From: Burkholderiales bacterium
Lineage (GTDB): Bacteria > Pseudomonadota > Gammaproteobacteria > Burkholderiales > Burkholderiaceae_C
Direction: 5' to 3'
Assembly: GCA_029268225.1 (NCBI GenBank)
Contig: JAJUGJ010000003.1
Span: 62,001 to 126,000, forward strand
Length of the DNA stretch: 64,000 nt
Below are positions 1 to 64,000 of this stretch, piece after piece. A program made the translations under genes and the position numbers. The notes beneath the pieces were generated by a model, which saw nothing but the letters and a program-made list of their open reading frames with translations, made no database searches and was not told the DNA's origin. Each line of letters opens with the position of its first letter. Position 1 is the stretch's first letter.

Positions 1-983
1 GTGGGCGTGAGCCTGATCGGGAATGGGATTTGCGCCATTCGCCCGTGAAACAGCAATTTTTCAAGGAAAAGTTTTTCACTTATCGAGGCAAGTTCGTGCA
101 CTGCAACCCGGATGCATGGGGGGCGTTGGCGGCATTCAGGCCCGACGTGGTGATCACGAGCGGATTCAACCCAACGTTCTTGGTGGCCTACTTGTATGCA
201 CGTTGGCATGGAGCGCATCACATCGCGATGACCGATGGAACCGCGACGACCGAGGCAAGCTTGTCAGCCGTGCATCGGTTTGTGCGTCGGCGTGTGTATG
301 CCGGCACGTCGGCTTTCATTGGGGCCAGTTTGGGCTCGTTTGAGCTCTACCGGTCTTATGGCATTGCGGATGCCAAGATATTCCAGTCTCACTTGTGTGC
401 CAACAACGATGACTATGTGGGCGTGTCAGAGCAGGTGAGCAAAACCCACGACTTTGTTTTTAGTGGGCGCTTCGTACCTGGCAAGAACCCCTTATTTGCC
501 TTGGAGGTGGCTCAGGCCGTGGCGCGGCGTTTGGGTCGCCAGATGAGCATCTTGTTGCTCGGCTCTGGTGAGATGGCCGATGAGATGCGCAAGGTGGCCG
601 ATGGCATGGCCACGGAGGTGAGCGCCACGTTTGCGGGCTTTGTGAAGCAGGCTCAGTTGCCGAGCTTGTATGCGTCAGCCAGGATTTTGCTGTTTCCTAC
701 GCAGTTGGACACCTGGGGTGTGGTGGCCAATGAGGCTTGCGCGGCAGGTTTGCCTGTGGTGGTGACGCCGATGGCAGGTGTGGCCGGCGAGTTGGTGGTG
801 CATGAGGACAATGGTTATGTCTTGCCCTTGGCTCTGAAAGCCTGGGTGGACGCTTGCGTCGCCCTGTTGACCCGGCCCACGCTGTATGCGCAGTTTGCGC
901 AACGCAGCGTGGAGCGAGTCAAACCCTACACCTACCGGAATGCGGCAGAGGGCATTTATGAGGCGGTGCTCAGTACTCGTTGA
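1..983 (+). CDS. Glycosyltransferase family 4 (GT-B), 5' end missing
   Basis: The reading frame is open from the first complete codon (base 3) to the stop at 983, so the true start lies left of the window. The part seen (326 residues) has a GT-B C-terminal half: a strand-rich sugar-nucleotide domain starting with FVFSGRFVPGKNP (about bases 456-494), then a loop with LGSGEM, and the donor-binding helix region LDTWGVVANEACAAG (about 705-749). That last part corresponds to the EX7E motif, with Asp in place of the first Glu. GT4 enzymes move sugars from nucleotide donors in the cytoplasm, here probably to a polysaccharide or lipid-linked intermediate. It converges with epsG and the stops overlap by 14 bases, which fits an exopolysaccharide cluster extending to the left. 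Donor and acceptor cannot be told. Confidence 0.85.
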   Translation, partial: GREPDREWDLRHSPVKQQFFKEKFFTYRGKFVHCNPDAWGALAAFRPDVVITSGFNPTFLVAYLYARWHGAHHIAMTDGTATTEASLSAVHRFVRRRVYAGTSAFIGASLGSFELYRSYGIADAKIFQSHLCANNDDYVGVSEQVSKTHDFVFSGRFVPGKNPLFALEVAQAVARRLGRQMSILLLGSGEMADEMRKVADGMATEVSATFAGFVKQAQLPSLYASARILLFPTQLDTWGVVANEACAAGLPVVVTPMAGVAGELVVHEDNGYVLPLALKAWVDACVALLTRPTLYAQFAQRSVERVKPYTYRNAAEGIYEAVLSTR

Positions 984-1893
984 GGATGGTGCCCACCACC
1001 CGAGTTGAACTCATGGAGACGGTGCCCAGCAGGCTCTGCATGGCGGCGACGCCGGTGTGATTGCGACGCGCAAGCATCAGGGCCGCACCACATTTGGCCG
1101 CCACGACGGCACTGTCGGCCCCACTGGCGGCAGCGGGTGTGTCCACGATGATGCGATCGAATTTGGTGCGCAGTTCACGAATCAGCAGTTCGAATGCGGG
1201 CCGCTCCAGCAGTTCGAGGGGGTTGGGGGGCGTACCACCGACCGGCAGGATGAAGAGGTTGTTCAGGTCTGGAACGGACTGGATCACGTTGGTGGCCGCA
1301 CGACCTGACAGCACGGCTGAAAGACCTGCACCACGGTATTCCATGTTGAACACCTCGTGCAAGCGGGGGTTGCGCATGTCGGCGTCAATCAGCAGCGTGC
1401 GGCCAGGCAACTGGGAAAACGCCACAGCCAGGTTGGCGGCGAAGAAGGTTTTGCCATCTCCACTTTCCGGGCTGAGCACAGCGAGAGCATGGCGCGGACC
1501 CTCGTCGCTGTACATCTTCATGATCAGGTGACTGCGGATGCTGCGGAACGCCTCGGCCTGCTCGGAGAACGGCCGTGTGGCCACCACGAGTTCGGCGTTG
1601 AGACTCGTGCGGCTTTCGTTGGCGTAGGGGTAGTGGAATTGTTGAGCCAGTGCCCACAGGACATCGTCGCTATTGGCCAGACCCAGGGCTACGGCCGCCT
1701 CACCAAAACGGACACCGTTGTCCCGCTGGTAAGCGAGGATTTGCTCGATTTGCTCGGTGTTGAGGTTGTTGGCCTGACGAATGATGTCGCCAATGGATTG
1801 TTCGCGTGAGAAGTGCTGCGTGTCCTGGAATTCGGCGCTGGGGTCAGGTTGGAATGGCGCAGATTGCGAAGGCTGGAACGATGGGTGATTCAT
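970..1893 (-). CDS. epsG: EpsG-like chain-length tyrosine kinase (BY-kinase)
   Basis: A cytoplasmic P-loop kinase that partners a Wzz-like chain-length protein in exopolysaccharide assembly. Read from the ATG at 1893 (307 residues), it has an N-terminal helical region resembling the GspE N-terminal fold (about 45-95), Walker A SPESGDGKT (141-149), Walker A' LLIDADMR (167-174) and Walker B IIVDTP (248-253). A longer frame starts further upstream, but the 1893 start sits 10 bases after the epsF stop, with GAGG just before it. The protein ends in NEY with only one C-terminal tyrosine, not the tyrosine cluster that classic BY-kinases autophosphorylate. The gene order epsD-epsF-epsG matches exosortase-linked EPS clusters such as the methanolan locus. 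It is the last gene of this operon. Confidence 0.88.
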   Translation of the reverse strand: MNHPSFQPSQSAPFQPDPSAEFQDTQHFSREQSIGDIIRQANNLNTEQIEQILAYQRDNGVRFGEAAVALGLANSDDVLWALAQQFHYPYANESRTSLNAELVVATRPFSEQAEAFRSIRSHLIMKMYSDEGPRHALAVLSPESGDGKTFFAANLAVAFSQLPGRTLLIDADMRNPRLHEVFNMEYRGAGLSAVLSGRAATNVIQSVPDLNNLFILPVGGTPPNPLELLERPAFELLIRELRTKFDRIIVDTPAAASGADSAVVAAKCGAALMLARRNHTGVAAMQSLLGTVSMSSTRVVGTILNEY

Positions 1894-1903
1894 GGTGCTT
1901 GCC

Positions 1904-3349
1904 TCAGGCCGTCTCGACACGCTTGACGTTGGTGGAAATCGCACTGAAGGATCCGGCGCGTTTGGACTTTTTCAGCCAGGGAAGCCGAGCCTGATATTTG
2001 GACGGGGTGGAGGAGGGGATGACGCCGATCACGGGCAACTCCAGCACGTCCACCAGGTCGAACGGGCTGCGCACACGACGATCAAGCAGTTCAACACCCA
2101 AAACGGCGATGAGGGAGAGCAGGGCGCCCAGGATGATGGCCAGGCCCAGATTGAGCATCAGCTTGGGTGAGGAGGGCGAGGTGGGTTCTCCTGCAGCGCT
2201 GAGCAATACAACGCCAGACTGGCTGTTGTTGCTTTCCAGATTGGTCTGACTTAGGCGCAATTGAATTGCATCGTACACGCGTTGCGCGCTATCGACCTCA
2301 CGTTCCAGCACGGCCAAGCGTGAGCGCTCTTCCTTCATGCGCATGAGCTTGGCACGCTGGGCCTCGTAGGCGGCGTTGGCGGCAGCCTCGCGCGAACTGT
2401 TGATGTCGTCGTTGGAGGCGACGCTGTTGGTGACGCGCCCGGTTTCGGCTGAAATACGGCTGCGCAATGAGGAGATGCTAGCCTTCAATTCGATGACCTG
2501 GGGGTGGTTGTCTCCCATGCGCTCGGAGAGTTGATTGAGGTTGGCTTCTTGGGTACTGAGTTGGTTCTTGAGGCTCGACACTACGGCGTTGTTCAGCACC
2601 TCGGCACTTTGGTCGGGGCTCAGACGTGCCTGACGGCTGCGGTTGGCCGATTCAATGCGTAGCGCTTTGAGGGCCACCAGTTGTTGCGACAAATCGTTGA
2701 GTCGAATGGTCTCGACGTCCATACGTTCGTCGGTGGCCAGGATGTCGGTTTGCTTTTGTGCTTCGCTCAGTGCGAGCTGCGCGCGTTCCAGCTTGTCGCG
2801 GGCCAGCTTTGCGCGTTCTTCGAAAAAGTCGGCGTATTGGCGAGCCGGATCAACGCGCAGTTGCGTACTCGATTCGATATAGGCGCGAGCGAAGGCATTT
2901 GCCATGGCAGCCGCGAAGGCTGGATCGCTGCCTTCGTAGACGATGTCAATGACGTTGGAGTCGCGCGATGGTTGGATTTCGAGGCTCTTGCCCAGTATGG
3001 TGGCAAGCCAGTCTTCGTAGGAGCCACGTTCCTGGGTCTCTTTGGCCCAGCGTGCGCGCATTTCGGTAGATTGCTCCATACCGGTCAGTCGCACAACGCG
3101 CAGTGCCACACGCTTGCTGTTGATGATGTCAACCTGCGTGGCGATGTGGCTAGTAGGGGTGGCGCCGAGGCTGCTGCTGGTGGCCGATACCGGATCAGGC
3201 CGCATGTCTACCATGACGCTGGCCGACGCCTTGTAGGACTTCGGCCAGATCAGGCTGAGTATGACCGTGACTGTGACAATCGTCAGAAAAATGGCAGAAG
3301 CCAGAATCCAGCGGGCTCTGACAATGCGTAGGAATTGATCGAAGGTCAT
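1904..3349 (-). CDS. epsF: EpsF-like chain length determinant (Wzz/PCP family)
   Basis: An inner-membrane polysaccharide co-polymerase controlling polymer length and export. The 481-residue protein has the PCP layout: a first membrane segment near residues 14-34, a Wzz domain, a long periplasmic helical region rich in coiled-coil heptads (about 165-370), and a second membrane segment near 417-440 followed by a short cytoplasmic tail. Splitting the kinase (epsG, next gene) from the co-polymerase is usual in Proteobacteria of this type. The ATG at 3349 is well placed, and 64 bases separate it from epsD. The EpsF assignment rests on the combination with EpsD and EpsG; Wzz/PCP membership is clear from sequence. 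Confidence 0.88.
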   Translation of the reverse strand: MTFDQFLRIVRARWILASAIFLTIVTVTVILSLIWPKSYKASASVMVDMRPDPVSATSSSLGATPTSHIATQVDIINSKRVALRVVRLTGMEQSTEMRARWAKETQERGSYEDWLATILGKSLEIQPSRDSNVIDIVYEGSDPAFAAAMANAFARAYIESSTQLRVDPARQYADFFEERAKLARDKLERAQLALSEAQKQTDILATDERMDVETIRLNDLSQQLVALKALRIESANRSRQARLSPDQSAEVLNNAVVSSLKNQLSTQEANLNQLSERMGDNHPQVIELKASISSLRSRISAETGRVTNSVASNDDINSSREAAANAAYEAQRAKLMRMKEERSRLAVLEREVDSAQRVYDAIQLRLSQTNLESNNSQSGVVLLSAAGEPTSPSSPKLMLNLGLAIILGALLSLIAVLGVELLDRRVRSPFDLVDVLELPVIGVIPSSTPSKYQARLPWLKKSKRAGSFSAISTNVKRVETA

Positions 3350-3413
3350 GGTTGGTCAACGGGCGTGGGAACGCGATGCAGCATGGCGGGTGTGGAGAGG
3401 CGGCGAGCCACGG

Positions 3414-4418
3414 TCACTTCAAGCCCGAGAGGCCTTTGCTCAAGGATGCGGGATCGATGCTGGTAGAGGCAGCCGGTTCAGCCGTGGGCGGAGTGATAGC
3501 TGTTGTGGCTGCGGAGGCTGGGCCTGATGCCGCAGCAGCAGGCTTGTTCGCAAACTTGCCAACGTACTCTATCTTGGCGGCTTCGCGCAGGTTCTTCATT
3601 TCCTTGGTCGCGAAGTCGCGACGGCGCTGGGCAGTGAGGTACTGTTCAATGGCTGGCTTGGCTTGATCGAAGCTGACGGGCTGCGATTTGGATGCTACAA
3701 CCAACAGGGCCTTCAAGCCGTCGCTGCCTGTGATGTAGAGGGCTTCTCCATCGCTGACCTTGCTCAGCGGGTCGATGATGCCCAGTGGCAGGCCTTCGGC
3801 TGCCTGTGTGATTTGGTTGGCATTGAACTTGATGCCGCTGGCTTTGAGTACCTCCACAAACTGGACGGTGCCACGAGTGGCTTTCAGTTGTTCCATCAGG
3901 GGCTGGATTTGCTCCTTGGTCCCAGGGACCGTGAACTCTTGTAGCGCATACACCTTGCGTTGCGAGAACAGTGCGGGGTTCTCGTCGTAGTACTTGCGGA
4001 TCTCTTCAGCCGTGGGGGTGCCTGCGCCCGCCGCTGCGGCTTTCTCCAGGTAGGTGCGTGCCAGGATGCTGCGGCGGGTGGCCTCCAGCATTTGCACGAC
4101 CTGAGGATCGCGGTCGAGCTTTTGCTCTTCCGCTTTGGCCACCGCCAGTTGCTGGTCAATCAGGCTTTCGAGCACCTGGTGGCTGGCGGCTTCGGCCTGC
4201 TCGGGTTTCAGTCCGGGTTGGCGCGACAGCACCTGGTTGATCTGGTGCACCGTGATTTCGCTGCCATCGACGCGTGCGGCCGCCTGGGTGGCCTTGCCTT
4301 CTCCCGAGGCGGACTTGTCGCCACAACCTGCCACCAGGGCGGCAGCGACGACGACAGGCAGCAGCGCCATCGATCGGATGGAGCGTTGGCGGGCAATGGC
4401 TTGCAGGCGATGGGTCAT
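3414..4418 (-). CDS. epsD: EpsD-like peptidyl-prolyl isomerase lipoprotein
   Basis: A SurA/PpiC-type periplasmic folding factor of the EpsD group found in exosortase-linked exopolysaccharide loci. The 334-residue protein starts with a basic, then hydrophobic leader ending in a lipobox (LVAGC, Cys at about 33), so it should be a lipoprotein. A SurA-N-like helical region follows (HQINQVLSRQPG, then EAASHQVLESLIDQQLAV), then an isomerase-like region that is only loosely conserved, and a low-complexity Ala/Pro/Thr C-terminus. It is the first gene of epsD-epsF-epsG. The 182 bases between it and the glnE stop probably hold the operon promoter, but I could not pick out a convincing -35/-10 pair there. 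Confidence 0.85.
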   Translation of the reverse strand: MTHRLQAIARQRSIRSMALLPVVVAAALVAGCGDKSASGEGKATQAAARVDGSEITVHQINQVLSRQPGLKPEQAEAASHQVLESLIDQQLAVAKAEEQKLDRDPQVVQMLEATRRSILARTYLEKAAAAGAGTPTAEEIRKYYDENPALFSQRKVYALQEFTVPGTKEQIQPLMEQLKATRGTVQFVEVLKASGIKFNANQITQAAEGLPLGIIDPLSKVSDGEALYITGSDGLKALLVVASKSQPVSFDQAKPAIEQYLTAQRRRDFATKEMKNLREAAKIEYVGKFANKPAAAASGPASAATTAITPPTAEPAASTSIDPASLSKGLSGLK

Positions 4419-4600
4419 GGTGTGGCAGGAGTGATCAAGTCAAGGTGGGAACCAGAACGGGTGCACGCGTTCTTTTGCGTCACCGGTGAATGATCACGCA
4501 GGGAAGGGGTGAGTTCCCTGGGGTTTTCTCCTGCCGCTCACATGGGGGGCTGGGCCTGTTGTGCCGCCGTGACAGTGCTAGTCCAGCCCACTGGCTGTCA

Positions 4601-7492
4601 TCAATGACCTGGGAACACGGCTTGCCACAGTGCCAATACCGCCTCGCGATGGGGGGCTGCGGTGGCCAGCGCCTCATCTCTCAATTTGGTGCTGGCATCG
4701 TCCAGCCGCGCGCGGTGCTGGATGCGGCGCAGTTCGCGGTAGGCCTGTCCGGCAGCATGGCCGACGCCTGGGGGCAGCAAGCCGGCGTCTTCGGCGCGTT
4801 GCAGCAAGGCGATGTTGCCGACGTTGTCCAGCAAGGCCGGGTGCGCATGGCTGTGGGTCAGCACCAGGTACTGCACGGCAAATTCCACGTCGATCATGCC
4901 GCCGCGGCTGTGTTTGATGTCGAACTGGTCGGCTGGGCAGGCGTGGGCTTCGCGCAGGCGCTCGCGCATGGCGATGACTTCGTCGCGCAGGGCCACCGGG
5001 TCACGCTCGGAGGACAGGACGCTGCGGCGAGTGGTTTCGAAGCGTTCGGCCAGGGCCAATTCGCCGGCACACCAGCGCGCACGGCTCAGCGCCTGGTGTT
5101 CCCAGGTCCAGGCGGTGTTGCTGCCGCGCTGGCGCTGATAGTCGTCGAAGGCGTGGAAGCTGGTGACCAACAGGCCGGAGTTGCCATTCGGGCGCAGCGC
5201 GGTGTCGATGTCGAACAGCTCGCCCGCCGAGGTGCGCAGGGTCAGCCAGGTGACCAATTTGCGGGCAAACAGCAGGTAGGCGTCGATGGCGCTGGGGGTG
5301 TCCGGGCCGGCCTGCGGGTCAGGTGCATCCTGGGTTTCGTCGAAGAGGAAGACGACGTCCAGGTCGCTGCCATAGCCCAGTTCCTTGCCGCCGAGCTTGC
5401 CGTAGGCGATGACAGCAAAGTGAGGCTGGCGACCCACGGCGTAGCGGCCTTGCTTGCCCGGGCGTTGCTGGAGGTAGCTCCACGCCCACTTGATGGTGAC
5501 GGCCAAGGTGGCGTCGGCCAGGGCGGAGAGGTCGTCGGCCACCTGCTCGACGGTGAGCGTGCCCTCGACGTCGCGCACCAGGGTGCGGAACACTTCGGCG
5601 TGGTGGGCGCGACGCAGCGTGTCGAGCAAGGCTTCTTCGTCGGCCTGACCCGCGCGAACCCAGGCGGTGTGGCGGTCTTCGAGGTCGCGCTGGTAGGCCG
5701 CAGCGTCAAAACGGCTGTCCAGCAGGCGCGGGTCGGCCAACTCGTCGATGACACCGGGGTGTCGCAGCAGGTACTGCATGGGCCACTTGGCCAGGCCCAG
5801 CAGGCGCAACAGGCGGTTGAGCACCTCGGGGCGTTCGTCGAGCAGGGCCAGGTAGCTGTCGCGGCGCAGCAGGGGTGTCAGCCAGTCCACAAAGTGGCGC
5901 ACGGTGTCGGTACTCATGCACGGCGCGCCGTCCGGGCCCTCGGGGGCGTCCAGGGCGGCCTTGGTGGCGCGGCCAATCAGTTTGGCCAGACGCAGCTTGG
6001 CCGCATCGGACAGCAAGGCGACCTTGCTGTGCAGGGCGAACTGGCGTACGTGTGGCGCCAGGTCTTCCGGCAATTTGGCGAGGAACTCTTCGCTGTCCAC
6101 GGGCAGCGGTGGCCCACCACAGCCCTTGCAGCCGTTGGCTTTGGGATCGCGGCCGTCGTGGAGCAGGGCATCGAATTCGGTGGCCACAAACTCGCGCACA
6201 TTGCACAGGGCTTCGAGCATCTGGCAGGTGCTGGAGCGACACTCGGGGCGGTCGGCGCTACCTTGTTCGCGGGGGAGGATCCCCAGGCTGTTGGCGATCC
6301 AGGCGAGGTCGGCATCCTCAGTGGGCAGCATGTGGGTCTGCTGGTCGTCGAGGAACTGGATGCGGTGCTCGATGCGGCGCAGGAAGGTATAAGCCTCGGC
6401 CAGTTTCTCGGCCTTGTCGGCGGGAATCAGGCCGCGGGCCGCCAAGCGGGGCAAGGCCTTGAGCGTGGAGCGGGTGCGGATTTCCGGGAACTGGCCGCCG
6501 CGTACCACCTGCAGCAATTGCACGGTGAATTCGATCTCGCGGATACCGCCGCGAGCCAGTTTGACGTCGTTGGCACGCTCGGGGCGGCCAGCGGCGCGGC
6601 GGGTGGCCTCGTCACGGATTTTGCGGTGCAGTTGCCGCAGCCCTTCGAACACGCCGTAGTCAAGATAACGGCGGAACACGAAAGGCATGACCAGGTCGCG
6701 CAGGGCGAGGGCACGCTGGTGGTGTTCGCCGCCGGGCATGGCGCGCCGGGGGGCGATGATGCGGCTCTTGAGCCAGGCAAAGCGTTCCCATTCGCGGCCC
6801 TGAACGAGGAAATACTCCTCCAGCATCCCCATGCTGACCACGGAGGGGCCGGAGTTGCCGTTGGGGCGCAGGGCGAGGTCAACGCGGAAGACGAAGCCGT
6901 CTTCGGTGGTGTCGCCGATCAGGGTGGACAGCCGGCGGGCCACCTGGCTGAAGTATTCATGGGCGGTGATGCGACCGCGCACCACGCCGCCGTCTTCGAT
7001 GCCTGTGGTGTGGCCCTCGTCTTCGTAGACGTAGATGAGGTCGATGTCGGACGAAACGTTCAGTTCCCGCCCACCGAGCTTGCCCATGCCAATGACCCAC
7101 ATGTCGATGCGCTGGCCTTGGGCGTCCAGCGGGGCGCCGTGCTTGAGGTCGAGCTCGGCTTCGGCGGCGGCCAGAGCGTGGTCCAGCGTGACTTCAGCCA
7201 GCTCGGTCACGGAGGCGGTGATCTCCAGCATGGGGGCGCCGCCTTCGACGTCCAGGCATGCCAGGCGTTCCATGACGAGGTGGCGGGCCACGCGCAGGGC
7301 CGAGCCCAACTCGCGCCCTTGCTCACGCAGATGGGCGATCAGGGTCGTGATCTCGGCGGTGCGGGGCGTGCCGGGAGCCGTCTGGGCGAACCGGGTGATC
7401 TCGTCGGCGTAGCGGCGGCGGACACGTTGGACGTAGCGGGAGTGGGCCGCAGGGGTGGCGGTGGGTACCGCATCGAATGGGAAATCAATCAT
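4601..7492 (-). CDS. glnE: Bifunctional glutamine synthetase adenylyltransferase/deadenylase
   Basis: GlnE adds AMP to, or removes it from, glutamine synthetase in response to PII signalling. At 963 residues it is close to the E. coli enzyme (946). Both nucleotidyltransferase centres are present: GKLGGRELNVSSDIDLIYVY (about 137-156, deadenylylase half) and GKLGGKELGYGSDLDVVFLF (about 698-717, adenylyltransferase half). Between them lies a Cys-containing stretch: C418, C423 and C430, then a CKGC at 455-458. The start at 7492 faces the yhdP-like gene across 128 bases. A long open frame on the opposite strand is a codon-bias shadow and not a gene. Confidence 0.97.
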   Translation of the reverse strand: MIDFPFDAVPTATPAAHSRYVQRVRRRYADEITRFAQTAPGTPRTAEITTLIAHLREQGRELGSALRVARHLVMERLACLDVEGGAPMLEITASVTELAEVTLDHALAAAEAELDLKHGAPLDAQGQRIDMWVIGMGKLGGRELNVSSDIDLIYVYEDEGHTTGIEDGGVVRGRITAHEYFSQVARRLSTLIGDTTEDGFVFRVDLALRPNGNSGPSVVSMGMLEEYFLVQGREWERFAWLKSRIIAPRRAMPGGEHHQRALALRDLVMPFVFRRYLDYGVFEGLRQLHRKIRDEATRRAAGRPERANDVKLARGGIREIEFTVQLLQVVRGGQFPEIRTRSTLKALPRLAARGLIPADKAEKLAEAYTFLRRIEHRIQFLDDQQTHMLPTEDADLAWIANSLGILPREQGSADRPECRSSTCQMLEALCNVREFVATEFDALLHDGRDPKANGCKGCGGPPLPVDSEEFLAKLPEDLAPHVRQFALHSKVALLSDAAKLRLAKLIGRATKAALDAPEGPDGAPCMSTDTVRHFVDWLTPLLRRDSYLALLDERPEVLNRLLRLLGLAKWPMQYLLRHPGVIDELADPRLLDSRFDAAAYQRDLEDRHTAWVRAGQADEEALLDTLRRAHHAEVFRTLVRDVEGTLTVEQVADDLSALADATLAVTIKWAWSYLQQRPGKQGRYAVGRQPHFAVIAYGKLGGKELGYGSDLDVVFLFDETQDAPDPQAGPDTPSAIDAYLLFARKLVTWLTLRTSAGELFDIDTALRPNGNSGLLVTSFHAFDDYQRQRGSNTAWTWEHQALSRARWCAGELALAERFETTRRSVLSSERDPVALRDEVIAMRERLREAHACPADQFDIKHSRGGMIDVEFAVQYLVLTHSHAHPALLDNVGNIALLQRAEDAGLLPPGVGHAAGQAYRELRRIQHRARLDDASTKLRDEALATAAPHREAVLALWQAVFPGH

Positions 7493-7620
7493 GGACCGTG
7501 TCGCCGGCGAAGAGGTCTGTGCTAGGGTTATCGGTTGTCGATCCCTGGGGCTGTACTGGCAATGGTAGAGCAGCAGTCAGGCCACGTTGTAGGTGGTTCG
7601 ACGGATGAACTGTCTGATCC

Positions 7621-10600
7621 ATGTCTGAAACTCCTGCTTCTCCTGAGCATTCACCGAGCGCTGTGCCCCGGCGACACCATCCCTTGTGGTCCTCTGCCCT
7701 GATCATGGGGCTGGCCACTCGACGCGTGGTCCGCATGGGCTTGAGCTTGATGGGGGCGGTGTTGTTGCTGGCGGCCGTGGCGTGGGCGGTGTTGCTATTT
7801 CAGATTCTGCCCCGTATTGGAGACTGGCGGCAGGACGTTGCCGAACAAGCCACGCGGGCATTAGGGGTGACGGTGCGCATTGGCGCTTTGCAGGGGCATG
7901 CCGATGGCATGTGGCCGGTGCTGAGCCTGCGGCAAGTCGAACTGTTGGACGATCGGGGGCAGGTGGCCTTGTCCTTGCCGGAGGTGTCGGCACGGGTGTC
8001 GTTGGCCACCTTGTCACCTCAGGCGCTGTGGGCGGGCGAGGTGCGTCTGGATCGCCTGGAATTGCTGCGTCCGGATCTGAATGTGCGTCGCGACCGCCAG
8101 GGGCAGTTGCATGTGGCGGGCCTGCGTGTGTCGAGCCAGCCTTCGGGAGCGGATGGCACGTCGGCAGGGGCCGATTGGGTGTTGTCGCAATCCCTCATTC
8201 GGATTCGCGGGGGCAGTGTCCGCTGGACTGACGAGCTCCGCGGCCGTCCCACCTTGCGGCTGCAGGGGGTGGAGGTGGCATTGCGTCATGGCCTTGGGCT
8301 GGGTCGACGCCACCATGAATTGAGCCTGACTGCGACGCCGCCGCCGGAGTTTGGCCAGGCGTTGCGTTTGAACATGCGCATGCGCCAGCCTCTTTGGGCT
8401 TTGGGCGAGCAGGCACGGTGGTGGCAAAGCTGGTGGCCCACGCTCACCCGTCCCAGTCAGTGGCAGCGGTGGACCGGGTCCTGGGTGCTGGACATGCCTC
8501 ATGTGACCGTGCAGACCTTGCAGCGTCACGTGGATCTGCCAGTCGAGGTGCGTGGCGGGCAGGGGGCCGTGCGGGCGGAGCTGAGTTTGCGTGACGGGCG
8601 CCTGGCCGGTGGTGCGCTGCAACTGGCGCTCCAGGGGGTCGATGTGCGCCTGGCGCCGGAGTTGGCGCCACTGAGTTTTCGCCGTCTGACGGGACGCCTG
8701 AGCCTGGATCATCGGGCAGACCAGACCGGGCTGGCATTTGAGCAGCTGGCGTTTGAGCTCACCGATGGACTGTCGTGGCCCGCCAGCGAGGGGCGTTTGG
8801 TGTGGCGGCATGCATCCGACCCCTTGGTGGATGTGGCCAAGGCTTGGCATCAGACGCGTGGTGGCCAGGCGCAGGCAGAGCATCTGGACCTGGCTCTGTT
8901 GGCGCGCGTGGCCGATCGCTTGCCCTTGGCGCTCGCGCACCGTCAACTTTTGCAGGAGCTGGCCCCGCAAGGGGTGGTGTCCGACCTGGATCTGAGCTGG
9001 GAGGGCGCTGCCACCGCGCCTTCGCGCTATCGCGTCAAGGCCCGTGTTCAGGGACTGGGGTTGGCGGAGTCCCGTGAGGGCATGCGACCTGGGCTGGCAC
9101 AGGCGGATGTCATGGTGTCTGCCACCGACGCCGGTGGGCGAGCGGATCTGGCCATGAAGCAGGGGTGGTTGTCGTTTCCTGGCGTGTTCGAGGAGCCCCG
9201 GATTCCGCTGGATCGGCTCGATGCGCGCGTGGAGTGGTCCAGGCAGCCCGGGGGCGGGGGGGCTGCGCCCGCAGACTGGTCCCTGCGCGTGAGCAAAGCC
9301 AGCTTTGCCAACGCGGACGCAGAAGGTGAGCTGGAGGCCTCCTGGCGAACGGCCAAAGCCGGTGAGCGCAATGCTCAGGGGCAGGCCATGTCACATCTGC
9401 CTGGTGTGCTGGACATGACTGGGCGCCTGGCGCGCGGTGAGGCCACCCGGGTGTGGCGCTACCTGCCCTTGAGCATCCCCCCGGATACCCGCGACTACGT
9501 GCGGCAGGCGTTTCGCAGCGGTCACGCGGAGGATGTGACTTTCGAGGTCAAGGGGGATCTGAACGCCTTCCCATTCAAGGACGATGTGGGCGGGCGGTTC
9601 CGTGTACGGGTGCCGGTCCGTCAGGTCGTCATGGACTATGTGCCGCCAGCCTTGATGGGGGTGGCCGCGGACGCGCCCACGGGGTTCTGGCCTGCGTTCA
9701 CCGCCTTGGAGGGCATGCTGCGTTTCGAGGGGCAGCGAATGCTGATCGACAACGCGCGCGCGCAACTCGGCACCATCGGCTCCGGGCGCTTTGCGCTCAA
9801 CGAGGTCTCGGGACGCATCGATGACATGGGCGCTGACGATCCGCACCTGACCATTCAGGGGCGCGGGGCTGGCCCCATGGACGACCTGTTGCGATTCCTG
9901 GCAACGTCGCCGGTCGGTGAGTGGACCGGGGGGGCGCTCAGCGCTGCGCGTGGCAGTGGCAGGGGGGCGTTGCAACTCTCCCTGGACATTCCGCTGAACC
10001 GAGGGGAAGACACCCGCATCCAAGGCCTGGTCACCTTGACGGACAAGGATCAGGCGGGCATGCGACTGAGCCCTGCCATTCCGGCCTTCGCTGCGTTGCG
10101 CGGCACCATTGCGCTCACCGAGTCGAAGCTGGACGTCCAGGCTCGCACCCGTGTCTGGGGGCAGGACATGGTGGTGCAGGGCAAGCGTGGCTCCGACGGT
10201 GTGGTGCGCTTCGCGGCCCGAGGGACCATGTCCGCCGAAGGGCTGAGGCAGGCCCAGGAATACCCTGCTCTGGCTCGCCTGGCCAACCACCTGTCTGGCG
10301 AGACGCCGGTGAGCGTGAGCGTGGCGGCTGGCGCGCGCACCGAGGTCCAGGTGAACGCCAGTCTGCAAGGCATCAGCGCCACACTGCCAGCGCCTCTGAC
10401 CAAGCCAGCCAGTGCCCTGTGGCCCTTGTCGGTGACCTATCGGACCGAGGGGGAGCGTGGTGAGCAGGATGCGATCATCGTGGACGTCGGCAACCCACAG
10501 TCGCTGGCGATGACCCCGGTGGTCATGCCGCGCGTGCGCGTGGACCTGCGTCGCGATGTGAGCGGCGCCGAGGCACGTGTCCTGCGTGGACTCATCAGCC

Positions 10601-11949
10601 TGACACAAGCCGCGCCGGGGCAGTCCAGCGCGCTGCCGTCATTGCCCGCCAAGGGGGTGGTGGCCCAGTGGCAGAGCCCCGCACTCGATCTGGACACCTG
10701 GTTGCCGGTGGTGCAGAGCTTCCGCGGTGGCTCGGAGGGCAGTGCGCCGGTCAGCCTGGCCGATGGCATGCCTGATACCGTGAGCATCCAGACCGGTGCA
10801 CTGACATTCCGTCAACGCACGCTCAAGGACGTCTCTGCCACCCTGGCCCATCCCAGCCCTCAGGTCTGGCGATTGCAACTCAGCGCCGATCAGGTGGCGG
10901 GCCAGGTGGAATGGGCACCGGACAGAACCGCCGACAAATCTCCCTTGATCGCAGGCCCCTCCTCCACACGGTTGACCGCTCGTCTGTCTCGTTTGTCCAT
11001 TCCCAACGCGGACGCGCAAGCCTTGCAGACCCAGGCCACCGCGCAGATGCTGTCGGGTGAGGCGGCCACCGAACTGCCGGCGCTGGACATCCAGATCGAG
11101 CAGTTTGAATGGCGCGGCCTTGCGCTGGGGCGCCTGGAGGTGGAGGCACTCAACCGCCTGGTGCCCGTGGCGGGCAAGGGCGCGCTGCCCGAGTGGCGCC
11201 TTCATCGCTTGCGCCTGAGCACGCCCGAAGCCCAGTTGGACGCCTCCGGCAACTGGGCTGCGCTGGGCACCCCGGGTCGACCGCGATCGGCCTTTGGCTT
11301 CACCCTGGACCTGCGCGACAGCGGGGCCCTGCTCACCCGCTTGGGTCTGCCGCAAACGCTGCGAGGCGGCAAGGGCCAACTCACTGGTCAGGTCAATTGG
11401 CTGGGTTCGCCTCTGGAGCCCGATCCATTGACGATGTCCGGGGACATCAAGGTTCAGATCAACAGTGGACAGTTCCTCAAGGCCGATCCTGGCATGGCCA
11501 AACTCCTGGGTGTCTTGAGCCTGCAGTCCCTGCCGCGCCGCCTGACCCTGGATTTCCGCGATCTCTTCCAGCAAGGCTTTGCCTTTGATGCCATCGATGG
11601 TGACGTCAAGGTCACGCAGGGTGTGGCGGCCACGCGCAACCTGCGCATGCGCGGGGTGCAGGCGATCGTGCTGATGGAGGGGCAGGCCGATCTGGCTCAG
11701 GAAACGCAGAGCCTGCACGTGTTCGTGGTGCCACAAATCAACGCCGAGGCGGCGTCGCTGGCCTATGCTGCCATCAATCCTGTCATTGGCATTGGCACCT
11801 TCATCGCACAGTATCTGCTGCGCAAACAGGTGGCCGATGCCAGCACCCAAGAGTTCATGATCACCGGCTCCTGGGCCGATCCGCACGTGGAAAAGCTGGA
11901 GCGCAAGCCCAAGCCAGCCGAGGTCACAACGCCCCAAAGACCTTCTTGA
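7621..11949 (+). CDS. YhdP-family AsmA-like protein (DUF3971), envelope lipid transport
   Basis: A very large (1442-residue) inner-membrane-anchored periplasmic protein of the YhdP/AsmA-like family. E. coli YhdP, with TamB and YdbH, is thought to bridge the periplasm and move phospholipids to the outer membrane. There is one N-terminal membrane segment (about 42-62), then repeated beta-rich segments starting with an AsmA-like unit (VAEQATRALGVTVRIGAL), and a conserved C-terminal domain (about 1290-1410) with NPVIGIGTFIAQYLLRK. It is somewhat longer than E. coli YhdP (about 1266). The glnE gene facing a yhdP-like gene is a recurring betaproteobacterial layout. Its 3' end overlaps the convergent DUF4197 gene by 26 bases. 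Confidence 0.9.
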   Translation: MSETPASPEHSPSAVPRRHHPLWSSALIMGLATRRVVRMGLSLMGAVLLLAAVAWAVLLFQILPRIGDWRQDVAEQATRALGVTVRIGALQGHADGMWPVLSLRQVELLDDRGQVALSLPEVSARVSLATLSPQALWAGEVRLDRLELLRPDLNVRRDRQGQLHVAGLRVSSQPSGADGTSAGADWVLSQSLIRIRGGSVRWTDELRGRPTLRLQGVEVALRHGLGLGRRHHELSLTATPPPEFGQALRLNMRMRQPLWALGEQARWWQSWWPTLTRPSQWQRWTGSWVLDMPHVTVQTLQRHVDLPVEVRGGQGAVRAELSLRDGRLAGGALQLALQGVDVRLAPELAPLSFRRLTGRLSLDHRADQTGLAFEQLAFELTDGLSWPASEGRLVWRHASDPLVDVAKAWHQTRGGQAQAEHLDLALLARVADRLPLALAHRQLLQELAPQGVVSDLDLSWEGAATAPSRYRVKARVQGLGLAESREGMRPGLAQADVMVSATDAGGRADLAMKQGWLSFPGVFEEPRIPLDRLDARVEWSRQPGGGGAAPADWSLRVSKASFANADAEGELEASWRTAKAGERNAQGQAMSHLPGVLDMTGRLARGEATRVWRYLPLSIPPDTRDYVRQAFRSGHAEDVTFEVKGDLNAFPFKDDVGGRFRVRVPVRQVVMDYVPPALMGVAADAPTGFWPAFTALEGMLRFEGQRMLIDNARAQLGTIGSGRFALNEVSGRIDDMGADDPHLTIQGRGAGPMDDLLRFLATSPVGEWTGGALSAARGSGRGALQLSLDIPLNRGEDTRIQGLVTLTDKDQAGMRLSPAIPAFAALRGTIALTESKLDVQARTRVWGQDMVVQGKRGSDGVVRFAARGTMSAEGLRQAQEYPALARLANHLSGETPVSVSVAAGARTEVQVNASLQGISATLPAPLTKPASALWPLSVTYRTEGERGEQDAIIVDVGNPQSLAMTPVVMPRVRVDLRRDVSGAEARVLRGLISLTQAAPGQSSALPSLPAKGVVAQWQSPALDLDTWLPVVQSFRGGSEGSAPVSLADGMPDTVSIQTGALTFRQRTLKDVSATLAHPSPQVWRLQLSADQVAGQVEWAPDRTADKSPLIAGPSSTRLTARLSRLSIPNADAQALQTQATAQMLSGEAATELPALDIQIEQFEWRGLALGRLEVEALNRLVPVAGKGALPEWRLHRLRLSTPEAQLDASGNWAALGTPGRPRSAFGFTLDLRDSGALLTRLGLPQTLRGGKGQLTGQVNWLGSPLEPDPLTMSGDIKVQINSGQFLKADPGMAKLLGVLSLQSLPRRLTLDFRDLFQQGFAFDAIDGDVKVTQGVAATRNLRMRGVQAIVLMEGQADLAQETQSLHVFVVPQINAEAASLAYAAINPVIGIGTFIAQYLLRKQVADASTQEFMITGSWADPHVEKLERKPKPAEVTTPQRPS

Positions 11950-12613
11950 GCAAAGCGCTGCCTGTGCCGACCGGATCCTGGCGGATCTTGCGCTCTTCTT
12001 CGCCGATTACCATGTACAAGGCGTCCAGCGCCTTGCCGGTGACGTGATCTTGCAAGGTTGCCCCCTGACCCTTGAGGAGGCCAAACTGCTGCGCCTTGCC
12101 GGCCAGATCGTTGTAACGCTGGGTGACCGACAGCTTCTCCAGAGACCGGTTCACCACTGGTTGGAACTGCACCGTCAGCGGTTCACGTGTCTTGCGGGCA
12201 AAGTACGCCGTGACCGCGTTGTCACCGCCTTGCAAGATGCCGACCGCGTCCTGCACGCTCATGTCCTTGATCGCCTTGCTCAACAGCGGGCGAGCCAGCG
12301 CCACGGCCTGCTCGGCGGCATGGTTCATCGCTTCGGTGAGTTGCTGCACCTGCTTGCCCCTTCCCATGGCCTGCAACAGGGGGGCGGCCTGATCCAGAGG
12401 CGAGGGCAGACCGATGCGCACCCGCTCGTTGCTCAAAAAGCCGTTGTGTGCCCCCAGTTGAGACACGGCCACATCTGCCCCCTTGTCGAGGGCCGCCCGC
12501 AAGGCAGCCGTGGCATCCTTGCTGCTGAAGGCCGCCGCCCACCCTGTTGCAGGCAGGGTGACCAGACCGAGGCACCAGACCCCGGCAGATGACAATACAC
12601 TGCGACGTTTCAT
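11924..12613 (-). CDS. DUF4197 domain protein, exported
   Basis: A 229-residue exported protein matching the DUF4197 family; function unknown. The N-terminus MKRRSVLSSAG with a hydrophobic stretch and an Ala-rich end (near 25-27) looks like a twin-arginine or Sec signal peptide. The mature part is helical and amphipathic, with family landmarks SKDATAALRAALDKGA near its start, VGILQGGDNAVTAYFARKT in the middle and EERKIRQDPVGTGSALLKKV at the end. It converges on the yhdP-like gene, and its 5' end is 33 bases from the divergent redoxin gene, so those two share a promoter region. Confidence 0.82.
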   Translation of the reverse strand: MKRRSVLSSAGVWCLGLVTLPATGWAAAFSSKDATAALRAALDKGADVAVSQLGAHNGFLSNERVRIGLPSPLDQAAPLLQAMGRGKQVQQLTEAMNHAAEQAVALARPLLSKAIKDMSVQDAVGILQGGDNAVTAYFARKTREPLTVQFQPVVNRSLEKLSVTQRYNDLAGKAQQFGLLKGQGATLQDHVTGKALDALYMVIGEEERKIRQDPVGTGSALLKKVFGAL

Positions 12614-12646
12614 GTTGTTTCCTTTCTGCTTGCTGTGGTGACCCCC

Positions 12647-13144
12647 ATGCCGATGAGCCGCCGTCTGTTGATCCTGGGCCTGCCTGTGCTGTTGAGTGCC
12701 TGCCTGTCAGGCACCCGCTCCGATTTGCCGGATTTGCCCTTCACCCAGCTGGATGGCAGCCAGCATCGCACAAGCGTGTTCAAAGGCAAAGTGACCGTGC
12801 TCAACTTCTGGGCCACCAGTTGCACCACGTGCGTCAAGGAAATGCCGCAGATCGTGGCCACCCACCAGCGCTTTCAGTCGCAGGGGTTGGAGACGCTGGC
12901 TGTCGCCATGTCCTACGATCCACCTGCTTACGTCATGCAATTCGCGCAAACGCGTCAGCTTCCGTTTCGTGTGGCCATTGACCACGATGGCAGTCTCGCC
13001 AAGGCTTTCGGGGATGTGCAACTCACACCCACCACCTTGGTGATCAACCGCGAGGGCAAGGTGGTCAAGCGCTACGTGGGCGAACCTGATTTCGATGCCA
13101 TGCACAAGCTGCTGGGGCAGTTGTTGAGCCAGTCCGCCAGCTGA
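12647..13144 (+). CDS. TlpA/thioredoxin-like lipoprotein
   Basis: A periplasm-facing thioredoxin-fold protein of the TlpA/AlkyI-redoxin type. The lead sequence MSRRLLILGLPVLLSACLSG ends in a lipobox (LLSAC), so it is probably lipid-anchored. The active site reads WATSCTTCVKEMP, a CxxC with Thr-Thr between the cysteines, in place of WCGPC or WCPPC. The cis-Pro loop is LTPTTLVINREGKVVKRYVG. In-frame starts occur at 12635 (GTG), 12638 (GTG), 12647 and 12653 (ATG). An ATG is preferred because it gives a compact lipoprotein signal, and none has a strong ribosome site. A role in disulfide reduction or cytochrome maturation is typical of the family but not shown here. Confidence 0.85.
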   Translation: MPMSRRLLILGLPVLLSACLSGTRSDLPDLPFTQLDGSQHRTSVFKGKVTVLNFWATSCTTCVKEMPQIVATHQRFQSQGLETLAVAMSYDPPAYVMQFAQTRQLPFRVAIDHDGSLAKAFGDVQLTPTTLVINREGKVVKRYVGEPDFDAMHKLLGQLLSQSAS

Positions 13145-13157
13145 CGGGGGCGGTGGC

Positions 13158-13796
13158 ATGCGCAACGCAGCACATGGGGCCCGCAGGGCATCCCCACGCG
13201 GTCGTCACGTGGGCTGGCTTCTGGGACTCTTGGCCCTGAGTGCCTGCTCCCCCGCGCTCGACTGGCGTGAGCTGCGTCCAGCAGAAGCGCACGGTCTGCG
13301 GGCGATGTTCCCTTGTCAGCCTGACCTCGTGACACGCACCGTTTCCCTGCCCGGCATGGCACAGCCCTTGCCCATGCAGATGTGGTCCTGCCAGACGGGC
13401 GAGACGACCTGGGCCCTCAGCCGTGTGCAGGTCAAGGAAGTGACCGACGTGGGGCCGACCTTGGCCGCCCTGGCGCGTGTCATGCAAGACAACTTGCAGG
13501 CTGCCAGCCAGATGGCGAGTGGCACAACCCCTGTGAGCGTGACCCCACTGGGGGCTGTGCAGGTGCCGGGCATGACGCCGCAGCCACAAGCGAAAGGGTG
13601 GCGCTTCCAGGCGCGACGGGTCGATGGCTGGGGCAGGCCCCTGGACATGAGCGTCACCGCGTGGCATTTTGCCCACGGCCTGCAGATTTTTCAGGCGTCG
13701 GTGTCGCGTCCCGTCGGTTCAGGCGGGACAGAACCACGTGGCTCGGCGCAAGATGCGGAGTCGTCCTTTCGGGACGGTTTTCAGTTCCCTGGTTGA
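13158..13796 (+). CDS. Hypothetical lipoprotein
   Basis: A 212-residue protein I do not recognise. A basic N-terminus (ARRASPRGRH) leads into a short hydrophobic stretch and a lipobox-like LLALSAC (Cys near 30), so it is probably a lipoprotein. The mature part begins with an acid/aromatic segment, then a repeated theme of paired beta strands around FPCQPD and MWSCQTGETTW. The two cysteines there could form a disulfide, which is interesting because the gene directly follows a thioredoxin-like lipoprotein by 13 bases and is probably co-transcribed with it. Confidence 0.7.
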   Translation: MRNAAHGARRASPRGRHVGWLLGLLALSACSPALDWRELRPAEAHGLRAMFPCQPDLVTRTVSLPGMAQPLPMQMWSCQTGETTWALSRVQVKEVTDVGPTLAALARVMQDNLQAASQMASGTTPVSVTPLGAVQVPGMTPQPQAKGWRFQARRVDGWGRPLDMSVTAWHFAHGLQIFQASVSRPVGSGGTEPRGSAQDAESSFRDGFQFPG

Positions 13797-13814
13797 TCTC
13801 TCACCGTCTGCCTC

Positions 13815-14276
13815 ATGCCCGGCCTGTTCATCATCGCGCACGCCCCCCTGGCCTCAGCCCTGAAGCTGGCCGCCGGACACTGTTTTCCTGAAATGGCGCA
13901 GCACTTGCAAGCGCTGGATGTGCCGCCCAATCTGCCATGCGAGGAGTTGGAGGCACAGGCGCGTGTCCTCCTGGGGATGGCGCAAGGCTCCGACGCCCGT
14001 GGTGAAGTCTTGATCCTCACTGATGTGTTCGGCGCCACTCCTTGCAACACCGTGCAACGCCTGGCAGACGGACAGCAGGTGAAGGTGATCACCGGGGTCA
14101 ATGTGCCCATGCTGTGGCGTGCCCTCAACTACGCCAGCGAACCCTTGGACACCCTGGTCACGCGCGCCCTGGCTGGCGGCACCCAGGGTGTCATGCAGAT
14201 TGCCTCCAGTCGGCCGCAAAACCAGGCCAGCCAACCTACCAGCCATGATCAAGACCACCGCCAACATCAGCAATAA
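13815..14276 (+). CDS. PTS mannose-type EIIA domain protein
   Basis: A 153-residue EIIA-Man family protein. The phosphate-accepting histidine lies in the first strand (LFIIAHAPLA, His9), and the conserved LILTDVFGATPCN loop is present near residues 75-87. In Betaproteobacteria this stand-alone EIIA usually works with HPr and enzyme I in a regulatory phosphorelay; no sugar permease is nearby. The last 32 bases overlap the HPr gene in another frame, so translation is probably coupled. The C-terminal tail (Gln/His/Asp-rich) lies in the overlap and is unlikely to be structured. Confidence 0.9.
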   Translation: MPGLFIIAHAPLASALKLAAGHCFPEMAQHLQALDVPPNLPCEELEAQARVLLGMAQGSDARGEVLILTDVFGATPCNTVQRLADGQQVKVITGVNVPMLWRALNYASEPLDTLVTRALAGGTQGVMQIASSRPQNQASQPTSHDQDHRQHQQ

Positions 14277-14514
14277 GCTGGGCCTGCACGCCCGTGCCTC
14301 GGCCAAACTCACCAAGCTGGCCAGCAGCTTTCCCTGTGAAGTGTTCATGAGCCGCAACGACCGCCGCGTCAATGCCAAAAGCATCATGGGCGTGATGATG
14401 CTGGCCGCCGGCCTCGGCAGCACCGTGGAAATCGAGTGCGACGGCCCGAAAGAAGAGGAGGCCATGAAGGCCTTGCTGGCGCTGATCAACGACAAGTTTG
14501 GCGAGGGCGAATAA
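14245..14514 (+). CDS. ptsH: HPr phosphocarrier protein
   Basis: An 89-residue HPr carrying phosphate from enzyme I to EIIA. His15 is in NKLGLHARASAKL, and Ser46, the regulatory site for an HPr kinase, is in NAKSIMGVMMLA. The ATG at 14245 lies inside the end of the EIIA gene. In many relatives ptsI (enzyme I) follows directly, but here the next gene is an outer-membrane transporter, so enzyme I must be elsewhere. Confidence 0.95.
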   Translation: MIKTTANISNKLGLHARASAKLTKLASSFPCEVFMSRNDRRVNAKSIMGVMMLAAGLGSTVEIECDGPKEEEAMKALLALINDKFGEGE

Positions 14515-14715
14515 CCCGACGAGGGTTTACCCTTGATCTGCTGCGAAATTGTCACAAGTTCGCGCAAAACCGTGATTTTTTGTTGCGCCCAGACAGCAGA
14601 GATTGTGCCCAGACGTAAGTTCTCAAGGCAAAGTTGGCTCATCCCGCAAACGGGGGTGGAGATCGCCCCAACATCGCGGCTTTCACACAGTTTCCGTGCA
14701 CCAAGGAGTCACTTC

Positions 14716-15705
14716 ATGCACCGTTCCTCGCTCTCGATTCAAGGTTCAACCCTGAAGGTTTCCGCCTTGGTTCTGGCCTTGGCAGCCGCCACCAACGCCG
14801 TCGCGGTTGAGAATGGCAACCAGCGCTATTCGGCCGGTATTGGCGGCAGCGACATGACCACCCCCGTGGTTCCGGGTCTGTACTTCCAGACGCCGATGGT
14901 GGCCTACCACGCTGACAAGATCAAAGGCAATGACGGGAAGCAGCGTCAAGTTCTGGGTGCCCCGGTCAACATCGACACCGATACCTATGCCATCCTGCCT
15001 CGTCTGACCTACATCAGCAGCCATCGTCTGCTTGGCGCGCACGTGGGTGTGACGGCCATGCTGCCAGTGGTCAAGCGCAAGGCCTCGTTGTCGACTGTGG
15101 ACCCCTTGAGCCCATATGCGTCGATCGTCAGTGCCAAGAATGGCTCCGCTTCCGGCGTGGCTGACCTGGAAATTTCTCCGGTCATGCACTGGGAGATCGG
15201 TGATCACCAATCGGTGACCTTCGCGCCGACCATGATCATGCCCGTGGGTGACTTCAAGGAAGACCGCCGTGCCAATGCCGGGTTTGGTGACTACTACACC
15301 TTCCGTCCGTCCGTTCAGTACGCCTTCATCGGCGACGGCTGGGACTTGGGCGGTCGTGCCGTGATGTCGTTCAACACCCGGAACAAGGATTCGGGCTACT
15401 ACAGCGGCAAGATCTTCAACTTCGACTGGCAGGCCATGGCCTTTGTGTCGGAAGACATCCGTGTGGGCGTGCAGGGCTACTTTGTCCGCCAAGTTCAGGC
15501 GGATACCTCCAAGGTCGCGATTGACCAGATGTTGATCGACATGGAAAAGGGCAGCAAGGCCAGCGTCAACGCCATTGGCCCTGCTGTGGCTTGGCTGATG
15601 AACGGCGGCGAGATGCTGATCGAAGGCAAGTTCATCAAGGAGTTCGGTGCCAAGAACCGCACCCAAGGTCAAGCCTTCTGGCTGACCATTTCGAAGCCCC
15701 TGTGA
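14716..15705 (+). CDS. Outer-membrane transporter of the phenol MetA/SphA type
   Basis: A 329-residue exported beta-barrel candidate of the MetA-pathway/SphA-like group. AAGGAG at 14703-14708 sits 7 bases before this ATG and decides the start over a longer upstream frame. A signal peptide ends around ATNAVAVEN. The rest shows alternating-hydrophobicity strands: GVADLEISPVMHWEIG, VTFAPTMIMPVGDF and FGDYYTFRPSVQYAF, and it ends in an aromatic/hydrophobic strand (AFWLTISKPL), as usual for a barrel. Family members have been linked to uptake of hydrophobic or aromatic compounds, but the substrate is unknown. The next gene is only 31 bases away. Confidence 0.82.
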   Translation: MHRSSLSIQGSTLKVSALVLALAAATNAVAVENGNQRYSAGIGGSDMTTPVVPGLYFQTPMVAYHADKIKGNDGKQRQVLGAPVNIDTDTYAILPRLTYISSHRLLGAHVGVTAMLPVVKRKASLSTVDPLSPYASIVSAKNGSASGVADLEISPVMHWEIGDHQSVTFAPTMIMPVGDFKEDRRANAGFGDYYTFRPSVQYAFIGDGWDLGGRAVMSFNTRNKDSGYYSGKIFNFDWQAMAFVSEDIRVGVQGYFVRQVQADTSKVAIDQMLIDMEKGSKASVNAIGPAVAWLMNGGEMLIEGKFIKEFGAKNRTQGQAFWLTISKPL

Positions 15706-15736
15706 TCCTGCCCCCCTTTAGCTTGGAGGTATGACC

Positions 15737-16384
15737 ATGCACGATGAACGTCAAAAGCCGGAAGCCATCAACACCCTGCGTCGTCAGTTGACCATGGGTG
15801 CGGCGGCTTCGACGCTCCTGCCTTGGGCCGCACCGGCCATGGCTCAGCAAACGTCCATGGAGGGGGTCGATCTGGCCCCGACCGTGACCGCCTACGGCCA
15901 AAAGCTGGTGCTCAACGGCTCCGCCGTGCGCAAGCGCGGCTACTTCAAGGCCGACGTCACGGCTTTGTATCTGCCCGAGAAAATGTCCTCGCCCGATGCC
16001 ATCTACAAGCTCGATGGCGTGCGACGCATCCAGCTCAACATCTTGCGTCGATTCACATCGTCCACGATCACGCGCATCTTCTTGGCCGACTTCAAGGAGG
16101 CCGCCACCGAGGAAGAATTCAAGCGTCTGATTGGCCCGATCGGGCTGATCGGTGCCGCGTACGGCAACGTGAAGGAAGTCGTCAAGGGCGATGTGGTGAA
16201 CCTGGATTGGGTGCCTGGTCGTGGCTGGTTGGCCACCCACAATGGGAAATCGCTCAACGAAGTGGATGGCAAGCCGCTGGTCATCAAGGACGAACTGGCC
16301 TACCAGATCTACATGCGCATGTACATCGGTCAAGGCGCACCGGCCGACCTCCGCAATGGTCTGCTGGGGCTGACCAAGGGCTGA
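15737..16384 (+). CDS. Chalcone-isomerase-like exported protein
   Basis: A 215-residue member of the bacterial chalcone-isomerase-like family (Chalcone_3 type), whose function is unknown and which should not be assumed to isomerise chalcones. Start: GGAGGT at 15725-15730 abuts an ATG at 15731 and lies at normal distance (6 bases) from the ATG at 15737, so 15737 is preferred. The N-terminus has LRRQLTMGAAAS followed by a hydrophobic stretch and AMAQ, like a twin-arginine signal peptide. The mature part shows VRKRGYFKADVTALYLPEKM and IGLIGAAYGNVKEVVKGDVV, family landmarks. Confidence 0.82.
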   Translation: MHDERQKPEAINTLRRQLTMGAAASTLLPWAAPAMAQQTSMEGVDLAPTVTAYGQKLVLNGSAVRKRGYFKADVTALYLPEKMSSPDAIYKLDGVRRIQLNILRRFTSSTITRIFLADFKEAATEEEFKRLIGPIGLIGAAYGNVKEVVKGDVVNLDWVPGRGWLATHNGKSLNEVDGKPLVIKDELAYQIYMRMYIGQGAPADLRNGLLGLTKG

Positions 16385-16414
16385 TCGGCTGATCGGACTT
16401 GACTGCCGCGCTGC

Positions 16415-18358
16415 TCAGCGAGTGGCGCGGTAGTGTGCCTCCAGCATCGGGGGCAAGGGGGTGTCGAGCAGGCATGCACACATGCGCAAGGCATCGGCGC
16501 TGTCGTCGCTGAGCAAGCCTTGAGGGCTGTGGTTGAAAGCTTCTTCCACCCAGGCTTTCACCAAGATCGCGCGCAATACCCAACTCAATTCCTGCACCGC
16601 CGACAAGGCATGTACCAAGCCATCCGCATCAGGGGGCGTGGGCATCAAGCTCGCCGTGGTGTCTTCGCCGCAGCGTTGCATCACCTGGTCGTACCAGACC
16701 TGCGAAGCGGGGTGCACGCCATCGGCGCGCTCCGGCATTGGAATGAAGCGCGCCAGATAGGCGCTCAGAGCGGCGACGTGGCTGCGATCGGCATCTGGCA
16801 GTGTCGCGATGTCGGCATGATGGTGGGTGACTGGCAAGATCAGGGGCGCGCCGCCCGGTTGTCCGTTGAGGCGATGTCGCAGGGTCAGCCACCACAGTCG
16901 GTCGCGCGGACTGATGCGGCCGTCGGCGCGCAGCAGTTGACGGGCGTCCTGCACCACCTGGCGCCGGGCTTCAATGGGCGCCGATGCCAACTGGGCCGTC
17001 ACGCGCTCGAATTCGGGCATGCGGTGCTGGGGGAGCAGCGATTGCACGTCTTCCAGAATCCTGGCACCGTGCGTCAAGGCCTGGCAGCGCACCTCCCACC
17101 AGCGGCGCTCCGAGGCGTTGCCCGCGTCCATCATCAAGGCTAGCAGCAGCAGGCGTTGCTCGGTCGGTCCTTGCAGGCGTTGAAGTCGGGCGCGGCTCTC
17201 ACGGTCAGCATGTGCGCGGGCTTGCCAACCCTCGCTGTGGGCCTGAATCAGATCATGCTGGGTGCCTCCCGACGGCCCGGGTGAGACCGAGCCACTCCAG
17301 GCCACTGCGGCATCGGCGGCCAGAGCGCCCTCGGGCAAAGAGGCCAGGCGAGGACGCCGGGGCTCGGACACGTCTTCGCGCAACAGGCGTGCGGGCAGCG
17401 GGGGCAAGACCGTCCCGCAGACGCGCCGGATGCGTTCACTCAGGCGCGGATGACAGGCCAGCAAATGGGTTTGTCCAGGCTCGTGCATGAGCATGGCGGC
17501 CACCATTTCGGCCGCGGGATGCTGCATGCGTCCCGCCAGCAGCTTCTGGTCGTGCCAGATTTTGCGCAACACATTGCCCAAGCCATCGCGCGTGCGGGTG
17601 AACTGGATGGCGCTGGCATCGGCGAGGAATTCGCGCTGGCGTGAGATGGCCGCCTGCAGGATGCGGCCAGCCAGCCAGCCCATCCAGCCCGCAGCGGTCA
17701 ACACCAGCCCGACCAACCATGTCAGCGGGTTGACTTGACCCTCATGGTTGGGGCGCATCAGACTCTGGCCGTAACCGTGGATGAGCGACAAGCCCCACAC
17801 CAGGGCCAGCATGCGCATGCTCAGGGGCAGGTCGTCTTCCTTGATGTGGCCAAACTCATGGGCCACCAGACCTTGCAACTCGGCGCGATTGAGGCGCTCC
17901 AGCGCACCCCGTGTCACGGTGAGGGCGATGTCATCGGCCCCCCATCCCGCCACGAAGGCATTGATGGCATCTTCTCGGCGCATCACGAACACACGCGGCA
18001 CCGGTTGAGCGCTGGCGATCGCCATTTCGTCGACCACGTTCAGCAGGCGCCGCTCCAGCGCGTCATCGGGGTCGGTGACTTCGACAGCACCCAGCCAATG
18101 CGCGACCCGCTCGCCTCCTCCCGCACGCAGGCGCTGGGTCTCCACGATGGCGCCGCCCACCACAAACAGCAGCACCACCGCCGTGTTGGTCTCGAAGAAG
18201 AGGTTGGGGAAGCCGATGCTGACAGGCACCAGGGCCTTGTAGAGCAAGGCCAGCAGCAGGTTGATGGCAAGGGTGAGCGCCACCACCAGCACGCCAAACC
18301 ACAGCATGAGCTGGAGGGTGCGTGTCTGAGCGGCGCCTTGGTGCTGACGAAAACGCAT
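16415..18358 (-). CDS. M48-family membrane metalloprotease (HtpX-like)
   Basis: A 647-residue membrane protease. Two hydrophobic segments near 17-43 and 50-72 precede the catalytic site LQGLVAHEFGHIKEDD (zinc ligands His167 and His171, catalytic Glu168), and the third-ligand helix is in REFLADASAIQFTR (about 237-250). HtpX is about 290 residues; here about 350 extra C-terminal residues carry no recognised domain and include a degenerate, Arg-rich helical region. LemA is encoded just upstream (12 bases), an association also seen in other bacteria, which suggests the two act together in envelope quality control. Confidence 0.88.
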   Translation of the reverse strand: MRFRQHQGAAQTRTLQLMLWFGVLVVALTLAINLLLALLYKALVPVSIGFPNLFFETNTAVVLLFVVGGAIVETQRLRAGGGERVAHWLGAVEVTDPDDALERRLLNVVDEMAIASAQPVPRVFVMRREDAINAFVAGWGADDIALTVTRGALERLNRAELQGLVAHEFGHIKEDDLPLSMRMLALVWGLSLIHGYGQSLMRPNHEGQVNPLTWLVGLVLTAAGWMGWLAGRILQAAISRQREFLADASAIQFTRTRDGLGNVLRKIWHDQKLLAGRMQHPAAEMVAAMLMHEPGQTHLLACHPRLSERIRRVCGTVLPPLPARLLREDVSEPRRPRLASLPEGALAADAAVAWSGSVSPGPSGGTQHDLIQAHSEGWQARAHADRESRARLQRLQGPTEQRLLLLALMMDAGNASERRWWEVRCQALTHGARILEDVQSLLPQHRMPEFERVTAQLASAPIEARRQVVQDARQLLRADGRISPRDRLWWLTLRHRLNGQPGGAPLILPVTHHHADIATLPDADRSHVAALSAYLARFIPMPERADGVHPASQVWYDQVMQRCGEDTTASLMPTPPDADGLVHALSAVQELSWVLRAILVKAWVEEAFNHSPQGLLSDDSADALRMCACLLDTPLPPMLEAHYRATR

Positions 18359-18370
18359 GGCCCCCTGCGG

Positions 18371-18964
18371 TCAGAAACTGACTTTCACCGGGGCGCGCTC
18401 GGCCTCGGAGGAGGTCGATTGCAGCATCTCGGCCGTCTGGAAGCTGAACAGGCCGGCGAGCAGATTGGTCGGGAACTGGTGGATGGCGTTGTTGTAGTCC
18501 AGCGTGACGTCGTTGAACAGCTGGCGCGAAAACGCCACCTTGTTTTCGGTGTGGATCAACTCTTCGCGCAGGTCGGCCATCTGCTGGTCGGCCTTGAGCT
18601 CCGGGTAGGACTCCACCACCGCCTGAAAGCGACCCAAGGCACTGCCCAGAACGCCTTCAGCCAGACTCAGGCTTTTGATCGGGCCGCTCTGGTTAGGGTG
18701 GGACTTGACCATGTCGGTGGCTGCCATGACTTGCGCACGCGCAGCGGTCACGCGCTCCAGCGTCTCGCGCTCGTGTTCCAGGTACTTGCGGGCGACCTCG
18801 ACCAGATTGGGGATCAGGTCATGCCGGCGTTTGAGTTGCACATCGATCTGCGCAAAGGCGTTGCCGATCTCGTTGCGCATCCGGACCATGCGGTTGTAGG
18901 CCCCGACGACCCAGAACAGCAGGACGGCGCCCAAGGCCAGCAAAATGATCTGAGTGGTGCTCAT
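18371..18964 (-). CDS. LemA family protein
   Basis: A 197-residue protein with one N-terminal membrane segment (about 5-21) and a helical domain. The family hallmark is visible at [26 protein letters not shown]-type text, quoted here in short as [14 protein letters not shown] (about 45-58). Its start overlaps the queC stop by 4 bases, and it is followed by the M48 protease gene, so queC-lemA-M48 form one transcription unit. LemA proteins are linked to envelope functions; the topology is predicted to be outside-facing C-terminus. Confidence 0.9.
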
Positions 18965-19677
18965 GCATTCCCTTTGTCGTGTTGGTATTGTGCGTAGCCC
19001 TCACGACGCAGTTCACAAGCAGGGCAGTGCCCACAGCCATACCCCCAAGCGTGCCGTTGACTGCGATCGCCCAGGTAGCAGGTGTGGGTGTGCTCAATGA
19101 TCAGGTCGTTGAGGGCCTGTCCGCCCAGTGTCTCACTGAGTGCCCAGGTTTGCGCCTTGGTCAACCACATCAGTGGGGTTTCGATCGTCATGGGGCTGTC
19201 CAGCCCCAGGCTGATCGCCACCTGCAGGGCCTTGAGTGTGTTGTCGCGGCAATCCGGGTAGCCGGAGTAGTCGGTTTCGCACATGCCCCCCACCAGCACC
19301 GAGGCACCGCGGCGGTAGGCCAGCGCAGCCGCGAAGTTCAGGAACAGCAGATTGCGCCCCGGCACAAAGGTGTTGGGCAAGCCGTTGGCCTGCATCTCGA
19401 TGGCGCGCGATTCGGTCAGCGCCGTGTCGGAGATCTGGCCCAGCAGGCCCAAATCGAGCAGGTGATCTTCGCCCAGACGTGGCGCCCACTCCGGAAAGGC
19501 TTGCGCCAGTTTGGTGCGGATGCGGCCGCGGCAGTCGAGCTCGACCTTGTGGCGCTGGCCGTAGTCAAAGCCGATGGTTTCGACGTGGCTGTAGCGTGCC
19601 AACGCCCAGGCCAGGCAGGCGGTGGAGTCCTGGCCTCCCGAGAAAACGACCAGTGCGGTGCGGGGATCCTGTGACAT
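18961..19677 (-). CDS. queC: 7-cyano-7-deazaguanine synthase
   Basis: QueC makes preQ0 from carboxy-deazaguanine, ammonia and ATP in queuosine synthesis. The 238-residue protein has the PP-loop SGGQDST (13-19), a [11 protein letters not shown] segment, and the zinc site built from Cys200, Cys215, Cys218 and Cys221 ([10 protein letters not shown]). Its ATG at 19675-19677 is clear. It is first in a queC-lemA-M48 unit and is read away from the ferredoxin reductase gene across 137 bases that contain nested inverted repeats (see findings). No queD or queE is in the window. Confidence 0.96.
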
Positions 19678-19814
19678 GACGGTGCAAGGCGATGTTTTTT
19701 ATGACTTTTTGAGCATAGCTTATGCCAGCTCAAAGGCCCCAAAAGCACGGGGTCAGATGACGTTCGCGTGACGATCTGAGGGACAATTCAGGGTTTTCGT
19801 CAGGATCAACCAAC

Positions 19815-20591
19815 ATGGCCGCGTTCAATCAAGAGACCGTCACCTACGTTCACCACTGGAACGACACGCTGTTCAGCTTCAAGACCACCCGCGACCCGGC
19901 GCTGCGTTTTGCCAGCGGCCACTTCGTGATGATCGGCCTGGAAGTGGACGGCAAGCCCCTGATGCGCGCCTACTCCATTGCCAGCGCTAACTACGAAGAG
20001 CATCTGGAGTTCCTGTCGATCAAGGTGCAGGACGGCCCCTTGACCTCGCGCCTGCAACACCTGAAGGTGGGCGACAAGCTGCTGGTGAGCCGCAAGGCCG
20101 TGGGCACCCTGGTTGTGGACGACCTCAAGCCCGCCATGAACCTCTACCTGTTCGGCACCGGCACCGGCCTGGCCCCGTTCATGAGCATCATCCAGGACCC
20201 CTACACCTACGAGAAGTTCGAAAAGGTGATCCTGGTGCACGGCGTGCGCACGGTGTCCGAGCTGGCGTACCACGACTACATCACCCACGATTTGCCCGAC
20301 CACGAATTGCTGGGCGAGTTGATCCGCGACAAGCTGATCTACTACCCGTTGGTGACACGTGAGCCCTTCCGCAACCAGGGCCGCCTGACCGACCTGATCG
20401 AGAACGGCAAGATGGCCGCCGACCTGGGCCTGCAGCCGCTGAACCCGGCCACCGACCGCGCCATGATGTGCGGCAGCCCCTCGATGCTGGCCGACCTGTG
20501 CAAGATCCTGGACGCGCGTGGCTTCCAGATCTCTCCGTCGCAAGGCGTGGCGGGCGACTATGTGATCGAACGCGCGTTCGTGGAAAAGTAA
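19815..20591 (+). CDS. fpr: Ferredoxin--NADP reductase
   Basis: A 258-residue FAD flavoprotein moving electrons between NADP(H) and ferredoxin or flavodoxin. The FAD-binding RAYSIAS motif (about 55-61) and the NADP-site GTGTGLAPFMSII (about 115-127) are both present, and the sequence ends in FVEK as in the bacterial Fpr subgroup. It is a single-gene unit that ends at a hairpin terminator lying inside the neighbouring DUF2061 gene. Such enzymes are often induced by oxidative stress or iron shortage, but no operator was found here. Confidence 0.95.
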   Translation: MAAFNQETVTYVHHWNDTLFSFKTTRDPALRFASGHFVMIGLEVDGKPLMRAYSIASANYEEHLEFLSIKVQDGPLTSRLQHLKVGDKLLVSRKAVGTLVVDDLKPAMNLYLFGTGTGLAPFMSIIQDPYTYEKFEKVILVHGVRTVSELAYHDYITHDLPDHELLGELIRDKLIYYPLVTREPFRNQGRLTDLIENGKMAADLGLQPLNPATDRAMMCGSPSMLADLCKILDARGFQISPSQGVAGDYVIERAFVEK

Positions 20592-20664
20592 AGCTCACGC
20601 ATCAGACATCGCCCAGGCATGTGCCCGGGCGTGTCTGCCGTCTGGTGGGCGTGAACCCGCCGTC

Positions 20665-20934
20665 TCAGGCCCCGACAGCGCGCCCCGCTTCGGGGCCTTC
20701 TTGTTGGCGCGTTCGGTGTGGGGTGATCTGCTGCACCACGCGGGCGATGGCCTGGCGAGCGGCCTGGGCACGCGGGTGATCCCAGTACTTGTCGAAGAAG
20801 TAATGCATCATCGTGTTCACCACGGGCTCGACGAAGGTGACAACGCCAGCAATGGTGATGCTGCCCGTCATGGCGTAGGTCACGCTGAAGGCGGTGATCA
20901 CGTGCATCACGCCGAAGGTTGCGGTTTTGGCCAT
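20665..20934 (-). CDS. DUF2061 small membrane protein
   Basis: An 89-residue protein of the DUF2061 family, function unknown. Two short hydrophobic helices are visible near residues 10-32 and 32-44, followed by HYFFDKYWDH, a family signature, and a basic tail. AAAGGAG just upstream of the ATG gives a strong ribosome site. A near-consensus Fur box lies about 30-48 bases upstream of the start (see the separate entry), so the gene is probably repressed by iron through Fur. It converges with fpr. Confidence 0.78.
   Translation of the reverse strand: MAKTATFGVMHVITAFSVTYAMTGSITIAGVVTFVEPVVNTMMHYFFDKYWDHPRAQAARQAIARVVQQITPHRTRQQEGPEAGRAVGA
20682..20706 (+). terminator. Terminator of fpr
   Basis: A GCCCCG stem at 20682-20687 pairs with CGGGGC at 20691-20696 over a three-base loop, followed by CTTCTTGTT. 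It lies inside the 3' part of the convergent DUF2061 gene, so the same bases encode that protein's C-terminus. Confidence 0.6.
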
Positions 20935-20963
20935 GGTGGACTCCTTTGTCAGACGGGTTCTTG

Positions 20964-20982
20964 TTTGAGAATGGTTCTCATT
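20964..20982 (-). promoter_or_regulatory. Fur box upstream of the DUF2061 gene
   Basis: Read on the minus strand, the 19 bases are AATGAGAACCATTCTCAAA. The common proteobacterial Fur box is AATGAGAATNATTCTCATT, and only the centre T and the last two bases differ. On the plus strand the core is TGAGAA-TGG-TTCTCA, a perfect inverted repeat. Its distance to the start codon (30 bases) fits a box covering the promoter. Confidence 0.7.
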
Positions 20983-21120
20983 ATTCCGGCGGAGGCCGCA
21001 TTGGTCCAGTCGACTGATTTGATTGATTTGATAGTTTTGTCAAATGATGGCCGCTTGGCTGCGGATCAGTTGAAAGGGCACTGTGGTGATGTCTGGCCTC
21101 ATGCCGTGTCACCGCAGGCG

Positions 21121-21900
21121 TCACAGCAACTGCCATGCATCCATCCCGGTCTTCAGGATGAGTGCACCGACCACGAAGAGGAAGGCCGCGCGCACAAAGC
21201 CAGCGCCGTGTTTGAGCGCCAGATGGGTGCCCACCGCGCTGCCCGCCACATTGGCCACCGCCATCGGCAAGGCCAGCGCCCACACCACATGCCCGTGCGG
21301 GATGAACCAGGCGAGGGCGGCCACATTGGTGGCGAAGTTCAGGCGCTTGGCGGCGGCGCTGGCATGTAGGAAATCCCAGCCCAGCAGGCGCACCAGGGCG
21401 AACACGAAGAAGCTGCCGGTGCCCGGGCCGAACACGCCATCGTAAAAGCCGATGAGTCCCCCGATGCTTGTGGCAACCAGCGCTTCGGTGCGGGCTGACC
21501 AGTGCGGCGCATGGTGGTGCCCGAGGTCCTTGCGCCACAGGGTGTAGACCCACACGGCGGCCAGCACAAACGGCAGCGCCACCCGAAAGCGGGTCGCCGG
21601 GATCAAGGTGGCCAGCCAGGCGCCGAGCAAACCACCCAACATGGCGGCCAAGATGGCGCCCATCAGACGCGCCGAGGGCAGTTTCACGCGCCGGGCGTAC
21701 TGCAGTGCCGCCCAGCCCGTGCCCCAGATGGACGCGGCCTTGTTGGTGCCCAGCAGTGTGGCCGGCACGGCCTGCGGGAACAGGCCAAACAGCGAGGGCA
21801 CGATGATGAGCCCGCCGCCGCCCACGATGGCGTCCACCAGCCCGGCACCGGCCGAGGCCAGCAGCATCAGGCTCACGTTGGTGAGGGTGAGGTCCAGCAT
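21121..21900 (-). CDS. TSUP (TauE/SafE-type) anion exporter
   Basis: A 259-residue membrane protein of the TauE/SafE family with about eight hydrophobic segments. Family landmarks are AGLVDAIVGGGGLIIVPSL near residue 18, which is the first conserved half-repeat, and GGLIGFYDGVFGPGTGSF near residue 147, the second. Substrates of relatives include sulfite, sulfoacetate and other organosulfur or carboxylate anions; the substrate here is unknown. An ATG at 21900 lies directly after an in-frame GTG at 21903; the ATG is preferred. A proA terminator just upstream separates it from that gene. Confidence 0.85.
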   Translation of the reverse strand: MLDLTLTNVSLMLLASAGAGLVDAIVGGGGLIIVPSLFGLFPQAVPATLLGTNKAASIWGTGWAALQYARRVKLPSARLMGAILAAMLGGLLGAWLATLIPATRFRVALPFVLAAVWVYTLWRKDLGHHHAPHWSARTEALVATSIGGLIGFYDGVFGPGTGSFFVFALVRLLGWDFLHASAAAKRLNFATNVAALAWFIPHGHVVWALALPMAVANVAGSAVGTHLALKHGAGFVRAAFLFVVGALILKTGMDAWQLL

Positions 21901-21914
21901 CACAAGGGTGGCTT

Positions 21915-21946
21915 CAAAGCAAAGAGCCCGGCAGGGTGCCGGGCTC
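21915..21946 (-). terminator. Terminator of proA
   Basis: On the minus strand a 10-base-pair stem (GAGCCCGGCA with TGCCGGGCTC, three-base loop) is followed by TTTGCTTTG. It sits between the proA stop and the TSUP gene start, so the two genes are separate units. Confidence 0.75.
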
Positions 21947-21973
21947 GTGTCAGGGCTGAAAAGGGCGAGTCAA

Positions 21974-23275
21974 TCAGCTGCGCACTTCGCCCTGGCCCAG
22001 CACCACGTACTTCAGCGAGGTCAGTCCTTCCAGACCGACCGGGCCACGCGCGTGGAACTTGTCGGTGCTGATGCCGATTTCGGCGCCCAGGCCATACTCG
22101 AAGCCGTCGGCAAAGCGCGTCGAGGCGTTGATCATCACGCTCGACGAGTCCACCTCGCGCAGGAAGCGCATGGCGTTCGGGTGATTGGTCGTCAGGATGG
22201 CGTCGGTGTGGTGCGAGCCGTACTGGTTGATGTGGGCGATGGCCTCGTCCAGCGAGTCGACCACCTTCACGGCGATGACCGGTGCAAGGTATTCCTCGTA
22301 CCAGTCCTGCTCGGTGGCATCGACCACCTTGGCGCCGTCCACCTTGCCGAGCACGGACTTGGCGCGCAGGTCGCAGCGCATCTCCACACCCTTGGCCGCG
22401 AACACGGCGCCGATCTTGGGCAGGAAGGATTCGGCCTGCTTCACGTGCACCAGCAGCGACTCGGTGGCATTGCAGGGGCTGTACTTCTGGGTCTTGGCGT
22501 TGTCGGTCACCTTGACGGCCAGGTCCAAGTCCACCTCGCTGTCCACATAGGTGTGGCAGTTGCCGTCCAGGTGCTTGATGACCGGCACGCGGGCCTCGGC
22601 ACTGATGCGCTCAATCAGGCCCTTGCCGCCGCGCGGGATGATCACGTCCACGTACTGCGGCATCGTGATCAGATGGCCCACGGCAGCGCGGTCGGTGGTC
22701 TGCACCAGTTGCACGGCATTCGCTGGCAGGCCAGCCTGGGTGAGGGCGGCTTGCACCAGCTTCCACAGCGCCAGGTTGGAATGGATGGCCTCAGACCCAC
22801 CGCGCAGAACGCAGGCGTTGCCGCTCTTGATGGCCAGCGAGGCCGCCTCGATGGTGACGTTGGGGCGGCTCTCGTAGATCATGCCGAACACGCCGATGGG
22901 CACGCGCATCTGGCCCACGCTGATGCCGGTGGGGCGACGGCGCACATTGGTGATCTCGCCGGTCGGGTCGGGCAGGGCGGCGACCTGTTCGCAGCTCTCG
23001 GCCATGGTCTCGATGACCTTGTCGGTCAGGCGCAGGCGGTCGACCATGGGGGCAGCCAGGCCGTGGCGCTCGGCGGCCATCACGTCGGCCTCGTTGCGCG
23101 CCTTCAGCTCGCCCGCATGGGTGCGAATCTGCGCAGCCAGGGCCAGCAAGGCGTTGTTTTTGGCGGCGGTGCTGGCGGCGGCCATCGTGGTGGCCGCGAC
23201 GCGGGCGGCTTGACCCACGGCGGTCATGTACTGGTCAACCGGCAGGTCGGCGGAAGGGGTGATCGCGGTGTTCAT
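21974..23275 (-). CDS. proA: Glutamate-5-semialdehyde dehydrogenase (gamma-glutamyl phosphate reductase)
   Basis: Second enzyme of proline synthesis, reducing gamma-glutamyl phosphate to glutamate semialdehyde with NADPH. From the ATG at 23275 the protein is 433 residues, slightly longer at its N-terminus than the E. coli enzyme (417). The conserved [20 protein letters not shown] (about 135-154), RGGSEA and the catalytic cysteine region [10 protein letters not shown] are present, and the [11 protein letters not shown]-type end reads [12 protein letters not shown] much longer open frame exists upstream but includes the divergent YkgJ gene on the other strand and is not coding. proB is not in the window. 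Confidence 0.96.
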
Positions 23276-23305
23276 AAGGCAAGATTGTCGCAAACTCTGC
23301 TCGCC

Positions 23306-23728
23306 ATGCACCAGGTCATCCACATTCACCCTGACGCTCCCGTCAAACCGCCGGAGGGCGCGCCGTGCAATGGCTGCGGCGTGTGCTGTCTGGCCGAGCC
23401 TTGTCCCGTGGGGATGGTGGTGAGTCGCAAGCGCAGCGGCGCTTGTGCGGCCTTGGTGTGGTCGGTGGCCGCTGGGCGCTATCACTGCGGGCTGATGCTG
23501 GCCGCAGGGAGCGAGACGGTGGAGGCGGGGCCGGTGGCTGCGCGGGCGTTGCTGCGCTGGCCCAGGCCGGTGCGTGCCTTGGCGCTGCGCTGGGTGCGTC
23601 GCCTGATTTCTGCAGGCAGTGGCTGTGATGCCAGCCTGGAGGTGGGCGCTGATCCGTCGGCAGGCGATGGCTTCGGTGAGCGAGCGCAGGCCCGGTTGCC
23701 CGACGCGCCGCGCGAAGAACAGGGTTGA
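23306..23728 (+). CDS. YkgJ-type cysteine-cluster protein
   Basis: A 140-residue protein with the cysteine cluster typical of the YkgJ/CxxCxxCC family: [16 protein letters not shown] at about 20-35, plus single cysteines nearby at GACAA and YHCG. Such clusters bind zinc or an iron-sulfur centre; the role is unknown. The start chosen is the ATG at 23306, 30 bases from the divergent proA start. An in-frame extension to the left across proA is long but runs antisense to a clear enzyme and is rejected. The C-terminus carries acidic and Arg-rich text without a recognised fold. Confidence 0.75.
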
Positions 23729-23735
23729 GGCCTCC

Positions 23736-25046
23736 TCAGCGCACGCCAAACATCATCGTACGCGCCAGCAGGCGCTTGACCGGACCCAGCGTCTGCACCG
23801 CGCCCAGGCCCAGGCCCCGCACGGTGGCAAGGATGGGGGCAGGCCAGGTGAAGCTGCGCGCCAGGAAGTCGGTGGAGGCGACCAGGGCCAGGCGGTCGGG
23901 TTGGCGGCGGCGCTCGAAGCGGCGCAACGCGCGTTGCACCTTCATCTGGCGCGCGGCATCGTCGTCCACCGGGGTCCAGGTCTGGTCCTTCAGGGCCGCC
24001 AGCAGTTCGTGCACATCGCGCATGCCCAGGTTGAAGCCCTGACCGGCCACGGGGTGCAAGGTTTGCGCGGCATTGCCGATGCGCACCACCTGCCCATCGC
24101 TGACCAGATGTCGATGGGCATTGAGGCCCAGAGGGAAAGCCTTGAGCGATGACATCTGACGGATGGCGCCCACCTCTTCGTGGAAGATGGTGTTGAGCAG
24201 GGTCAGGCGCTGGGCGTCGTTCAGATCGCGCACGGGGTCGTCGGCCTGCTGCACGCACCACACCAGCGCGGCGCGGCGGCCGATGGGGCCACCCACCTGG
24301 ACCTGCCCGGGCGGCAGGGGCAACAAGGCGGCGGGGCCGGAGGGGGTGAAGCGCTCGTAGGCTACGCCGGGCGCGCTGCTGTCGTCCAGCAGAACCTGAC
24401 CCACCCAGGCGGTTTGTTCGTAGTCGCGGCTCACGCCTTCGGGCCATTGCAGCTTGGGCTGGTCGGCAAACACGCCACCTTCGGCCACCACGGCCAGGTC
24501 AAAGGTCTCGGCAATGTCAGCGTCGATCTCCACGCCTTGCGGCAGGGACTTGAAACCGCGCACCGGCGTGCCAAAGCGCATGGCCAGGCGATGTTCGTCG
24601 CTGCCGACGGCCTTCAGCCAGGCCTCTTGCAAGGGGGCGACCAGGGTGCCGTAGCTCACCACCGCACCCAACTGCGGCACGCCTTGCTCTTGCGCGCTGA
24701 TGCGCACGGCGGGCTGCTGCGACCCGGGCCACAGCACCGTGGGCTGTTGCTGCGACACGTGCACGGCTTTGATCGGCGCGCTGTGACCACTGGCTTCGAT
24801 GGCGTCCCAGATGCCCATGCGGTGCAACTCCTGCACGGTGCCTTGGGACAGGGCCAGGGTGCGCGCATCGGCCCGCACGTCCTTGTCGGCCGGGCGGGCG
24901 TCGAACACGGTGATGCGTGCAGCGGGCAGGGCGCGCGCGGCTTGCAGCGCCAGGCTCAGACCCGCCGGGCCGGCCCCGATGATGGCCAGGCGCAGCTCGA
25001 CCGAGGACAGGGGCGCGGAGGTGTCGGAAGCGTGGGGAGCAGACAT
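23736..25046 (-). CDS. UbiH/UbiF-like FAD-dependent monooxygenase
   Basis: A 436-residue flavoprotein hydroxylase, probably acting on the ubiquinone ring. The FAD-binding [14 protein letters not shown] lies near residue 23, and the second FAD motif is [21 protein letters not shown] (about 355), with Asn in place of the usual Asp in GDAAH. The family motif near [16 protein letters not shown] is present. Which ring position it hydroxylates (UbiH, UbiF or UbiI type) cannot be decided from sequence. It faces the polyprenyl synthase gene across 128 bases, and both serve the same quinone pathway. Confidence 0.87.
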
Positions 25047-25126
25047 GGGCAGACCTGAATAGAAAAAGCCGGATGCCCTTGTATTGTCCTGTGGAAAATC
25101 GGTGCGGGAGCCGGTGTCGCCCTTCC

Positions 25127-25132
25127 TATAAT
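25127..25132 (+). promoter_or_regulatory. -10 box for the polyprenyl synthase gene
   Basis: TATAAT is a perfect -10 match, 42 bases before the GTG start. No good -35 hexamer is visible at the usual 17-base spacing, so it is a probable but incomplete promoter. Confidence 0.45.
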
Positions 25133-25174
25133 CTCGGGTCTGCCCGTGACCGGGCGTTTCGTCTGCAACTCCGC

Positions 25175-26155
25175 GTGAGCACCACTACCCCCCCCGCCAG
25201 CTACCGTACCCTCGCCGCGCCCGACATGGCCGAGGTCGATCAGGTCATCCATCGTCGTCTGTCCTCGCAGGTGGCGCTGGTCAACCAGATCTCGCACTAC
25301 ATCGTCAACGCGGGCGGCAAGCGGGTGCGTCCGATGGTGCTGCTGCTGGTGGCGCGCGCGCTGGGCTGCAACAGCTCGCAGATGCACGAATTGGCCGCGG
25401 TGGTGGAGTTCATCCACACCTCCACGCTGCTGCACGACGATGTGGTGGACGAGTCCGATCTGCGCCGCGGCCGCCAGACGGCCAATGCGATGTTTGGCAA
25501 CGCGGCCAGCGTGCTGGTGGGCGACTTCCTGTACTCGCGCTCGTTCCAGATGATGGTTTCGACCGGCCGCATGCGCGTGATGGAAGTGCTGGCCGAAGCC
25601 ACCAACGTGATCGCCGAAGGCGAGGTGCTGCAGTTGGTCAACATGCACGACCCCGACATCTCGGTGGACGACTACCTGCGCGTGATCGAATACAAGACGG
25701 CCAAGCTGTTCGAGGCCAGCACCCGCCTGGGAGCCCTGATCAGCGACGCTTCTCCCGAAGTGGAAGAGGCTTGTGCGGCCTATGGCCGCGCTCTGGGCAC
25801 CGCCTTCCAGCTGATCGACGACCTGCTGGACTACGAAGGCACCACCGCCGAGTTGGGCAAGAACATTGGCGACGACCTGCGTGAAGGTAAGCCGACCTTG
25901 CCGCTGCTGGCAGCGATGCAGCGCGGCACGCCCGAGCAGCGCGAGATGATCCGCAACGCCATCTTGAACGGCGAGGTCGAGCGCATGCCCGAGATCGTGG
26001 CCGTGGTGAAGGCCACTGGCGCGCTGGATGTCACGCGAGAGGCCGCGCAAGCCCAGGCCGAAGTGGCGAAAAAGTGTCTGGAGGCCTTGCCGGCTTCGGA
26101 GTGGCGCGAAGCTCTGCTACAATTATCGTTTGATTCGATTCACCGCTCTTCTTGA
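25175..26155 (+). CDS. ispB: Polyprenyl diphosphate synthase (octaprenyl type)
   Basis: Makes the long isoprenoid tail of ubiquinone from farnesyl and isopentenyl diphosphate. Read from GTG 25175 it is 326 residues. First Asp-rich motif: LLHDDVVDESDLRRGR (DDVVD at about 88-92); second: LIDDLLDYEG (about 214-223). Chain length is set mainly by residues near the first Asp motif; octaprenyl is the usual product in Betaproteobacteria, but is inferred. The upstream in-frame ATG at 25073 would add a 34-residue Cys/Arg-rich leader that does not resemble the family, so the GTG is preferred. Confidence 0.93.
   Translation: MSTTTPPASYRTLAAPDMAEVDQVIHRRLSSQVALVNQISHYIVNAGGKRVRPMVLLLVARALGCNSSQMHELAAVVEFIHTSTLLHDDVVDESDLRRGRQTANAMFGNAASVLVGDFLYSRSFQMMVSTGRMRVMEVLAEATNVIAEGEVLQLVNMHDPDISVDDYLRVIEYKTAKLFEASTRLGALISDASPEVEEACAAYGRALGTAFQLIDDLLDYEGTTAELGKNIGDDLREGKPTLPLLAAMQRGTPEQREMIRNAILNGEVERMPEIVAVVKATGALDVTREAAQAQAEVAKKCLEALPASEWREALLQLSFDSIHRSS
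26118..26123 (+). promoter_or_regulatory. Possible -10 box for tRNA-Pro
   Basis: TACAAT near the end of the ispB coding region lies 59 bases before the tRNA. No convincing -35 element is visible, so this is a weak call; the tRNA could equally be read from the ispB transcript. Confidence 0.3.
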
Positions 26156-26182
26156 GCGGTTCGCAGTCGAAATCAATGACAT

Positions 26183-26259
26183 CGGGGTGTAGCTTAGCCT
26201 GGTAGAGCGCTACGTTCGGGACGTAGAGGCCGGAGGTTCGAATCCTCTCACCCCGACCA
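26183..26259 (+). tRNA. tRNA-Pro(CGG)
   Basis: A 77-nt tRNA with encoded CCA. The acceptor arms CGGGGTG and CACCCCG pair, the D loop has GGT, the anticodon stem CTACG/CGTAG holds loop TTCGGGA with anticodon CGG at 26217-26219 (reads CCG proline codons), and the T arm is GGAGG-TTCGAAT-CCTCT. A strong terminator follows at 26286. Confidence 0.96.
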
Positions 26260-26285
26260 CATATTCCTTGTTCGCCAAGAATTCA

Positions 26286-26317
26286 CAAAGCCCTGCACGA
26301 CAGGGCTTTGTTGTTTC
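26286..26317 (+). terminator. Terminator downstream of tRNA-Pro
   Basis: A 10-bp stem (CAAAGCCCTG with CAGGGCTTTG, five-base loop at 26296-26300) followed by TTGTTTC. It lies before the convergent metallo-hydrolase gene. Confidence 0.75.
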
Positions 26318-26363
26318 TGGCTCTTGGCCCACCCTCAGCGCCTTCTTTGAGCCAATGCCGCGG

Positions 26364-27473
26364 TCATGGGGTGTGCCCGTTGCTGGTACGCGGCAGCAGG
26401 TGCCGGCTTTCTCCGTGTTTGAACAACCGGATGCGATCAGGTGCCAACTGTCGCTGTTGCAGTGCGATGGCCAGGTCTTTCGGAGGTTGATCGAAGGGTT
26501 CCTGTGTCAGTTCGAAGGTGCCCCAGTGCAGGCCAATGGCTTCACGGGCGTCAAGGTCCAGCACGATCTGTACGGCGTCATCAGGATTGGTGTGCTGTGG
26601 TCGCATGAAGTCTCGTGGCAGGTAGGCGCCAACGGGCACGCCCAGGTAGTCCACCGGGCCCAGTCGGCGGCGAATCTCTTTGAAATCGTCCGAGTAGCCC
26701 GTGTCACCCGTGTACAGAAAGCGCCAAGCTTGGGGGCGCGAGTCGCTGTGCCACTCAATGGCGAAGCCGCCCCACAGCGATCGATTCGTATCGAAGGGGG
26801 TGCGCTTGCTCCAGTGTTGTGCGGGTGTGAGGTGCACGGTGAGTGGGCCCGCCTTCTCGTGTTGCCACCAGTCCAGTTCGCTCACCCCGGCAATGCCTTC
26901 CTCGTCAAACCAGGCTTTCAGGCCCAGCGGCACGATCCAGCGGGGCGGCTGGGCGCGGGCCGCCAAGGCATGGACGGTGTTGGCATCAAGGTGGTCGTAG
27001 TGGTTGTGTGAGATCAGCACCAGGTCGATGGGCGGGAGTTGATCGACGCGCACAGGCGCCGGGACACGCCGCTTTGCCGACAGCCAGGGGTGCGGACCGG
27101 CATGGGCGCTCAGATGTGGATCGAGCAAGATGTTGAGGCCGCCGACTTGCAGCAACATGCCTGCATGGCCCAACCAGGTGAGCACGGGCGCTTCATGACG
27201 TTGCGAGATCAGTGTCAGGTCTACCGGGATGCGCCAGCGCGCGGCAAAGGCTTCGTAGCCGCCTGTTGGGGGCGCAATGGGCTCAAAGTCACCGCGCCAA
27301 CGGCGCCACATGATCTCGTACCAGGGAAACTGCCCGATCTGGACCTGGGTGTTGGTGTTGGCAAACCCCTCTGGGCGGTGGTGGGGACGGGCGGGATCAG
27401 AGTGTGTGGTGGGTGCGGAGCAGGCCGTCAGGCACAGCAGACCCAGCAGGCAAAGACGGTGGAGGTTTTTCAT
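26364..27473 (-). CDS. Metallo-beta-lactamase-fold lipoprotein (NAPE-PLD/RomA-like)
   Basis: A 369-residue hydrolase with an N-terminal lipobox ([11 protein letters not shown], Cys at about 18). The metal site is typical for the superfamily: [10 protein letters not shown] (HxHxDH at about residues 170-176), then [18 protein letters not shown] and [12 protein letters not shown]. The family includes N-acyl-phosphatidylethanolamine phospholipase D-like and RomA-like proteins, so a membrane lipid or similar ester may be the substrate, but this is inference. The start is in front of the PEP-CTERM gene's control region. Confidence 0.85.
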
Positions 27474-27599
27474 TTGATGGACGCTAACACCGTGATGTGA
27501 AACACGCAGGCACTGAGCTTGTCGAGATTTTTGACAGTCATTTGTGTGTCAGTGGCGGTCATTTCTGTAAGTGCTTGTTTCGCAAGGTGTACTTGTAAT

Positions 27600-27615
27600 T
27601 GGCACAAAACGTGCT
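27600..27615 (+). promoter_or_regulatory. Sigma-54 (RpoN) promoter candidate
   Basis: TGGCACAAAACGTGCT matches the -24/-12 pattern TGGCAC-N5-TTGCW with one change (T to G in TTGC). GG and GC are correctly spaced at 27601-27602 and 27613-27614. The predicted start of transcription at about 27626 lies 28 bases before the PEP-CTERM gene's ATG. RpoN with PrsK/PrsR regulators is known to control PEP-CTERM genes in Zoogloea, which makes this placement meaningful. Confidence 0.65.
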
Positions 27616-27653
27616 GTGACAGGGGCATCAAGTTGTATTGGGTGGTACCTATC

Positions 27654-28706
27654 ATGACAAGCATTTTCCGCAAGGGCATTTTGGTCAGTTTGGCCGCGAC
27701 CGGTTTGTTGGCTGTTGCGTCGCCCGCTCAGGCGGTGTTGTTGCCAGGGTCGAATGTCATGTCGACCGTTCAGTACGGTGATTTCGCTGTCTATTCACTG
27801 GACCTGCTGGAGCAGTGCGCGGGCGCGAATGACTCGCGTTGCAAGCCCAGTGGCCCTCTGCCCATCTCTTCCAACGGTGGCTTCACCAAAACACAACTCA
27901 CGGTGTTCACCGGCGAAAACGGTGGTCCGCAATCGACCAACCAGCCTGAGCCTTTGCCCAACGGTGCGCCCGGTGACAACGCTTTTGCGTCGCCCAGCGG
28001 CCAGCAGAGTTCGACTTTTCTGATGGGTTCTGCGTTTTCGCCAGAGCCATCGCCTTCTTTCGCGGGTGACCAGGCGGGCAAGTGGGACATCAAGGTGTCT
28101 GCGCTGCGCAGTTATCTGGGCAACAACGATCTGGTGTTCATCTTTGACAACTCGCAGGAAGGGGATGCGGCCAACCAGTGGTTGCAGATCTGGGGCCAAG
28201 CCCGCGTGCTGTCGGCCGATGGCACCAACCTGCTCGGTTGTTTTGAGTTGAACAACACCTCGGCAGCTGGCTGCACCTCCACGGCGCCTGCCCAGCCCAA
28301 CGGGCCCTTTGATTTCTCCTCGCCTTATGTCACCGTGTTCACAGGTTACTGTGTGGACAAGGTGAGCGGCATTGCCTACAACCTGGGTACGGGCACGGCC
28401 ACCACCTGCGCCAACAGCAACGGCTACTATGTGAACGGCAACATCGGCAGCGCCAATGCGGACAACGCTGCCTACAGCAAGGCGCTGAACGACTTCATTT
28501 TTGCGCCGACCACGGCCGCTGATTGGGTGTTGTCGCTTGACATCCGCACCGCCAACAACAACGGCAGCGCCGAAACCCTGTGGATTTGCAGCAATTGCAA
28601 GGTGTCGACCACCACGGAAGTCTCCGAGCCTGCTTCGCTCGCCCTGCTGGGTGCAGCGCTGATGGGAGGCGCCTACGTCTCGCGCCGTCGCTCGCGTCAG
28701 GCTTGA
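27654..28706 (+). CDS. PEP-CTERM surface protein
   Basis: A 350-residue exported protein. It starts with a signal peptide ending near AVASPAQAV and ends in a PEP-CTERM-type sorting signal: a SEPASLALLGAALMGG stretch with a short hydrophobic helix, then an Arg cluster SRRRSRQA. Here SEP stands in place of the usual PEP. Such proteins are processed by an exosortase (XrtB type in exopolysaccharide producers) and handed to the envelope or the exopolysaccharide matrix. The body is a beta-rich, Gly/Asn-rich region with six Cys residues that could pair. No exosortase gene is in the window; the EpsD-F-G genes at the left edge belong to the same kind of system. Confidence 0.85.
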   Translation: MTSIFRKGILVSLAATGLLAVASPAQAVLLPGSNVMSTVQYGDFAVYSLDLLEQCAGANDSRCKPSGPLPISSNGGFTKTQLTVFTGENGGPQSTNQPEPLPNGAPGDNAFASPSGQQSSTFLMGSAFSPEPSPSFAGDQAGKWDIKVSALRSYLGNNDLVFIFDNSQEGDAANQWLQIWGQARVLSADGTNLLGCFELNNTSAAGCTSTAPAQPNGPFDFSSPYVTVFTGYCVDKVSGIAYNLGTGTATTCANSNGYYVNGNIGSANADNAAYSKALNDFIFAPTTAADWVLSLDIRTANNNGSAETLWICSNCKVSTTTEVSEPASLALLGAALMGGAYVSRRRSRQA

Positions 28707-28755
28707 GATCTGGATCCGCGCTTCGGGCTGTGATGCCCGGCCGCGCTGATCACCA

Positions 28756-28780
28756 CCCCGCTGCGGCGGGGTTTTTTCTT
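28756..28780 (+). terminator. Terminator of the PEP-CTERM gene
   Basis: Stem CCCCGC (28756-28761) with GCGGGG (28766-28771), four-base loop, then TTTTTT. A textbook Rho-independent terminator. Confidence 0.9.
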
Positions 28781-28799
28781 TCCGAGCCACTCCGGCCGT

Positions 28800-31052
28800 A
28801 TGCTCACGATCTTGGCGGGCACAGTGCCCGGGCGGTTGCAGCAAGTGGACGAGAACTGGAAAGACGGATGGCGCACCCTCCTTCAGCATGAAGGGGCCAT
28901 GAATGGCGTGCGCGCCTTGCTGGCCCTGGCCTGCGTGCTGGCAGTGGGCTGGTGGGCGGGGCGACAAGATGAGTTGATGCCCGTTCTGCTGGGCGTGATC
29001 GCCAGTGCCCTGACCGAGACCGACGACAACTGGCGTGGCCGCTTGCGGGCGCAGTTGATGGCGCTGGGGGCATTTGTGATGATGGCGTGGGCGGTGTGGC
29101 TCACCCTGCCGTGGCCCATCCTGCTCATGACCGTGCTGGCGCTGTCGGCCTTTGGCCTGACGATGCTGGGGGCGCTCAGCGAGCGCTATCGTGCGATCGC
29201 GTTTGGGTCGCTCGTTTTGTTCATCTACGTGGCCATGTCGGCGCGCACCAGTCGCCTGCATGCGCTGGATGTGACGCCTTTGATGCTGGCTGGGGCCGCC
29301 TGGTATGGCTTGGTGTCGGTGCTCTGGGCGGCGCTGCTGCCGCAGCCCCCGGTGCGTCACCGTCTGTCGCAGTTGTACGCCTTGTTGGGCGAGTACCTGC
29401 ACCTGAAGGCGCAGTTGCTGGAGCCGGTGCGCGATGCCGACCGGGCGCAGCGTCGCATGGCGCTGGCGCTGCACAACGGCCGGGTGGTGGAAAGCCTGGG
29501 GGGCACGAAGGAGGCGATCTTCAGCCGTTTGGGCAAGCGGCGTCCACCGCCCTGGTTGCAGACGGCGATGCGGCAGTACCTGGCCGCGCAAGACATCCAC
29601 GAGCGTGCCAGTTCGTCGCACGAGCATTACGAGTTGCTGGCCGATGCGTTCTTTCACAGTGATGCGCTGTACCGCTGTCAGCGGGTGCTGGCGTTGACGG
29701 GGGACCAGGCCTTGAAGCTGTCGGTCGCCATGGCCCAACGCCGCAGCCCCGAGCATCACGGCGCCACGGCACGGGCGATCGAAGACATGCAGGCGGCGAT
29801 TGCGCACCTGTCACATGGGCAGGCGGCCAGTCGTTCCTTGCGGGCTTTGCAAGCCTTGGGTGACAACCTCACGGCTTTGGCACAGGTGTTCCGCACGGTG
29901 CTGGAGCCGGAGCAGGGCGAGGTGGATCAGAGCCTGCTGGACACCCACCCGCGCACGCTGGGGGAGGCTTGGCGGCGTTTGCGTGTGCAGCTGAGCCTGC
30001 GCTCGGTGTTGTGTCGCCATGCCCTGCGGCTCAGCGTGTCCCTGATGGTGGGGTGCGGGGTGATGTGGCTCACGGACGACCCGCACGGTTTCTGGATCTT
30101 GCTGACCATCGTGTTCGTGAGCCAGCCGCAGTACGCGGCCACCCTGACCAAGTTGACCCAGCGGGTGATGGGCACGGTGATTGGGCTGGCGCTGGCCTGG
30201 GCCTTGATCCGTCTGTTCCCAGGGGCGGTGATGCAATCGGCCTTGCTGGTGGTGGCGGGCGCGGTGTTTCTGGGCTCGCGGCGCACCAACTATGTGGTGT
30301 CTACCAGCGCGGTCACCACGCTTTTGTTGTTGAGCTTTCACCAGATGGGCATGGCGCAGGGTGTGATCCCGGCGCGTTTGCTCGATACCGTGTTGGGCGG
30401 GGCGATTGCAGCCGTGGCCGCCTGGCGGGTGTGGCCGAACTGGCAGGCGCGCCAGTGGCCTCATCTGGCGGCGCAGGCCTTGCGCACCCAGGCGCGATAC
30501 CTGCATGACATCCTGCTGCAGTATCAGACGGGCAAGCAAGACCATCTGGCCTATCGCCTGGCGCGGCGCAATGCCCACAAGGCCGATGCGGCGCTGTCCA
30601 ACGCCTTGTCGGCCATGCTCAAGGAGCCGGTGCGGGTGCGCCTGGACACGGCGGTGTGCGGGCGCTTTCTGACCTTGTCACACACCGTGCTCAACTATCT
30701 CTCGGCTCTGGGAGCGCATCGCAGTGAAGTGTCGTTGCAGGCCTGCAGCGAGACGGTGCTGGCGCAGGCCGATCGCCTGCAGGCGGCTTTGGGCATCCTG
30801 GCCGATGCGCTGGAGGCACGCGAGGCCAGCCCGCCAGCGGTGGCGTCGGCGCTGCTGCACAACGATCTGAGTGACGCCGACAGCGAGGCGGGGCTGGCAG
30901 CCATGTCGCGCACCGAACGCTTGCTGCACACGCAGCTCACCCTGGCGTTGCGCCTGGTGCCGCCTTTGCAGGACGAGGTCTGGCGCTTGAAAGGCTGGGC
31001 GCCTGCGCTCAACGCGTCTGCGCCGTCCGTCGCTGCCAACCCAGCCAGATGA
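28800..31052 (+). CDS. FUSC-family membrane protein (YccS-like)
   Basis: A 750-residue inner-membrane protein with two blocks of hydrophobic helices (about 30-200 and 400-560) separated by a cytoplasmic helical region, the FUSC layout seen in YccS and YhfK and in aromatic acid exporters. The substrate is unknown. Its stop overlaps the convergent MFS gene by 44 bases. A terminator just upstream separates it from the PEP-CTERM gene. The ATG at 28800 has only a weak ribosome site, so an internal start is possible. Confidence 0.82.
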   Translation: MLTILAGTVPGRLQQVDENWKDGWRTLLQHEGAMNGVRALLALACVLAVGWWAGRQDELMPVLLGVIASALTETDDNWRGRLRAQLMALGAFVMMAWAVWLTLPWPILLMTVLALSAFGLTMLGALSERYRAIAFGSLVLFIYVAMSARTSRLHALDVTPLMLAGAAWYGLVSVLWAALLPQPPVRHRLSQLYALLGEYLHLKAQLLEPVRDADRAQRRMALALHNGRVVESLGGTKEAIFSRLGKRRPPPWLQTAMRQYLAAQDIHERASSSHEHYELLADAFFHSDALYRCQRVLALTGDQALKLSVAMAQRRSPEHHGATARAIEDMQAAIAHLSHGQAASRSLRALQALGDNLTALAQVFRTVLEPEQGEVDQSLLDTHPRTLGEAWRRLRVQLSLRSVLCRHALRLSVSLMVGCGVMWLTDDPHGFWILLTIVFVSQPQYAATLTKLTQRVMGTVIGLALAWALIRLFPGAVMQSALLVVAGAVFLGSRRTNYVVSTSAVTTLLLLSFHQMGMAQGVIPARLLDTVLGGAIAAVAAWRVWPNWQARQWPHLAAQALRTQARYLHDILLQYQTGKQDHLAYRLARRNAHKADAALSNALSAMLKEPVRVRLDTAVCGRFLTLSHTVLNYLSALGAHRSEVSLQACSETVLAQADRLQAALGILADALEAREASPPAVASALLHNDLSDADSEAGLAAMSRTERLLHTQLTLALRLVPPLQDEVWRLKGWAPALNASAPSVAANPAR

Positions 31053-32181
31053 GGGCCAGGCCCGTCAGGCCGACGGGCAGCAGCGAGCCCAGGTTCAGCC
31101 AGGTCCAGCCTTGGGTGGTGATCAGGGCTCCCGAGGCAAACGAGGTGATGGCCATCACGCCAAACACGCAGAAATTGATGGCCGCTTGCGCCTTGTCTTT
31201 TTCCTCCGGCCGGTAGGCTTGCATGGCCAGGGTGGTGCTGCCAGTGAACAGGAAGTTCCAGCCGACGCCCAGCAGGAAGAGCGCCACCGCGAACTGGTGC
31301 AGGTCTTGCCCTGACAGCGCGATGCAGATGCAGGCCAGGTTCAAGACCACACCCGCGCCCATGATGGTCAGCACGCCGTGGCGTTTGATGAGGTGGCCGG
31401 TGACAAAGCCCGGCGCGAACATGCCGATGACGTGCCACTCCAGCACGAAGGCAGCGTCGTCAAAGGGCATGCCGCACACCTGCATGGCCAAGGGCGTGGC
31501 GGCCATCAGCAGGTTCATCACCCCATAGCCCAGGGCGGCCCCCACGGTCGAGACGATGAACACCGGTTGGAGCATGATGTCGCGCAGCGGGCGGCCGGTG
31601 TCGGCGCCTTTGGCCTGCCGCACGGCGGGCGGGAACTGGATGCCCATCATCACCGCCATCGACAACAAGGCCACCACCGCCAGGGCCAGGTAGGCGCCCA
31701 AGAAGGGCGTGCCCAGGCCATCGCGGGTGTACTTGGCGAGGTTGGGGCCGATGACCGCACCCAGCAGACCGCCGGCCAGCACCAGGGAGACGGCTTTCTC
31801 GCGGAAGGCCGGGGTGGCCAGTTCGCCGGCAGCGAAGCGGTACAGCTGGCCGTTGGCGCTGTAGTAGCCAGCCACCACGGTGGCGGTGACCAGCAACCAG
31901 AAGCTGTGCAGCCACAGCGCCAGGGCGCACAGCAGCGCCGAGCCCAGCGCCACCGCCAGCCCCAACTGGAACGACACCTGCCGGCCCCAGCGTTGCTGGC
32001 TGCGCGCGACCAGCCCGGTGGACAGGGCGCCACCGACCACATAGCCCATCACGGGCAGGGTGGCCATCCAACCCGCGGGGGCCAGGCTGAAGCCCACCAG
32101 GCCGTTGATGGCGATGAAGACGACGTTGTTGGTGAGGAAGAGCCCCTGGGCCGCAGCCAGAAGCCAGAGGTTCTTGTTCAT
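31009..32181 (-). CDS. MFS transporter
   Basis: A 390-residue major-facilitator-type protein with about 12 hydrophobic segments. Loop 2-3 carries a QQRWGRQVSFQ element similar to the usual GxxxDRxGRR motif. Substrate unknown. It has its own upstream region of 88 bases after the LysR gene, on the same strand, containing an ATACC-N6-GGTAT inverted repeat at about 32218-32233 that might be an operator. Confidence 0.85.
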   Translation of the reverse strand: MNKNLWLLAAAQGLFLTNNVVFIAINGLVGFSLAPAGWMATLPVMGYVVGGALSTGLVARSQQRWGRQVSFQLGLAVALGSALLCALALWLHSFWLLVTATVVAGYYSANGQLYRFAAGELATPAFREKAVSLVLAGGLLGAVIGPNLAKYTRDGLGTPFLGAYLALAVVALLSMAVMMGIQFPPAVRQAKGADTGRPLRDIMLQPVFIVSTVGAALGYGVMNLLMAATPLAMQVCGMPFDDAAFVLEWHVIGMFAPGFVTGHLIKRHGVLTIMGAGVVLNLACICIALSGQDLHQFAVALFLLGVGWNFLFTGSTTLAMQAYRPEEKDKAQAAINFCVFGVMAITSFASGALITTQGWTWLNLGSLLPVGLTGLALIWLGWQRRTAQTR

Positions 32182-32269
32182 GGAAACCGCCGATGGAAGG
32201 AAGAGGGCTGACGCATGATACCGGTTGGGGTATGGTGTGCGTGCCAGGTGGGAGATGGGCCGACTGGGC

Positions 32270-33220
32270 TCAGGGGGATGTCAAGGCCGCTTCGAGCATG
32301 TCGATGAACACGCGGGTCTTGGCCGGCATCAGCTTGCGTCCCGGGAACACTGCCCACGCGGTGTGTGAGGGCAGGCACCAATCGGGCAGCACCCGGCGCA
32401 GTTCGCCTCGCTGCAGCCAGGGTTGGGCGAACAGGTCGGGCACCGCGGTGATGCCCGCGCCGGAGCGCGCCAGAATCAGCAGCAACTCCGGCTGGTTGGC
32501 CATGACACGGCTGGGTGGTGAGCCTTCCCAGCGGTCCTCGCCGCGCGTCAGCACCCAGTGACCGGGCTCGGTGCTGTCGCTGGCTCGGCCCGGCAGGCGA
32601 ACCGTGTCGTGCTGCAACAGGCTTTCCGGGCACGTCGGCTCCCCATGCTCGGCCAGATAGCTCGGCGAGGCATACAGCCCGTTGGTGAACACGGTCAGGC
32701 GGCGCGCGGCCAGCAGGGCGTCGTCGGGCAGGGCGCCCATGCGCACGGCCACGTCAAAGCCTTCGCCCAGCAGGTCCACCCGCCGGGGCGACAGGTCCAA
32801 CTCCAGGGTGATGCGCGGGTGCAGGGCCACGAAGGCGGCCAGCATGTCGGCCAGCAGCAGGGTGGCAAAGTCGCTGGGCATGGACACGCGCAAGCGGCCG
32901 CTGGGGGCTGCCTGCCGGTGCTCGCGCAAGGCGGTGACGGCTTCCACCTCGGCGGCCACCTGGCGGGCGTGCTCCAGCAGCAACTGCCCGAACTCCGTGA
33001 GGGTTTGGCGCCGGGTGGTGCGCAGCAACAGGCGTTCGCCCAGGTGGGATTCCAGCCACGCGATGCGGCGCGACACGGTGGATTTGGGCAGGCCCAGGCG
33101 CTCTGCGGCGCGGCTGAAGCTGCCCAGGTCGGCCACACGGGCAAAGATCAGCAGGTCGTTGGCCTCGATGCCTGCGGTGGATTCGGTATATTGTTCCAAT
33201 GGTGGATCAATGTTAACCAT
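32270..33220 (-). CDS. LysR-family regulator
   Basis: A 316-residue LysR-type transcription factor. The winged-helix domain is residues 21-80, with the recognition helix in SFSRAAERLGLPKSTVSRRI, and an effector-binding domain follows (about 110-310). It is divergent from the azoreductase gene with 71 bases between the starts, so it probably controls that gene and itself. The azoreductase-pirin neighbourhood suggests a response to quinones, azo compounds or other electrophiles; the inducer is unknown. Confidence 0.9.
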   Translation of the reverse strand: MVNIDPPLEQYTESTAGIEANDLLIFARVADLGSFSRAAERLGLPKSTVSRRIAWLESHLGERLLLRTTRRQTLTEFGQLLLEHARQVAAEVEAVTALREHRQAAPSGRLRVSMPSDFATLLLADMLAAFVALHPRITLELDLSPRRVDLLGEGFDVAVRMGALPDDALLAARRLTVFTNGLYASPSYLAEHGEPTCPESLLQHDTVRLPGRASDSTEPGHWVLTRGEDRWEGSPPSRVMANQPELLLILARSGAGITAVPDLFAQPWLQRGELRRVLPDWCLPSHTAWAVFPGRKLMPAKTRVFIDMLEAALTSP

Positions 33221-33291
33221 TTGAGGCTCTTATCAGGTGAATTGTTGAGGAATAAAGTTCATTCATCGACTCACCCACTTGGAGCCCTCTC

Positions 33292-33891
33292 ATGAAGATC
33301 CTGCAAATCAATTCCAGCGCCCGCGTTGAAGGTGCCAACTCCACCCGTTTGGCCAACACCGTCTCCGCCCGCCTGCAAGCCAAGAACCCCGGTGCCAGCG
33401 TCACCGTGCGCGATCTGGCCGTCACCCCGCACCCGGTGCTGGACGCCGCGGCCCTGGGCGCTCTGTTTACCCCCGCCGACCAGCGCACCCCCGAGCAAGC
33501 CGCTCGCGTGGCTCTGGACGACGCACTGATCGCCGAGGTGCAAGCCCACGACGTGATCGTGCTGGGCGTGCCGATGTACAACTTCGGTGTACCCGTGCAA
33601 CTGAAGACCTGGCTGGACGCCATCGCCCGCGCCGGCGTGACCTTCCGCTACACCGCCAACGGTCCGGAAGGTCTCATCCAGGGCAAGAAGGTGTACGTGG
33701 CCTTCGCCCGCGGTGGCATCTACCGTGGCACCCCGGCCGATTCGCAAACCCCGTACATCCAGACCATTCTGGGCTTCCTGGGCATGACCGATGTGAAGTA
33801 CATCTACGCCGAAGGCTTGGCCATGGGCCCCGAGGCCGTGGACAAGGGCTTCACCCAGGCCGAAGACGACCTGCTGGCCGCCCTGGGTTGA
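33292..33891 (+). CDS. azoR: FMN-dependent NADH:quinone/azo reductase
   Basis: A 199-residue flavodoxin-fold reductase like E. coli AzoR, using NADH to reduce quinones and azo bonds. [11 protein letters not shown] begins the FMN loop, and the conserved [16 protein letters not shown] (about 94-109) and FARGGIYRG are typical. GGAG lies 8 bases before the ATG. It is divergent from a LysR gene and followed after 45 bases by pirin, likely a small stress operon. Confidence 0.93.
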
Positions 33892-33936
33892 TACGCTCAC
33901 GCGCCTGCCCTGCACATTTGGATTGGAGATGACACC

Positions 33937-34800
33937 ATGAACAGTTCCGACACCGCATTGCCAGTGCAACAGCCTCGCACGGTCGAGCACCTGATCGTGG
34001 GGCATCCCACCTCGGATGGGGCAGGCGTGAAGTTGACGCGGGTGCTGACGCAGAACCTACAGCGCCGGCTCGACCCTTACTTGATGCTCGACGCCTTTGG
34101 CAGCGACAACCCTGATGACTACATCGCCGGATTTCCTGACCACCCGCACCGCGGTTTCGAGACCATCACCTACATGATCGCGGGCCGCATGCTGCACCGC
34201 GACAGCGCCGGCCACGAAGGTCTGCTGGAGAACGGTGGGGTGCAGTGGATGACCGCCGGCCGCGGGGTGATCCATTCCGAGATCCCGCAGCAGGAACGCG
34301 GCGTGATGGAAGGCTTTCAGCTGTGGCTGAACCTGCCGGGCAAGGACAAGATGTCGGCGCCTTGGTATCGGGATTTTGGTGCCGCGGAGTTGCCGCGTTT
34401 CACGCTGGACAACGGTGTGGTGGTGACCGTGATCGCAGGCCAGAGTCATGGGGTGACCGGCGCAGTCACGCGCGAAGCAACCGCACCGACCTACCTGGAT
34501 GTGCACCTGCCCGCGGGCGCGCGCTTCGAGCAGACGCTGCCTGCCGCGCACAATGCCTTCGTCTATGTGTACCGTGGCGAAGCGCGCTTGGGCGACACGG
34601 CAGTGCCGGTGCAGCGCATGGCGATCTTGCGCAACGAGGGCGATGGCGTCGTGATCGAGGCGCAGGCCGACACCCGTTTGCTCCTGATCGCAGGCCAGCC
34701 CTTGAATGAGCCGATTGCGCAGTACGGGCCGTTTGTGATGAACACCCAGCAAGAGATCTATCAGGCGGTCAACGACTTCCGCGCCGGACGACTGGCCTGA
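33937..34800 (+). CDS. Pirin family protein
   Basis: A 287-residue cupin with the metal-site motif HPHRGFETITYMI (about 67-79) and the downstream GRGVIHSE (about 108-115) providing further ligands. Bacterial pirins may act as quercetin dioxygenase-like enzymes or redox sensors. It follows azoR and precedes a two-way terminator. Confidence 0.92.
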   Translation: MNSSDTALPVQQPRTVEHLIVGHPTSDGAGVKLTRVLTQNLQRRLDPYLMLDAFGSDNPDDYIAGFPDHPHRGFETITYMIAGRMLHRDSAGHEGLLENGGVQWMTAGRGVIHSEIPQQERGVMEGFQLWLNLPGKDKMSAPWYRDFGAAELPRFTLDNGVVVTVIAGQSHGVTGAVTREATAPTYLDVHLPAGARFEQTLPAAHNAFVYVYRGEARLGDTAVPVQRMAILRNEGDGVVIEAQADTRLLLIAGQPLNEPIAQYGPFVMNTQQEIYQAVNDFRAGRLA

Positions 34801-34851
34801 TTGCCAGCGGTGGCGCCAGACGTCGCCAGGTGGGTGTGTCACCGTCCAACA

Positions 34852-34885
34852 CAAAGGGCCCGTGCGTGCGCAACGGGCCCTTGCC
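34852..34885. terminator. Bidirectional terminator between pirin and porin
   Basis: An 8-bp stem (GGGCCCGT at 34856-34863 and ACGGGCCC at 34873-34880) with a short run of A before it and TT after. On the minus strand the hairpin is followed by TTTGTG, so it can serve the porin; on the plus strand it is weaker. Confidence 0.65.
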
Positions 34886-34902
34886 ATGTCACCGACGCTT
34901 CA

Positions 34903-36024
34903 TCAGAAGGCGTGACGGATGCCGGTGGCGAAGCCGAGTTGGTTGCCGCCCGCCAGCGTGGTGCCGCCTGCGGCCGCGTTGCTCACCGACAGGGTCTGGG
35001 TGCCGCTGTTGTCGATGCTGCCTGCCGTGGCGTACAGGGCCGTGCGCTTGGACAAGGCGTAGGTGCCACGCACTGCGAACAACAGCGACTTGTTGGCGCT
35101 GTCCTTGGACCGGAGGTGGAAGACCTGGCCGTCCACGGTCAGCTTGGGGGTGACCGGGTAGGCTGCGCCCATGTACCACATGTCGCTGCGCTTGGCCGTG
35201 GTGATGCCGTCGTGTTGCTTGGCGCTGCTGCCGTCGTTGTCACGGCTCAGCAGGCCGGCGCCCAACTTCACGCCCGCGACTTTGGCATAGGCCCCCAGCG
35301 AGATGCGACGGTCGGTGAGATCAGAGCTGGTCAGGCCGGCCGGGGCCCAGGAACCTGCACCGCCCCGGATTTCGTCCACGGCCAAGGCGGCACCCCAGGT
35401 GGGCGAGTCGTACTTCAGCAGGGCGGACCATTCACGGCAGGCCTTCTTGTCGGCGGCATTCTCTCCGCCGCAGTTGGTGCCGCCCGGGTTGCCGGCGGTC
35501 GACGTGTCACGGCCGGTGCTGTAGGTGCCGCCCACCGTCACGCCCGAGAACGTGCCCAGGTAGCCAATGGCGTTGTCGGTGCGGGCATTCGGGATGTAGA
35601 CATCCAGCGAGCCCGAACCGAAGGCATTGGGGCCCAGGATGTCCGAGCCCAGCAGGCCGTGGAACAGCATCGTGTACTGGCGACCCAGCATCACCGAGCC
35701 CCAGTTGCCGCTCAGGTTCACGAAGGCCTGACGGCCGAACAGGCGGTTGCCCTGGTTGAAGGAGCCCGTGTCGGCGCCAAAGCCCGATTCCAGCGTGAAG
35801 CCGGCGCGCAGGCCGCCCCCCAGGTCTTCCGTGCCGCGCAATCCGAAGCGCGATGGCACCGAGCCCGTCAGGCCTGGCATGCGAGTGAGGCTGTCGCCAT
35901 TCGGACCGGTTTTCGACAGGTGTTCCACCGCCACATCAACGATGCCGTACAGCGTCACGCTGCTTTGTGCGCTGGCAGCCGAACCGAGCAACGCCAGGCC
36001 GGCGCCAATCACATACTTGTTCAT
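34903..36024 (-). CDS. Gram-negative general porin
   Basis: A 373-residue trimeric porin of the Burkholderiales type (Porin_4). The start at 36024 has GGAG six bases upstream and gives a signal peptide ending at AASAQ; an ORF extending further upstream is not coding. The mature protein starts with SSVTLYGIVDVAVEHL, typical for this family, has the loop 3-type region near GSVMLGRQYTMLF, and ends in an aromatic residue (RHAF). It is divergent from the TRAP operon with palindromic operator-like sites between them, so outer-membrane entry and inner-membrane uptake of the same solute may be co-regulated. Confidence 0.93.
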   Translation of the reverse strand: MNKYVIGAGLALLGSAASAQSSVTLYGIVDVAVEHLSKTGPNGDSLTRMPGLTGSVPSRFGLRGTEDLGGGLRAGFTLESGFGADTGSFNQGNRLFGRQAFVNLSGNWGSVMLGRQYTMLFHGLLGSDILGPNAFGSGSLDVYIPNARTDNAIGYLGTFSGVTVGGTYSTGRDTSTAGNPGGTNCGGENAADKKACREWSALLKYDSPTWGAALAVDEIRGGAGSWAPAGLTSSDLTDRRISLGAYAKVAGVKLGAGLLSRDNDGSSAKQHDGITTAKRSDMWYMGAAYPVTPKLTVDGQVFHLRSKDSANKSLLFAVRGTYALSKRTALYATAGSIDNSGTQTLSVSNAAAGGTTLAGGNQLGFATGIRHAF

Positions 36025-36077
36025 GAAATCTCCAGATATCAATAGGCTTGAATGAATGTGTGCGTGCGAATTTGGTT

Positions 36078-36098
36078 GTGCACTGACGATCAGTGTAC
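36078..36098. promoter_or_regulatory. Operator-like palindrome 1 (porin/TRAP)
   Basis: CACTGA at 36081-36086 and TCAGTG at 36090-36095 form a perfect inverted repeat with a three-base centre, and two of the three bases flanking on each side also match. The extended form reads GTRCACTGA-N3-TCAGTGYAC. It lies just upstream of the porin start. Confidence 0.5.
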
Positions 36099-36143
36099 GA
36101 ATGATGTGCTTGAACACACACTCGGGCTAACCCCTGTGTTTTC

Positions 36144-36157
36144 TTGATGTAGCTCAA
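36144..36157. promoter_or_regulatory. FNR/ANR-type box candidate
   Basis: TTGATGTAGCTCAA matches the FNR-family consensus TTGAT-N4-ATCAA at nine of ten positions. It lies between the porin and the TRAP genes. It may be chance; a scan would be needed. Confidence 0.35.
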
Positions 36158-36212
36158 GGGAAACCCCTAAGAGATTTCCGGTCATTCCATTCCTACACTG
36201 ACCGTTCGTTTG

Positions 36213-36228
36213 CTGATCATCAGTACAC
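36213..36228. promoter_or_regulatory. Operator-like site 2 (porin/TRAP)
   Basis: CTGATCATCAGTACAC shares 14 of 16 bases with site 1 read on the other strand (CTGATCGTCAGTGCAC), so both could bind one regulator. CTGAT-C-ATCAG is itself palindromic. It lies 24 bases upstream of the dctP start codon and could cover the promoter. Confidence 0.5.
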
Positions 36229-36251
36229 TTTGTATTACCGAGGAGCTTCGC

Positions 36252-37226
36252 ATGCACGCCATTCCCTCTCTGCGCACCCTGATCAGCGGTGTGGTTCTGT
36301 CGACGCTGGCCCTGGGCGCCCAGGCACAGGCACTCAAGCTGGGTCACATCGTTCCGCCGACCCACGTGTGGCACAAAGTGGCCCTGCAGATCTCGGCTGA
36401 CCTGGAAAAAGCCTCGGGCGGCAAGATGAAGATCGCCGTGAGCCCGCTGCAAAAGCTGGGCAACGAAGGTCAGATGATCAACCTGATGCAGGCGGGCGCC
36501 CAGCAGTTCGGCATCTTCACCGTGGGCGGCCTGTCCAACCGTGAAGAGTCCTTCCAGGCCTGGTCGCTGCCCTATGTTTTCAAGGACGTGGCCCACGCCT
36601 CGCGCGCGGCCAGCACCCCCGCTGCCAAGGAAATGCTCAAGCGTCTGGACCAGCATGGTCTGGTGGGCCTGGGCTACGCCTTCGCCGGTCAGCGCCACGT
36701 GCTGTCGGTGCAACCGGTGGTTTCGGCCAAGGACTTGGTCAACAAGAAAGTGCGCTCCTTCCCCAGCCCCATCTACAACGACTGGTGGACGGCCAACGGC
36801 GCTGCCCCCACGGCGATGCCTTTGTCTGAAGTGGCCCCCTCGCTCACCACCAAGTTGCTCGACGCTGTGGACGTGGACCTTGACGCGCTTGTCGGACTCA
36901 AGTTCCACCAACAGGCACCCAATCTGACCCTGACCAACCACATGGCCTTCCCCTCGGTCATCGTGGTGTCCAAGAAGTGGTGGAGCACCCGCACACCTGC
37001 CGAGCGCGACATGATCACCAAGGTCGTCGCCAATGCCGAGAAGGCGGGCTACCAGTTGGCCGTTCAGGCCGAAGCCGACAACCTGACCAAGGCCAAGGCC
37101 GACGGCGCCAAGGTCGTGAACGCCGACTTGCAGTCCTTCCAGGCCGTGGGTGCCAAGGTGCGTGACAAGTACACCGCCAAGAACCCGCTGATCAAGGCCT
37201 TCTACGACCAGGCCAAGGGTCTGTGA
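36252..37226 (+). CDS. dctP: TRAP transporter periplasmic binding protein (DctP)
   Basis: A 324-residue solute-binding protein with a signal peptide ending at LGAQAQA. Family landmarks are LKLGHIVPPTHVWHK at the mature start, and RHVLSVQPVVSAKDLVNKKV near the middle with the ligand-contacting Arg in KKVRSFPSP. A GAGGAG ribosome site lies 6 bases before the ATG at 36252; a longer upstream frame lacks one. Ligands of TRAP systems are mostly organic acids; the specific one is not clear. First gene of dctP-dctQ-dctM. Confidence 0.93.
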   Translation: MHAIPSLRTLISGVVLSTLALGAQAQALKLGHIVPPTHVWHKVALQISADLEKASGGKMKIAVSPLQKLGNEGQMINLMQAGAQQFGIFTVGGLSNREESFQAWSLPYVFKDVAHASRAASTPAAKEMLKRLDQHGLVGLGYAFAGQRHVLSVQPVVSAKDLVNKKVRSFPSPIYNDWWTANGAAPTAMPLSEVAPSLTTKLLDAVDVDLDALVGLKFHQQAPNLTLTNHMAFPSVIVVSKKWWSTRTPAERDMITKVVANAEKAGYQLAVQAEADNLTKAKADGAKVVNADLQSFQAVGAKVRDKYTAKNPLIKAFYDQAKGL

Positions 37227-37240
37227 GAGAGAGGGGCGCC

Positions 37241-37741
37241 ATGTTCCAACTGATTCAAAAGCTTGACCGTGGCGTCGCCTCCGCGGAGCGTGTGCTGCTG
37301 GTGGCGCTGACGGCGGCCATCACCGTCATCATGATGGCGCAGGTCATCCTGCGTTATTTCTTCAGCTCGCCCATCTTCTGGGCCGAGGAGATCTCGGTTC
37401 AGCTGCTGGTGTTCGTCACACTGTTCGGTCTGGCGCTGCTGGTGCACCACCAGCAACTCGTCACGATCGATTTCCTGCCGCGGGCCTTGCCGCTGCGTGC
37501 GCGCCATGCCTTGCTGGCGCTGCTGGGTGCCATCACCCTGGTGCTGTTCGCCTACATCGGCTGGCTCAGCTGGGAGTGGGTGCAGCGCGATGACGTGCGC
37601 ATCGAGCTGAGCGCCACCACGCAACTGCCGCGTTGGTACAACTATGCGGCCATGCCGGCCGCCCTGGCGCTGCTGGTGTGGCATCAGTTTGCCGCCATCC
37701 TGCGCGATCTCCATGTGGTCGTGAAGGGAGCCGCCCAATGA
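37241..37741 (+). CDS. dctQ: TRAP transporter small permease (DctQ)
   Basis: A 166-residue protein with four membrane helices and the DctQ signature FWAEEISVQLLVFVTLFGLA (about 46-65). A GTG start at 37223 would overlap the dctP stop, but the ATG at 37241, with GAGAGG ahead, is better. Its stop overlaps the dctM start by four bases. Confidence 0.92.
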   Translation: MFQLIQKLDRGVASAERVLLVALTAAITVIMMAQVILRYFFSSPIFWAEEISVQLLVFVTLFGLALLVHHQQLVTIDFLPRALPLRARHALLALLGAITLVLFAYIGWLSWEWVQRDDVRIELSATTQLPRWYNYAAMPAALALLVWHQFAAILRDLHVVVKGAAQ

Positions 37742-39015
37742 CCGCCTTGATCATCTTCTTTGGCCTGCTGTTTGCCGGCCTGCCCATCGTCGCCACCATC
37801 CTGGCCGGCGCCGTGGCCTTCATGGCCACCAACGACCTGTCGGTGCTGTTCGACTCCATTCCCATCCAGTTCTACGGTGCGCTGGAAATCAACAGCTTGC
37901 TGGCCATTCCGTTGTTCCTGCTGGTCGGCGAGATCATGAACAAGGGCGGCCTGACCCAGCGCCTCATCGCCGTCACGGAAGTGCTGGTCGGGGGCCTGCG
38001 TGGGGGGCTGGCGTACGCCAACCTCTTCACCAACGCCATGGCCGCTTCCATCCTCGGCTCGGCCGTGGCGCAGATCGGCGTCATGAGCAAGGTCATGATT
38101 CCGGCCATGGAGAAGGCGGGTTACGACCGTGCGTTCTCCGGGGCGGTCACCGTGTCTTCGGGCTTGCTCGGACCCATCATCCCGCCGTCCATGCTGATGA
38201 TCATCTACGGTGTGGTGGCTGTGCAGCCCATCGCCCCGCTGTTCATTGCCGGCATCGTGCCGGGCATCCTGATCGTGGTTGCGCTGGCCTTGGTCATCTT
38301 CCTCTACGGCGTGTTCGGGCCCGGCCTGCCCAAGGGCGAGCGCGGCCATCGCTCCGAGTCGTTCAAGATCGTGCTGGCCGGTCTGGTGCCGGGCCTGATC
38401 CCGCTGGTCGTCATCGCCGGCATCATGCTGGGCATCATGACCCCGACCGAATCGGGCGCCGTGGCCTCCATCATCGCGCTGGTGCTGGGTTTTGCTTACC
38501 GCGAGATCAAGGTGCGTGACCTGGGCAAGATCTTCCTGGACGTGGCCACCAACACCGCCACCATCACGGGCCTGATCGCTGCGGCCTCGGTGATGAGCTG
38601 GGCGCTCGCCTTCCAGGGCGTGCCGGATCTGGTGGTGGAGTGGATGAAGAACCTCACCGACTCGCCCTTCGTCTTCCTGCTGCTGGTCATCGTCATGCTG
38701 CTGATCCTGGGCATGTTCCTGGAAAGCATCAGCGTGCTGATCGTGGTCGTGCCGCTGCTCATGCCGGTGGTCACCAGCCTGGGCATCGATCCGATCCATT
38801 TCGGCGTCATCTGCACCGTGGCCACCGTGATCGGCCTGGTCACTCCGCCGGTCGGCCCCGGGCTCTACATCGCGATGGTGCAGGCGGACATCCGCATGGG
38901 CGCGCTGTTCAAAGCCACCATTCCCTTCCTGATCGCGGTTCTGGCCGTGCTGATCCTGATCGCCGCGGTGCCACAGCTGTCCACCTGGCTGCCCGCCTTG
39001 ATGACATCGAACTGA
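37738..39015 (+). CDS. dctM: TRAP transporter large permease (DctM)
   Basis: A 425-residue membrane protein with about 12 hydrophobic segments, the sodium-coupled permease of the system. The sequence has the DctM-type LFIAGIVPGILIVVAL stretch and the conserved GIMTPTESGAVASI. It starts at ATG 37738 in the overlap with dctQ. A terminator follows at 39048. Confidence 0.95.
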   Translation: MTALIIFFGLLFAGLPIVATILAGAVAFMATNDLSVLFDSIPIQFYGALEINSLLAIPLFLLVGEIMNKGGLTQRLIAVTEVLVGGLRGGLAYANLFTNAMAASILGSAVAQIGVMSKVMIPAMEKAGYDRAFSGAVTVSSGLLGPIIPPSMLMIIYGVVAVQPIAPLFIAGIVPGILIVVALALVIFLYGVFGPGLPKGERGHRSESFKIVLAGLVPGLIPLVVIAGIMLGIMTPTESGAVASIIALVLGFAYREIKVRDLGKIFLDVATNTATITGLIAAASVMSWALAFQGVPDLVVEWMKNLTDSPFVFLLLVIVMLLILGMFLESISVLIVVVPLLMPVVTSLGIDPIHFGVICTVATVIGLVTPPVGPGLYIAMVQADIRMGALFKATIPFLIAVLAVLILIAAVPQLSTWLPALMTSN

Positions 39016-39047
39016 GACCAGGCTGACCCCTGAGGTGACGCCCCTCA

Positions 39048-39088
39048 CGCGCCCCGCCACACGCTGCTGTGCCGGGGCGCGTTGTCTT
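39048..39088 (+). terminator. Terminator of the TRAP operon
   Basis: A nine-bp stem (CGCGCCCCG at 39048-39056 and CGGGGCGCG at 39073-39081) with a 16-base loop, then TTGTCTT. Confidence 0.65.
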
Positions 39089-39135
39089 GACGGCGCAGAT
39101 GTCATACCAACAACGTGTGCCATTTGCTGCAGCGC

Positions 39136-39149
39136 ATCAAGATGTTGAT
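39136..39149. promoter_or_regulatory. Palindrome upstream of the ABC binding-protein gene
   Basis: ATCAA-GATG-TTGAT is a perfect inverted repeat ending 35 bases before the start codon at 39185. An operator is possible, but no regulator was identified. Confidence 0.3.
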
Positions 39150-39184
39150 AATGCCCGCTACCCCCCCCATGAACAGGTAGCACG

Positions 39185-40360
39185 ATGGCGTTGACAAAGT
39201 CTTTCCTTTCGCTCTCCGTGGCGCTGGTCGCCTCCACCTTGTCAGCTTCTGCGCTGGCGGCCGAAGCCCTCAAGATCGGCATGGTGCTGCCCCTGAGCGG
39301 TCCTTACGCCTCTTATGGTCAGCAAATCGAGCGTGGCGCGCGTGTGTACCTTCAACAGCACGGTGGCCAGATTGCCGGCCGCAAGGTGGAGTTGGTACTC
39401 AAGGACGACACGGGCGTGTCCCCAGATGCGGCCAAACGCGCTGCGCAAGAGTTGCTGAGCACCCACAAGGTCGACATCCTTGCCGGCTTTGGCCTGACCC
39501 CCAGCGCACTGGCCGTGGCACCCCTGGCCACCGCGGCCCGCAAGCCCATGATCGTGATGAACGCCGCGGCTTCCAAGGTCACGACGCAGTCCAATTACAT
39601 CGTGCGCGTGTCGCAAACACTGCCCCAGGTCACGGCGCCCCTGGCCACCTGGAGCGCCATGAACCGCGTCAACAAGGTGTTCACCCTGGTGAGTGACTAC
39701 GGCCCGGGACACGATGCCGAGGCCGAGTTCAAACGCACCTTCAAGTCCCTGGGCGGCAAGATCGTGGGCGATCTCCGTATCCCGGTCGGACAACTCGACT
39801 TCGCCAAAGTCCTGCCACGCATCCAGGCCACCCAGGCCGAGGCCGTGTTCCTGTTCGTGCCGCCGGGTGAGCAAACCGTGGCCTTCATCAAGGCCTTCTC
39901 TCAGGCCGGGCTCGACAAGGCCGGCGTGCGCATCATCGCCACCGGTGACCTGACCGAGGAAGGTTCGCTCGACGCCATGGGCGACAGCGCCCTGGGCCTC
40001 ATCACCGCCCACCACTACGCGCAAAGCCACCCCTCGGCAGAGAACAAGGCCTATGTGCAGGCCTACACCCAGGCCTACCCGACCAGCCGTCCCAACTACA
40101 TGTCCGTGGGCGGATATGACGGGCTGCAGTTGGTGGCCAAGGTGCTGGCCAAAACCGGTGGCGATGCCAGTGGTGACCGTTTCGTGGCCACCGCCAAAGG
40201 CCTGAGCTGGACCAGCCCCCGCGGGGTCGTGACCATCGACGCCCTCACCCGTGACGTGGTGCAGACGGTCTACATCCGCAAGGTGCAACGCGTGAATGGC
40301 CAACTGCACAACGTCGAGTTCGACAAGATCTCCAACGTCAAGGATCCCGGCAAAGAGTGA
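39185..40360 (+). CDS. ABC transporter substrate-binding protein, LivK type, orphan
   Basis: A 391-residue periplasmic binding protein of the branched-chain amino-acid/amide family (Peripla_BP_6). Signal peptide ends at SASALAAEAL, and the mature start AEALKIGMVLPLSGPYASYG is typical. The usual partners LivH/M/G/F are absent from the window, so it is an orphan that must use transport genes elsewhere, or act alone as a sensor. It converges with the next set of genes on the minus strand, 24 bases apart. Confidence 0.88.
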   Translation: MALTKSFLSLSVALVASTLSASALAAEALKIGMVLPLSGPYASYGQQIERGARVYLQQHGGQIAGRKVELVLKDDTGVSPDAAKRAAQELLSTHKVDILAGFGLTPSALAVAPLATAARKPMIVMNAAASKVTTQSNYIVRVSQTLPQVTAPLATWSAMNRVNKVFTLVSDYGPGHDAEAEFKRTFKSLGGKIVGDLRIPVGQLDFAKVLPRIQATQAEAVFLFVPPGEQTVAFIKAFSQAGLDKAGVRIIATGDLTEEGSLDAMGDSALGLITAHHYAQSHPSAENKAYVQAYTQAYPTSRPNYMSVGGYDGLQLVAKVLAKTGGDASGDRFVATAKGLSWTSPRGVVTIDALTRDVVQTVYIRKVQRVNGQLHNVEFDKISNVKDPGKE

Positions 40361-40384
40361 GTTGCCCGCCGTGTCCCGGAAACT

Positions 40385-42250
40385 TCACGGGGCAGCGTCA
40401 TCCGGCAAGCGTTGCAGAGCGTAGCCTGTGACGCTGACCGCATTGTTCGCGTTCACCCAGACGCGGACCTCCAACTCATTGACGTCCCGATCGAGGTGAA
40501 CGACCGCATCCCGAACCAACTCACCGTTGGCGTTGGGCCGCAGGTCAAACTTCGCATGAATCTGGCGACCGGTGCGTGAAGCCAAGTCCACATAAGCACC
40601 CTCGGTGAACCGCGAGGTGCCATTCACCACCAGCTGATAGCGACCCGCATGCAAGAAGCGATACGGGCCGTACAACAGGAAGCCACGACGCCCATCTGTG
40701 GTTCGGGCTCCCTCGCTGGTGGTGCCCACTGCCGAGGGCAGCCGCAGCAAATCCTCGTCCATGATCCTCAAGCCAGGTTGATACCGGTTTAGCCTCAACA
40801 CCTGCACGTTGTCACTCAAGCGCTGCACGCCGGCCGCCTTGAACTGGCCCACCGAGCGTGCAATCTGTTGCTGGCAGGTGTCGGCCGTTTCGTTCAGGCA
40901 GTAAACATCCACATGCCCGTGCTGCTGGATGTGTTGCGTCATGTAGGCCAGGGCCGCGTCCCGGTTGGCTTCACCACGGAAAGCCAGCCCGTAGGCCTCT
41001 TGCTGATGCAGCATGTCGCGCAGCACCGATGGCCACACCACCCAATAGTCGCCTGCATACAGGTGACCACCCGGGCGTGTCTGGGTATTCACCCGCTGGA
41101 AAACCTTGTATTGCTCGACTGGGAGGGGCGTCGTCCATGTCGCGACGGCGGCGACCAGTGCCGCAACCACAGCCGCCAGCTTGCCCAGCGCCGGCTTGAG
41201 CAGGCACAGCGCGTGCGTGACGAACAGCGTCCCCAACAACAGCAAGGCAAAAATCACATAGGTGAAGTAGCGCCATGAAAACTGATTGATGGCCACCCAT
41301 CCACTGCTTGCAAAAAGCACAAACCATCCCGCTGAGAACACCAGCGCGCCAGCGACGATGTAGCGAGTGGCACGTCCGCACTTAGGCGCCGAGGGGCTGG
41401 CACCTGAGCGGGCCAGCAGCCACGCACCGAAGACACAGCCTGCGAAGACCAGCGACGCGGTCCCGCGCAGGGTTTCCAGCAGACCCAGTCCCACGCGCCG
41501 TGCACCCGTCGGCAAAAGAGACAGGTCGAAATGGCCGTACGAGGCGTCGCCGAACTGGCGTGAAATCAGCGTCCACGACACGAAGGCCAAAATGGCCAGC
41601 CCGCCCCAGGCAAGCTCCGCGGGCGCAGGTCGACGCCGGTACAGCGTCAATACCATGACCGCGAAGACGGCAGGTATCACCGTTGACGGATTCATCCCCA
41701 TCGCGACGGTCAACGTGAGCGCCGGCAGCACCCATGACCACCAGCGCGCAGACCGTCGGTTCACCACCAGATACAGGGACAACCCACCCAGCAGCGCGGC
41801 CAAGGCGTATTCGATGTGTCCGATCGCGATCTCCCCGATCGCGCGAGGCGTGAGCATCAGGACGAACGCCGACGACATCACCATCAACGCCTGGAGTGCC
41901 GTCGCATTCACATCCGTGGCCTTCAACACCTTGGCGGCAAAGTGCGAAAACAGGTACAGCAAGGAGAAGCAGGACAAGGCTGTCAGCCACAGGACCGCGA
42001 ACAAGTTCGCAGCAGGATCCCGCAGCCACGTGGTGGCCCAGGGCAGCACATTGAGCAGCCGGTTTTGTCCCCAGTAATACAAGGTCAGCTTCTGTAGCGA
42101 CATGACCGTGTTGATCAGGATGTCGGCGTTGAGCGCCGTTGGCCCGAACTTCCAGACGGTCATGGTCGACATGACGCACAGCCAGATGCAGGCCAACCCC
42201 AGGGACAGGCGCGTCCCAGCCTTCTTCATTGTCCCGACCTGCGCACTCAT
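40385..42250 (-). CDS. Polytopic membrane protein, GT-C-like (candidate lipid-linked sugar transferase)
   Basis: A 621-residue protein, start at ATG 42250 overlapping the previous stop by four bases. It has about ten to twelve hydrophobic helices (about 10-400) and a 200-residue extracytoplasmic C-terminus with two cysteines (YCLNETADTCQ) and a beta-rich end. I do not recognise it by family. Its position last in a GtrB-GtrA set is where a strain-specific glycosyltransferase sits in gtr operons, using undecaprenyl-phosphate-sugar in the periplasm. That is an inference from context; the topology fits. Confidence 0.7.
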   Translation of the reverse strand: MSAQVGTMKKAGTRLSLGLACIWLCVMSTMTVWKFGPTALNADILINTVMSLQKLTLYYWGQNRLLNVLPWATTWLRDPAANLFAVLWLTALSCFSLLYLFSHFAAKVLKATDVNATALQALMVMSSAFVLMLTPRAIGEIAIGHIEYALAALLGGLSLYLVVNRRSARWWSWVLPALTLTVAMGMNPSTVIPAVFAVMVLTLYRRRPAPAELAWGGLAILAFVSWTLISRQFGDASYGHFDLSLLPTGARRVGLGLLETLRGTASLVFAGCVFGAWLLARSGASPSAPKCGRATRYIVAGALVFSAGWFVLFASSGWVAINQFSWRYFTYVIFALLLLGTLFVTHALCLLKPALGKLAAVVAALVAAVATWTTPLPVEQYKVFQRVNTQTRPGGHLYAGDYWVVWPSVLRDMLHQQEAYGLAFRGEANRDAALAYMTQHIQQHGHVDVYCLNETADTCQQQIARSVGQFKAAGVQRLSDNVQVLRLNRYQPGLRIMDEDLLRLPSAVGTTSEGARTTDGRRGFLLYGPYRFLHAGRYQLVVNGTSRFTEGAYVDLASRTGRQIHAKFDLRPNANGELVRDAVVHLDRDVNELEVRVWVNANNAVSVTGYALQRLPDDAAP

Positions 42251-42846
42251 GATCCACATGTGTAGCTGGGTGCCGGGCCGCTGGCGCGGAATGGGTCCGT
42301 CAGGTCGTCGTTGTACTGCCCCATCAGCAGGCGCTGCTTGGGAAGCCAGTGCAATCTGAAATAGCGGCTGAAGGTTGCCAAGTCGCGCCCCTTGGGGGTC
42401 AGCAGGACACAACCGTTCCGAATGACGATGGTGCCCGACGCCAACTGTTCCGTGAGTCGCACATCCACCAGTCGATGCTCCTTCATGTACTCCTGTGTGA
42501 AGACCGCCTCAAACGCCGCCTGCTGGATGCCACCACCACGCTGCTGCAGCTTTTCCAGAATGTAGAAAGACAGCGACCGGTCGATCACCGTGGGCACCGA
42601 AATGGCAAAGGCATAGCCACCCAGCAGCCAGATCAAGACGAGCTGCGCCTTCTCGAACCCTCCCAATGCCCGAAAGTACCGCATCCCGAACAACACCGCG
42701 CCGGCCACCCCGGCGGCCAGCACGGCGTCCAGGATGGCCGAGTAAAAGACGACATTGACCTTGAAGTAGGTGATGTGCGCGTGATAGACCGCCAACAAGA
42801 CGGCTACGAAGAACAAGCTTGCAGTCAATGCGCGAATAAATTTCAT
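42247..42846 (-). CDS. Small membrane protein with possible cytoplasmic winged-helix-like domain
   Basis: A 199-residue protein, start at ATG 42846 overlapping gtrA by four bases. Three or so hydrophobic segments lie near residues 5-20, 30-55 and 65-90. The remaining ~100 residues are soluble and look like a helix-turn-helix/wing arrangement around LEKLQQRGGGIQQAAFEAVF and GTIVIRNGCVLLTPKGRDLA. No family recognised. It is conserved in its position between GtrA and the GT-C-like protein, with four-base overlaps on both sides. Confidence 0.6.
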   Translation of the reverse strand: MKFIRALTASLFFVAVLLAVYHAHITYFKVNVVFYSAILDAVLAAGVAGAVLFGMRYFRALGGFEKAQLVLIWLLGGYAFAISVPTVIDRSLSFYILEKLQQRGGGIQQAAFEAVFTQEYMKEHRLVDVRLTEQLASGTIVIRNGCVLLTPKGRDLATFSRYFRLHWLPKQRLLMGQYNDDLTDPFRASGPAPSYTCGS

Positions 42847-43229
42847 GATTTGAAGATCAGGAACTTGTTGCCCACATAACTCAGGGCCATCTGCATGGCC
42901 GTGACGATCACAAAACCGGCCCGATAGTCCAGCCCATGGCGGTCGGTCCATAGCCACAAACACAGGCCATGCAAAGCGGCCGTGGCCCCGTACAACAAGC
43001 CGAAGCCGAGTGCCTGGCGGTGGAAACTGCCCACGGTGTGCTGGAACACGAAATAGCGGCTCCCCAAGAAAGAGGCCGAGATGCCAAACAGCGCCGCCAC
43101 CGCATTGGCCATGCCTGCGGACCGAAAGCCGAAGACCTCGATGTTCAGCATGAGCACGCCATAGTGCACGGCGGTGGCCAGCACGCCATTGAGGACGTAC
43201 CTGAAAACCTCGTGCGCCCGGGCACTCAT
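42843..43229 (-). CDS. gtrA: GtrA family flippase-like membrane protein
   Basis: A 128-residue protein with four hydrophobic helices and the GtrA/DPMS-like pattern FRYVLNGVLATAVHYGVLML near the N-terminus. GtrA proteins are thought to move undecaprenyl-phosphate-sugar across the inner membrane. It overlaps GtrB and the next gene by four bases each. Confidence 0.9.
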   Translation of the reverse strand: MSARAHEVFRYVLNGVLATAVHYGVLMLNIEVFGFRSAGMANAVAALFGISASFLGSRYFVFQHTVGSFHRQALGFGLLYGATAALHGLCLWLWTDRHGLDYRAGFVIVTAMQMALSYVGNKFLIFKS

Positions 43230-44191
43230 GGCGATGTCGTGGGCAACGCCGTGCTCACCACTTCATCAATGAAGTCCTGATGCGCGACGGCGGTCGTGAC
43301 CGTGCCGCCTCGCATCACGCCGGTCAGCATCAGCGTCATCAGCGCGAGGGCGCCGGTTTGCAGGAGCATCAGCACCAAAATGCCCAGTGCGATCGAAAAC
43401 CATCCGGGGGTCGAAAAGCCGATCAGCTTCAAGACGATGGCGGCCGAGATACCCAAGATGGACAGGGCTGCGATGCCTGCGCAAGCCAGCCCCACACGCA
43501 CCAGCACGTCCTCGGCAAACACCATCAGCCCCTTGAAACCGTGCAAGGCCAGGCCCACGAAATTCATCTTGGACTTGCCCGCGTAGCGGGGCCCACGGTC
43601 CAGAGGACACACACCTGTTCGCAGCTTGGACGCCAGCACCGCTCCCGCCACATGAATGGGCAACTCCTGCATGGCCACCAGGCGTTTGACAGCCCCTGGC
43701 TTGAGCGCCATGAAGTTGCCAAAGCTGATCGCGCGGCCGGTCATCAACCGGAAGAAGCGCTTGTAGACCATGTAGAACGCCTTGAATCGCCATGTCTCCA
43801 CCCGACGCTTGCGCTGAGCCACCACCACGTCCAGCGCCGGAGCCTCCAGCATCGCCAGCAGGTCGCGCAGCGTCGAAGGCAGGTCCTCGCCGTCGGAGTC
43901 CATCACCACCACACGCTGCTGCGCATGTAGGCGCTCCGCCACGTAACTCAGGCCAATGGCGATGGCCCGCTGATGGCCGACATTGCGCTTCAATTTGAGC
44001 ACCACACCCTCGACCGGTGCTGCTTTCAGGCTCCCCACGTCGACCGGGTGGTGGACGGAGCCATCGTCCACGGCTACCACGAACACGTCATCGCCCCATT
44101 CGGTCGCCAATTCCTTGAACAGGCGGCTACTCGCCTCCGTGTCCTCATAGATGGGTGTGACCACGATCACACGATGGCGCGGGTTGATCAT
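43226..44191 (-). CDS. gtrB: GtrB-type polyprenyl-phosphate glycosyltransferase (GT2)
   Basis: A 321-residue GT-A enzyme with two C-terminal membrane helices. The nucleotide part starts [14 protein letters not shown], the DXD-like motif is [11 protein letters not shown] (about 95-105), and [14 protein letters not shown] is typical of the family. It makes undecaprenyl-phosphate-sugar from a nucleotide sugar in the cytoplasm. Because a UDP-glucuronate decarboxylase-like gene is directly upstream, the likely donor is UDP-xylose; this is inference. Confidence 0.88.
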
Positions 44192-45141
44192 GACGCGAGC
44201 AAGTTCTTGAAATAGTCGATGGTGCGGGTCAGCCCCTCCTCCAGATGGACCTGGGGGCTCCAGTTCAGTGCCGTCTTGGCCAGGGTGATGTCGGGCTGGC
44301 GCTGTTGGGGGTCGTCCTGGGGCAAGGGCCGCATCACCAGCCTGGAGCGTCCGCCCACCATCCGCAAGATCGTCTCGGCCAACTCCAGAATCGTGAACTC
44401 CCCCGGGTTGCCCATGTTGATGGGGCCTGTCAAGGCTGCCGGGCTGGCCATCATCCGCACGAAACCCTCGACCATGTCGTCCACGTAGCAGAAGCTGCGG
44501 GTCTGTGAGCCATCCCCGTAAATGGTGATGTCCTCGCCACGCAGGGCCTGAACGATGAAATTGCTGACCACCCGACCATCATTGGGGTGCATGCGTGGGC
44601 CATAGGTGTTGAAAATGCGGACCACCTTGACCTCCAGACCATGCTGGCGCCAGTAATCAAAAAACAGCGTTTCCGCGCAACGCTTGCCCTCGTCGTAACA
44701 GGAGCGAATACCGATCGGGTTCACACGTCCCCAGTAGCCCTCGGGTTGGGGGTGGATCTCGGGGTCACCGTATACCTCGCTGGTCGACGCCTGAAAAATG
44801 CGTGCCTTCGTGCGCTTGGCCAGGCCCAGCATGTTGATCGCGCCATGCACGCTGGTCTTGGTGGTTTGAACCGGGTCCCGCTGGTAATGGATCGGAGAGG
44901 CCGGGCAGGCCAGGTTGTAGATCTCGTCCACCTCGACATAGAGCGGGAAGGTCACGTCGTGACGCATCAACTCGAAATGCGGGTTGCCCAGCAGGTGGGC
45001 CACATTGTCCTTGGTGCCGCTGTAAAAATTGTCTACACACAGAACGTCGCAGTCCTGTTGCAGCAAGCGCTCACAGAGGTGTGAGCCCAGGAACCCGGCG
45101 CCGCCTGTGACCAGCACTCGTTTTCGATTGGCGATACGCAA
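44188..45141 (-). CDS. UDP-glucuronic acid decarboxylase (UDP-xylose synthase) family
   Basis: A 317-residue extended SDR. It has the NAD-binding GGAGFLG (13-19), STSEVYGDP (119-127) and the catalytic YxxxK at Tyr149/Lys153. The [11 protein letters not shown] and [20 protein letters not shown]-type signatures (here [11 protein letters not shown] and [14 protein letters not shown]) are characteristic of UXS-type proteins that convert UDP-glucuronate to UDP-xylose. The start is a TTG with AAAGGGG just upstream. A possible internal promoter lies in the 84 bases before it (-35 TTGGAG at 45199-45194, -10 TATGCT at 45177-45172, spacing 16). Confidence 0.9.
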
Positions 45142-45171
45142 GACGGTGCCCCTTTATTAGAAAAAGCGACC

Positions 45172-45199
45172 AGCATATCGCGAGCAGCAGACACTCCAA
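45172..45199 (-). promoter_or_regulatory. Possible internal promoter before the UXS-like gene
   Basis: On the minus strand TTGGAG and TATGCT are separated by 16 bases. This is the only sizeable gap in the ten-gene leftward set, so the last five genes may also be expressed alone. Weak match. Confidence 0.35.
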
Positions 45200-45225
45200 A
45201 GGGCCGGGCCAAGAGTGAGCGTATC

Positions 45226-47838
45226 TCAGCTGATCTGTTGTGAAGTGATCGCACCAAACTTGACGGTGAGGCGGCTGACGAGATTTTGGACGGCCTCTTC
45301 CCAGCTTGACGCTGTGCCACTGACGACGATCAGATCGTCGGTCTCTACAGGTGCTTCGTAAGGGCTGTCGATGCCTGTCATATTGGGAATCAATCCCGCG
45401 CGGGCCTTTTTGTACAAGCCTTTGACGTCGCGGGACTCGCAAACCTCCAAAGGCGTGTTGACGTAGACCTCAATGAAACGATCTGAGCCGATGAGGTCCC
45501 TGGCCATTTGCCGTTCCTTCTTAAACGGTGAAATGAACGCTGTCATCACGATCAGGCCGGCGTCACTCATGAGTTTGGCAACCTCTGCGACGCGCCGAAT
45601 ATTTTCCACTCGGTCCGCATCCGCGAAGCCCAAATCTTTGTTCAGGCCTTGGCGCACGTTATCGCCATCTAGCGTATAGGTGTGATATCCCATTGCGTGC
45701 AGCCGCTGCTCCAGCGCATTTGCAATGGTCGACTTTCCTGACCCTGACAGTCCGGTAAACCACAAGACAAAACCTGGGTGCCCTTGCAAACCCTCCCTGT
45801 CTTCGCGTCGCACACTCAAGGCCTGAGTATGAAGATTGGGGGCTGGAGAAGCGTTCACGCCGCGTTCGCCATCTGTGCTGGCACGCTGCTGGGTGGTGCA
45901 AGCGATGAGTGCTGGCATGAGTTCATGCCACGCCAACACCTGAGACGGGCACCTGCCAGACGCCAGCAGGTCGTGTGACAGTCCGGACTCATTCAGCATC
46001 AGCACCGTGCCGTCACATGCGGGCAGTACGACATCCAACACCTGGCGGAGGACAGCCTCGGGCGCATGATTCGTCTGATCACTGGTTTGGCGAATGTGGC
46101 TACCCGCGATGACCACGATGTCTACCTGTGGCACCGGCAACCCGCTTCGCAAGACACTGTCATCGATAGACAGGATCATCACACCCATGCGCCGTTCAAG
46201 CGTCAACAGCTTGCCTGCGGAGTAGGGCGACTGCGCAAGCGTGGTCAAAGGTTCGCCATCCAGTCTGACCTCTTGCCCGTCGTAGCACCCCACCCCGTCG
46301 TGTACCGCAGTTAACGCGCACTCGATGTCATGAGCGAGGGTGCGTTCGGGCGGGGCGCCGATCACCAGAATCGTTGGCACCCGTCCCCGGTCCTTGATGA
46401 GATCCTTCAAAATCAGGCCGTAGAGATGTGAGCCTGTGACCATGCCCAACTGGGGCTGTGCATTCACCTCGCATATCGCCCCGCCGATCTCTCTCCACGA
46501 GCGGCGAATGTCAGGGATCAGCAGGTCAATCCCTGCGAGGTCCAGATTCAACGTTTGCGCCGCCCTCACTGCAAGACGGGCGTTGTCAGGGTGAACTTCC
46601 TCGAACACCGGGACTGGCATGCCACCTGTGCCCACATTGGCGGTGCGTCGCAAGCGAACAAACGTACCCTTCTGTGGCACGCTCTCTGGTGACAGGCCGG
46701 CTTTGGCGAGCAACTCCCTGGCTTCATCATCCAGCTTCAGGTGTTTCAGCGGGGCGGCAGGGCCATTGCCTCTTCGCGGGTCTGCGTTCAGTGCGTTGAG
46801 CAAGGCTGAGATCGTGCTGACGCCATCGCCCCAGACACCTCCCGGAACCCGCTCGTTGGCCCACAGCAGCTTTCCGTTGAAAACAGTCAATCGGTAGTCT
46901 TTGCCCTCAACATGCTTTTCTACCAAGACATTCGGTGAGAGCTTCTTGGCGATCTCATAGGCCTGCCGCACCTCGATTTCACTGTCTAACCCCGCTGCGA
47001 CCCCTTTACCGCCGTCAAGATCCACCGGCTTGACCACCACGGGGTAACCTATGCGACCGGCAATATGCAGGGCCTCCTCTACAGAGCGGGGCACACCATG
47101 TGGTGGCGTAGGGAGCCCCGCCTGTCGCAGCAGGGCCGATGCCCACTGCTTGTTCCGTGCGATCTTCGTGGATATGTTGGGGGTGGCATCGGTGAACGTG
47201 CTGTCCAACCAGCGCCCTGTTCGCCCGAATCCAAACTGGTACAGATTGCCGCCCAGGCTTTGCACGGGAATGCCGGCGTCGAATGCAGCATGCAAGAAAC
47301 GCGGGGTGTTCGAGCTTGTGGAAGCAAACTTGCGAAGTTGATCGCGAGACACCGTCAGGTGCCGCGGCCAGTCAGTTGACTCATGAGACCTGGTGTCGGA
47401 GAGCGCTTGCTTCAGGCACGACAAAGCCCCCAGCAGCGCATGCTTCGATGCGTCGGCTTTTCCAACCATGGCCGGGACGATCAAATCAATGCTGACTTCG
47501 TCTCCGCCTCCTCCCTGCTGAGCACACACGAACGGCTTCTCGAAGATTGAAAGTTCGGCGCTCTGGAGTGAGTACGTGGCCCAATTCGCCACGAAAGATG
47601 CCGCACGTTCGTAGACGGGGAGGTGTTCAGTGGCTTTGATCGCCAAAGTGAGTTCGGTTGCGACCAAGCACTGCTCTGCAAAGCTCTTCAAAACCGATGC
47701 CAGCAAAGTCGTGCTGTCGTGCGTGTCCTTGATACGTAGCCGGGCAGTGATGCAGGGTTGTTGCCGGCCCCCGTAGTAACCTGCGATCAGCTTGATGGAT
47801 GTCAGTGAGATCAACTCACGAGGCGATTCAATGCTCAC
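45226..47838 (-). CDS. Fusion: cyanophycin-synthetase-like ATP-grasp + degenerate Mur-like domain + APS kinase
   Basis: An 870-residue protein from GTG 47838. Residues 1-160 resemble the N-terminal part of CphA. Residues 222-470 form an ATP-grasp like that of Cph[37 protein letters not shown], then [13 protein letters not shown], keeping the metal-ligand Glu457 and Asn459. Residues 485-645 align to the Mur-ligase-like half of CphA, but where the P-loop TGTNGKTT should be there is IGAPPERT, so that half is probably inactive. Residues 680-870 are an APS kinase: GLSGSGKST (696-704), [15 protein letters not shown] (724-738), [10 protein letters not shown] and IDSPYEAP. Likely products: PAPS for sulfation, plus an amide bond made by the ATP-grasp part. 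No ATP sulfurylase (CysDN) is nearby. I do not know this fusion as a described enzyme. Confidence 0.8.
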
Positions 47839-48577
47839 CTTGTTTCCTCGCTGTAATGGTCATCAGGGACCATCTCATACCAAGACGACCTGACGGTAAC
47901 TTGTCAACGCCAAGCCTCTTTTCTATCGCCTTTTGGATGGTGACATCCGATGTGTTGCGAAGGTCAAAGAGCTTTCGACAAAAGTCCGCCATGCTCACAT
48001 GGTCGTCGAAGCACCAGTGGTAATGAACAGACTCATGGGTGTCGACAGTCCACCCTGCTTCTTCCAGTTCATCCAACGTTCTCTGATCCAGGTAAGTGCC
48101 TCGATGCCCTGTGCTGTTGTGAGCATCCACGAACTGATCCAGAAACGATGCGACATCGGAATGCGCAGCCACGTCTGACAGTGCCAGCATGCCGCCAGGT
48201 TTGGTCACACGCAGGCATTCTGAGAACAGGGCGCGCTTGTCCTCAATGTGGTGGACCCCGGCCAAACTGATGACCACATCAATGGAATGATCATGCCAAG
48301 GCAAAGGCAGGAGTTGCTGATGTGCGAGTGGCGTTGAGGCGCAAACTTCCGCTTGGAAACTGGTGCAGGGTTCGTGACCTGACCAAACCACATGGCCAGG
48401 CAAGTAAGCACGAAGGTAACCACCTCCCGCAGGAACATCTGCGACATGCATGCCCGCACTCAGGTTGGCGCGCTCAACGATTTGCTGAAACTCCGCTGCG
48501 CGAGCCCCTGGGTGTTGGCGCATCGCGAGGTCATAGCTTGAACCGCGAACTTCAAAGAGGTCTTGGTAGCTCTTCAT
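47828..48577 (-). CDS. Class I SAM-dependent methyltransferase
   Basis: A 249-residue methyltransferase: SAM-binding motif I is [16 protein letters not shown], then motif post-I/II around [17 protein letters not shown] and [14 protein letters not shown]. The most likely start is ATG 48577; an upstream TTG at 48613 is also in frame. Its stop overlaps the fusion gene's start by 11 bases. The substrate is unknown; sugar, lipid or the secreted protein are all possible in this setting. Confidence 0.8.
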
Positions 48578-48613
48578 CTGTGGGGGGAGATGGTGCTGGC
48601 CTGAGTGGCCCAA

Positions 48614-49807
48614 TCAGCGTTCACCCAGTGATTCATCGATGGTCTTGACCAGCGGCTTCAACAAGTACTTCAACACTGTGTTGGAGCCTGTCTTGATCTC
48701 GACGGTTGCGGTCATGCCTGGTTGGATCTCCATTCGAAAACTTTGTCGTCCGGAGAACTGTTTTCCTGTGGTCCTCACCTGTACGCGGTAATAAGCCTGC
48801 TCGTTTTGCTTCAGGTCTTCCGTGAGCGTGTCGGCACTGATGTACGCCAGTTTGCCGTTCAATGAACCATAAACCGTGTAGTCATAAGCATCAATTTTCA
48901 CGCTGGCATCCAGGCCGGGCTTCAAGAACGCGATGTCTGCAGGACGAACTTTGGCCTCCACCACCAAGTCATCTTCCATCGGGACAATTTGCATGACTTC
49001 CTCTGAAGCCTTGACAACACCGCCGATGGTGGTGATGCGCACGTTCTTGACAACACCACTGACCGGGGAAACCAAGTGGGTTCGTTCAAGTTGATCCTTG
49101 CGCTGAGCCAGCAACTGTTCAACACCCGCAAGGTCCTCTTCAACTTTGCCCAACTCGGCTTGGGTATCCTGCAGGTACTTGTTGCGCTTGTTCACGATCT
49201 GCGCCTCCAGGTCCGCTACCTGTCGCTGAATCTTGAGGACCTCCGCCATGCTGATGTCTCCGGTCGCCAGCAGAGGTTGATTCATCTGGAGTTCACGCTT
49301 TGCCAGCGCCAGAATGCCCTGAAGTGCACTGATCTCGGAGCTGATGGCTTGACGACGCTTTGACAACAAAAGCAGCTGATTGCTGATGAATTGAGGGTAC
49401 TTGTTGACCTCCTCAGGGAAAACGGGACTCCCTCCAAAAATCTCGGCGTTCAAGCGTGCTCGCGTGGCACGCAAAGCATTGGCTTTGGCTCTGGTTTCCA
49501 AAAATGCGGCTTCCGCTTTGGTGGTGTCCAGTTTGACCAGCATCTGCCCTTTCGTGACTTGATCACCTTCCTTGACCAAGACGGCTTCTACAACGCCGCC
49601 ATCAGAGGACTGAATGATCTGTGTTCGCGAACTGGCGATCACCTGTCCGGGGGCTCGCGTGACCTGATCAATCTCTGCTTGGGAAGCCCACGCCACAAAA
49701 ATGATCAGACCCGCCAAAGAGATCCAAATCAGAATGTGCGGATGATGTGCATCATCGCGCGTCGTCGCACGTCTACGAGCCAACAATTGGGTGAGAGGAT
49801 TTTTCAT
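48614..49807 (-). CDS. HlyD-family type I secretion adaptor
   Basis: A 397-residue periplasmic adaptor: a membrane helix near 25-45, a lipoyl-like fold (SDGGVVEAVLVKEGDQV), a long coiled coil (about 95-240), and the C-terminal barrel ending in GMTATVEIKTG. It links the ABC exporter to the TolC-type protein. It overlaps the ABC gene by four bases. Confidence 0.93.
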   Translation of the reverse strand: MKNPLTQLLARRRATTRDDAHHPHILIWISLAGLIIFVAWASQAEIDQVTRAPGQVIASSRTQIIQSSDGGVVEAVLVKEGDQVTKGQMLVKLDTTKAEAAFLETRAKANALRATRARLNAEIFGGSPVFPEEVNKYPQFISNQLLLLSKRRQAISSEISALQGILALAKRELQMNQPLLATGDISMAEVLKIQRQVADLEAQIVNKRNKYLQDTQAELGKVEEDLAGVEQLLAQRKDQLERTHLVSPVSGVVKNVRITTIGGVVKASEEVMQIVPMEDDLVVEAKVRPADIAFLKPGLDASVKIDAYDYTVYGSLNGKLAYISADTLTEDLKQNEQAYYRVQVRTTGKQFSGRQSFRMEIQPGMTATVEIKTGSNTVLKYLLKPLVKTIDESLGER

Positions 49808-51999
49808 TCTGAGGCACTGTGGGTTTGCTGTGCTTTGATGGGGGCGGGTGACGATGTCGCAGTTCGGCCGGCTGAGAGCTTTGCCAAAGCGGTATCACGA
49901 GATTCGCTCATCACCAATCGGTGCTTGTCGACGACCATGATGTGATCAACCAACCCCAGCAGGCTTCGTTTGTGTGTGCACAAGATGATGGTGCTGTCTT
50001 TCTCGGTGTCAGAGAAAATATTGCGCATCACAAACGCTTCCAAGTCACCGTCCATGGATGCCGTGGGCTCATCCAGCAAAAGTATTTTGGGCTTGGCCAG
50101 AAGCAGGCGCGTGAGCCCAACAAGTTGCCGCTGCCCGCCTGATAACCCACGACCCCCCTCAAAAATCGGCAATTCCAGTCCGCGTGGATGAGAGCGGATC
50201 AGGCGATCCAGGCCGGTGCGCGCTGCAGCTGCCAGAATCTGAGAATCGGTGGGGGAGGGCAGTCCGAGCGTCAGGTTGTCTCGAAGAGACCCATTGAACA
50301 GCCGGACGTCTTGTGTGAGATAACCAATCTGTTCTCTCAAAAACTCGGGCGCCAGATGCGACATGTCGATGCCGTCAAGAAAGGCGCGTCCTTGAGTGGG
50401 TTTGTACAGCCCGGACAGGATTTTGATCAAGGTCGACTTACCAGAGCCTACCGGTCCAATCAGAGCAACTCGCTGGCCTGGTCGAATGACCAGGTTTGTT
50501 GCTTCCAGGGCCACGCCGGCTTCTTCATAACTGAACGTGGCATCCTCAAGTCGCAACTCCCCTTGGCACACTTCAGGGATGATCACTCGGGCGTCATCCT
50601 CTTGATCGCGGGGCAGAGCCATCATCGCGTCCAGGTCCTTCAGCGCTGAACGTGCGTGTTGCCACTGCACGAACAAGTTGGCAATTTGATTGATGGGCGC
50701 CAACGCCCGGTTGCTGATGATGGAGCATGCAATCAACGCGCCGAGTGTGATGAGTCCTTGATTGATGGTGTAAGCGCCCACGGCAATCAGGCAAACATAG
50801 CCCGCGCGTTGAATGGTTTGCGCCAAATTCGCAGACAGCATGGACGCCATGCGAATGCGCAGTTCTCGTTCAGCGGATTCGGCGGTGAATTCTTGCCACT
50901 TGTTGAGCAGCTTCCATTCACCACCAGCCGCCTTGATGGCCTCGATCCCATCGATGGCTTCAATCAGCAATCCATTCTTGCGGTTTGCGTCCTTCAGCTG
51001 CTCTTCGGACAAACGAGCCACTCGCCATCGTGCGTACAACCCTGCAATCAAAGACAGCGGCAGCAGGGTGAGTGGCACCAACGCAATCGGCCCTCCGATC
51101 AAGAAGATGACCCAGATGAAAAACAAGGCAAATGGCGCATCAGCCAAGAGGAACAGTGTCCCTGACGTCATGAAGTTGCGCACCATTTCAAACTGTCGAA
51201 TCTGACCAGCAAAGGTGCCCACAGCCCTGGGGCGTGCATCCATGCGAATCTGCAGCATCCTGCTGAAGAACACACCGGACAATTCCAGATCAATGGCCTT
51301 GCTGGCGCGCTCCAACATGCTGGTGCGCACGTAAGAGATCAGCATCTCCAGTGCAATGGCCATGAAGGTGCCGACGGTCAGCACAATGAGGGTCGAGTAG
51401 CCCTGCGTCGGTATGACGCGGTCATACACCTGCATGCTGTAGAAGCCGCCAACCAAGGCCAGGGTGCTGATCAGAAAGGTGGCCAGCACAGCTTCGATGA
51501 AGACCCCTTTACGCTTTCCGATGGCATAAAAGAACCAATCTTGTGCGCTGGCTGGTGGCTTGCCATCTGCGTCACTGATTTGAGGTGATGTGCGCAGCAT
51601 TAAAAACGTGCCGGCACCCGCGATGCTCGCATCCAGTTCACCGACCTTGCCCTCAGCGTCTTCACAGACGTAATTCCCGTTGCTGGTCATCCCTCGGAGC
51701 AACCTGACGGTCAGTTCATCTCCGCTGATCCAGAGCGCGGGAATCTCCTGCTTGGTGATCGGGGTGGTTGAGACGGCTGCGTCACCGTCGGGCACCACGG
51801 ACACCCATAAATCCTTTGCCCGTTGACTGGCACTCAAGATCCGAGTTTCCGTGCCATGAGACGTGACCGACGTCATGCTGAACCTGTGCACTGGCGCAGC
51901 TCGTCCCTGCATCCCGGCCAAGCGCGAAAGCAGGGTGCTCAGTGCACGATCAAAACTGGAAAGACTCGGCGGAGTGGTTTGCGTGGCAGCGTTCATCAT
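49804..51999 (-). CDS. Type I secretion ABC exporter, LapB type
   Basis: A 731-residue ABC exporter. Residues about 45-150 form a C39-like domain without the catalytic Cys/His, as in LapB/HlyB-type exporters; residues 160-450 hold the membrane domain (start YAIGKRKGVFIEAVLATFL), and the ATPase includes GPVGSGKSTL, LSGGQRQ and ILLLDEPTASMDG. A degenerate C39-like domain means it does not cleave a leader peptide and usually carries large RTX- or adhesin-type substrates. Confidence 0.93.
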   Translation of the reverse strand: MMNAATQTTPPSLSSFDRALSTLLSRLAGMQGRAAPVHRFSMTSVTSHGTETRILSASQRAKDLWVSVVPDGDAAVSTTPITKQEIPALWISGDELTVRLLRGMTSNGNYVCEDAEGKVGELDASIAGAGTFLMLRTSPQISDADGKPPASAQDWFFYAIGKRKGVFIEAVLATFLISTLALVGGFYSMQVYDRVIPTQGYSTLIVLTVGTFMAIALEMLISYVRTSMLERASKAIDLELSGVFFSRMLQIRMDARPRAVGTFAGQIRQFEMVRNFMTSGTLFLLADAPFALFFIWVIFLIGGPIALVPLTLLPLSLIAGLYARWRVARLSEEQLKDANRKNGLLIEAIDGIEAIKAAGGEWKLLNKWQEFTAESAERELRIRMASMLSANLAQTIQRAGYVCLIAVGAYTINQGLITLGALIACSIISNRALAPINQIANLFVQWQHARSALKDLDAMMALPRDQEDDARVIIPEVCQGELRLEDATFSYEEAGVALEATNLVIRPGQRVALIGPVGSGKSTLIKILSGLYKPTQGRAFLDGIDMSHLAPEFLREQIGYLTQDVRLFNGSLRDNLTLGLPSPTDSQILAAAARTGLDRLIRSHPRGLELPIFEGGRGLSGGQRQLVGLTRLLLAKPKILLLDEPTASMDGDLEAFVMRNIFSDTEKDSTIILCTHKRSLLGLVDHIMVVDKHRLVMSESRDTALAKLSAGRTATSSPAPIKAQQTHSASE

Positions 52000-52032
52000 G
52001 TATTGGGCAAAGTTCTTGTGCGGCGCGCTTTG

Positions 52033-53313
52033 TTATTTGGCCAGATCTTGTTCGCTGCCAGCGCTGGCTGTGGTCAACTCGCCTGCTGCAATCCTGAGCT
52101 TGATGGCTGACAGTGCGCCACTCCATTCCGTGTCAATCAGCGAGTACCGTGCCTGAATCGACTCGCTTCTTGCATTCAACACGTCCAGCCAGCTCTTGCG
52201 CCCCGCCGCATATTGCCGAACATATGACTCATACATGCTCCGAGTCACACTGACCAACTCACGCAGGATGGCGGCCTCTTCCCTTGCGGATTGGACCTTG
52301 TTCCAGTCTGCGCGGATGCTGTCGGAGATGTCTTTGAGCGTGGCCTGTTCTTTGTAGGCAGATGCGCTTTCCTGCGCGCGCGCCTCGTCAATAGCAGACA
52401 AGGCCGACAAACCATTGCCGGTTTGCAGGGTCAAGGCCAGGTAGGTGGCAGTGCTTGGGTAATTCTTGCCCTTCAGAAACTCGTGCCGCACGGCGATCTG
52501 TGGGTTAAGGGCTGATTTCTTCAGCTGCACATCAGCGGAGATGGCAGATGTTTCTGCTCGCAGACGCTTCATTTGTGGTGAGTGGTCGAGCACCTTTTCC
52601 ACCATCCCTGACAAACTCCCCTCTGTGCTCAGATCAGGTTTTGGCGCGCGAATCTCAGATACGGGGACGCCGGTGGCTTGCGCCAAGTCTGCACGAGCGT
52701 TGAATGCCGCGGTTTGGAGTTGCAGGCGCTCTGATCGGGCTCTTTGAAGTCTGGCTTTGGCCGTGATGACTTCACTCGGTGAGCCAATGCCCTGTGCGCT
52801 GCGCCGTTCAATGAGGGCGAGAAGGCGCTCATGCTCAGCAATGTTTTCATCGGCCGCCTCCATGCGAGCGTTCAACCTGATCAACTCGAAAAAAGTGGTT
52901 GCCACTCTGACGAGCATGGATTGCGACGTTTCTGCAAGACCGGCTTCGGCAGCTGCCAACTTCGCTTCGCTTGATTGGATCGCTGCGGTGATGCGTCCGC
53001 CCGTCCAAACCGGCTGCTCCAGTCGCAAGGTGGTGACAGAGCCACTCTCGCTGTTCGCGGACGACTGCCCGGACAGACTGGGAAAACGCTGCCACTTGGC
53101 GCCATCCACCCCATGCTGGGCCGCCTGCAAGTCATCTCTTTTGGCTGAGATCACAGGGTGATTCTTGATCACCAACTCAAATGCTTCATTCAGCGTCAGT
53201 GGTGCAGCGCTGGCGATGTTGCTGAATCCAGATATCGCCAAGCAGATCACTGCCGCGGTGCGGCTCAGACCACTTTGGAAGGCCGAGCAAAGAGGCAAGC
53301 TAGGGCGGGGCAC
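52033..53313 (-). CDS. TolC-family outer-membrane channel protein
   Basis: A 426-residue TolC-like protein with a signal peptide ending at NIASAAP and the family start LTLNEAFELVIKNHPVISAKRDDLQAA. The start is a GTG at 53313 with GAGG seven bases upstream. It is first in the leftward gene set. Its leader region holds a GTGTCC/GGACAC inverted repeat at 53341-53362. Confidence 0.92.
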   Translation of the reverse strand: MPRPSLPLCSAFQSGLSRTAAVICLAISGFSNIASAAPLTLNEAFELVIKNHPVISAKRDDLQAAQHGVDGAKWQRFPSLSGQSSANSESGSVTTLRLEQPVWTGGRITAAIQSSEAKLAAAEAGLAETSQSMLVRVATTFFELIRLNARMEAADENIAEHERLLALIERRSAQGIGSPSEVITAKARLQRARSERLQLQTAAFNARADLAQATGVPVSEIRAPKPDLSTEGSLSGMVEKVLDHSPQMKRLRAETSAISADVQLKKSALNPQIAVRHEFLKGKNYPSTATYLALTLQTGNGLSALSAIDEARAQESASAYKEQATLKDISDSIRADWNKVQSAREEAAILRELVSVTRSMYESYVRQYAAGRKSWLDVLNARSESIQARYSLIDTEWSGALSAIKLRIAAGELTTASAGSEQDLAK

Positions 53314-53643
53314 AGGAAAACCTCGTATTCATATGGGAGCGTGTCCTTCCGAAGCGGGACACACATGACTCGATCAGTATGGCAGACACACGGTGTTGCG
53401 CATCCTGCTCGCCTGTTGCGCCTGTGCTGCCGGGGAAACGTGGGCACGGGTGGTTAGGTGAAAACACCCATTCCAATCGCCAGTCTTGCGTGGAGCAAAG
53501 CAGGCTCGGGCGAGCGCGCAGGCCGGGTGGATCAATTCAGTATGTTTTCTTTTGCTGCAAACGATCGGTTCATGTATAACGAACAAGCGGTTACACGGGT
53601 CGCATGCAGATTCGTGCGTGTTCAATCTCCCAGGAGGGGTCAT
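53314..53643. promoter_or_regulatory. Divergent control region of the adhesin/secretion locus
   Basis: The 330 bases carry no gene. Read rightwards there is a strong sigma-70 promoter: TTGCTG at 53552-53557 and TATAAC at 53575-53580, spacing exactly 17, followed by a leader of about 57 bases and AGGAGG at 53632-53637. Leftwards I found no clear -35/-10 pair, but GTGTCC (53341-53346) and GGACAC (53357-53362) form an inverted repeat close to the GTG start of the TolC gene, as an operator or hairpin. Several short open frames here are not coding. Confidence 0.7.
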
Positions 53644-56600
53644 ATGGCAACCAAAAATACCAATCAAATCAAAGCCTCACCAGATCAGCTTGCGCAGCAG
53701 GGCAAGTCGGTGAATGCCGCTGGACAAGGTCCAGTTGCGAAAAATGCGATCGCATTGGCCGACCAAGCGTGGCTGGACGATGCGCAGCAATCTTGGGAGG
53801 CTCAGCGCAAGCTGGAAGAGGATGCCGCTGCCGCAGCGCAAGAGGGTGACCTGGTTGTCGAATTGGTTGATTCGGCCCAAGGTGAGTCTGCCGTTGGCGA
53901 CAGCTTGATCGATGCCACGTATGCGGTGGCCGAGGGTGAGAGAGGCGCTGCCGTTTTGCTGGAGGGCAGTGGCTCCGGGGCTGCAGGCGGTACAGCGGGT
54001 GGCAGTGCTGCCACTTCGGGTGCGCTGTTTGCCGGCAACAGTGGGGTGCTCGCCGGTCTGGCTGGCGTGGGCGCTGTTGCACTGGCCGCCGGCTCCTCTG
54101 GTGGCGAGTCCGGCCCTGATGGCTTGAAGGTGATCTCCAACGACCTGCCGAATGGCGGTGTCGCGGTCTCCGCCGATGAGGATTTGGGCATTCCAGCCCA
54201 CTACGAAAACATCCGTGTCTTGTCTGAGACGGAGAGCGGGCCCTACGGCGACATTCTGGTGCAGAGTGTCAACTCTTACGACGTGGCGGTGCTGGACGGC
54301 GAAGATACCGTCATCGAATTCAGTGAGGGCTTTCCGGCCGACATCACCGTCACCTCAGACGGGGAGCAATCGAATGCATCTGCACTCATTGCGGCTCAGG
54401 GGCCTGTAGGGACCATCGAGGTCAGTGCGGACGGCGTTGATTCGGAAGCTCTCTTGAGTGCGTCCTTGGACGGTGCGGTGACCGGTGATCTGGTCGTGTC
54501 TGCCAGCGCCAGCGGTGAAGATACTTATGCGGCAGCGTATCTGCAATTGACCGATGGTGTGGGCGGTGATGTAACCGTGACCACAACCGGCGATTACGCT
54601 GGCGCATACGCCAATTTGACGCTGGATGGTCAGGTCGGTGGCGACATCATCGTGACGTCCTCAGGTCTTGAAGCTGATACAGAGTTGTATGTCAACTTCA
54701 ACAACAGCCCTTCCAACAACATCAGTGATGGCGGTAGCGATCAGTACGATGGCGGTAACTACGTCAGCACTGAGTTTCAAAGCAATATTTTCTACACCCC
54801 TGAGGTGTTGTCCGATGACGCATTTGGCACAGGCAGCCAGCACGTTTTCGCATACCAAGATTCGATTTTTGCCTTGCTGGTGACCGGTAACAAGTCGGAC
54901 ACCTTCACCATCACTGGTAACACCGGTCAAGACTCTTCCATTGCTGAGGATGTCGCGGTGCTGGGCGAGTATGGCGGTTTCACAGCCATTGCCTACCGAT
55001 CGAGCGCCGAAGAGCCGTCCATGAACCGGCTCTTCATCTACCAAGGCGTACCGGCGGATGTCACTGTCGGTGCTGTGGATGGCAATGCCGATAACGAAGA
55101 CTTCTCGTTGAGCGGCTTGGCCGATATCAGCAATTTCTCGTACGTCGCCTTGTTCAGCGCCTCGACCGATGCGATCGGAGATGCCGAACTGACGGCATTT
55201 TTCGAGACCTATGTTGACGATGTCCTCAAGGCCGGAGGGAACGCTGTTGTGCCGGTCGCGGATGCCTTGAACAGCTTCTATGACGCCGAGACGCAAGCTG
55301 CGTTGCGCGCAGATGTGCCGCCGCTGTACGAAAACTTCGAGTTTGAACTCCCCGACGCTTCGCGGGCGGAGCTCACAGGTAGCAACATCACCGTGACCAC
55401 CGACGGGCAGTACGCCTATGCATACGCCTACGTGGACACCGCGTTTGGCACCGCTGGCGTCATCAATGTCGAGGCTTCGGGCGCGGGCAGCTGGGCCGAA
55501 GGTCACCTGAACATTGACGGCAACATCAGCGGTGACATCAACGTTTTGGTCACGGCAGATGCAGCCGGCGAAAGTTATGACGCCTACTATGCGCACGCTG
55601 GGTTTTACGCGCAAGTGAGTGCCGGCGTCACCGGAGACATCTCGGTGAAAGCAGAGGGCGTCGGTGGTGAGGCCAACCTGAACGTTTGGGCAGGCGGTGA
55701 CATCGTGGGCAGCATCACGGTTGAGGCCTCTGGCGATGTTCTTGATATTGTCGGCGGCTATGCTGACTATTACTCGGCCAATGCCCGTGCCCGCGTGTAC
55801 GCGGAGGGTGATATCACGGGTGCTTTGAGCGCGACAGCCTCTGGCGAGAGCTCCGATGCGTATCTGTTTGCTTACGCCAATGGCGCGCTGTCTGGCGATC
55901 TGAGTGTGACAGCCTCTGGTGAGAGCTCCGATGCGTATCTGGTTGCTTATGCCGGCGACACACTGGATGGCGATGTGACGGTCACCGCCAGCGGCGCTTA
56001 TTCAGCGGCATATGTGGGTGTGAACCAGCGCGCCTACACCTCTACGCCGGTGGCAGAGTTGACAGGCAACACTTTCACGGTGCAAGCCAGTGGCGCCTAT
56101 TCTTATGCCTACGCCTACGTGGGCGATGACTACGGTACAGGTGAGGGACGCATCTTCTCGGCCACCGGTACCGCGGGGGCCATCAGCGTGACAGCCTCGG
56201 GTGCATCCAGTGATGTAGACATGTTCATGACCCTGGATGGCTCTGTCAGCGGTGACATCGTTGTGCTGGCCGGCGGCGTCGATTCGACGGCTCAGTTCGG
56301 CGAGGATGGCGGGTATCACGGTCCGGTTGAGGTTACCGGTGATGTCAATGGTGCTATCTCTGTGTCGGCTACAGGCGGCGCCGATTACGCATCCGCCACG
56401 ATGCTGGTGGGTGGCAACGTGACCGGGGACATCTCCTTGAACGCGGTCAGCGGTGGCGATGTGGCGCTGCGCTTGTCTGCACAGAGTGTGCAAGACATTT
56501 CGATTAGCACCGGCGCTGGGGGGCTGAGCGAGGAGGTGTTCGCGCAGATTGACGTTCCGCAGTACTACGGCGAGTCCCTGGATATCGCATCCAGCGTGGG

Positions 56601-57129
56601 CGATGTCACCGTCACGGGCGGCGAAGACACCTATGTCGATCTGCGTTTCGGCGATCGCTTCTCCAACAGCATCACTTTGGGCAGTGGTGTCACGGACTTT
56701 GAGGGTAACTTCTCGCTGTCACTGGGCGTCAGTGGCGATGCGGACGATGCTGACGCGACCGAGTGGAGTGCTGCGCTCGATGGCACGCCTGACGTTGCCT
56801 TCCTCGCCGATCACATGATCACGATCGATGGTTTTGCGCAGGGCTTCGGCACCGACAGCATCACCTTCAGCAACCTGTCCATTTCGTCGTATGTGGACGG
56901 CGGTTCGTTTGACACGGTGGACGACTTCCTGACCCAAGCCGATACTGCTCTGGATACGGTTGACTTTTTCTTCGGTGCCGTGGACACCAATGGAGATTTG
57001 ACATTGGATGCAGGGTTCTTGGCCGTGTCGGACGGTGACGGTAATGGTGGCATTTCTTACCTGATCCGCTTTGATGACCTCACGACGTTTAACCAAACCT
57101 ACGTGACCAACGCGCAAATCATCCCCTGA
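53644..57129 (+). CDS. Large repeat protein, probable type I secretion substrate (surface adhesin or coat)
   Basis: A 1161-residue protein with no cysteine and an acidic character; no Sec signal is seen. ATG 53644 has AGGAGG at six bases; longer upstream frames are not supported. Residues 1-105 form a helical/acidic head, 106-155 a Gly/Ala-rich segment with a hydrophobic stretch (GVLAGLAGVGAVALAAG), resembling retention segments of BapA-type adhesins. Residues 230-350 and 570-955 are repeats of about 25 residues with the pattern GDxxVxASG...AxL..G, as in beta-solenoids, separated by a non-repetitive domain at 355-565. Calcium-type loops appear near 1114-1125 (DTNGDLTLD). There are no RTX nonapeptides. 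The C-terminus (ISYLIRFDDLTTFNQTYVTNAQIIP, quoted in part) would hold the secretion signal. Several repeats are Tyr-rich (AYAYAYV). Confidence 0.85.
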   Translation: MATKNTNQIKASPDQLAQQGKSVNAAGQGPVAKNAIALADQAWLDDAQQSWEAQRKLEEDAAAAAQEGDLVVELVDSAQGESAVGDSLIDATYAVAEGERGAAVLLEGSGSGAAGGTAGGSAATSGALFAGNSGVLAGLAGVGAVALAAGSSGGESGPDGLKVISNDLPNGGVAVSADEDLGIPAHYENIRVLSETESGPYGDILVQSVNSYDVAVLDGEDTVIEFSEGFPADITVTSDGEQSNASALIAAQGPVGTIEVSADGVDSEALLSASLDGAVTGDLVVSASASGEDTYAAAYLQLTDGVGGDVTVTTTGDYAGAYANLTLDGQVGGDIIVTSSGLEADTELYVNFNNSPSNNISDGGSDQYDGGNYVSTEFQSNIFYTPEVLSDDAFGTGSQHVFAYQDSIFALLVTGNKSDTFTITGNTGQDSSIAEDVAVLGEYGGFTAIAYRSSAEEPSMNRLFIYQGVPADVTVGAVDGNADNEDFSLSGLADISNFSYVALFSASTDAIGDAELTAFFETYVDDVLKAGGNAVVPVADALNSFYDAETQAALRADVPPLYENFEFELPDASRAELTGSNITVTTDGQYAYAYAYVDTAFGTAGVINVEASGAGSWAEGHLNIDGNISGDINVLVTADAAGESYDAYYAHAGFYAQVSAGVTGDISVKAEGVGGEANLNVWAGGDIVGSITVEASGDVLDIVGGYADYYSANARARVYAEGDITGALSATASGESSDAYLFAYANGALSGDLSVTASGESSDAYLVAYAGDTLDGDVTVTASGAYSAAYVGVNQRAYTSTPVAELTGNTFTVQASGAYSYAYAYVGDDYGTGEGRIFSATGTAGAISVTASGASSDVDMFMTLDGSVSGDIVVLAGGVDSTAQFGEDGGYHGPVEVTGDVNGAISVSATGGADYASATMLVGGNVTGDISLNAVSGGDVALRLSAQSVQDISISTGAGGLSEEVFAQIDVPQYYGESLDIASSVGDVTVTGGEDTYVDLRFGDRFSNSITLGSGVTDFEGNFSLSLGVSGDADDADATEWSAALDGTPDVAFLADHMITIDGFAQGFGTDSITFSNLSISSYVDGGSFDTVDDFLTQADTALDTVDFFFGAVDTNGDLTLDAGFLAVSDGDGNGGISYLIRFDDLTTFNQTYVTNAQIIP
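55834..55941 (+). repeat. Direct DNA repeat in the adhesin gene
   Basis: A 33-base unit at 55834-55866 recurs at 55909-55941 with one difference, encoding ASGESSDAYL twice, 25 codons apart. This fixes the repeat length at 25 residues and suggests recent duplication or recombination. Confidence 0.8.
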
Positions 57130-57168
57130 CACTGATATGCCCTGGTGAACGGGGCATTGGTGCCCTTG

Positions 57169-57198
57169 AAAACCCGTGCTGAAAAGCACGGGTTTTTT
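57169..57198 (+). terminator. Strong terminator after the adhesin gene
   Basis: AACCCGTGCT (57171-57180) pairs with AGCACGGGTT (57185-57194), loop GAAA, followed by a T run; with the neighbouring bases the stem is about 12 pairs. It may lower expression of the downstream modification genes relative to the adhesin. Confidence 0.9.
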
Positions 57199-57250
57199 CA
57201 TTTATGCTGAACGATGCACGGTGGCCATACCGAATGTGGTGCCGCAGACA

Positions 57251-59128
57251 ATGACACGCGCAGCCAAAAAAAATCTCAAGAGGTCGGGCCTGCCCGAGGT
57301 CTCTGACAGGCCGGGAACCGCCTTGTTGGAGCAAGCAAAGGCATTGCTTCAGTCAGGTCAGGTCCAGCAGGCCGCCACATTGCTGTTGCGTCCAGATTGC
57401 AACGTGCCTCGCCCATCTCATGTGCCCTTGCTGTGTCATGTCGCCGTGCGTCTGCGACATGAAGACAGGGCACAGGCCATCGCTTGTGCTGAAGCAGCTC
57501 ATCGGCTCATGCCAGAGTTGGCCCGTCCTCTCTCTGTGATGGCCACACTTTACGAAGACGCCCGGCGTCGGCAGGATGCGATCGCCGCAGCGCAGCGGGC
57601 GCGTCATGCCAAGGCTACGCCTTCTGAGTTGGTGGACATTGGCCGTCAACTGTCCCGCATGGGGGATAACGCCACCGCCTTGCTCGTCGTCAAAGAGGGC
57701 TATGAAAAATCCGGTCAAGCCCTCTCACTGGCGTCATATGCGTTGCGTGTGGCTTTGCAGTGCGCGGATTGGGACTTCGTCGAGCACCTCACTCGCCAGT
57801 TGGCGCAGGCGCATCATCGCGGCGACACGGATTCGGTCGGTGAGACCCCCAGAACACATGCTTTGTGGTGTGGCGATGAGGCGATCAATGTCAAGGTGGC
57901 GGCCGCCTTTGCCCGAAGAGCCTTTCCCGTGCGCGAGCCCATCGCATTGCGCGCGCATCCCTGGGAGGCGGGGCGCAAGCTCCGTGTGGGCTATCTCTCG
58001 TATGACTACCGTGAACACGCCACCTCTTTGCTGGCAATGGGCCTTTTGAGGCATCACGATCGTGATCGCTTTGAGCTTTTCGGCTATTGCACCAGCTTTG
58101 ACGATGGCAGTGCATTGCGCCGCGATATTTTGTCCCGCTTTGACAAGGTCAGAAGCTTTGCCAATGTGAGCGACGAGATGGCAGCGCGTCAGATTTTCGA
58201 AGACCAAGTCGACGTTCTCGTCGATCTGAATGGCTTAACCGAGGGCACTCGCTTGGGTATCTTGGCGTGGCGGCCTGCACCGGTACAGATCAACTACCTT
58301 GGTTTTCCCGGTAGCTCTGGGGGCCGTTTTATCGACTACGTCATTGCAGATGGATACACGGTTCCAACGGGCAGTGAGTCGCTTTATCCCGAAAAAATCA
58401 TTCGCATACCAGACACCTACCAGATCAACGACTACCTGGCTCGTTATCTGCCTCCGCCCCCCAAAGTGCGTCCGGTGGGTTTGCCAGAAGGTGCGCTCAT
58501 ATTGGGTGTGTTCAACAACGTGAACAAGATCAGCCGCGACGTATGGCGGACGTGGATGGGCGTCCTGAAAGCGGTCCCGAACACAGTGTTGTGGATGCTG
58601 GAGCCCGGGGATGTGGCCAAAACCAAAATCGGGGCTGAAACACTGGCGCTGGGTGTAGATCCCTCCCGCATCGTCTATGCGCCCAAGTGCAGGCAGGAGC
58701 AACACCTGGCACGCATGCGACTGTGTGATCTCATGTTGGACCCGTGGCCCTATGGCGGCCACACCACGACCAGCGATGCCCTGTTTGCGGGCGTACCCGT
58801 CGTGGCTCTGGAAGGCAAGAACTTTGCATCCAGGGTCAGCGGCGGACTGTTGAAAGCGGCAGGTCTGGGTGGCTTGGTGCTGCCCACCCCGCGTGATTAT
58901 GTGAATTGCTGTATCGACCTTTTGCGTCGTCCCCAGCAACTGCGAACCATGAAGCAGCATCTGCGTCAGCGGCGCCATCCATTGCCCGTTTTTGATGCCA
59001 TCGGCCGGACCCTCTATCTGGAAGCTGCTTACATCGCGGCACATCAGCGTGCGCTGAAAGGCTTGCCCCCAGACAACTTGCTGGTGAGCCATCGGCGTCA
59101 GCCTCAACAGATGAAAAGCGCCACATGA
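57251..59128 (+). CDS. SPINDLY/OGT-family glycosyltransferase (GT41)
   Basis: A 625-residue protein. Residues about 25-210 look like degenerate TPR helices; the GT41 catalytic part follows: LRVGYLSYDYREHATSLL (His256 in the position of the OGT catalytic-site His), LGFPGSSG (350-357), FNNVNKISRDVWRTW (421-435, conserved Lys426) and YGGHTTTSDALFAGVPV (501-517). Such bacterial enzymes add GlcNAc, fucose or other sugars to Ser/Thr of proteins. The start at ATG 57251 lies after a strong terminator and has only a weak ribosome site; it overlaps the next gene by four bases. The adhesin is the obvious candidate substrate, by context only. Confidence 0.9.
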   Translation: MTRAAKKNLKRSGLPEVSDRPGTALLEQAKALLQSGQVQQAATLLLRPDCNVPRPSHVPLLCHVAVRLRHEDRAQAIACAEAAHRLMPELARPLSVMATLYEDARRRQDAIAAAQRARHAKATPSELVDIGRQLSRMGDNATALLVVKEGYEKSGQALSLASYALRVALQCADWDFVEHLTRQLAQAHHRGDTDSVGETPRTHALWCGDEAINVKVAAAFARRAFPVREPIALRAHPWEAGRKLRVGYLSYDYREHATSLLAMGLLRHHDRDRFELFGYCTSFDDGSALRRDILSRFDKVRSFANVSDEMAARQIFEDQVDVLVDLNGLTEGTRLGILAWRPAPVQINYLGFPGSSGGRFIDYVIADGYTVPTGSESLYPEKIIRIPDTYQINDYLARYLPPPPKVRPVGLPEGALILGVFNNVNKISRDVWRTWMGVLKAVPNTVLWMLEPGDVAKTKIGAETLALGVDPSRIVYAPKCRQEQHLARMRLCDLMLDPWPYGGHTTTSDALFAGVPVVALEGKNFASRVSGGLLKAAGLGGLVLPTPRDYVNCCIDLLRRPQQLRTMKQHLRQRRHPLPVFDAIGRTLYLEAAYIAAHQRALKGLPPDNLLVSHRRQPQQMKSAT

Positions 59129-60522
59129 GCCACTCTCACGCTGTCAAAGAGCAAACATCCACTCCAACGTGGCGGGTTGCCGTGATCACACCCTATTGGC
59201 GGGAGGCACCGGATGTGTTGGCAAAATGCATGGCGTCGGTGCGCGAGCAGACCCATCGGGTGACACACATTCTGGTCTCGGACGGGGTGCCGGCCCAACT
59301 CCCCGAGCGTCCTGATCTGATCCATGTTCAGCTGCCATACAACATCGGCAACAGCGGTGGAACGCCACGTGGCCTGGGAGCACAACTGGCATTCAATTTG
59401 GGATTCGACGCGGTTGCCTTTCTGGATGCTGACAACTGGTATGAGCCCGATCATATTGAGCGCGCGGTGAAGGCGCTTCAGCAGGAAGATGTTGACGTGG
59501 TCTTTGCGCGTCGCCGCATGGTCTTTCCAGACGGCGAAGTGATGACCGTTGCAGATGCCTCTGACGAATCTGGGCGGCATGTAGACACCAACTGCTATGT
59601 GATGAGCAAGCGTGCGGCCTTCTTGCTGTCCGTATGGCTGATGTGGCCACAGGACTTCGGCATCGGCGAGGACAGGATGATGCTGGTGCTGATCAACAAG
59701 ATGAGGCTGCGTACCACTCGGTTGAATGTGCCCACGGTCTGGTACCAGACGAACTGGCCACTGCACTATCGACTGCAAGGAAAGGCCCCCGTTGCTCCGC
59801 TGAGGGCACCGAAGCGCAGTGTGCACACGCACTTCAACGAGGGCATCTTTCACCAAATGACCGGCTTGTCTGCACCGCCAGTGGCATCAGACCCGTCACA
59901 AGCTCGTCAGGATCCGCCGAAGATCGGACTGGTCATCGTGGACTGGCGTAGGCGCACTCCCAGAGGGGAGCGGATGACGCCGATGTCTGACTTGGACCTC
60001 ATCGTCATGCCAGACGACGTGCCCCATCCATGCGAGGTGCTCGACGCTGCCGGTGTGCATGCCTTGAAGTTGCCCCGGCACCGGGGCTATTCCGGCACTG
60101 CCGCGGGATTTGGTGCTGCGCTGGCTTTCATGAAAGGATGCGATCGCGTGGTGGTCATACACACGGATTGGAGCCTGGTTGGCGAAGCCATGCGCACGCG
60201 CTATGAGCACCTCAAGGGTCTGGATGTGCCTTTCCATGGCGAGTCATTTGAGTTGCCCAATGGCGAGACAGGGTATGCCATGGTGTACGACCGCGAGCAC
60301 GCTTACTTGAGCCTCCTGGCCGCACAACTCCCCATGACCTTGGATGTCGAGGCGCGCTTCCAATGGGTGAAGGCTTTGGGTGTGTGGCGAACGTTGGAGC
60401 GGCAACAAGGAAAGCCACCTGCACTGCCTCAGCCAGTCACTCGTGCACAAGCCGCAGACTTGCTGCATCGCACCGGGCTGCAACTGCTTGCGCGCCCTCG
60501 CATGAGTTCTGCGGCTGCATGA
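59125..60522 (+). CDS. GT2-like glycosyltransferase with a second, degenerate GT-A-like module
   Basis: A 465-residue protein. The first module (about 15-230) is a GT2-type GT-A fold with VAVITPYWREAPDVL, VSDG and the metal motif LDADNWYEPDH (Asp101-Asp103). A second module (about 265-400) repeats the pattern: the stretch starting LPYNIGNSGGTPRGLGAQ at residue 70 matches LPRHRGYSGTAAGFGAA at residue 316, but the DXD becomes HTDW, so the second copy may bind but not catalyse. It overlaps the OGT gene (four bases) and probably builds on a sugar added by it. Confidence 0.78.
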   Translation: MSHSHAVKEQTSTPTWRVAVITPYWREAPDVLAKCMASVREQTHRVTHILVSDGVPAQLPERPDLIHVQLPYNIGNSGGTPRGLGAQLAFNLGFDAVAFLDADNWYEPDHIERAVKALQQEDVDVVFARRRMVFPDGEVMTVADASDESGRHVDTNCYVMSKRAAFLLSVWLMWPQDFGIGEDRMMLVLINKMRLRTTRLNVPTVWYQTNWPLHYRLQGKAPVAPLRAPKRSVHTHFNEGIFHQMTGLSAPPVASDPSQARQDPPKIGLVIVDWRRRTPRGERMTPMSDLDLIVMPDDVPHPCEVLDAAGVHALKLPRHRGYSGTAAGFGAALAFMKGCDRVVVIHTDWSLVGEAMRTRYEHLKGLDVPFHGESFELPNGETGYAMVYDREHAYLSLLAAQLPMTLDVEARFQWVKALGVWRTLERQQGKPPALPQPVTRAQAADLLHRTGLQLLARPRMSSAAA

Positions 60523-60539
60523 GGAATGGGAGTGACAGC

Positions 60540-61319
60540 ATGATGCGTTTCCCGGCCAACCAGCGACACTGGATTTCCGTGAAGCAATGGGTGCTGGTGT
60601 CATCGATCATGATGAGCACCCAAGCGATCGCGAGTCCGTCACCGCAGGGCGTGACGATCGACAAAATTGCGACAGGGACGGCGTTTTGCGTTGACGCCGA
60701 TGGCATCTTTCTCACCGCCCACCATGTGGTCAAAGGTCGTGATGCCATCGCGTTAGGTCAAAGTGGGGCGGAAAAATTTGTCAAAGCGCAGTTGATGGGC
60801 TTTGACGCTGATCTTGATGTGGCGCTGATCAAGGGCAGTCAGCCATGCAAGCCCTTTGAGATCGCCGACTGGTCAACCGTCCCCATCGGACTCGACGTTG
60901 TTGTGCTGGGATACCCCAGCCCAACCTTCTTGGGCAGGTCGCTGAAAATCACAGGGGGACTCATCAGTGGGTACCGACGCGTCGCCGACACAGTTTTTCA
61001 GTTGAGTGCCGCTGTGCAGAAAGGGAACTCCGGTGGTCCGGTGATCTCTTTGGACGGTTTGCTGGTGGGGTTGGTGCAGAGAAAGCTGGATGCTTTGAAA
61101 ATGGCAGAGCGAAACGGTGATCTGGTGCAGAACGTGAGTTATGCCGTGAACGCCGCCGCGTTATGCCGTTTCCTTGAGGCAAATGGCATGAAATGCAATG
61201 CCAAGCCTTTGGCGCCAAGTGCCGAGAAAAAGGCTCATGCCATCTACGAAGATCATCTGAGTTCCACTTGGATGGTCATGGCCTTTGATGGTCAGCGTGC
61301 TGCTGTGCAAAACCCCTGA
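60540..61319 (+). CDS. Trypsin-like serine protease (S1C-like), exported
   Basis: A 259-residue protein with a signal peptide ending near TQAIASPSP and a chymotrypsin fold: catalytic His62 in LTAHHVV, Asp93 in DADLDVALI, Ser164 in KGNSGGPVIS. No PDZ domain follows. ATG 60540 has GGGAG upstream; an overlapping ATG at 60519 is also in frame. In this locus it may process the adhesin or degrade misfolded copies. Confidence 0.87.
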   Translation: MMRFPANQRHWISVKQWVLVSSIMMSTQAIASPSPQGVTIDKIATGTAFCVDADGIFLTAHHVVKGRDAIALGQSGAEKFVKAQLMGFDADLDVALIKGSQPCKPFEIADWSTVPIGLDVVVLGYPSPTFLGRSLKITGGLISGYRRVADTVFQLSAAVQKGNSGGPVISLDGLLVGLVQRKLDALKMAERNGDLVQNVSYAVNAAALCRFLEANGMKCNAKPLAPSAEKKAHAIYEDHLSSTWMVMAFDGQRAAVQNP

Positions 61320-61339
61320 ATCATTTCATTGAAGGTGCC

Positions 61340-62152
61340 ATGGAAGATATTCTGTCAGTGCTGGTGCCTGTTCAAGGCATTGAGGCCATCAGCTTAGGGG
61401 GGTCACGTGGCTTGGGTGTGGCCAGTGCGAGTTCGGACTACGATGTGGTCGTGCATCGCCGGGATCCGCGCAGCTTTACCAATGCGCATTTGGTATCCGC
61501 TCTCCAGTCCTTGGGTGATTCCTGTCAGATCAAGAAAACGCCCAGTTTGATTTCAGCTTCACTCGGGGGCAAGAGCTACGAGTTCTTTTTGAAGGATTTG
61601 ACATCCATCGAACGTGAGGTGGAGCAGGCGCAGCAAGGTCGCTTCAAGTGGTTCATCAAGCCACTTTTCCCTCATGGAGACCTCAGCACCTCCGCTTTAC
61701 ACCATCTGGTGAATCTGGATTGTTTGTTTGATCGGGCTGGCGCGTTGCAGCGTATTCGCGATAGCGCCCAGCCCGTTTCGCCCAAGTTGCTCAAGGCGCT
61801 GATGCAGTATTTTTTGGTGCAGATGGATGTGACGGTGATCCACGCCTTGAAGATCAAGAAGTACGCCGACTTGCAATACCTGATTGCGCTGTCGTCTCAA
61901 TTCGTCTTTTTCTTTGATATTTTGATGTTTGCTTTGAATGGCAAGTATCCGGTTTTGGAAAAAGGGGGGGCTGCAGTCAGGCGACTCCTTCCTCGTCTTC
62001 CTGTTGGGTACGAAGAACATCTGAGTGCTTTGCAACCTGTCAGTGGCGTCGTCAGTCTTCAGTCTGCGCATGACGCGATGAGAGATCTCAATGCGCTGGT
62101 GAATGACATGGTTAAAAAGAAGCTGCAGGCGCTGGCGGATGCCGGCCACTGA
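61340..62152 (+). CDS. Nucleotidyltransferase-fold protein
   Basis: A 270-residue protein with the pol-beta-like active site: LGGSRGLGVASASSDYDVVVH (Gly20-Gly21-Ser22 and Asp33/Asp35), split here for length. The helical C-terminus includes a hydrophobic stretch. I do not recognise the subfamily or substrate. It sits 20 bases after the protease and 13 before the sulfotransferase, in the same unit. Confidence 0.75.
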   Translation: MEDILSVLVPVQGIEAISLGGSRGLGVASASSDYDVVVHRRDPRSFTNAHLVSALQSLGDSCQIKKTPSLISASLGGKSYEFFLKDLTSIEREVEQAQQGRFKWFIKPLFPHGDLSTSALHHLVNLDCLFDRAGALQRIRDSAQPVSPKLLKALMQYFLVQMDVTVIHALKIKKYADLQYLIALSSQFVFFFDILMFALNGKYPVLEKGGAAVRRLLPRLPVGYEEHLSALQPVSGVVSLQSAHDAMRDLNALVNDMVKKKLQALADAGH

Positions 62153-62165
62153 CCTTGAGGTGTAT

Positions 62166-62999
62166 ATGAAAAAAAGACAAGTGGTGTTGATCGGTGGGGC
62201 GATGCGCAGCGGTACCACCGTTATTCATCGAGCCTTGTGCGCTGGCGAGAATACCAATCCGTATATTTCAGAGAGTTGGTATCTCCTGGATGTGATGCGC
62301 ATTTATAAATGGAACCTGACAAGGTACGATGTCCGGAATGCAGATCAGTTCGGGTCCATTGAAAACTTCAAGGATGTTGTTTTTGACAACTTCCGCAAGT
62401 ACGTGACGCTGGTTTCAGCCAAGTACAACGATCCTGAAGTGATTATGCTCAAGCATCCTGAGCTCACCCGTTTCTTCAATGACATATCGGATTACTTTGA
62501 CGATTGGAAGTTCATCGTCATCGTGCGCGATCCTCGCGATGTGATCGCCTCCATCAAGAGGGTTCAGAAGCGCCATCAAGAAAGTGGCTTGCATACCCCC
62601 CAAACAGAGTTGAGGTCTATATCAGACTTCTGTCTTGAATACTTGTCCTACTACAAAACGGTTGATTTCTCCAAACTGAAAGGCAAGCATATCTTCCTGA
62701 AATACGAGGACTTCGTCATGAACGCAAGCGATCAGCTGACCAAGGTCGCCATGTTCACCGGGGCCAAGTACGACCCTGATAAAGCGCTCAAGTTTTCGGA
62801 CGAGCACCAGAAGGCCGCCAATTTCGACAAAGAGAAAAGGCTAGAGGACAAATTTGCCGGCGCGTTTTGGTCGGACATGTACACGAAAGACATCTCCGAC
62901 GCGAGCATCGGTAGTTACAAAGATGAGCTCACAGAGGGCGAGGTGGCCGAGATACAGCAGCGCATTGGCGACTTCGGTCGGGCGTTTGGATACTGGTGA
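62166..62999 (+). CDS. PAPS-dependent sulfotransferase
   Basis: A 277-residue sulfotransferase: 5'-phosphosulfate loop GGAMRSGTTVI (10-20), 3'-phosphate motif VIVRDPRDVIASIKR (118-132). A longer upstream frame overlaps the previous gene, but TTGAGG at 62155-62160 selects ATG 62166. It would transfer sulfate from PAPS to a hydroxyl group on a sugar or tyrosine. Sampled 60-base lines here have about 40-43 % GC, against about 72 % in the TSUP gene, a sign of transfer. PAPS could come from the APS kinase fusion of the same locus. Confidence 0.9.
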   Translation: MKKRQVVLIGGAMRSGTTVIHRALCAGENTNPYISESWYLLDVMRIYKWNLTRYDVRNADQFGSIENFKDVVFDNFRKYVTLVSAKYNDPEVIMLKHPELTRFFNDISDYFDDWKFIVIVRDPRDVIASIKRVQKRHQESGLHTPQTELRSISDFCLEYLSYYKTVDFSKLKGKHIFLKYEDFVMNASDQLTKVAMFTGAKYDPDKALKFSDEHQKAANFDKEKRLEDKFAGAFWSDMYTKDISDASIGSYKDELTEGEVAEIQQRIGDFGRAFGYW

Positions 63000-63026
63000 C
63001 CGGACCCGTCTTCCAATTTGGGTATG

Positions 63027-63059
63027 AAAAAGGCCCAAGTGAGTGAGTCACTTGGGCCT
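63027..63059 (-). terminator. Terminator of ssrA
   Basis: On the minus strand a 12-bp stem (63059-63048 with 63042-63031, five-base loop) is followed by TTTTT. It lies just below the ssrA 3' end and could also slow transcription coming from the sulfotransferase gene. Confidence 0.85.
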
Positions 63060-63064
63060 GAATG

Positions 63065-63435
63065 TGGTGGAGCCGGGGGGAATTGAACCCCCGTCCGTAA
63101 GCCATCATCGAGCAGTTCTACATGTTTAGCTGTCTGATTTGAGTCTCGCCAACCTGATCGCGCAGCAGCACGCTACCAAGCCAGCCAGTCACTTGATCTC
63201 GACCCCAGCTGAGTGACCCAGCTGGAGCCCAGCCTATGTGAATGACCTCTCAGCTATCGTCTTGCGACTCAAGCCCAGCCCATAGGCCAACTGTTGAGAG
63301 GCTCACCGGTATTAAGCGGCGAGTGCGAACTTTTGATCGTTTGCAGTTAGTTTTTTTCCAGTGGATTTACGAGCTGACTGGTGCTCGACATGCCCTGTCC
63401 CGAATCCGCACCCACGTCGAAACCAGGTCGGCCCC
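63065..63435 (-). ncRNA. ssrA: tmRNA (ssrA), tag ANDQKFALAA
   Basis: A 371-nt tmRNA on the minus strand. The 5' end GGGGCCGACCTGGTTTCGAC pairs with the 3' end GGCTCCACCA, and the T arm GGGGGTTCAATTCCCCC is present. The tag frame (63344-63315, then TAA at 63314-63312) encodes ANDQKFALAA. A -10-like TACAAT lies at 63456-63451 upstream. tmRNA rescues stalled ribosomes with SmpB. Confidence 0.96.
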
Positions 63436-63450
63436 AGGAAAAGTAGAGTC

Positions 63451-63456
63451 ATTGTA
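63451..63456 (-). promoter_or_regulatory. Possible -10 box of ssrA
   Basis: TACAAT on the minus strand, 16 bases before the mature 5' end; a short leader would be removed by RNase P. No good -35 was seen at 17 bases. Confidence 0.4.
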
Positions 63457-63516
63457 GGCTTGATCGCTCTCGCCGTGTTGACCTTGTTCTGTGATATCGG
63501 TCCGGTTGAAGGGATT

Positions 63517-64000
63517 TCAAGCCCCATCGGCTGCAGATTCTTCCACCAGGCCCCGGCACAGCGAGTTCAGGCGCTCCTCGTCGTCCTCCGACAGGTTCGG
63601 CCCGGCAGCCAGGCGGGCCACCCGCTCGATCAGTTGCAGGCGCGCGCGCAGCGCATCTTGCACCGCCTCGGCTTCGGCTGCCACCTCGTCGCCAATCGCG
63701 CCCGGGCTCCACAGACCACTCTCGTTCCAGCCTGCCCGCAGCTTGTGAAGCAGGTACAGCGTCAGGTCGGCTGCGCGTTGCAGTGCCGGGCTGGGCTCGG
63801 CCGGCAGCACGCCGTCCACATGGATCATCGTCTCCTGCAGTGCCACGTTCAACCGATCAAGCTCGGACAGCAACTCGGGCAAGGCGCGGCGGGGCTTCAT
63901 GGGCGGCACAGCACGCGCCGCCGCAGACAGCGGGCCTGCCAGATGCTCGTCGAACTCGCCAGGCACCACCCGCAGCGCCACGCTGGCATGGTGCAGGTTG
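63517..64000 (-). CDS. Unrecognised protein, 5' part missing
   Basis: A frame open through the right edge; only the C-terminal ~160 residues are visible. The text is helical and Ala/Leu/Glu-rich, with LPELLSELDRLNVALQETMIHVDGVLP and a run up to NLSEDDEERLNSLCRG (both quoted in part). No family recognised. It reads on the same strand as ssrA, 81 bases before it. Bases 63436-63516 hold the ssrA promoter region. Confidence 0.6.
   Translation of the reverse strand, partial: NLHHASVALRVVPGEFDEHLAGPLSAAARAVPPMKPRRALPELLSELDRLNVALQETMIHVDGVLPAEPSPALQRAADLTLYLLHKLRAGWNESGLWSPGAIGDEVAAEAEAVQDALRARLQLIERVARLAAGPNLSEDDEERLNSLCRGLVEESAADGA

Follow-up and report, generated by a model that had tools for sequence, protein, structure and literature searches.

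The window analysed here, 64,000 nucleotides of contig JAJUGJ010000003.1 (positions 62,001 to 126,000, forward strand), comes from the betaproteobacterial genome GCA_029268225.1 of a Burkholderiales bacterium (Burkholderiaceae_C) and contains a block of ~22.7 kb at window positions 40385-62999. In the ORF list of the window (minimum length 90 aa), the gene content of this block was as the initial annotation had it, with all 16 of 16 ORFs in place. Most of the family labels were also borne out, those of a GT-C-like protein and a nucleotidyltransferase being weakly based. Two gene runs diverge from a control region (53314..53643, no strand) that is the gap between ORF starts: with the repeat protein starting at ATG 53644, 330 bases remain to the start of the TolC ORF, the length previously given.

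A tmRNA gene (63065..63435, minus strand; ARAGORN) marks with its 3' end the right border of the block, where similarity to congeners resumes at 63024-63065. Seven of eight right-flank comparisons stop at these positions with more DNA beyond; the eighth, L177, reaches the end of its contig at that point. On the left, similarity ends at 40365 in one comparison, with the sole congener stretch that has a left flank. Because congener similarity breaks off at 63065 and, in that one comparison, at 40365, the block looks inserted, and it was probably acquired horizontally. Its G+C content is 0.54-0.62 in 2-kb blocks from 40001 on, compared with 0.60-0.68 in the 18 kb leftward. The abrupt border at the tmRNA 3' end is a feature of genomic islands; a 20-base probe for a duplicated tmRNA 3' end found no second match in the window with up to 3 mismatches, and there was no integrase among the block genes scanned with Pfam.

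The minus-strand run carries genes for a TolC-type outer-membrane channel (52033..53313), an LssB-like ABC exporter (49804..51999) and an HlyD-type adaptor (48614..49807). The channel matches PF02321 (OEP, E 3e-50) and scores 149 bits with the NCBIfam model TIGR01844, below its cut-off of 225. The ABC protein has Walker A and LSGGQ motifs and lies slightly under the TIGR03375 (LssB) cut-off (678 of 693 bits), and the adaptor exceeds that of TIGR01843 (328 bits, cut-off 209). Judged by these matches, the three genes together encode a type I secretion system (T1SS) of the LapB/LssB type. On the other side of the control region, on the plus strand, lies the gene for a 1161-aa repeat protein (53644..57129), its ATG behind a good ribosome site. 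By composition the protein is acidic and low in Lys/Arg, and its AF2 model (pLDDT 81.9, pTM 0.85) has a beta-solenoid core at residues 565-960. It matched nothing in Pfam or NCBIfam, and the RTX nonapeptide repeats (Pfam HemolysinCabind) were absent up to E 0.05. Type I substrates carry an uncleaved C-terminal secretion signal. Since neither Pfam nor NCBIfam placed the C-terminus of the repeat protein in a T1SS signal family, and that C-terminus did not match the Methylopumilus protein described below either (best E 0.14, to others), the assignment of the repeat protein as the probable substrate of the adjacent exporter is based on position and type.

Downstream of the repeat protein is a soluble OGT-like glycosyltransferase of family GT41 (57176..59128, plus strand), with a clear Glyco_transf_41 catalytic domain (PF13844, 243 bits, cut-off 25), a PDB match to OGT-type enzymes at E 8e-61 and a weak TPR match (PF07719, E 0.03). 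It matched HMW1C-like PDB chains at E 4.5e-8 and scored 45 of the 1000 bits required by the HMW1C/NGT N-glycosyltransferase model NF049992 (NCBIfam). A GT2 glycosyltransferase (59125..60522, plus strand; PF00535, E 4e-12) overlaps it by 4 bases. The same genome has two other GT41 loci: in one (L012) a GT41-GT2 fusion, its GT2-homologous part joined to GT41, adjoins flagellin and FliD, and in the other two GT41 frames adjoin a type IV pilin. GT41 is frequent across the order (87 of 399 genomes). HlyD was found in 3 of 40 GT41 loci, one of the three hand-picked, and in 0 of 38 controls (p 0.13); HlyD or a repeat ORF was found in 4 of 40 (p 0.06). In a GT41 tree of 51 rows, however, the T1SS-labelled rows clustered, with 3 changes against a shuffled mean of 6.2 (3 of 500 shuffles were as low), and the window and Methylopumilus enzymes were paired on a long branch with support 100/100.

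Within the exporter run, a single 870-aa frame (45226..47838, minus strand) combines, by Pfam, a CphA-like ATP-grasp ligase (residues about 1-660) with an APS kinase (about 666-858). Cyanophycin synthetases of the CphA1 type have an ATP-grasp domain and an active Mur-ligase domain with a P-loop, and graft arginine onto aspartate side chains; CphA2-like enzymes have one active ATP-grasp site and repolymerise beta-Asp-Arg. In the fusion the ATP-grasp motifs are intact, residues 1-660 contain no Mur-ligase P-loop (GxxGK[ST]), and the score with the NCBIfam CphA model is 329 bits where 877 are needed, so a CphA1-type cyanophycin synthetase was rejected. PDB 7ta5, listed as Glutathione synthase and which we take to be CphA2, scored lower with this half than the Cyanophycin synthase chains. 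Among the matches listed (two candidates scored per genome) none covers both halves, and 0 of 569 plasmid records with a fusion match cover 80% of it. The adjacent SAM methyltransferase (47828..48613, minus strand; PF08241) has relatives in the neighbourhood of CphA-like genes elsewhere (L022 55%, L028 46%, L053 34%). At the far end of the plus-strand run lies a PAPS-dependent sulfotransferase (62103..62999; PF13469, Sulfotransfer_3, E 5e-15) with RSGTT and RDPRDVIAS motifs.

The remaining genes are more heterogeneous. On the minus strand are a UXS-like UDP-glucuronate decarboxylase (UDP-xylose synthase; 44188..45141; Pfam epimerase, PDB 4gll/2b69 E 2e-124), a GtrB-like GT2 (43226..44191; PF00535, E 5e-10) with C-terminal membrane stretches (hydrophobic at 222-293), a GtrA-like flippase (42843..43229; PF04138, E 8e-18), a small membrane protein with about 3 hydrophobic stretches and no Pfam match, whose true start probably lies inside ORF 42247..42963, and a multi-span membrane protein (40385..42412). 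The last, with 8 hydrophobic stretches in a simple scan, found no match in Pfam and none of significance in the PDB, and is possibly a GT-C-type glycosyltransferase. On the plus strand are a trypsin-like serine protease (60363..61319; PF13365, Trypsin_2, E 2e-22) with a signal-like N-terminus and apparent H/D/S motifs, and a possible minimal nucleotidyltransferase (61340..62152) with sub-threshold Pfam matches (E 0.02-0.03) and no PDB relative.

The whole gene set was found in the window alone, and a related set is present in a second bacterial family, in a 34-kb stretch of Candidatus Methylopumilus sp. Ww248. There a gene run encodes TolC, ABC and HlyD (46%, 58% and 64% identity to the window), a 1856-aa acidic repeat protein and GT41 (48%); within the 34 kb are also an APS kinase (67%), four sulfotransferases, methyltransferases and three CphA-like ligases (35%). 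The matches listed near this GT41 included no window-type GT2, UXS, GtrA, GtrB, protease or nucleotidyltransferase, and no CphA-like/APS-kinase fusion. By sequence comparison, the two repeat proteins are distantly related: their N-termini align with a local score of 131 (maximum of 1000 shuffles, 85) and their repeat regions with 36.2 bits (maximum of 300 shuffles, 29.6), and the Methylopumilus protein was BLAST-best for both parts among 27 candidate repeat ORFs; phmmer did not link them at E 1e-3. A third, looser version occurs in one 17-kb run of Limnohabitans sp. WS1, with an acidic repeat-like protein, a GT-TPR-sulfotransferase fusion, a GT2-methyltransferase fusion, and CphA-like, PvcA-like, CysD and CysNC proteins. 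Counterparts of the window GT2, UXS and protease were not detected in these relatives, nor were any of its sulfotransferase. The latter had 0 matches at E 1e-5 in 63 CphA-like, 40 GT41 and 19 HlyD loci, a search that covered the Methylopumilus (L034) and Limnohabitans (L046) loci, where tblastn was likewise empty; the likeness to the sulfotransferases of the relatives is therefore one of function, not orthology. The gene content of the block, its right border and its recurrence in a second family are directly established, and what recurs is the exporter, a related repeat protein, GT41, the CphA-like ligase, APS kinase and non-orthologous sulfotransferases. What the initial annotation had named as refuting its proposal, a lack of co-occurrence in any other genome, is therefore not what was seen, and the related set in the second family suggests that the grouping is not accidental.

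We give slightly better than even chances to the reading that the block is a horizontally acquired locus that would export and decorate a surface protein, by type I export, GT41/GT2 glycosylation and sulfation. The acidic beta-solenoid protein would very plausibly be exported by the adjacent LssB-like TolC-ABC-HlyD system. Before export, the soluble GT41 would O-glycosylate it in the cytoplasm and the overlapping GT2 would extend the sugar; one possible donor is UDP-xylose made by the UXS-like enzyme. Export together with glycosylation, as in the earlier proposal, gains support from Methylopumilus and from the GT41 paralogues beside flagellin and pilin. Sulfation is less sure: the APS-kinase half may supply PAPS locally, and the sulfotransferase may sulfate glycan or protein, possibly on tyrosine. 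The Methylopumilus APS kinase and sulfotransferases and the Limnohabitans sulfotransferase with CysD/CysNC argue for it, the lack of orthology of the window enzyme against. A possible role of the serine protease is to trim the repeat protein or set it free.

The idea that the GtrA/GtrB/GT-C arm modifies the protein did not gain support. GtrA and GtrB are active on the periplasmic side of the membrane, a compartment that type I substrates do not pass through, and these families, like GT-C, act on lipid-linked sugars. This topology, with GtrA and GtrB matches in 0 of 63 CphA-like, 0 of 40 GT41 and 0 of 19 HlyD loci, speaks against that role; the likelier target of GtrB, GtrA and the membrane glycosyltransferase is a glycan, lipid-linked or on the surface, that may serve as a binding site for the protein. 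The missing GtrA and GtrB matches and the action of these families on lipid-linked sugars also favour an alternative that we consider possible but rather unlikely, namely that two neighbouring systems share the block: the right genes would serve a glycosylated T1SS-exported protein, and UXS, GtrB, GtrA and the membrane glycosyltransferase, with APS kinase and sulfotransferase, an independent sulfated, xylose-bearing surface glycan (LPS or capsule). The window sulfotransferase had no match in the other 41 genomes of the genus (E 1e-15), and besides its own genome only one of 399 in the order had a relative (32%), in an O-antigen-like, polysaccharide-export-like locus that has an APS kinase of its own as well as a CysQ-like gene (partly read from sequence), which fits such a division. 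The APS kinase, however, is joined to the CphA-like ligase inside the exporter run, the sulfotransferase belongs to the repeat-protein run, and Limnohabitans WS1 also groups a repeat-like protein with sulfotransferase and PAPS genes.

The CphA-like ligase, to which the initial annotation gave no role, is an unexpected part of the system. HlyD or a T1SS-substrate-like ORF accompanies it in 12 of 63 loci (controls, 0 of 38); in Peristeroidobacter it is flanked by a repeat protein and TolC, and a Burkholderiaceae MAG (L040/L186) has it after an RTX-type-looking protein (judged by eye). It thus recurs as a neighbour of type I exporters or repeat proteins. An unlikely alternative is that the product of ligase, methyltransferase and APS kinase is a small sulfated metabolite with no connection to the repeat protein, their genes sharing the block by chance or for joint transfer. 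It draws on the 51 of 63 CphA-like loci with neither HlyD nor a T1SS-substrate-like ORF, on loci adjoining P450-like genes or large synthases (read from sequence), and on the window-like methyltransferase beside CphA-like genes in T1SS-less loci such as L022 and L028, but it is at odds with the Peristeroidobacter and MAG arrangements and with the position of the window gene inside the exporter run. In the export-and-decorate reading, the CphA-like half and the methyltransferase might, speculatively, produce one more substituent, an amino acid or peptide, or join it to its target. An improbable extension is that the fusion typifies an undescribed enzyme class that decorates acidic repeat proteins secreted by type I systems with amino acids or short peptides, much as CphA1 adds arginine to aspartate side chains; together with glycosylation and sulfation, this would give a secreted beta-solenoid surface layer with three kinds of modification.

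The weakest alternative, direct sulfation of tyrosines of the exported protein as of RaxX by RaxST, with glycosylation separate, is very doubtful: the sulfotransferase accompanies a T1SS and PAPS supply as in Rax (PMC6637879), in the PDB it comes nearest, though weakly, to protein-tyrosine sulfotransferases (E 0.0016) and the repeat protein has 52 tyrosines in 1161 residues, but acidic residues are not enriched around them (1.33 per tyrosine against 1.46 overall), the substrate is a large repeat protein and not a 60-residue double-glycine peptide, and the sulfotransferase relative sits in a polysaccharide-like locus.

If the export-and-decorate reading is true, type I export, cytoplasmic GT41 glycosylation and PAPS-dependent sulfation, hitherto described apart, form one transferable unit, and two or three genomes are offered for testing it. 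CphA-like ligases, which usually carry a cyanophycin annotation, would be partners that repeatedly accompany repeat proteins secreted by type I systems, changing the annotation of a large family.

Among known systems, of which Rax, FlmG and HMW1C come nearest, the LapB/LssB-type T1SS for large adhesins shares ABC, HlyD, TolC and a large acidic repeat protein with the window, whose substrate has no recognised RTX or LapA domain and whose gene runs include modifying enzymes. The fusion resembles CphA1/CphA2 in its N-terminal region and ATP-grasp domain, and differs in lacking the Mur-ligase P-loop and having a C-terminal APS kinase. HMW1C acts on its adhesin before secretion. PMC3012730 and PMC3983070 describe HMW1C-type enzymes as GT41 enzymes glycosylating a large secreted adhesin, a likeness to the window; export there is two-partner (type Vb), whereas the window GT41 is OGT-like and far from NGT. 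In Caulobacter, according to PMC7591256, the soluble OGT-like FlmG O-glycosylates flagellins in the cytoplasm, and they are exported afterwards. The window genome likewise has a soluble OGT-like enzyme, here with a probably exported protein as its putative target, and a GT41-GT2 fusion by flagellin, but FlmG involves flagellar export, pseudaminic acid and TPR binding, and the window type I export, a UXS-like enzyme and a weak TPR match. Xanthomonas raxX-raxSTAB, as described in PMC6637879, unites a sulfotransferase and type I export in one cluster with housekeeping PAPS enzymes, RaxB processing the peptide RaxX, and most raxST homologues elsewhere do not adjoin raxA/raxB. Likened from this description, the window shares a sulfotransferase with T1SS and PAPS supply; unlike Rax, its substrate is a large beta-solenoid protein, and it adds GT41, GT2, a CphA-like ligase and a local APS kinase.

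ORF calling together with Pfam and NCBIfam assignments agreed with the gene list of the initial annotation for the block at 40385-62999 (the window is part of contig C3 of a 3.54 Mb draft genome). The leftward set encodes TolC, ABC and HlyD proteins, a methyltransferase, a fusion of a CphA-like ligase to an APS kinase (45226-47838, minus strand), UXS, GtrB, GtrA, a small membrane protein and a large membrane protein, while the rightward set encodes the repeat protein, GT41, GT2, a Trypsin_2 protease, a possible nucleotidyltransferase and a sulfotransferase. The identities of the large membrane protein and of the nucleotidyltransferase are tentative readings. Adjacent genes of the block mostly overlap or are closely spaced. 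A strong ribosome site precedes the start of the repeat protein at 53644, and 330 bases therefore separate this start from the divergent TolC ORF.

The block had been read as a type I secretion system (T1SS) that exports the repeat protein and decorates it with sugars and sulfate. Using the CphA-like gene as query, we obtained 72 loci in GTDB genomes, one of which (L034) lies on a Candidatus Methylopumilus sp. Ww248 contig of 311,091 bases; this contig also carries the top match of the HlyD searches, the window itself aside. Within the region examined (121-201 kb), a single strand encodes, from 184,092 to 171,713, TolC, ABC, HlyD, an 1856-aa acidic protein (16.9% Asp+Glu, 2.8% Lys+Arg) and a 617-aa GT41. 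The adjoining DNA, back to 149,931, contains three CphA-like genes, one of them overlapped by an APS kinase gene, two Stf0, one Sulfotransfer_1 and one Sulfotransfer_4 sulfotransferases, a GT2, methyltransferases (one by sequence reading alone) and an inositol-phosphatase-family protein that is perhaps CysQ-like. Identity to the window proteins was about 64-65% for HlyD, 58% for ABC, 48% for GT41, 46% for TolC, 67% for the APS kinase and 35% for the CphA-like ligase. The window GT2, UXS, GtrA, GtrB, protease and nucleotidyltransferase were not among the matches listed in these 80 kb.

The alignments indicate that the window and Methylopumilus repeat proteins are related. Their N-termini scored 131 against each other (best shuffle 85, 0 of 1000 as high) and their repeat regions 36.2 bits (29.6 in the best of 300 shuffles), and among 27 candidate repeat ORFs (large, acidic, low in Lys and Arg) the Methylopumilus protein was the best by BLAST for both parts. 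The C-terminal parts did not match. Since phmmer searches that used pieces of the window protein as queries had no match to the Methylopumilus protein at E 1e-3, the relation is a distant one. A Comamonadaceae MAG (locus L242, 6087-16221) also encodes a related exporter (HlyD 63%), and next to it comes a 1737-aa protein in which an RTX repeat is weakly recognisable; within the 19 kb examined there we found no GT41 and no CphA-like gene. The N-terminus of this protein scored 126 against the window repeat protein, nearly as high as that of Methylopumilus, so the N-terminal part may mark a clade of exporters. Residues 565-960 of the window protein, modelled alone, gave a confident beta-solenoid (pLDDT 81.9, pTM 0.85), and this core resembles many beta-helical proteins; the predicted fold would suit an adhesin or a surface layer, though it is no proof of function.

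A third, looser case comes from Limnohabitans sp. WS1 (locus L046). This locus begins with an acidic protein of at least 1396 aa without a Pfam match, followed by a GT-TPR-Sulfotransfer_3 fusion, a GT2-methyltransferase fusion, a CphA-like gene, a PvcA-like gene (below cut-off), CysD and CysNC. The stretch examined contained no exporter, and related HlyD genes are present elsewhere in the same genome. The proposed co-occurrence in other genomes is thus borne out in part, in Methylopumilus and more loosely in Limnohabitans, but neither carries the whole set.

Residues 1-660 of the fusion align to cyanophycin synthetases across the ATP-grasp domain, with its motifs intact, and no Mur-ligase P-loop was found in them. 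For the neighbourhood counts, the nine of the 72 loci that matched via the APS kinase alone were set apart, leaving 63 CphA-like loci (mean 16.7 kb, several phyla, some of them close kin, such as L020 and L021); as controls we took 38 regions of 20 kb each, cut at predetermined positions from 14 genomes of the window's order. HlyD or a repeat ORF was present in 12 of the 63 loci vs 0 of the 38 controls (Fisher p 0.002; this and the following p values are uncorrected), HlyD alone in 7 (p 0.03) and a repeat ORF alone in 8 (p 0.02). Methyltransferases from either of two families were near 8 of the 63 CphA-like genes (p 0.02) and sulfotransferases near 4 (p 0.15), where two of these four sulfotransferase loci and one methyltransferase locus had themselves supplied query sequences. 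The nine APS-kinase-only loci had neither HlyD nor a repeat ORF (0/9), and 13 stretches from the window's own genome and its congeners contained no repeat ORF. In Peristeroidobacter, a CphA-like gene lies between a 1904-aa repeat protein (17% Asp+Glu) and TolC-ABC-HlyD, and in a Burkholderiaceae MAG one lies downstream of a protein that is RTX-like by sequence reading. The other 51 loci had neither exporter nor repeat ORF, and therefore the CphA-like family has other uses. Two proteins recur near CphA-like genes, at L015, L018, L026, L045 and other loci, one of 150-186 aa (12 loci) and one P450-like (14 loci; heme motif by sequence reading), and the set looks like an undescribed small-molecule cluster. 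At five loci of Synechococcus type and of Burkholderiales (L051, L052, L055, L076, L084), the CphA-like gene is followed by phosphodiesterase-like and glycosyltransferase-like proteins, as judged by sequence reading.

T1SS genes near GT41 were not significantly above controls (3/40 vs 0/38, p 0.13), in a set made up mainly of top-ranked GT41 matches, with some rows passed over and with loci G202 and G240 selected manually. In a GT41 tree of 51 rows, where the T1SS label of locus L163 was given for a repeat ORF alone, the window and Methylopumilus proteins paired (100/100) on a long branch, three other T1SS-linked rows fell in one clade (100/99) with one row lacking a known T1SS link, and three T1SS-labelled rows lay outside both groups. 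Flagellin-linked rows formed their own clade (100/99), and the pilin label showed no clear clustering (as low a count in 39 of 500 shuffles). The window's own genome has three further GT41 frames. On contig C17 (locus L012, 3123-12934), a 921-aa GT41-GT2 fusion adjoins a flagellin gene and FliD, with a second flagellin-like gene identified by eye and a GT25-type protein next at 12122, likely a flagellin glycosylation locus; on contig C4 (locus L011, 10482-16672), two GT41 frames adjoin the gene for a type IV pilin and may form a locus for pilin glycosylation. From the clades and the own-genome neighbours, GT41 lineages tend to track the kind of exported protein, as a correlation.

The window sulfotransferase retains both PAPS motifs. 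It had no match in the 63 CphA-like, 40 GT41 and 19 HlyD loci, so the Methylopumilus and Limnohabitans sulfotransferases are not its close kin. Its best PDB matches, weak ones (E 0.0016), are protein-tyrosine sulfotransferases, and the repeat protein shows no excess of acidic residues around its tyrosines. Only one other relative (32%) was found among 399 genomes of the order, in a locus that sequence reading suggests is polysaccharide-export-like and has a CysQ-like gene, and in which BLAST identified an APS kinase. That locus and the setting of the tyrosines slightly favour a glycan as the likelier site of sulfate. Locus L184 (9244-15905) is polysaccharide-export-like, with sulfotransferase-like genes, a CysQ-like gene and an APS kinase, and is perhaps a sulfated O-antigen locus.

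GtrA/GtrB-type enzymes are known to draw on polyprenyl-linked sugars on the periplasmic side of the inner membrane, a place that type I substrates bypass, and for this reason we did not assign the GtrA/GtrB arm to the repeat protein. GtrA and GtrB had no match in the same 63, 40 and 19 loci, and the large membrane protein was not among the matches listed there. Of the export-and-decorate reading, export with glycosylation of the repeat protein is likely and sulfation as part of the system is probable, but action of the GtrA/GtrB arm on this protein is doubtful.

The block looks like inserted DNA. The window and downstream sequence were compared by dc-megablast with nine stretches from eight congeners. 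In all eight stretches having the right flank, similarity begins at 63024-63065, position 63065 being the 3' end of the tmRNA gene (63065-63435); seven continue past the border into non-matching DNA, and the eighth (L177) reaches its contig end there. Beyond the tmRNA 3' end, the DNA of the seven congeners had no match to the window block. The left border comes from one congener, in which similarity ends at 40365 and other genes come next; at E 1e-150 the left-flank gene was found in only 1 of the other 41 genomes of the genus, where the left flank and the tmRNA side are on different contigs. The sulfotransferase had no match in these 41 genomes at E 1e-15, nor had the repeat protein in 60 other genomes, 36 of them congeners, and neither an integrase nor a repeated tmRNA end was found within the window. 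In two other congeners, sequence resembling window 21-26 kb sits about 11-12 kb past the tmRNA, so the variable region may extend beyond the block. The right-flank ArgJ shares 71-73% identity with several named Comamonadaceae-type genomes, placing the host as a burkholderialean near Comamonadaceae.

Among the titles and abstract openings listed by searches of the open-licence PMC literature, none described the combination, the fusion or a link between CphA-like ligases and type I secretion, and within that scope all three are new. The parts of the block are of known kinds. FlmG offers an experimentally tested case in which a protein bound for export is O-glycosylated in the cytoplasm (PMC7591256), and Rax shows that sulfation and type I export can form one system (PMC6637879).
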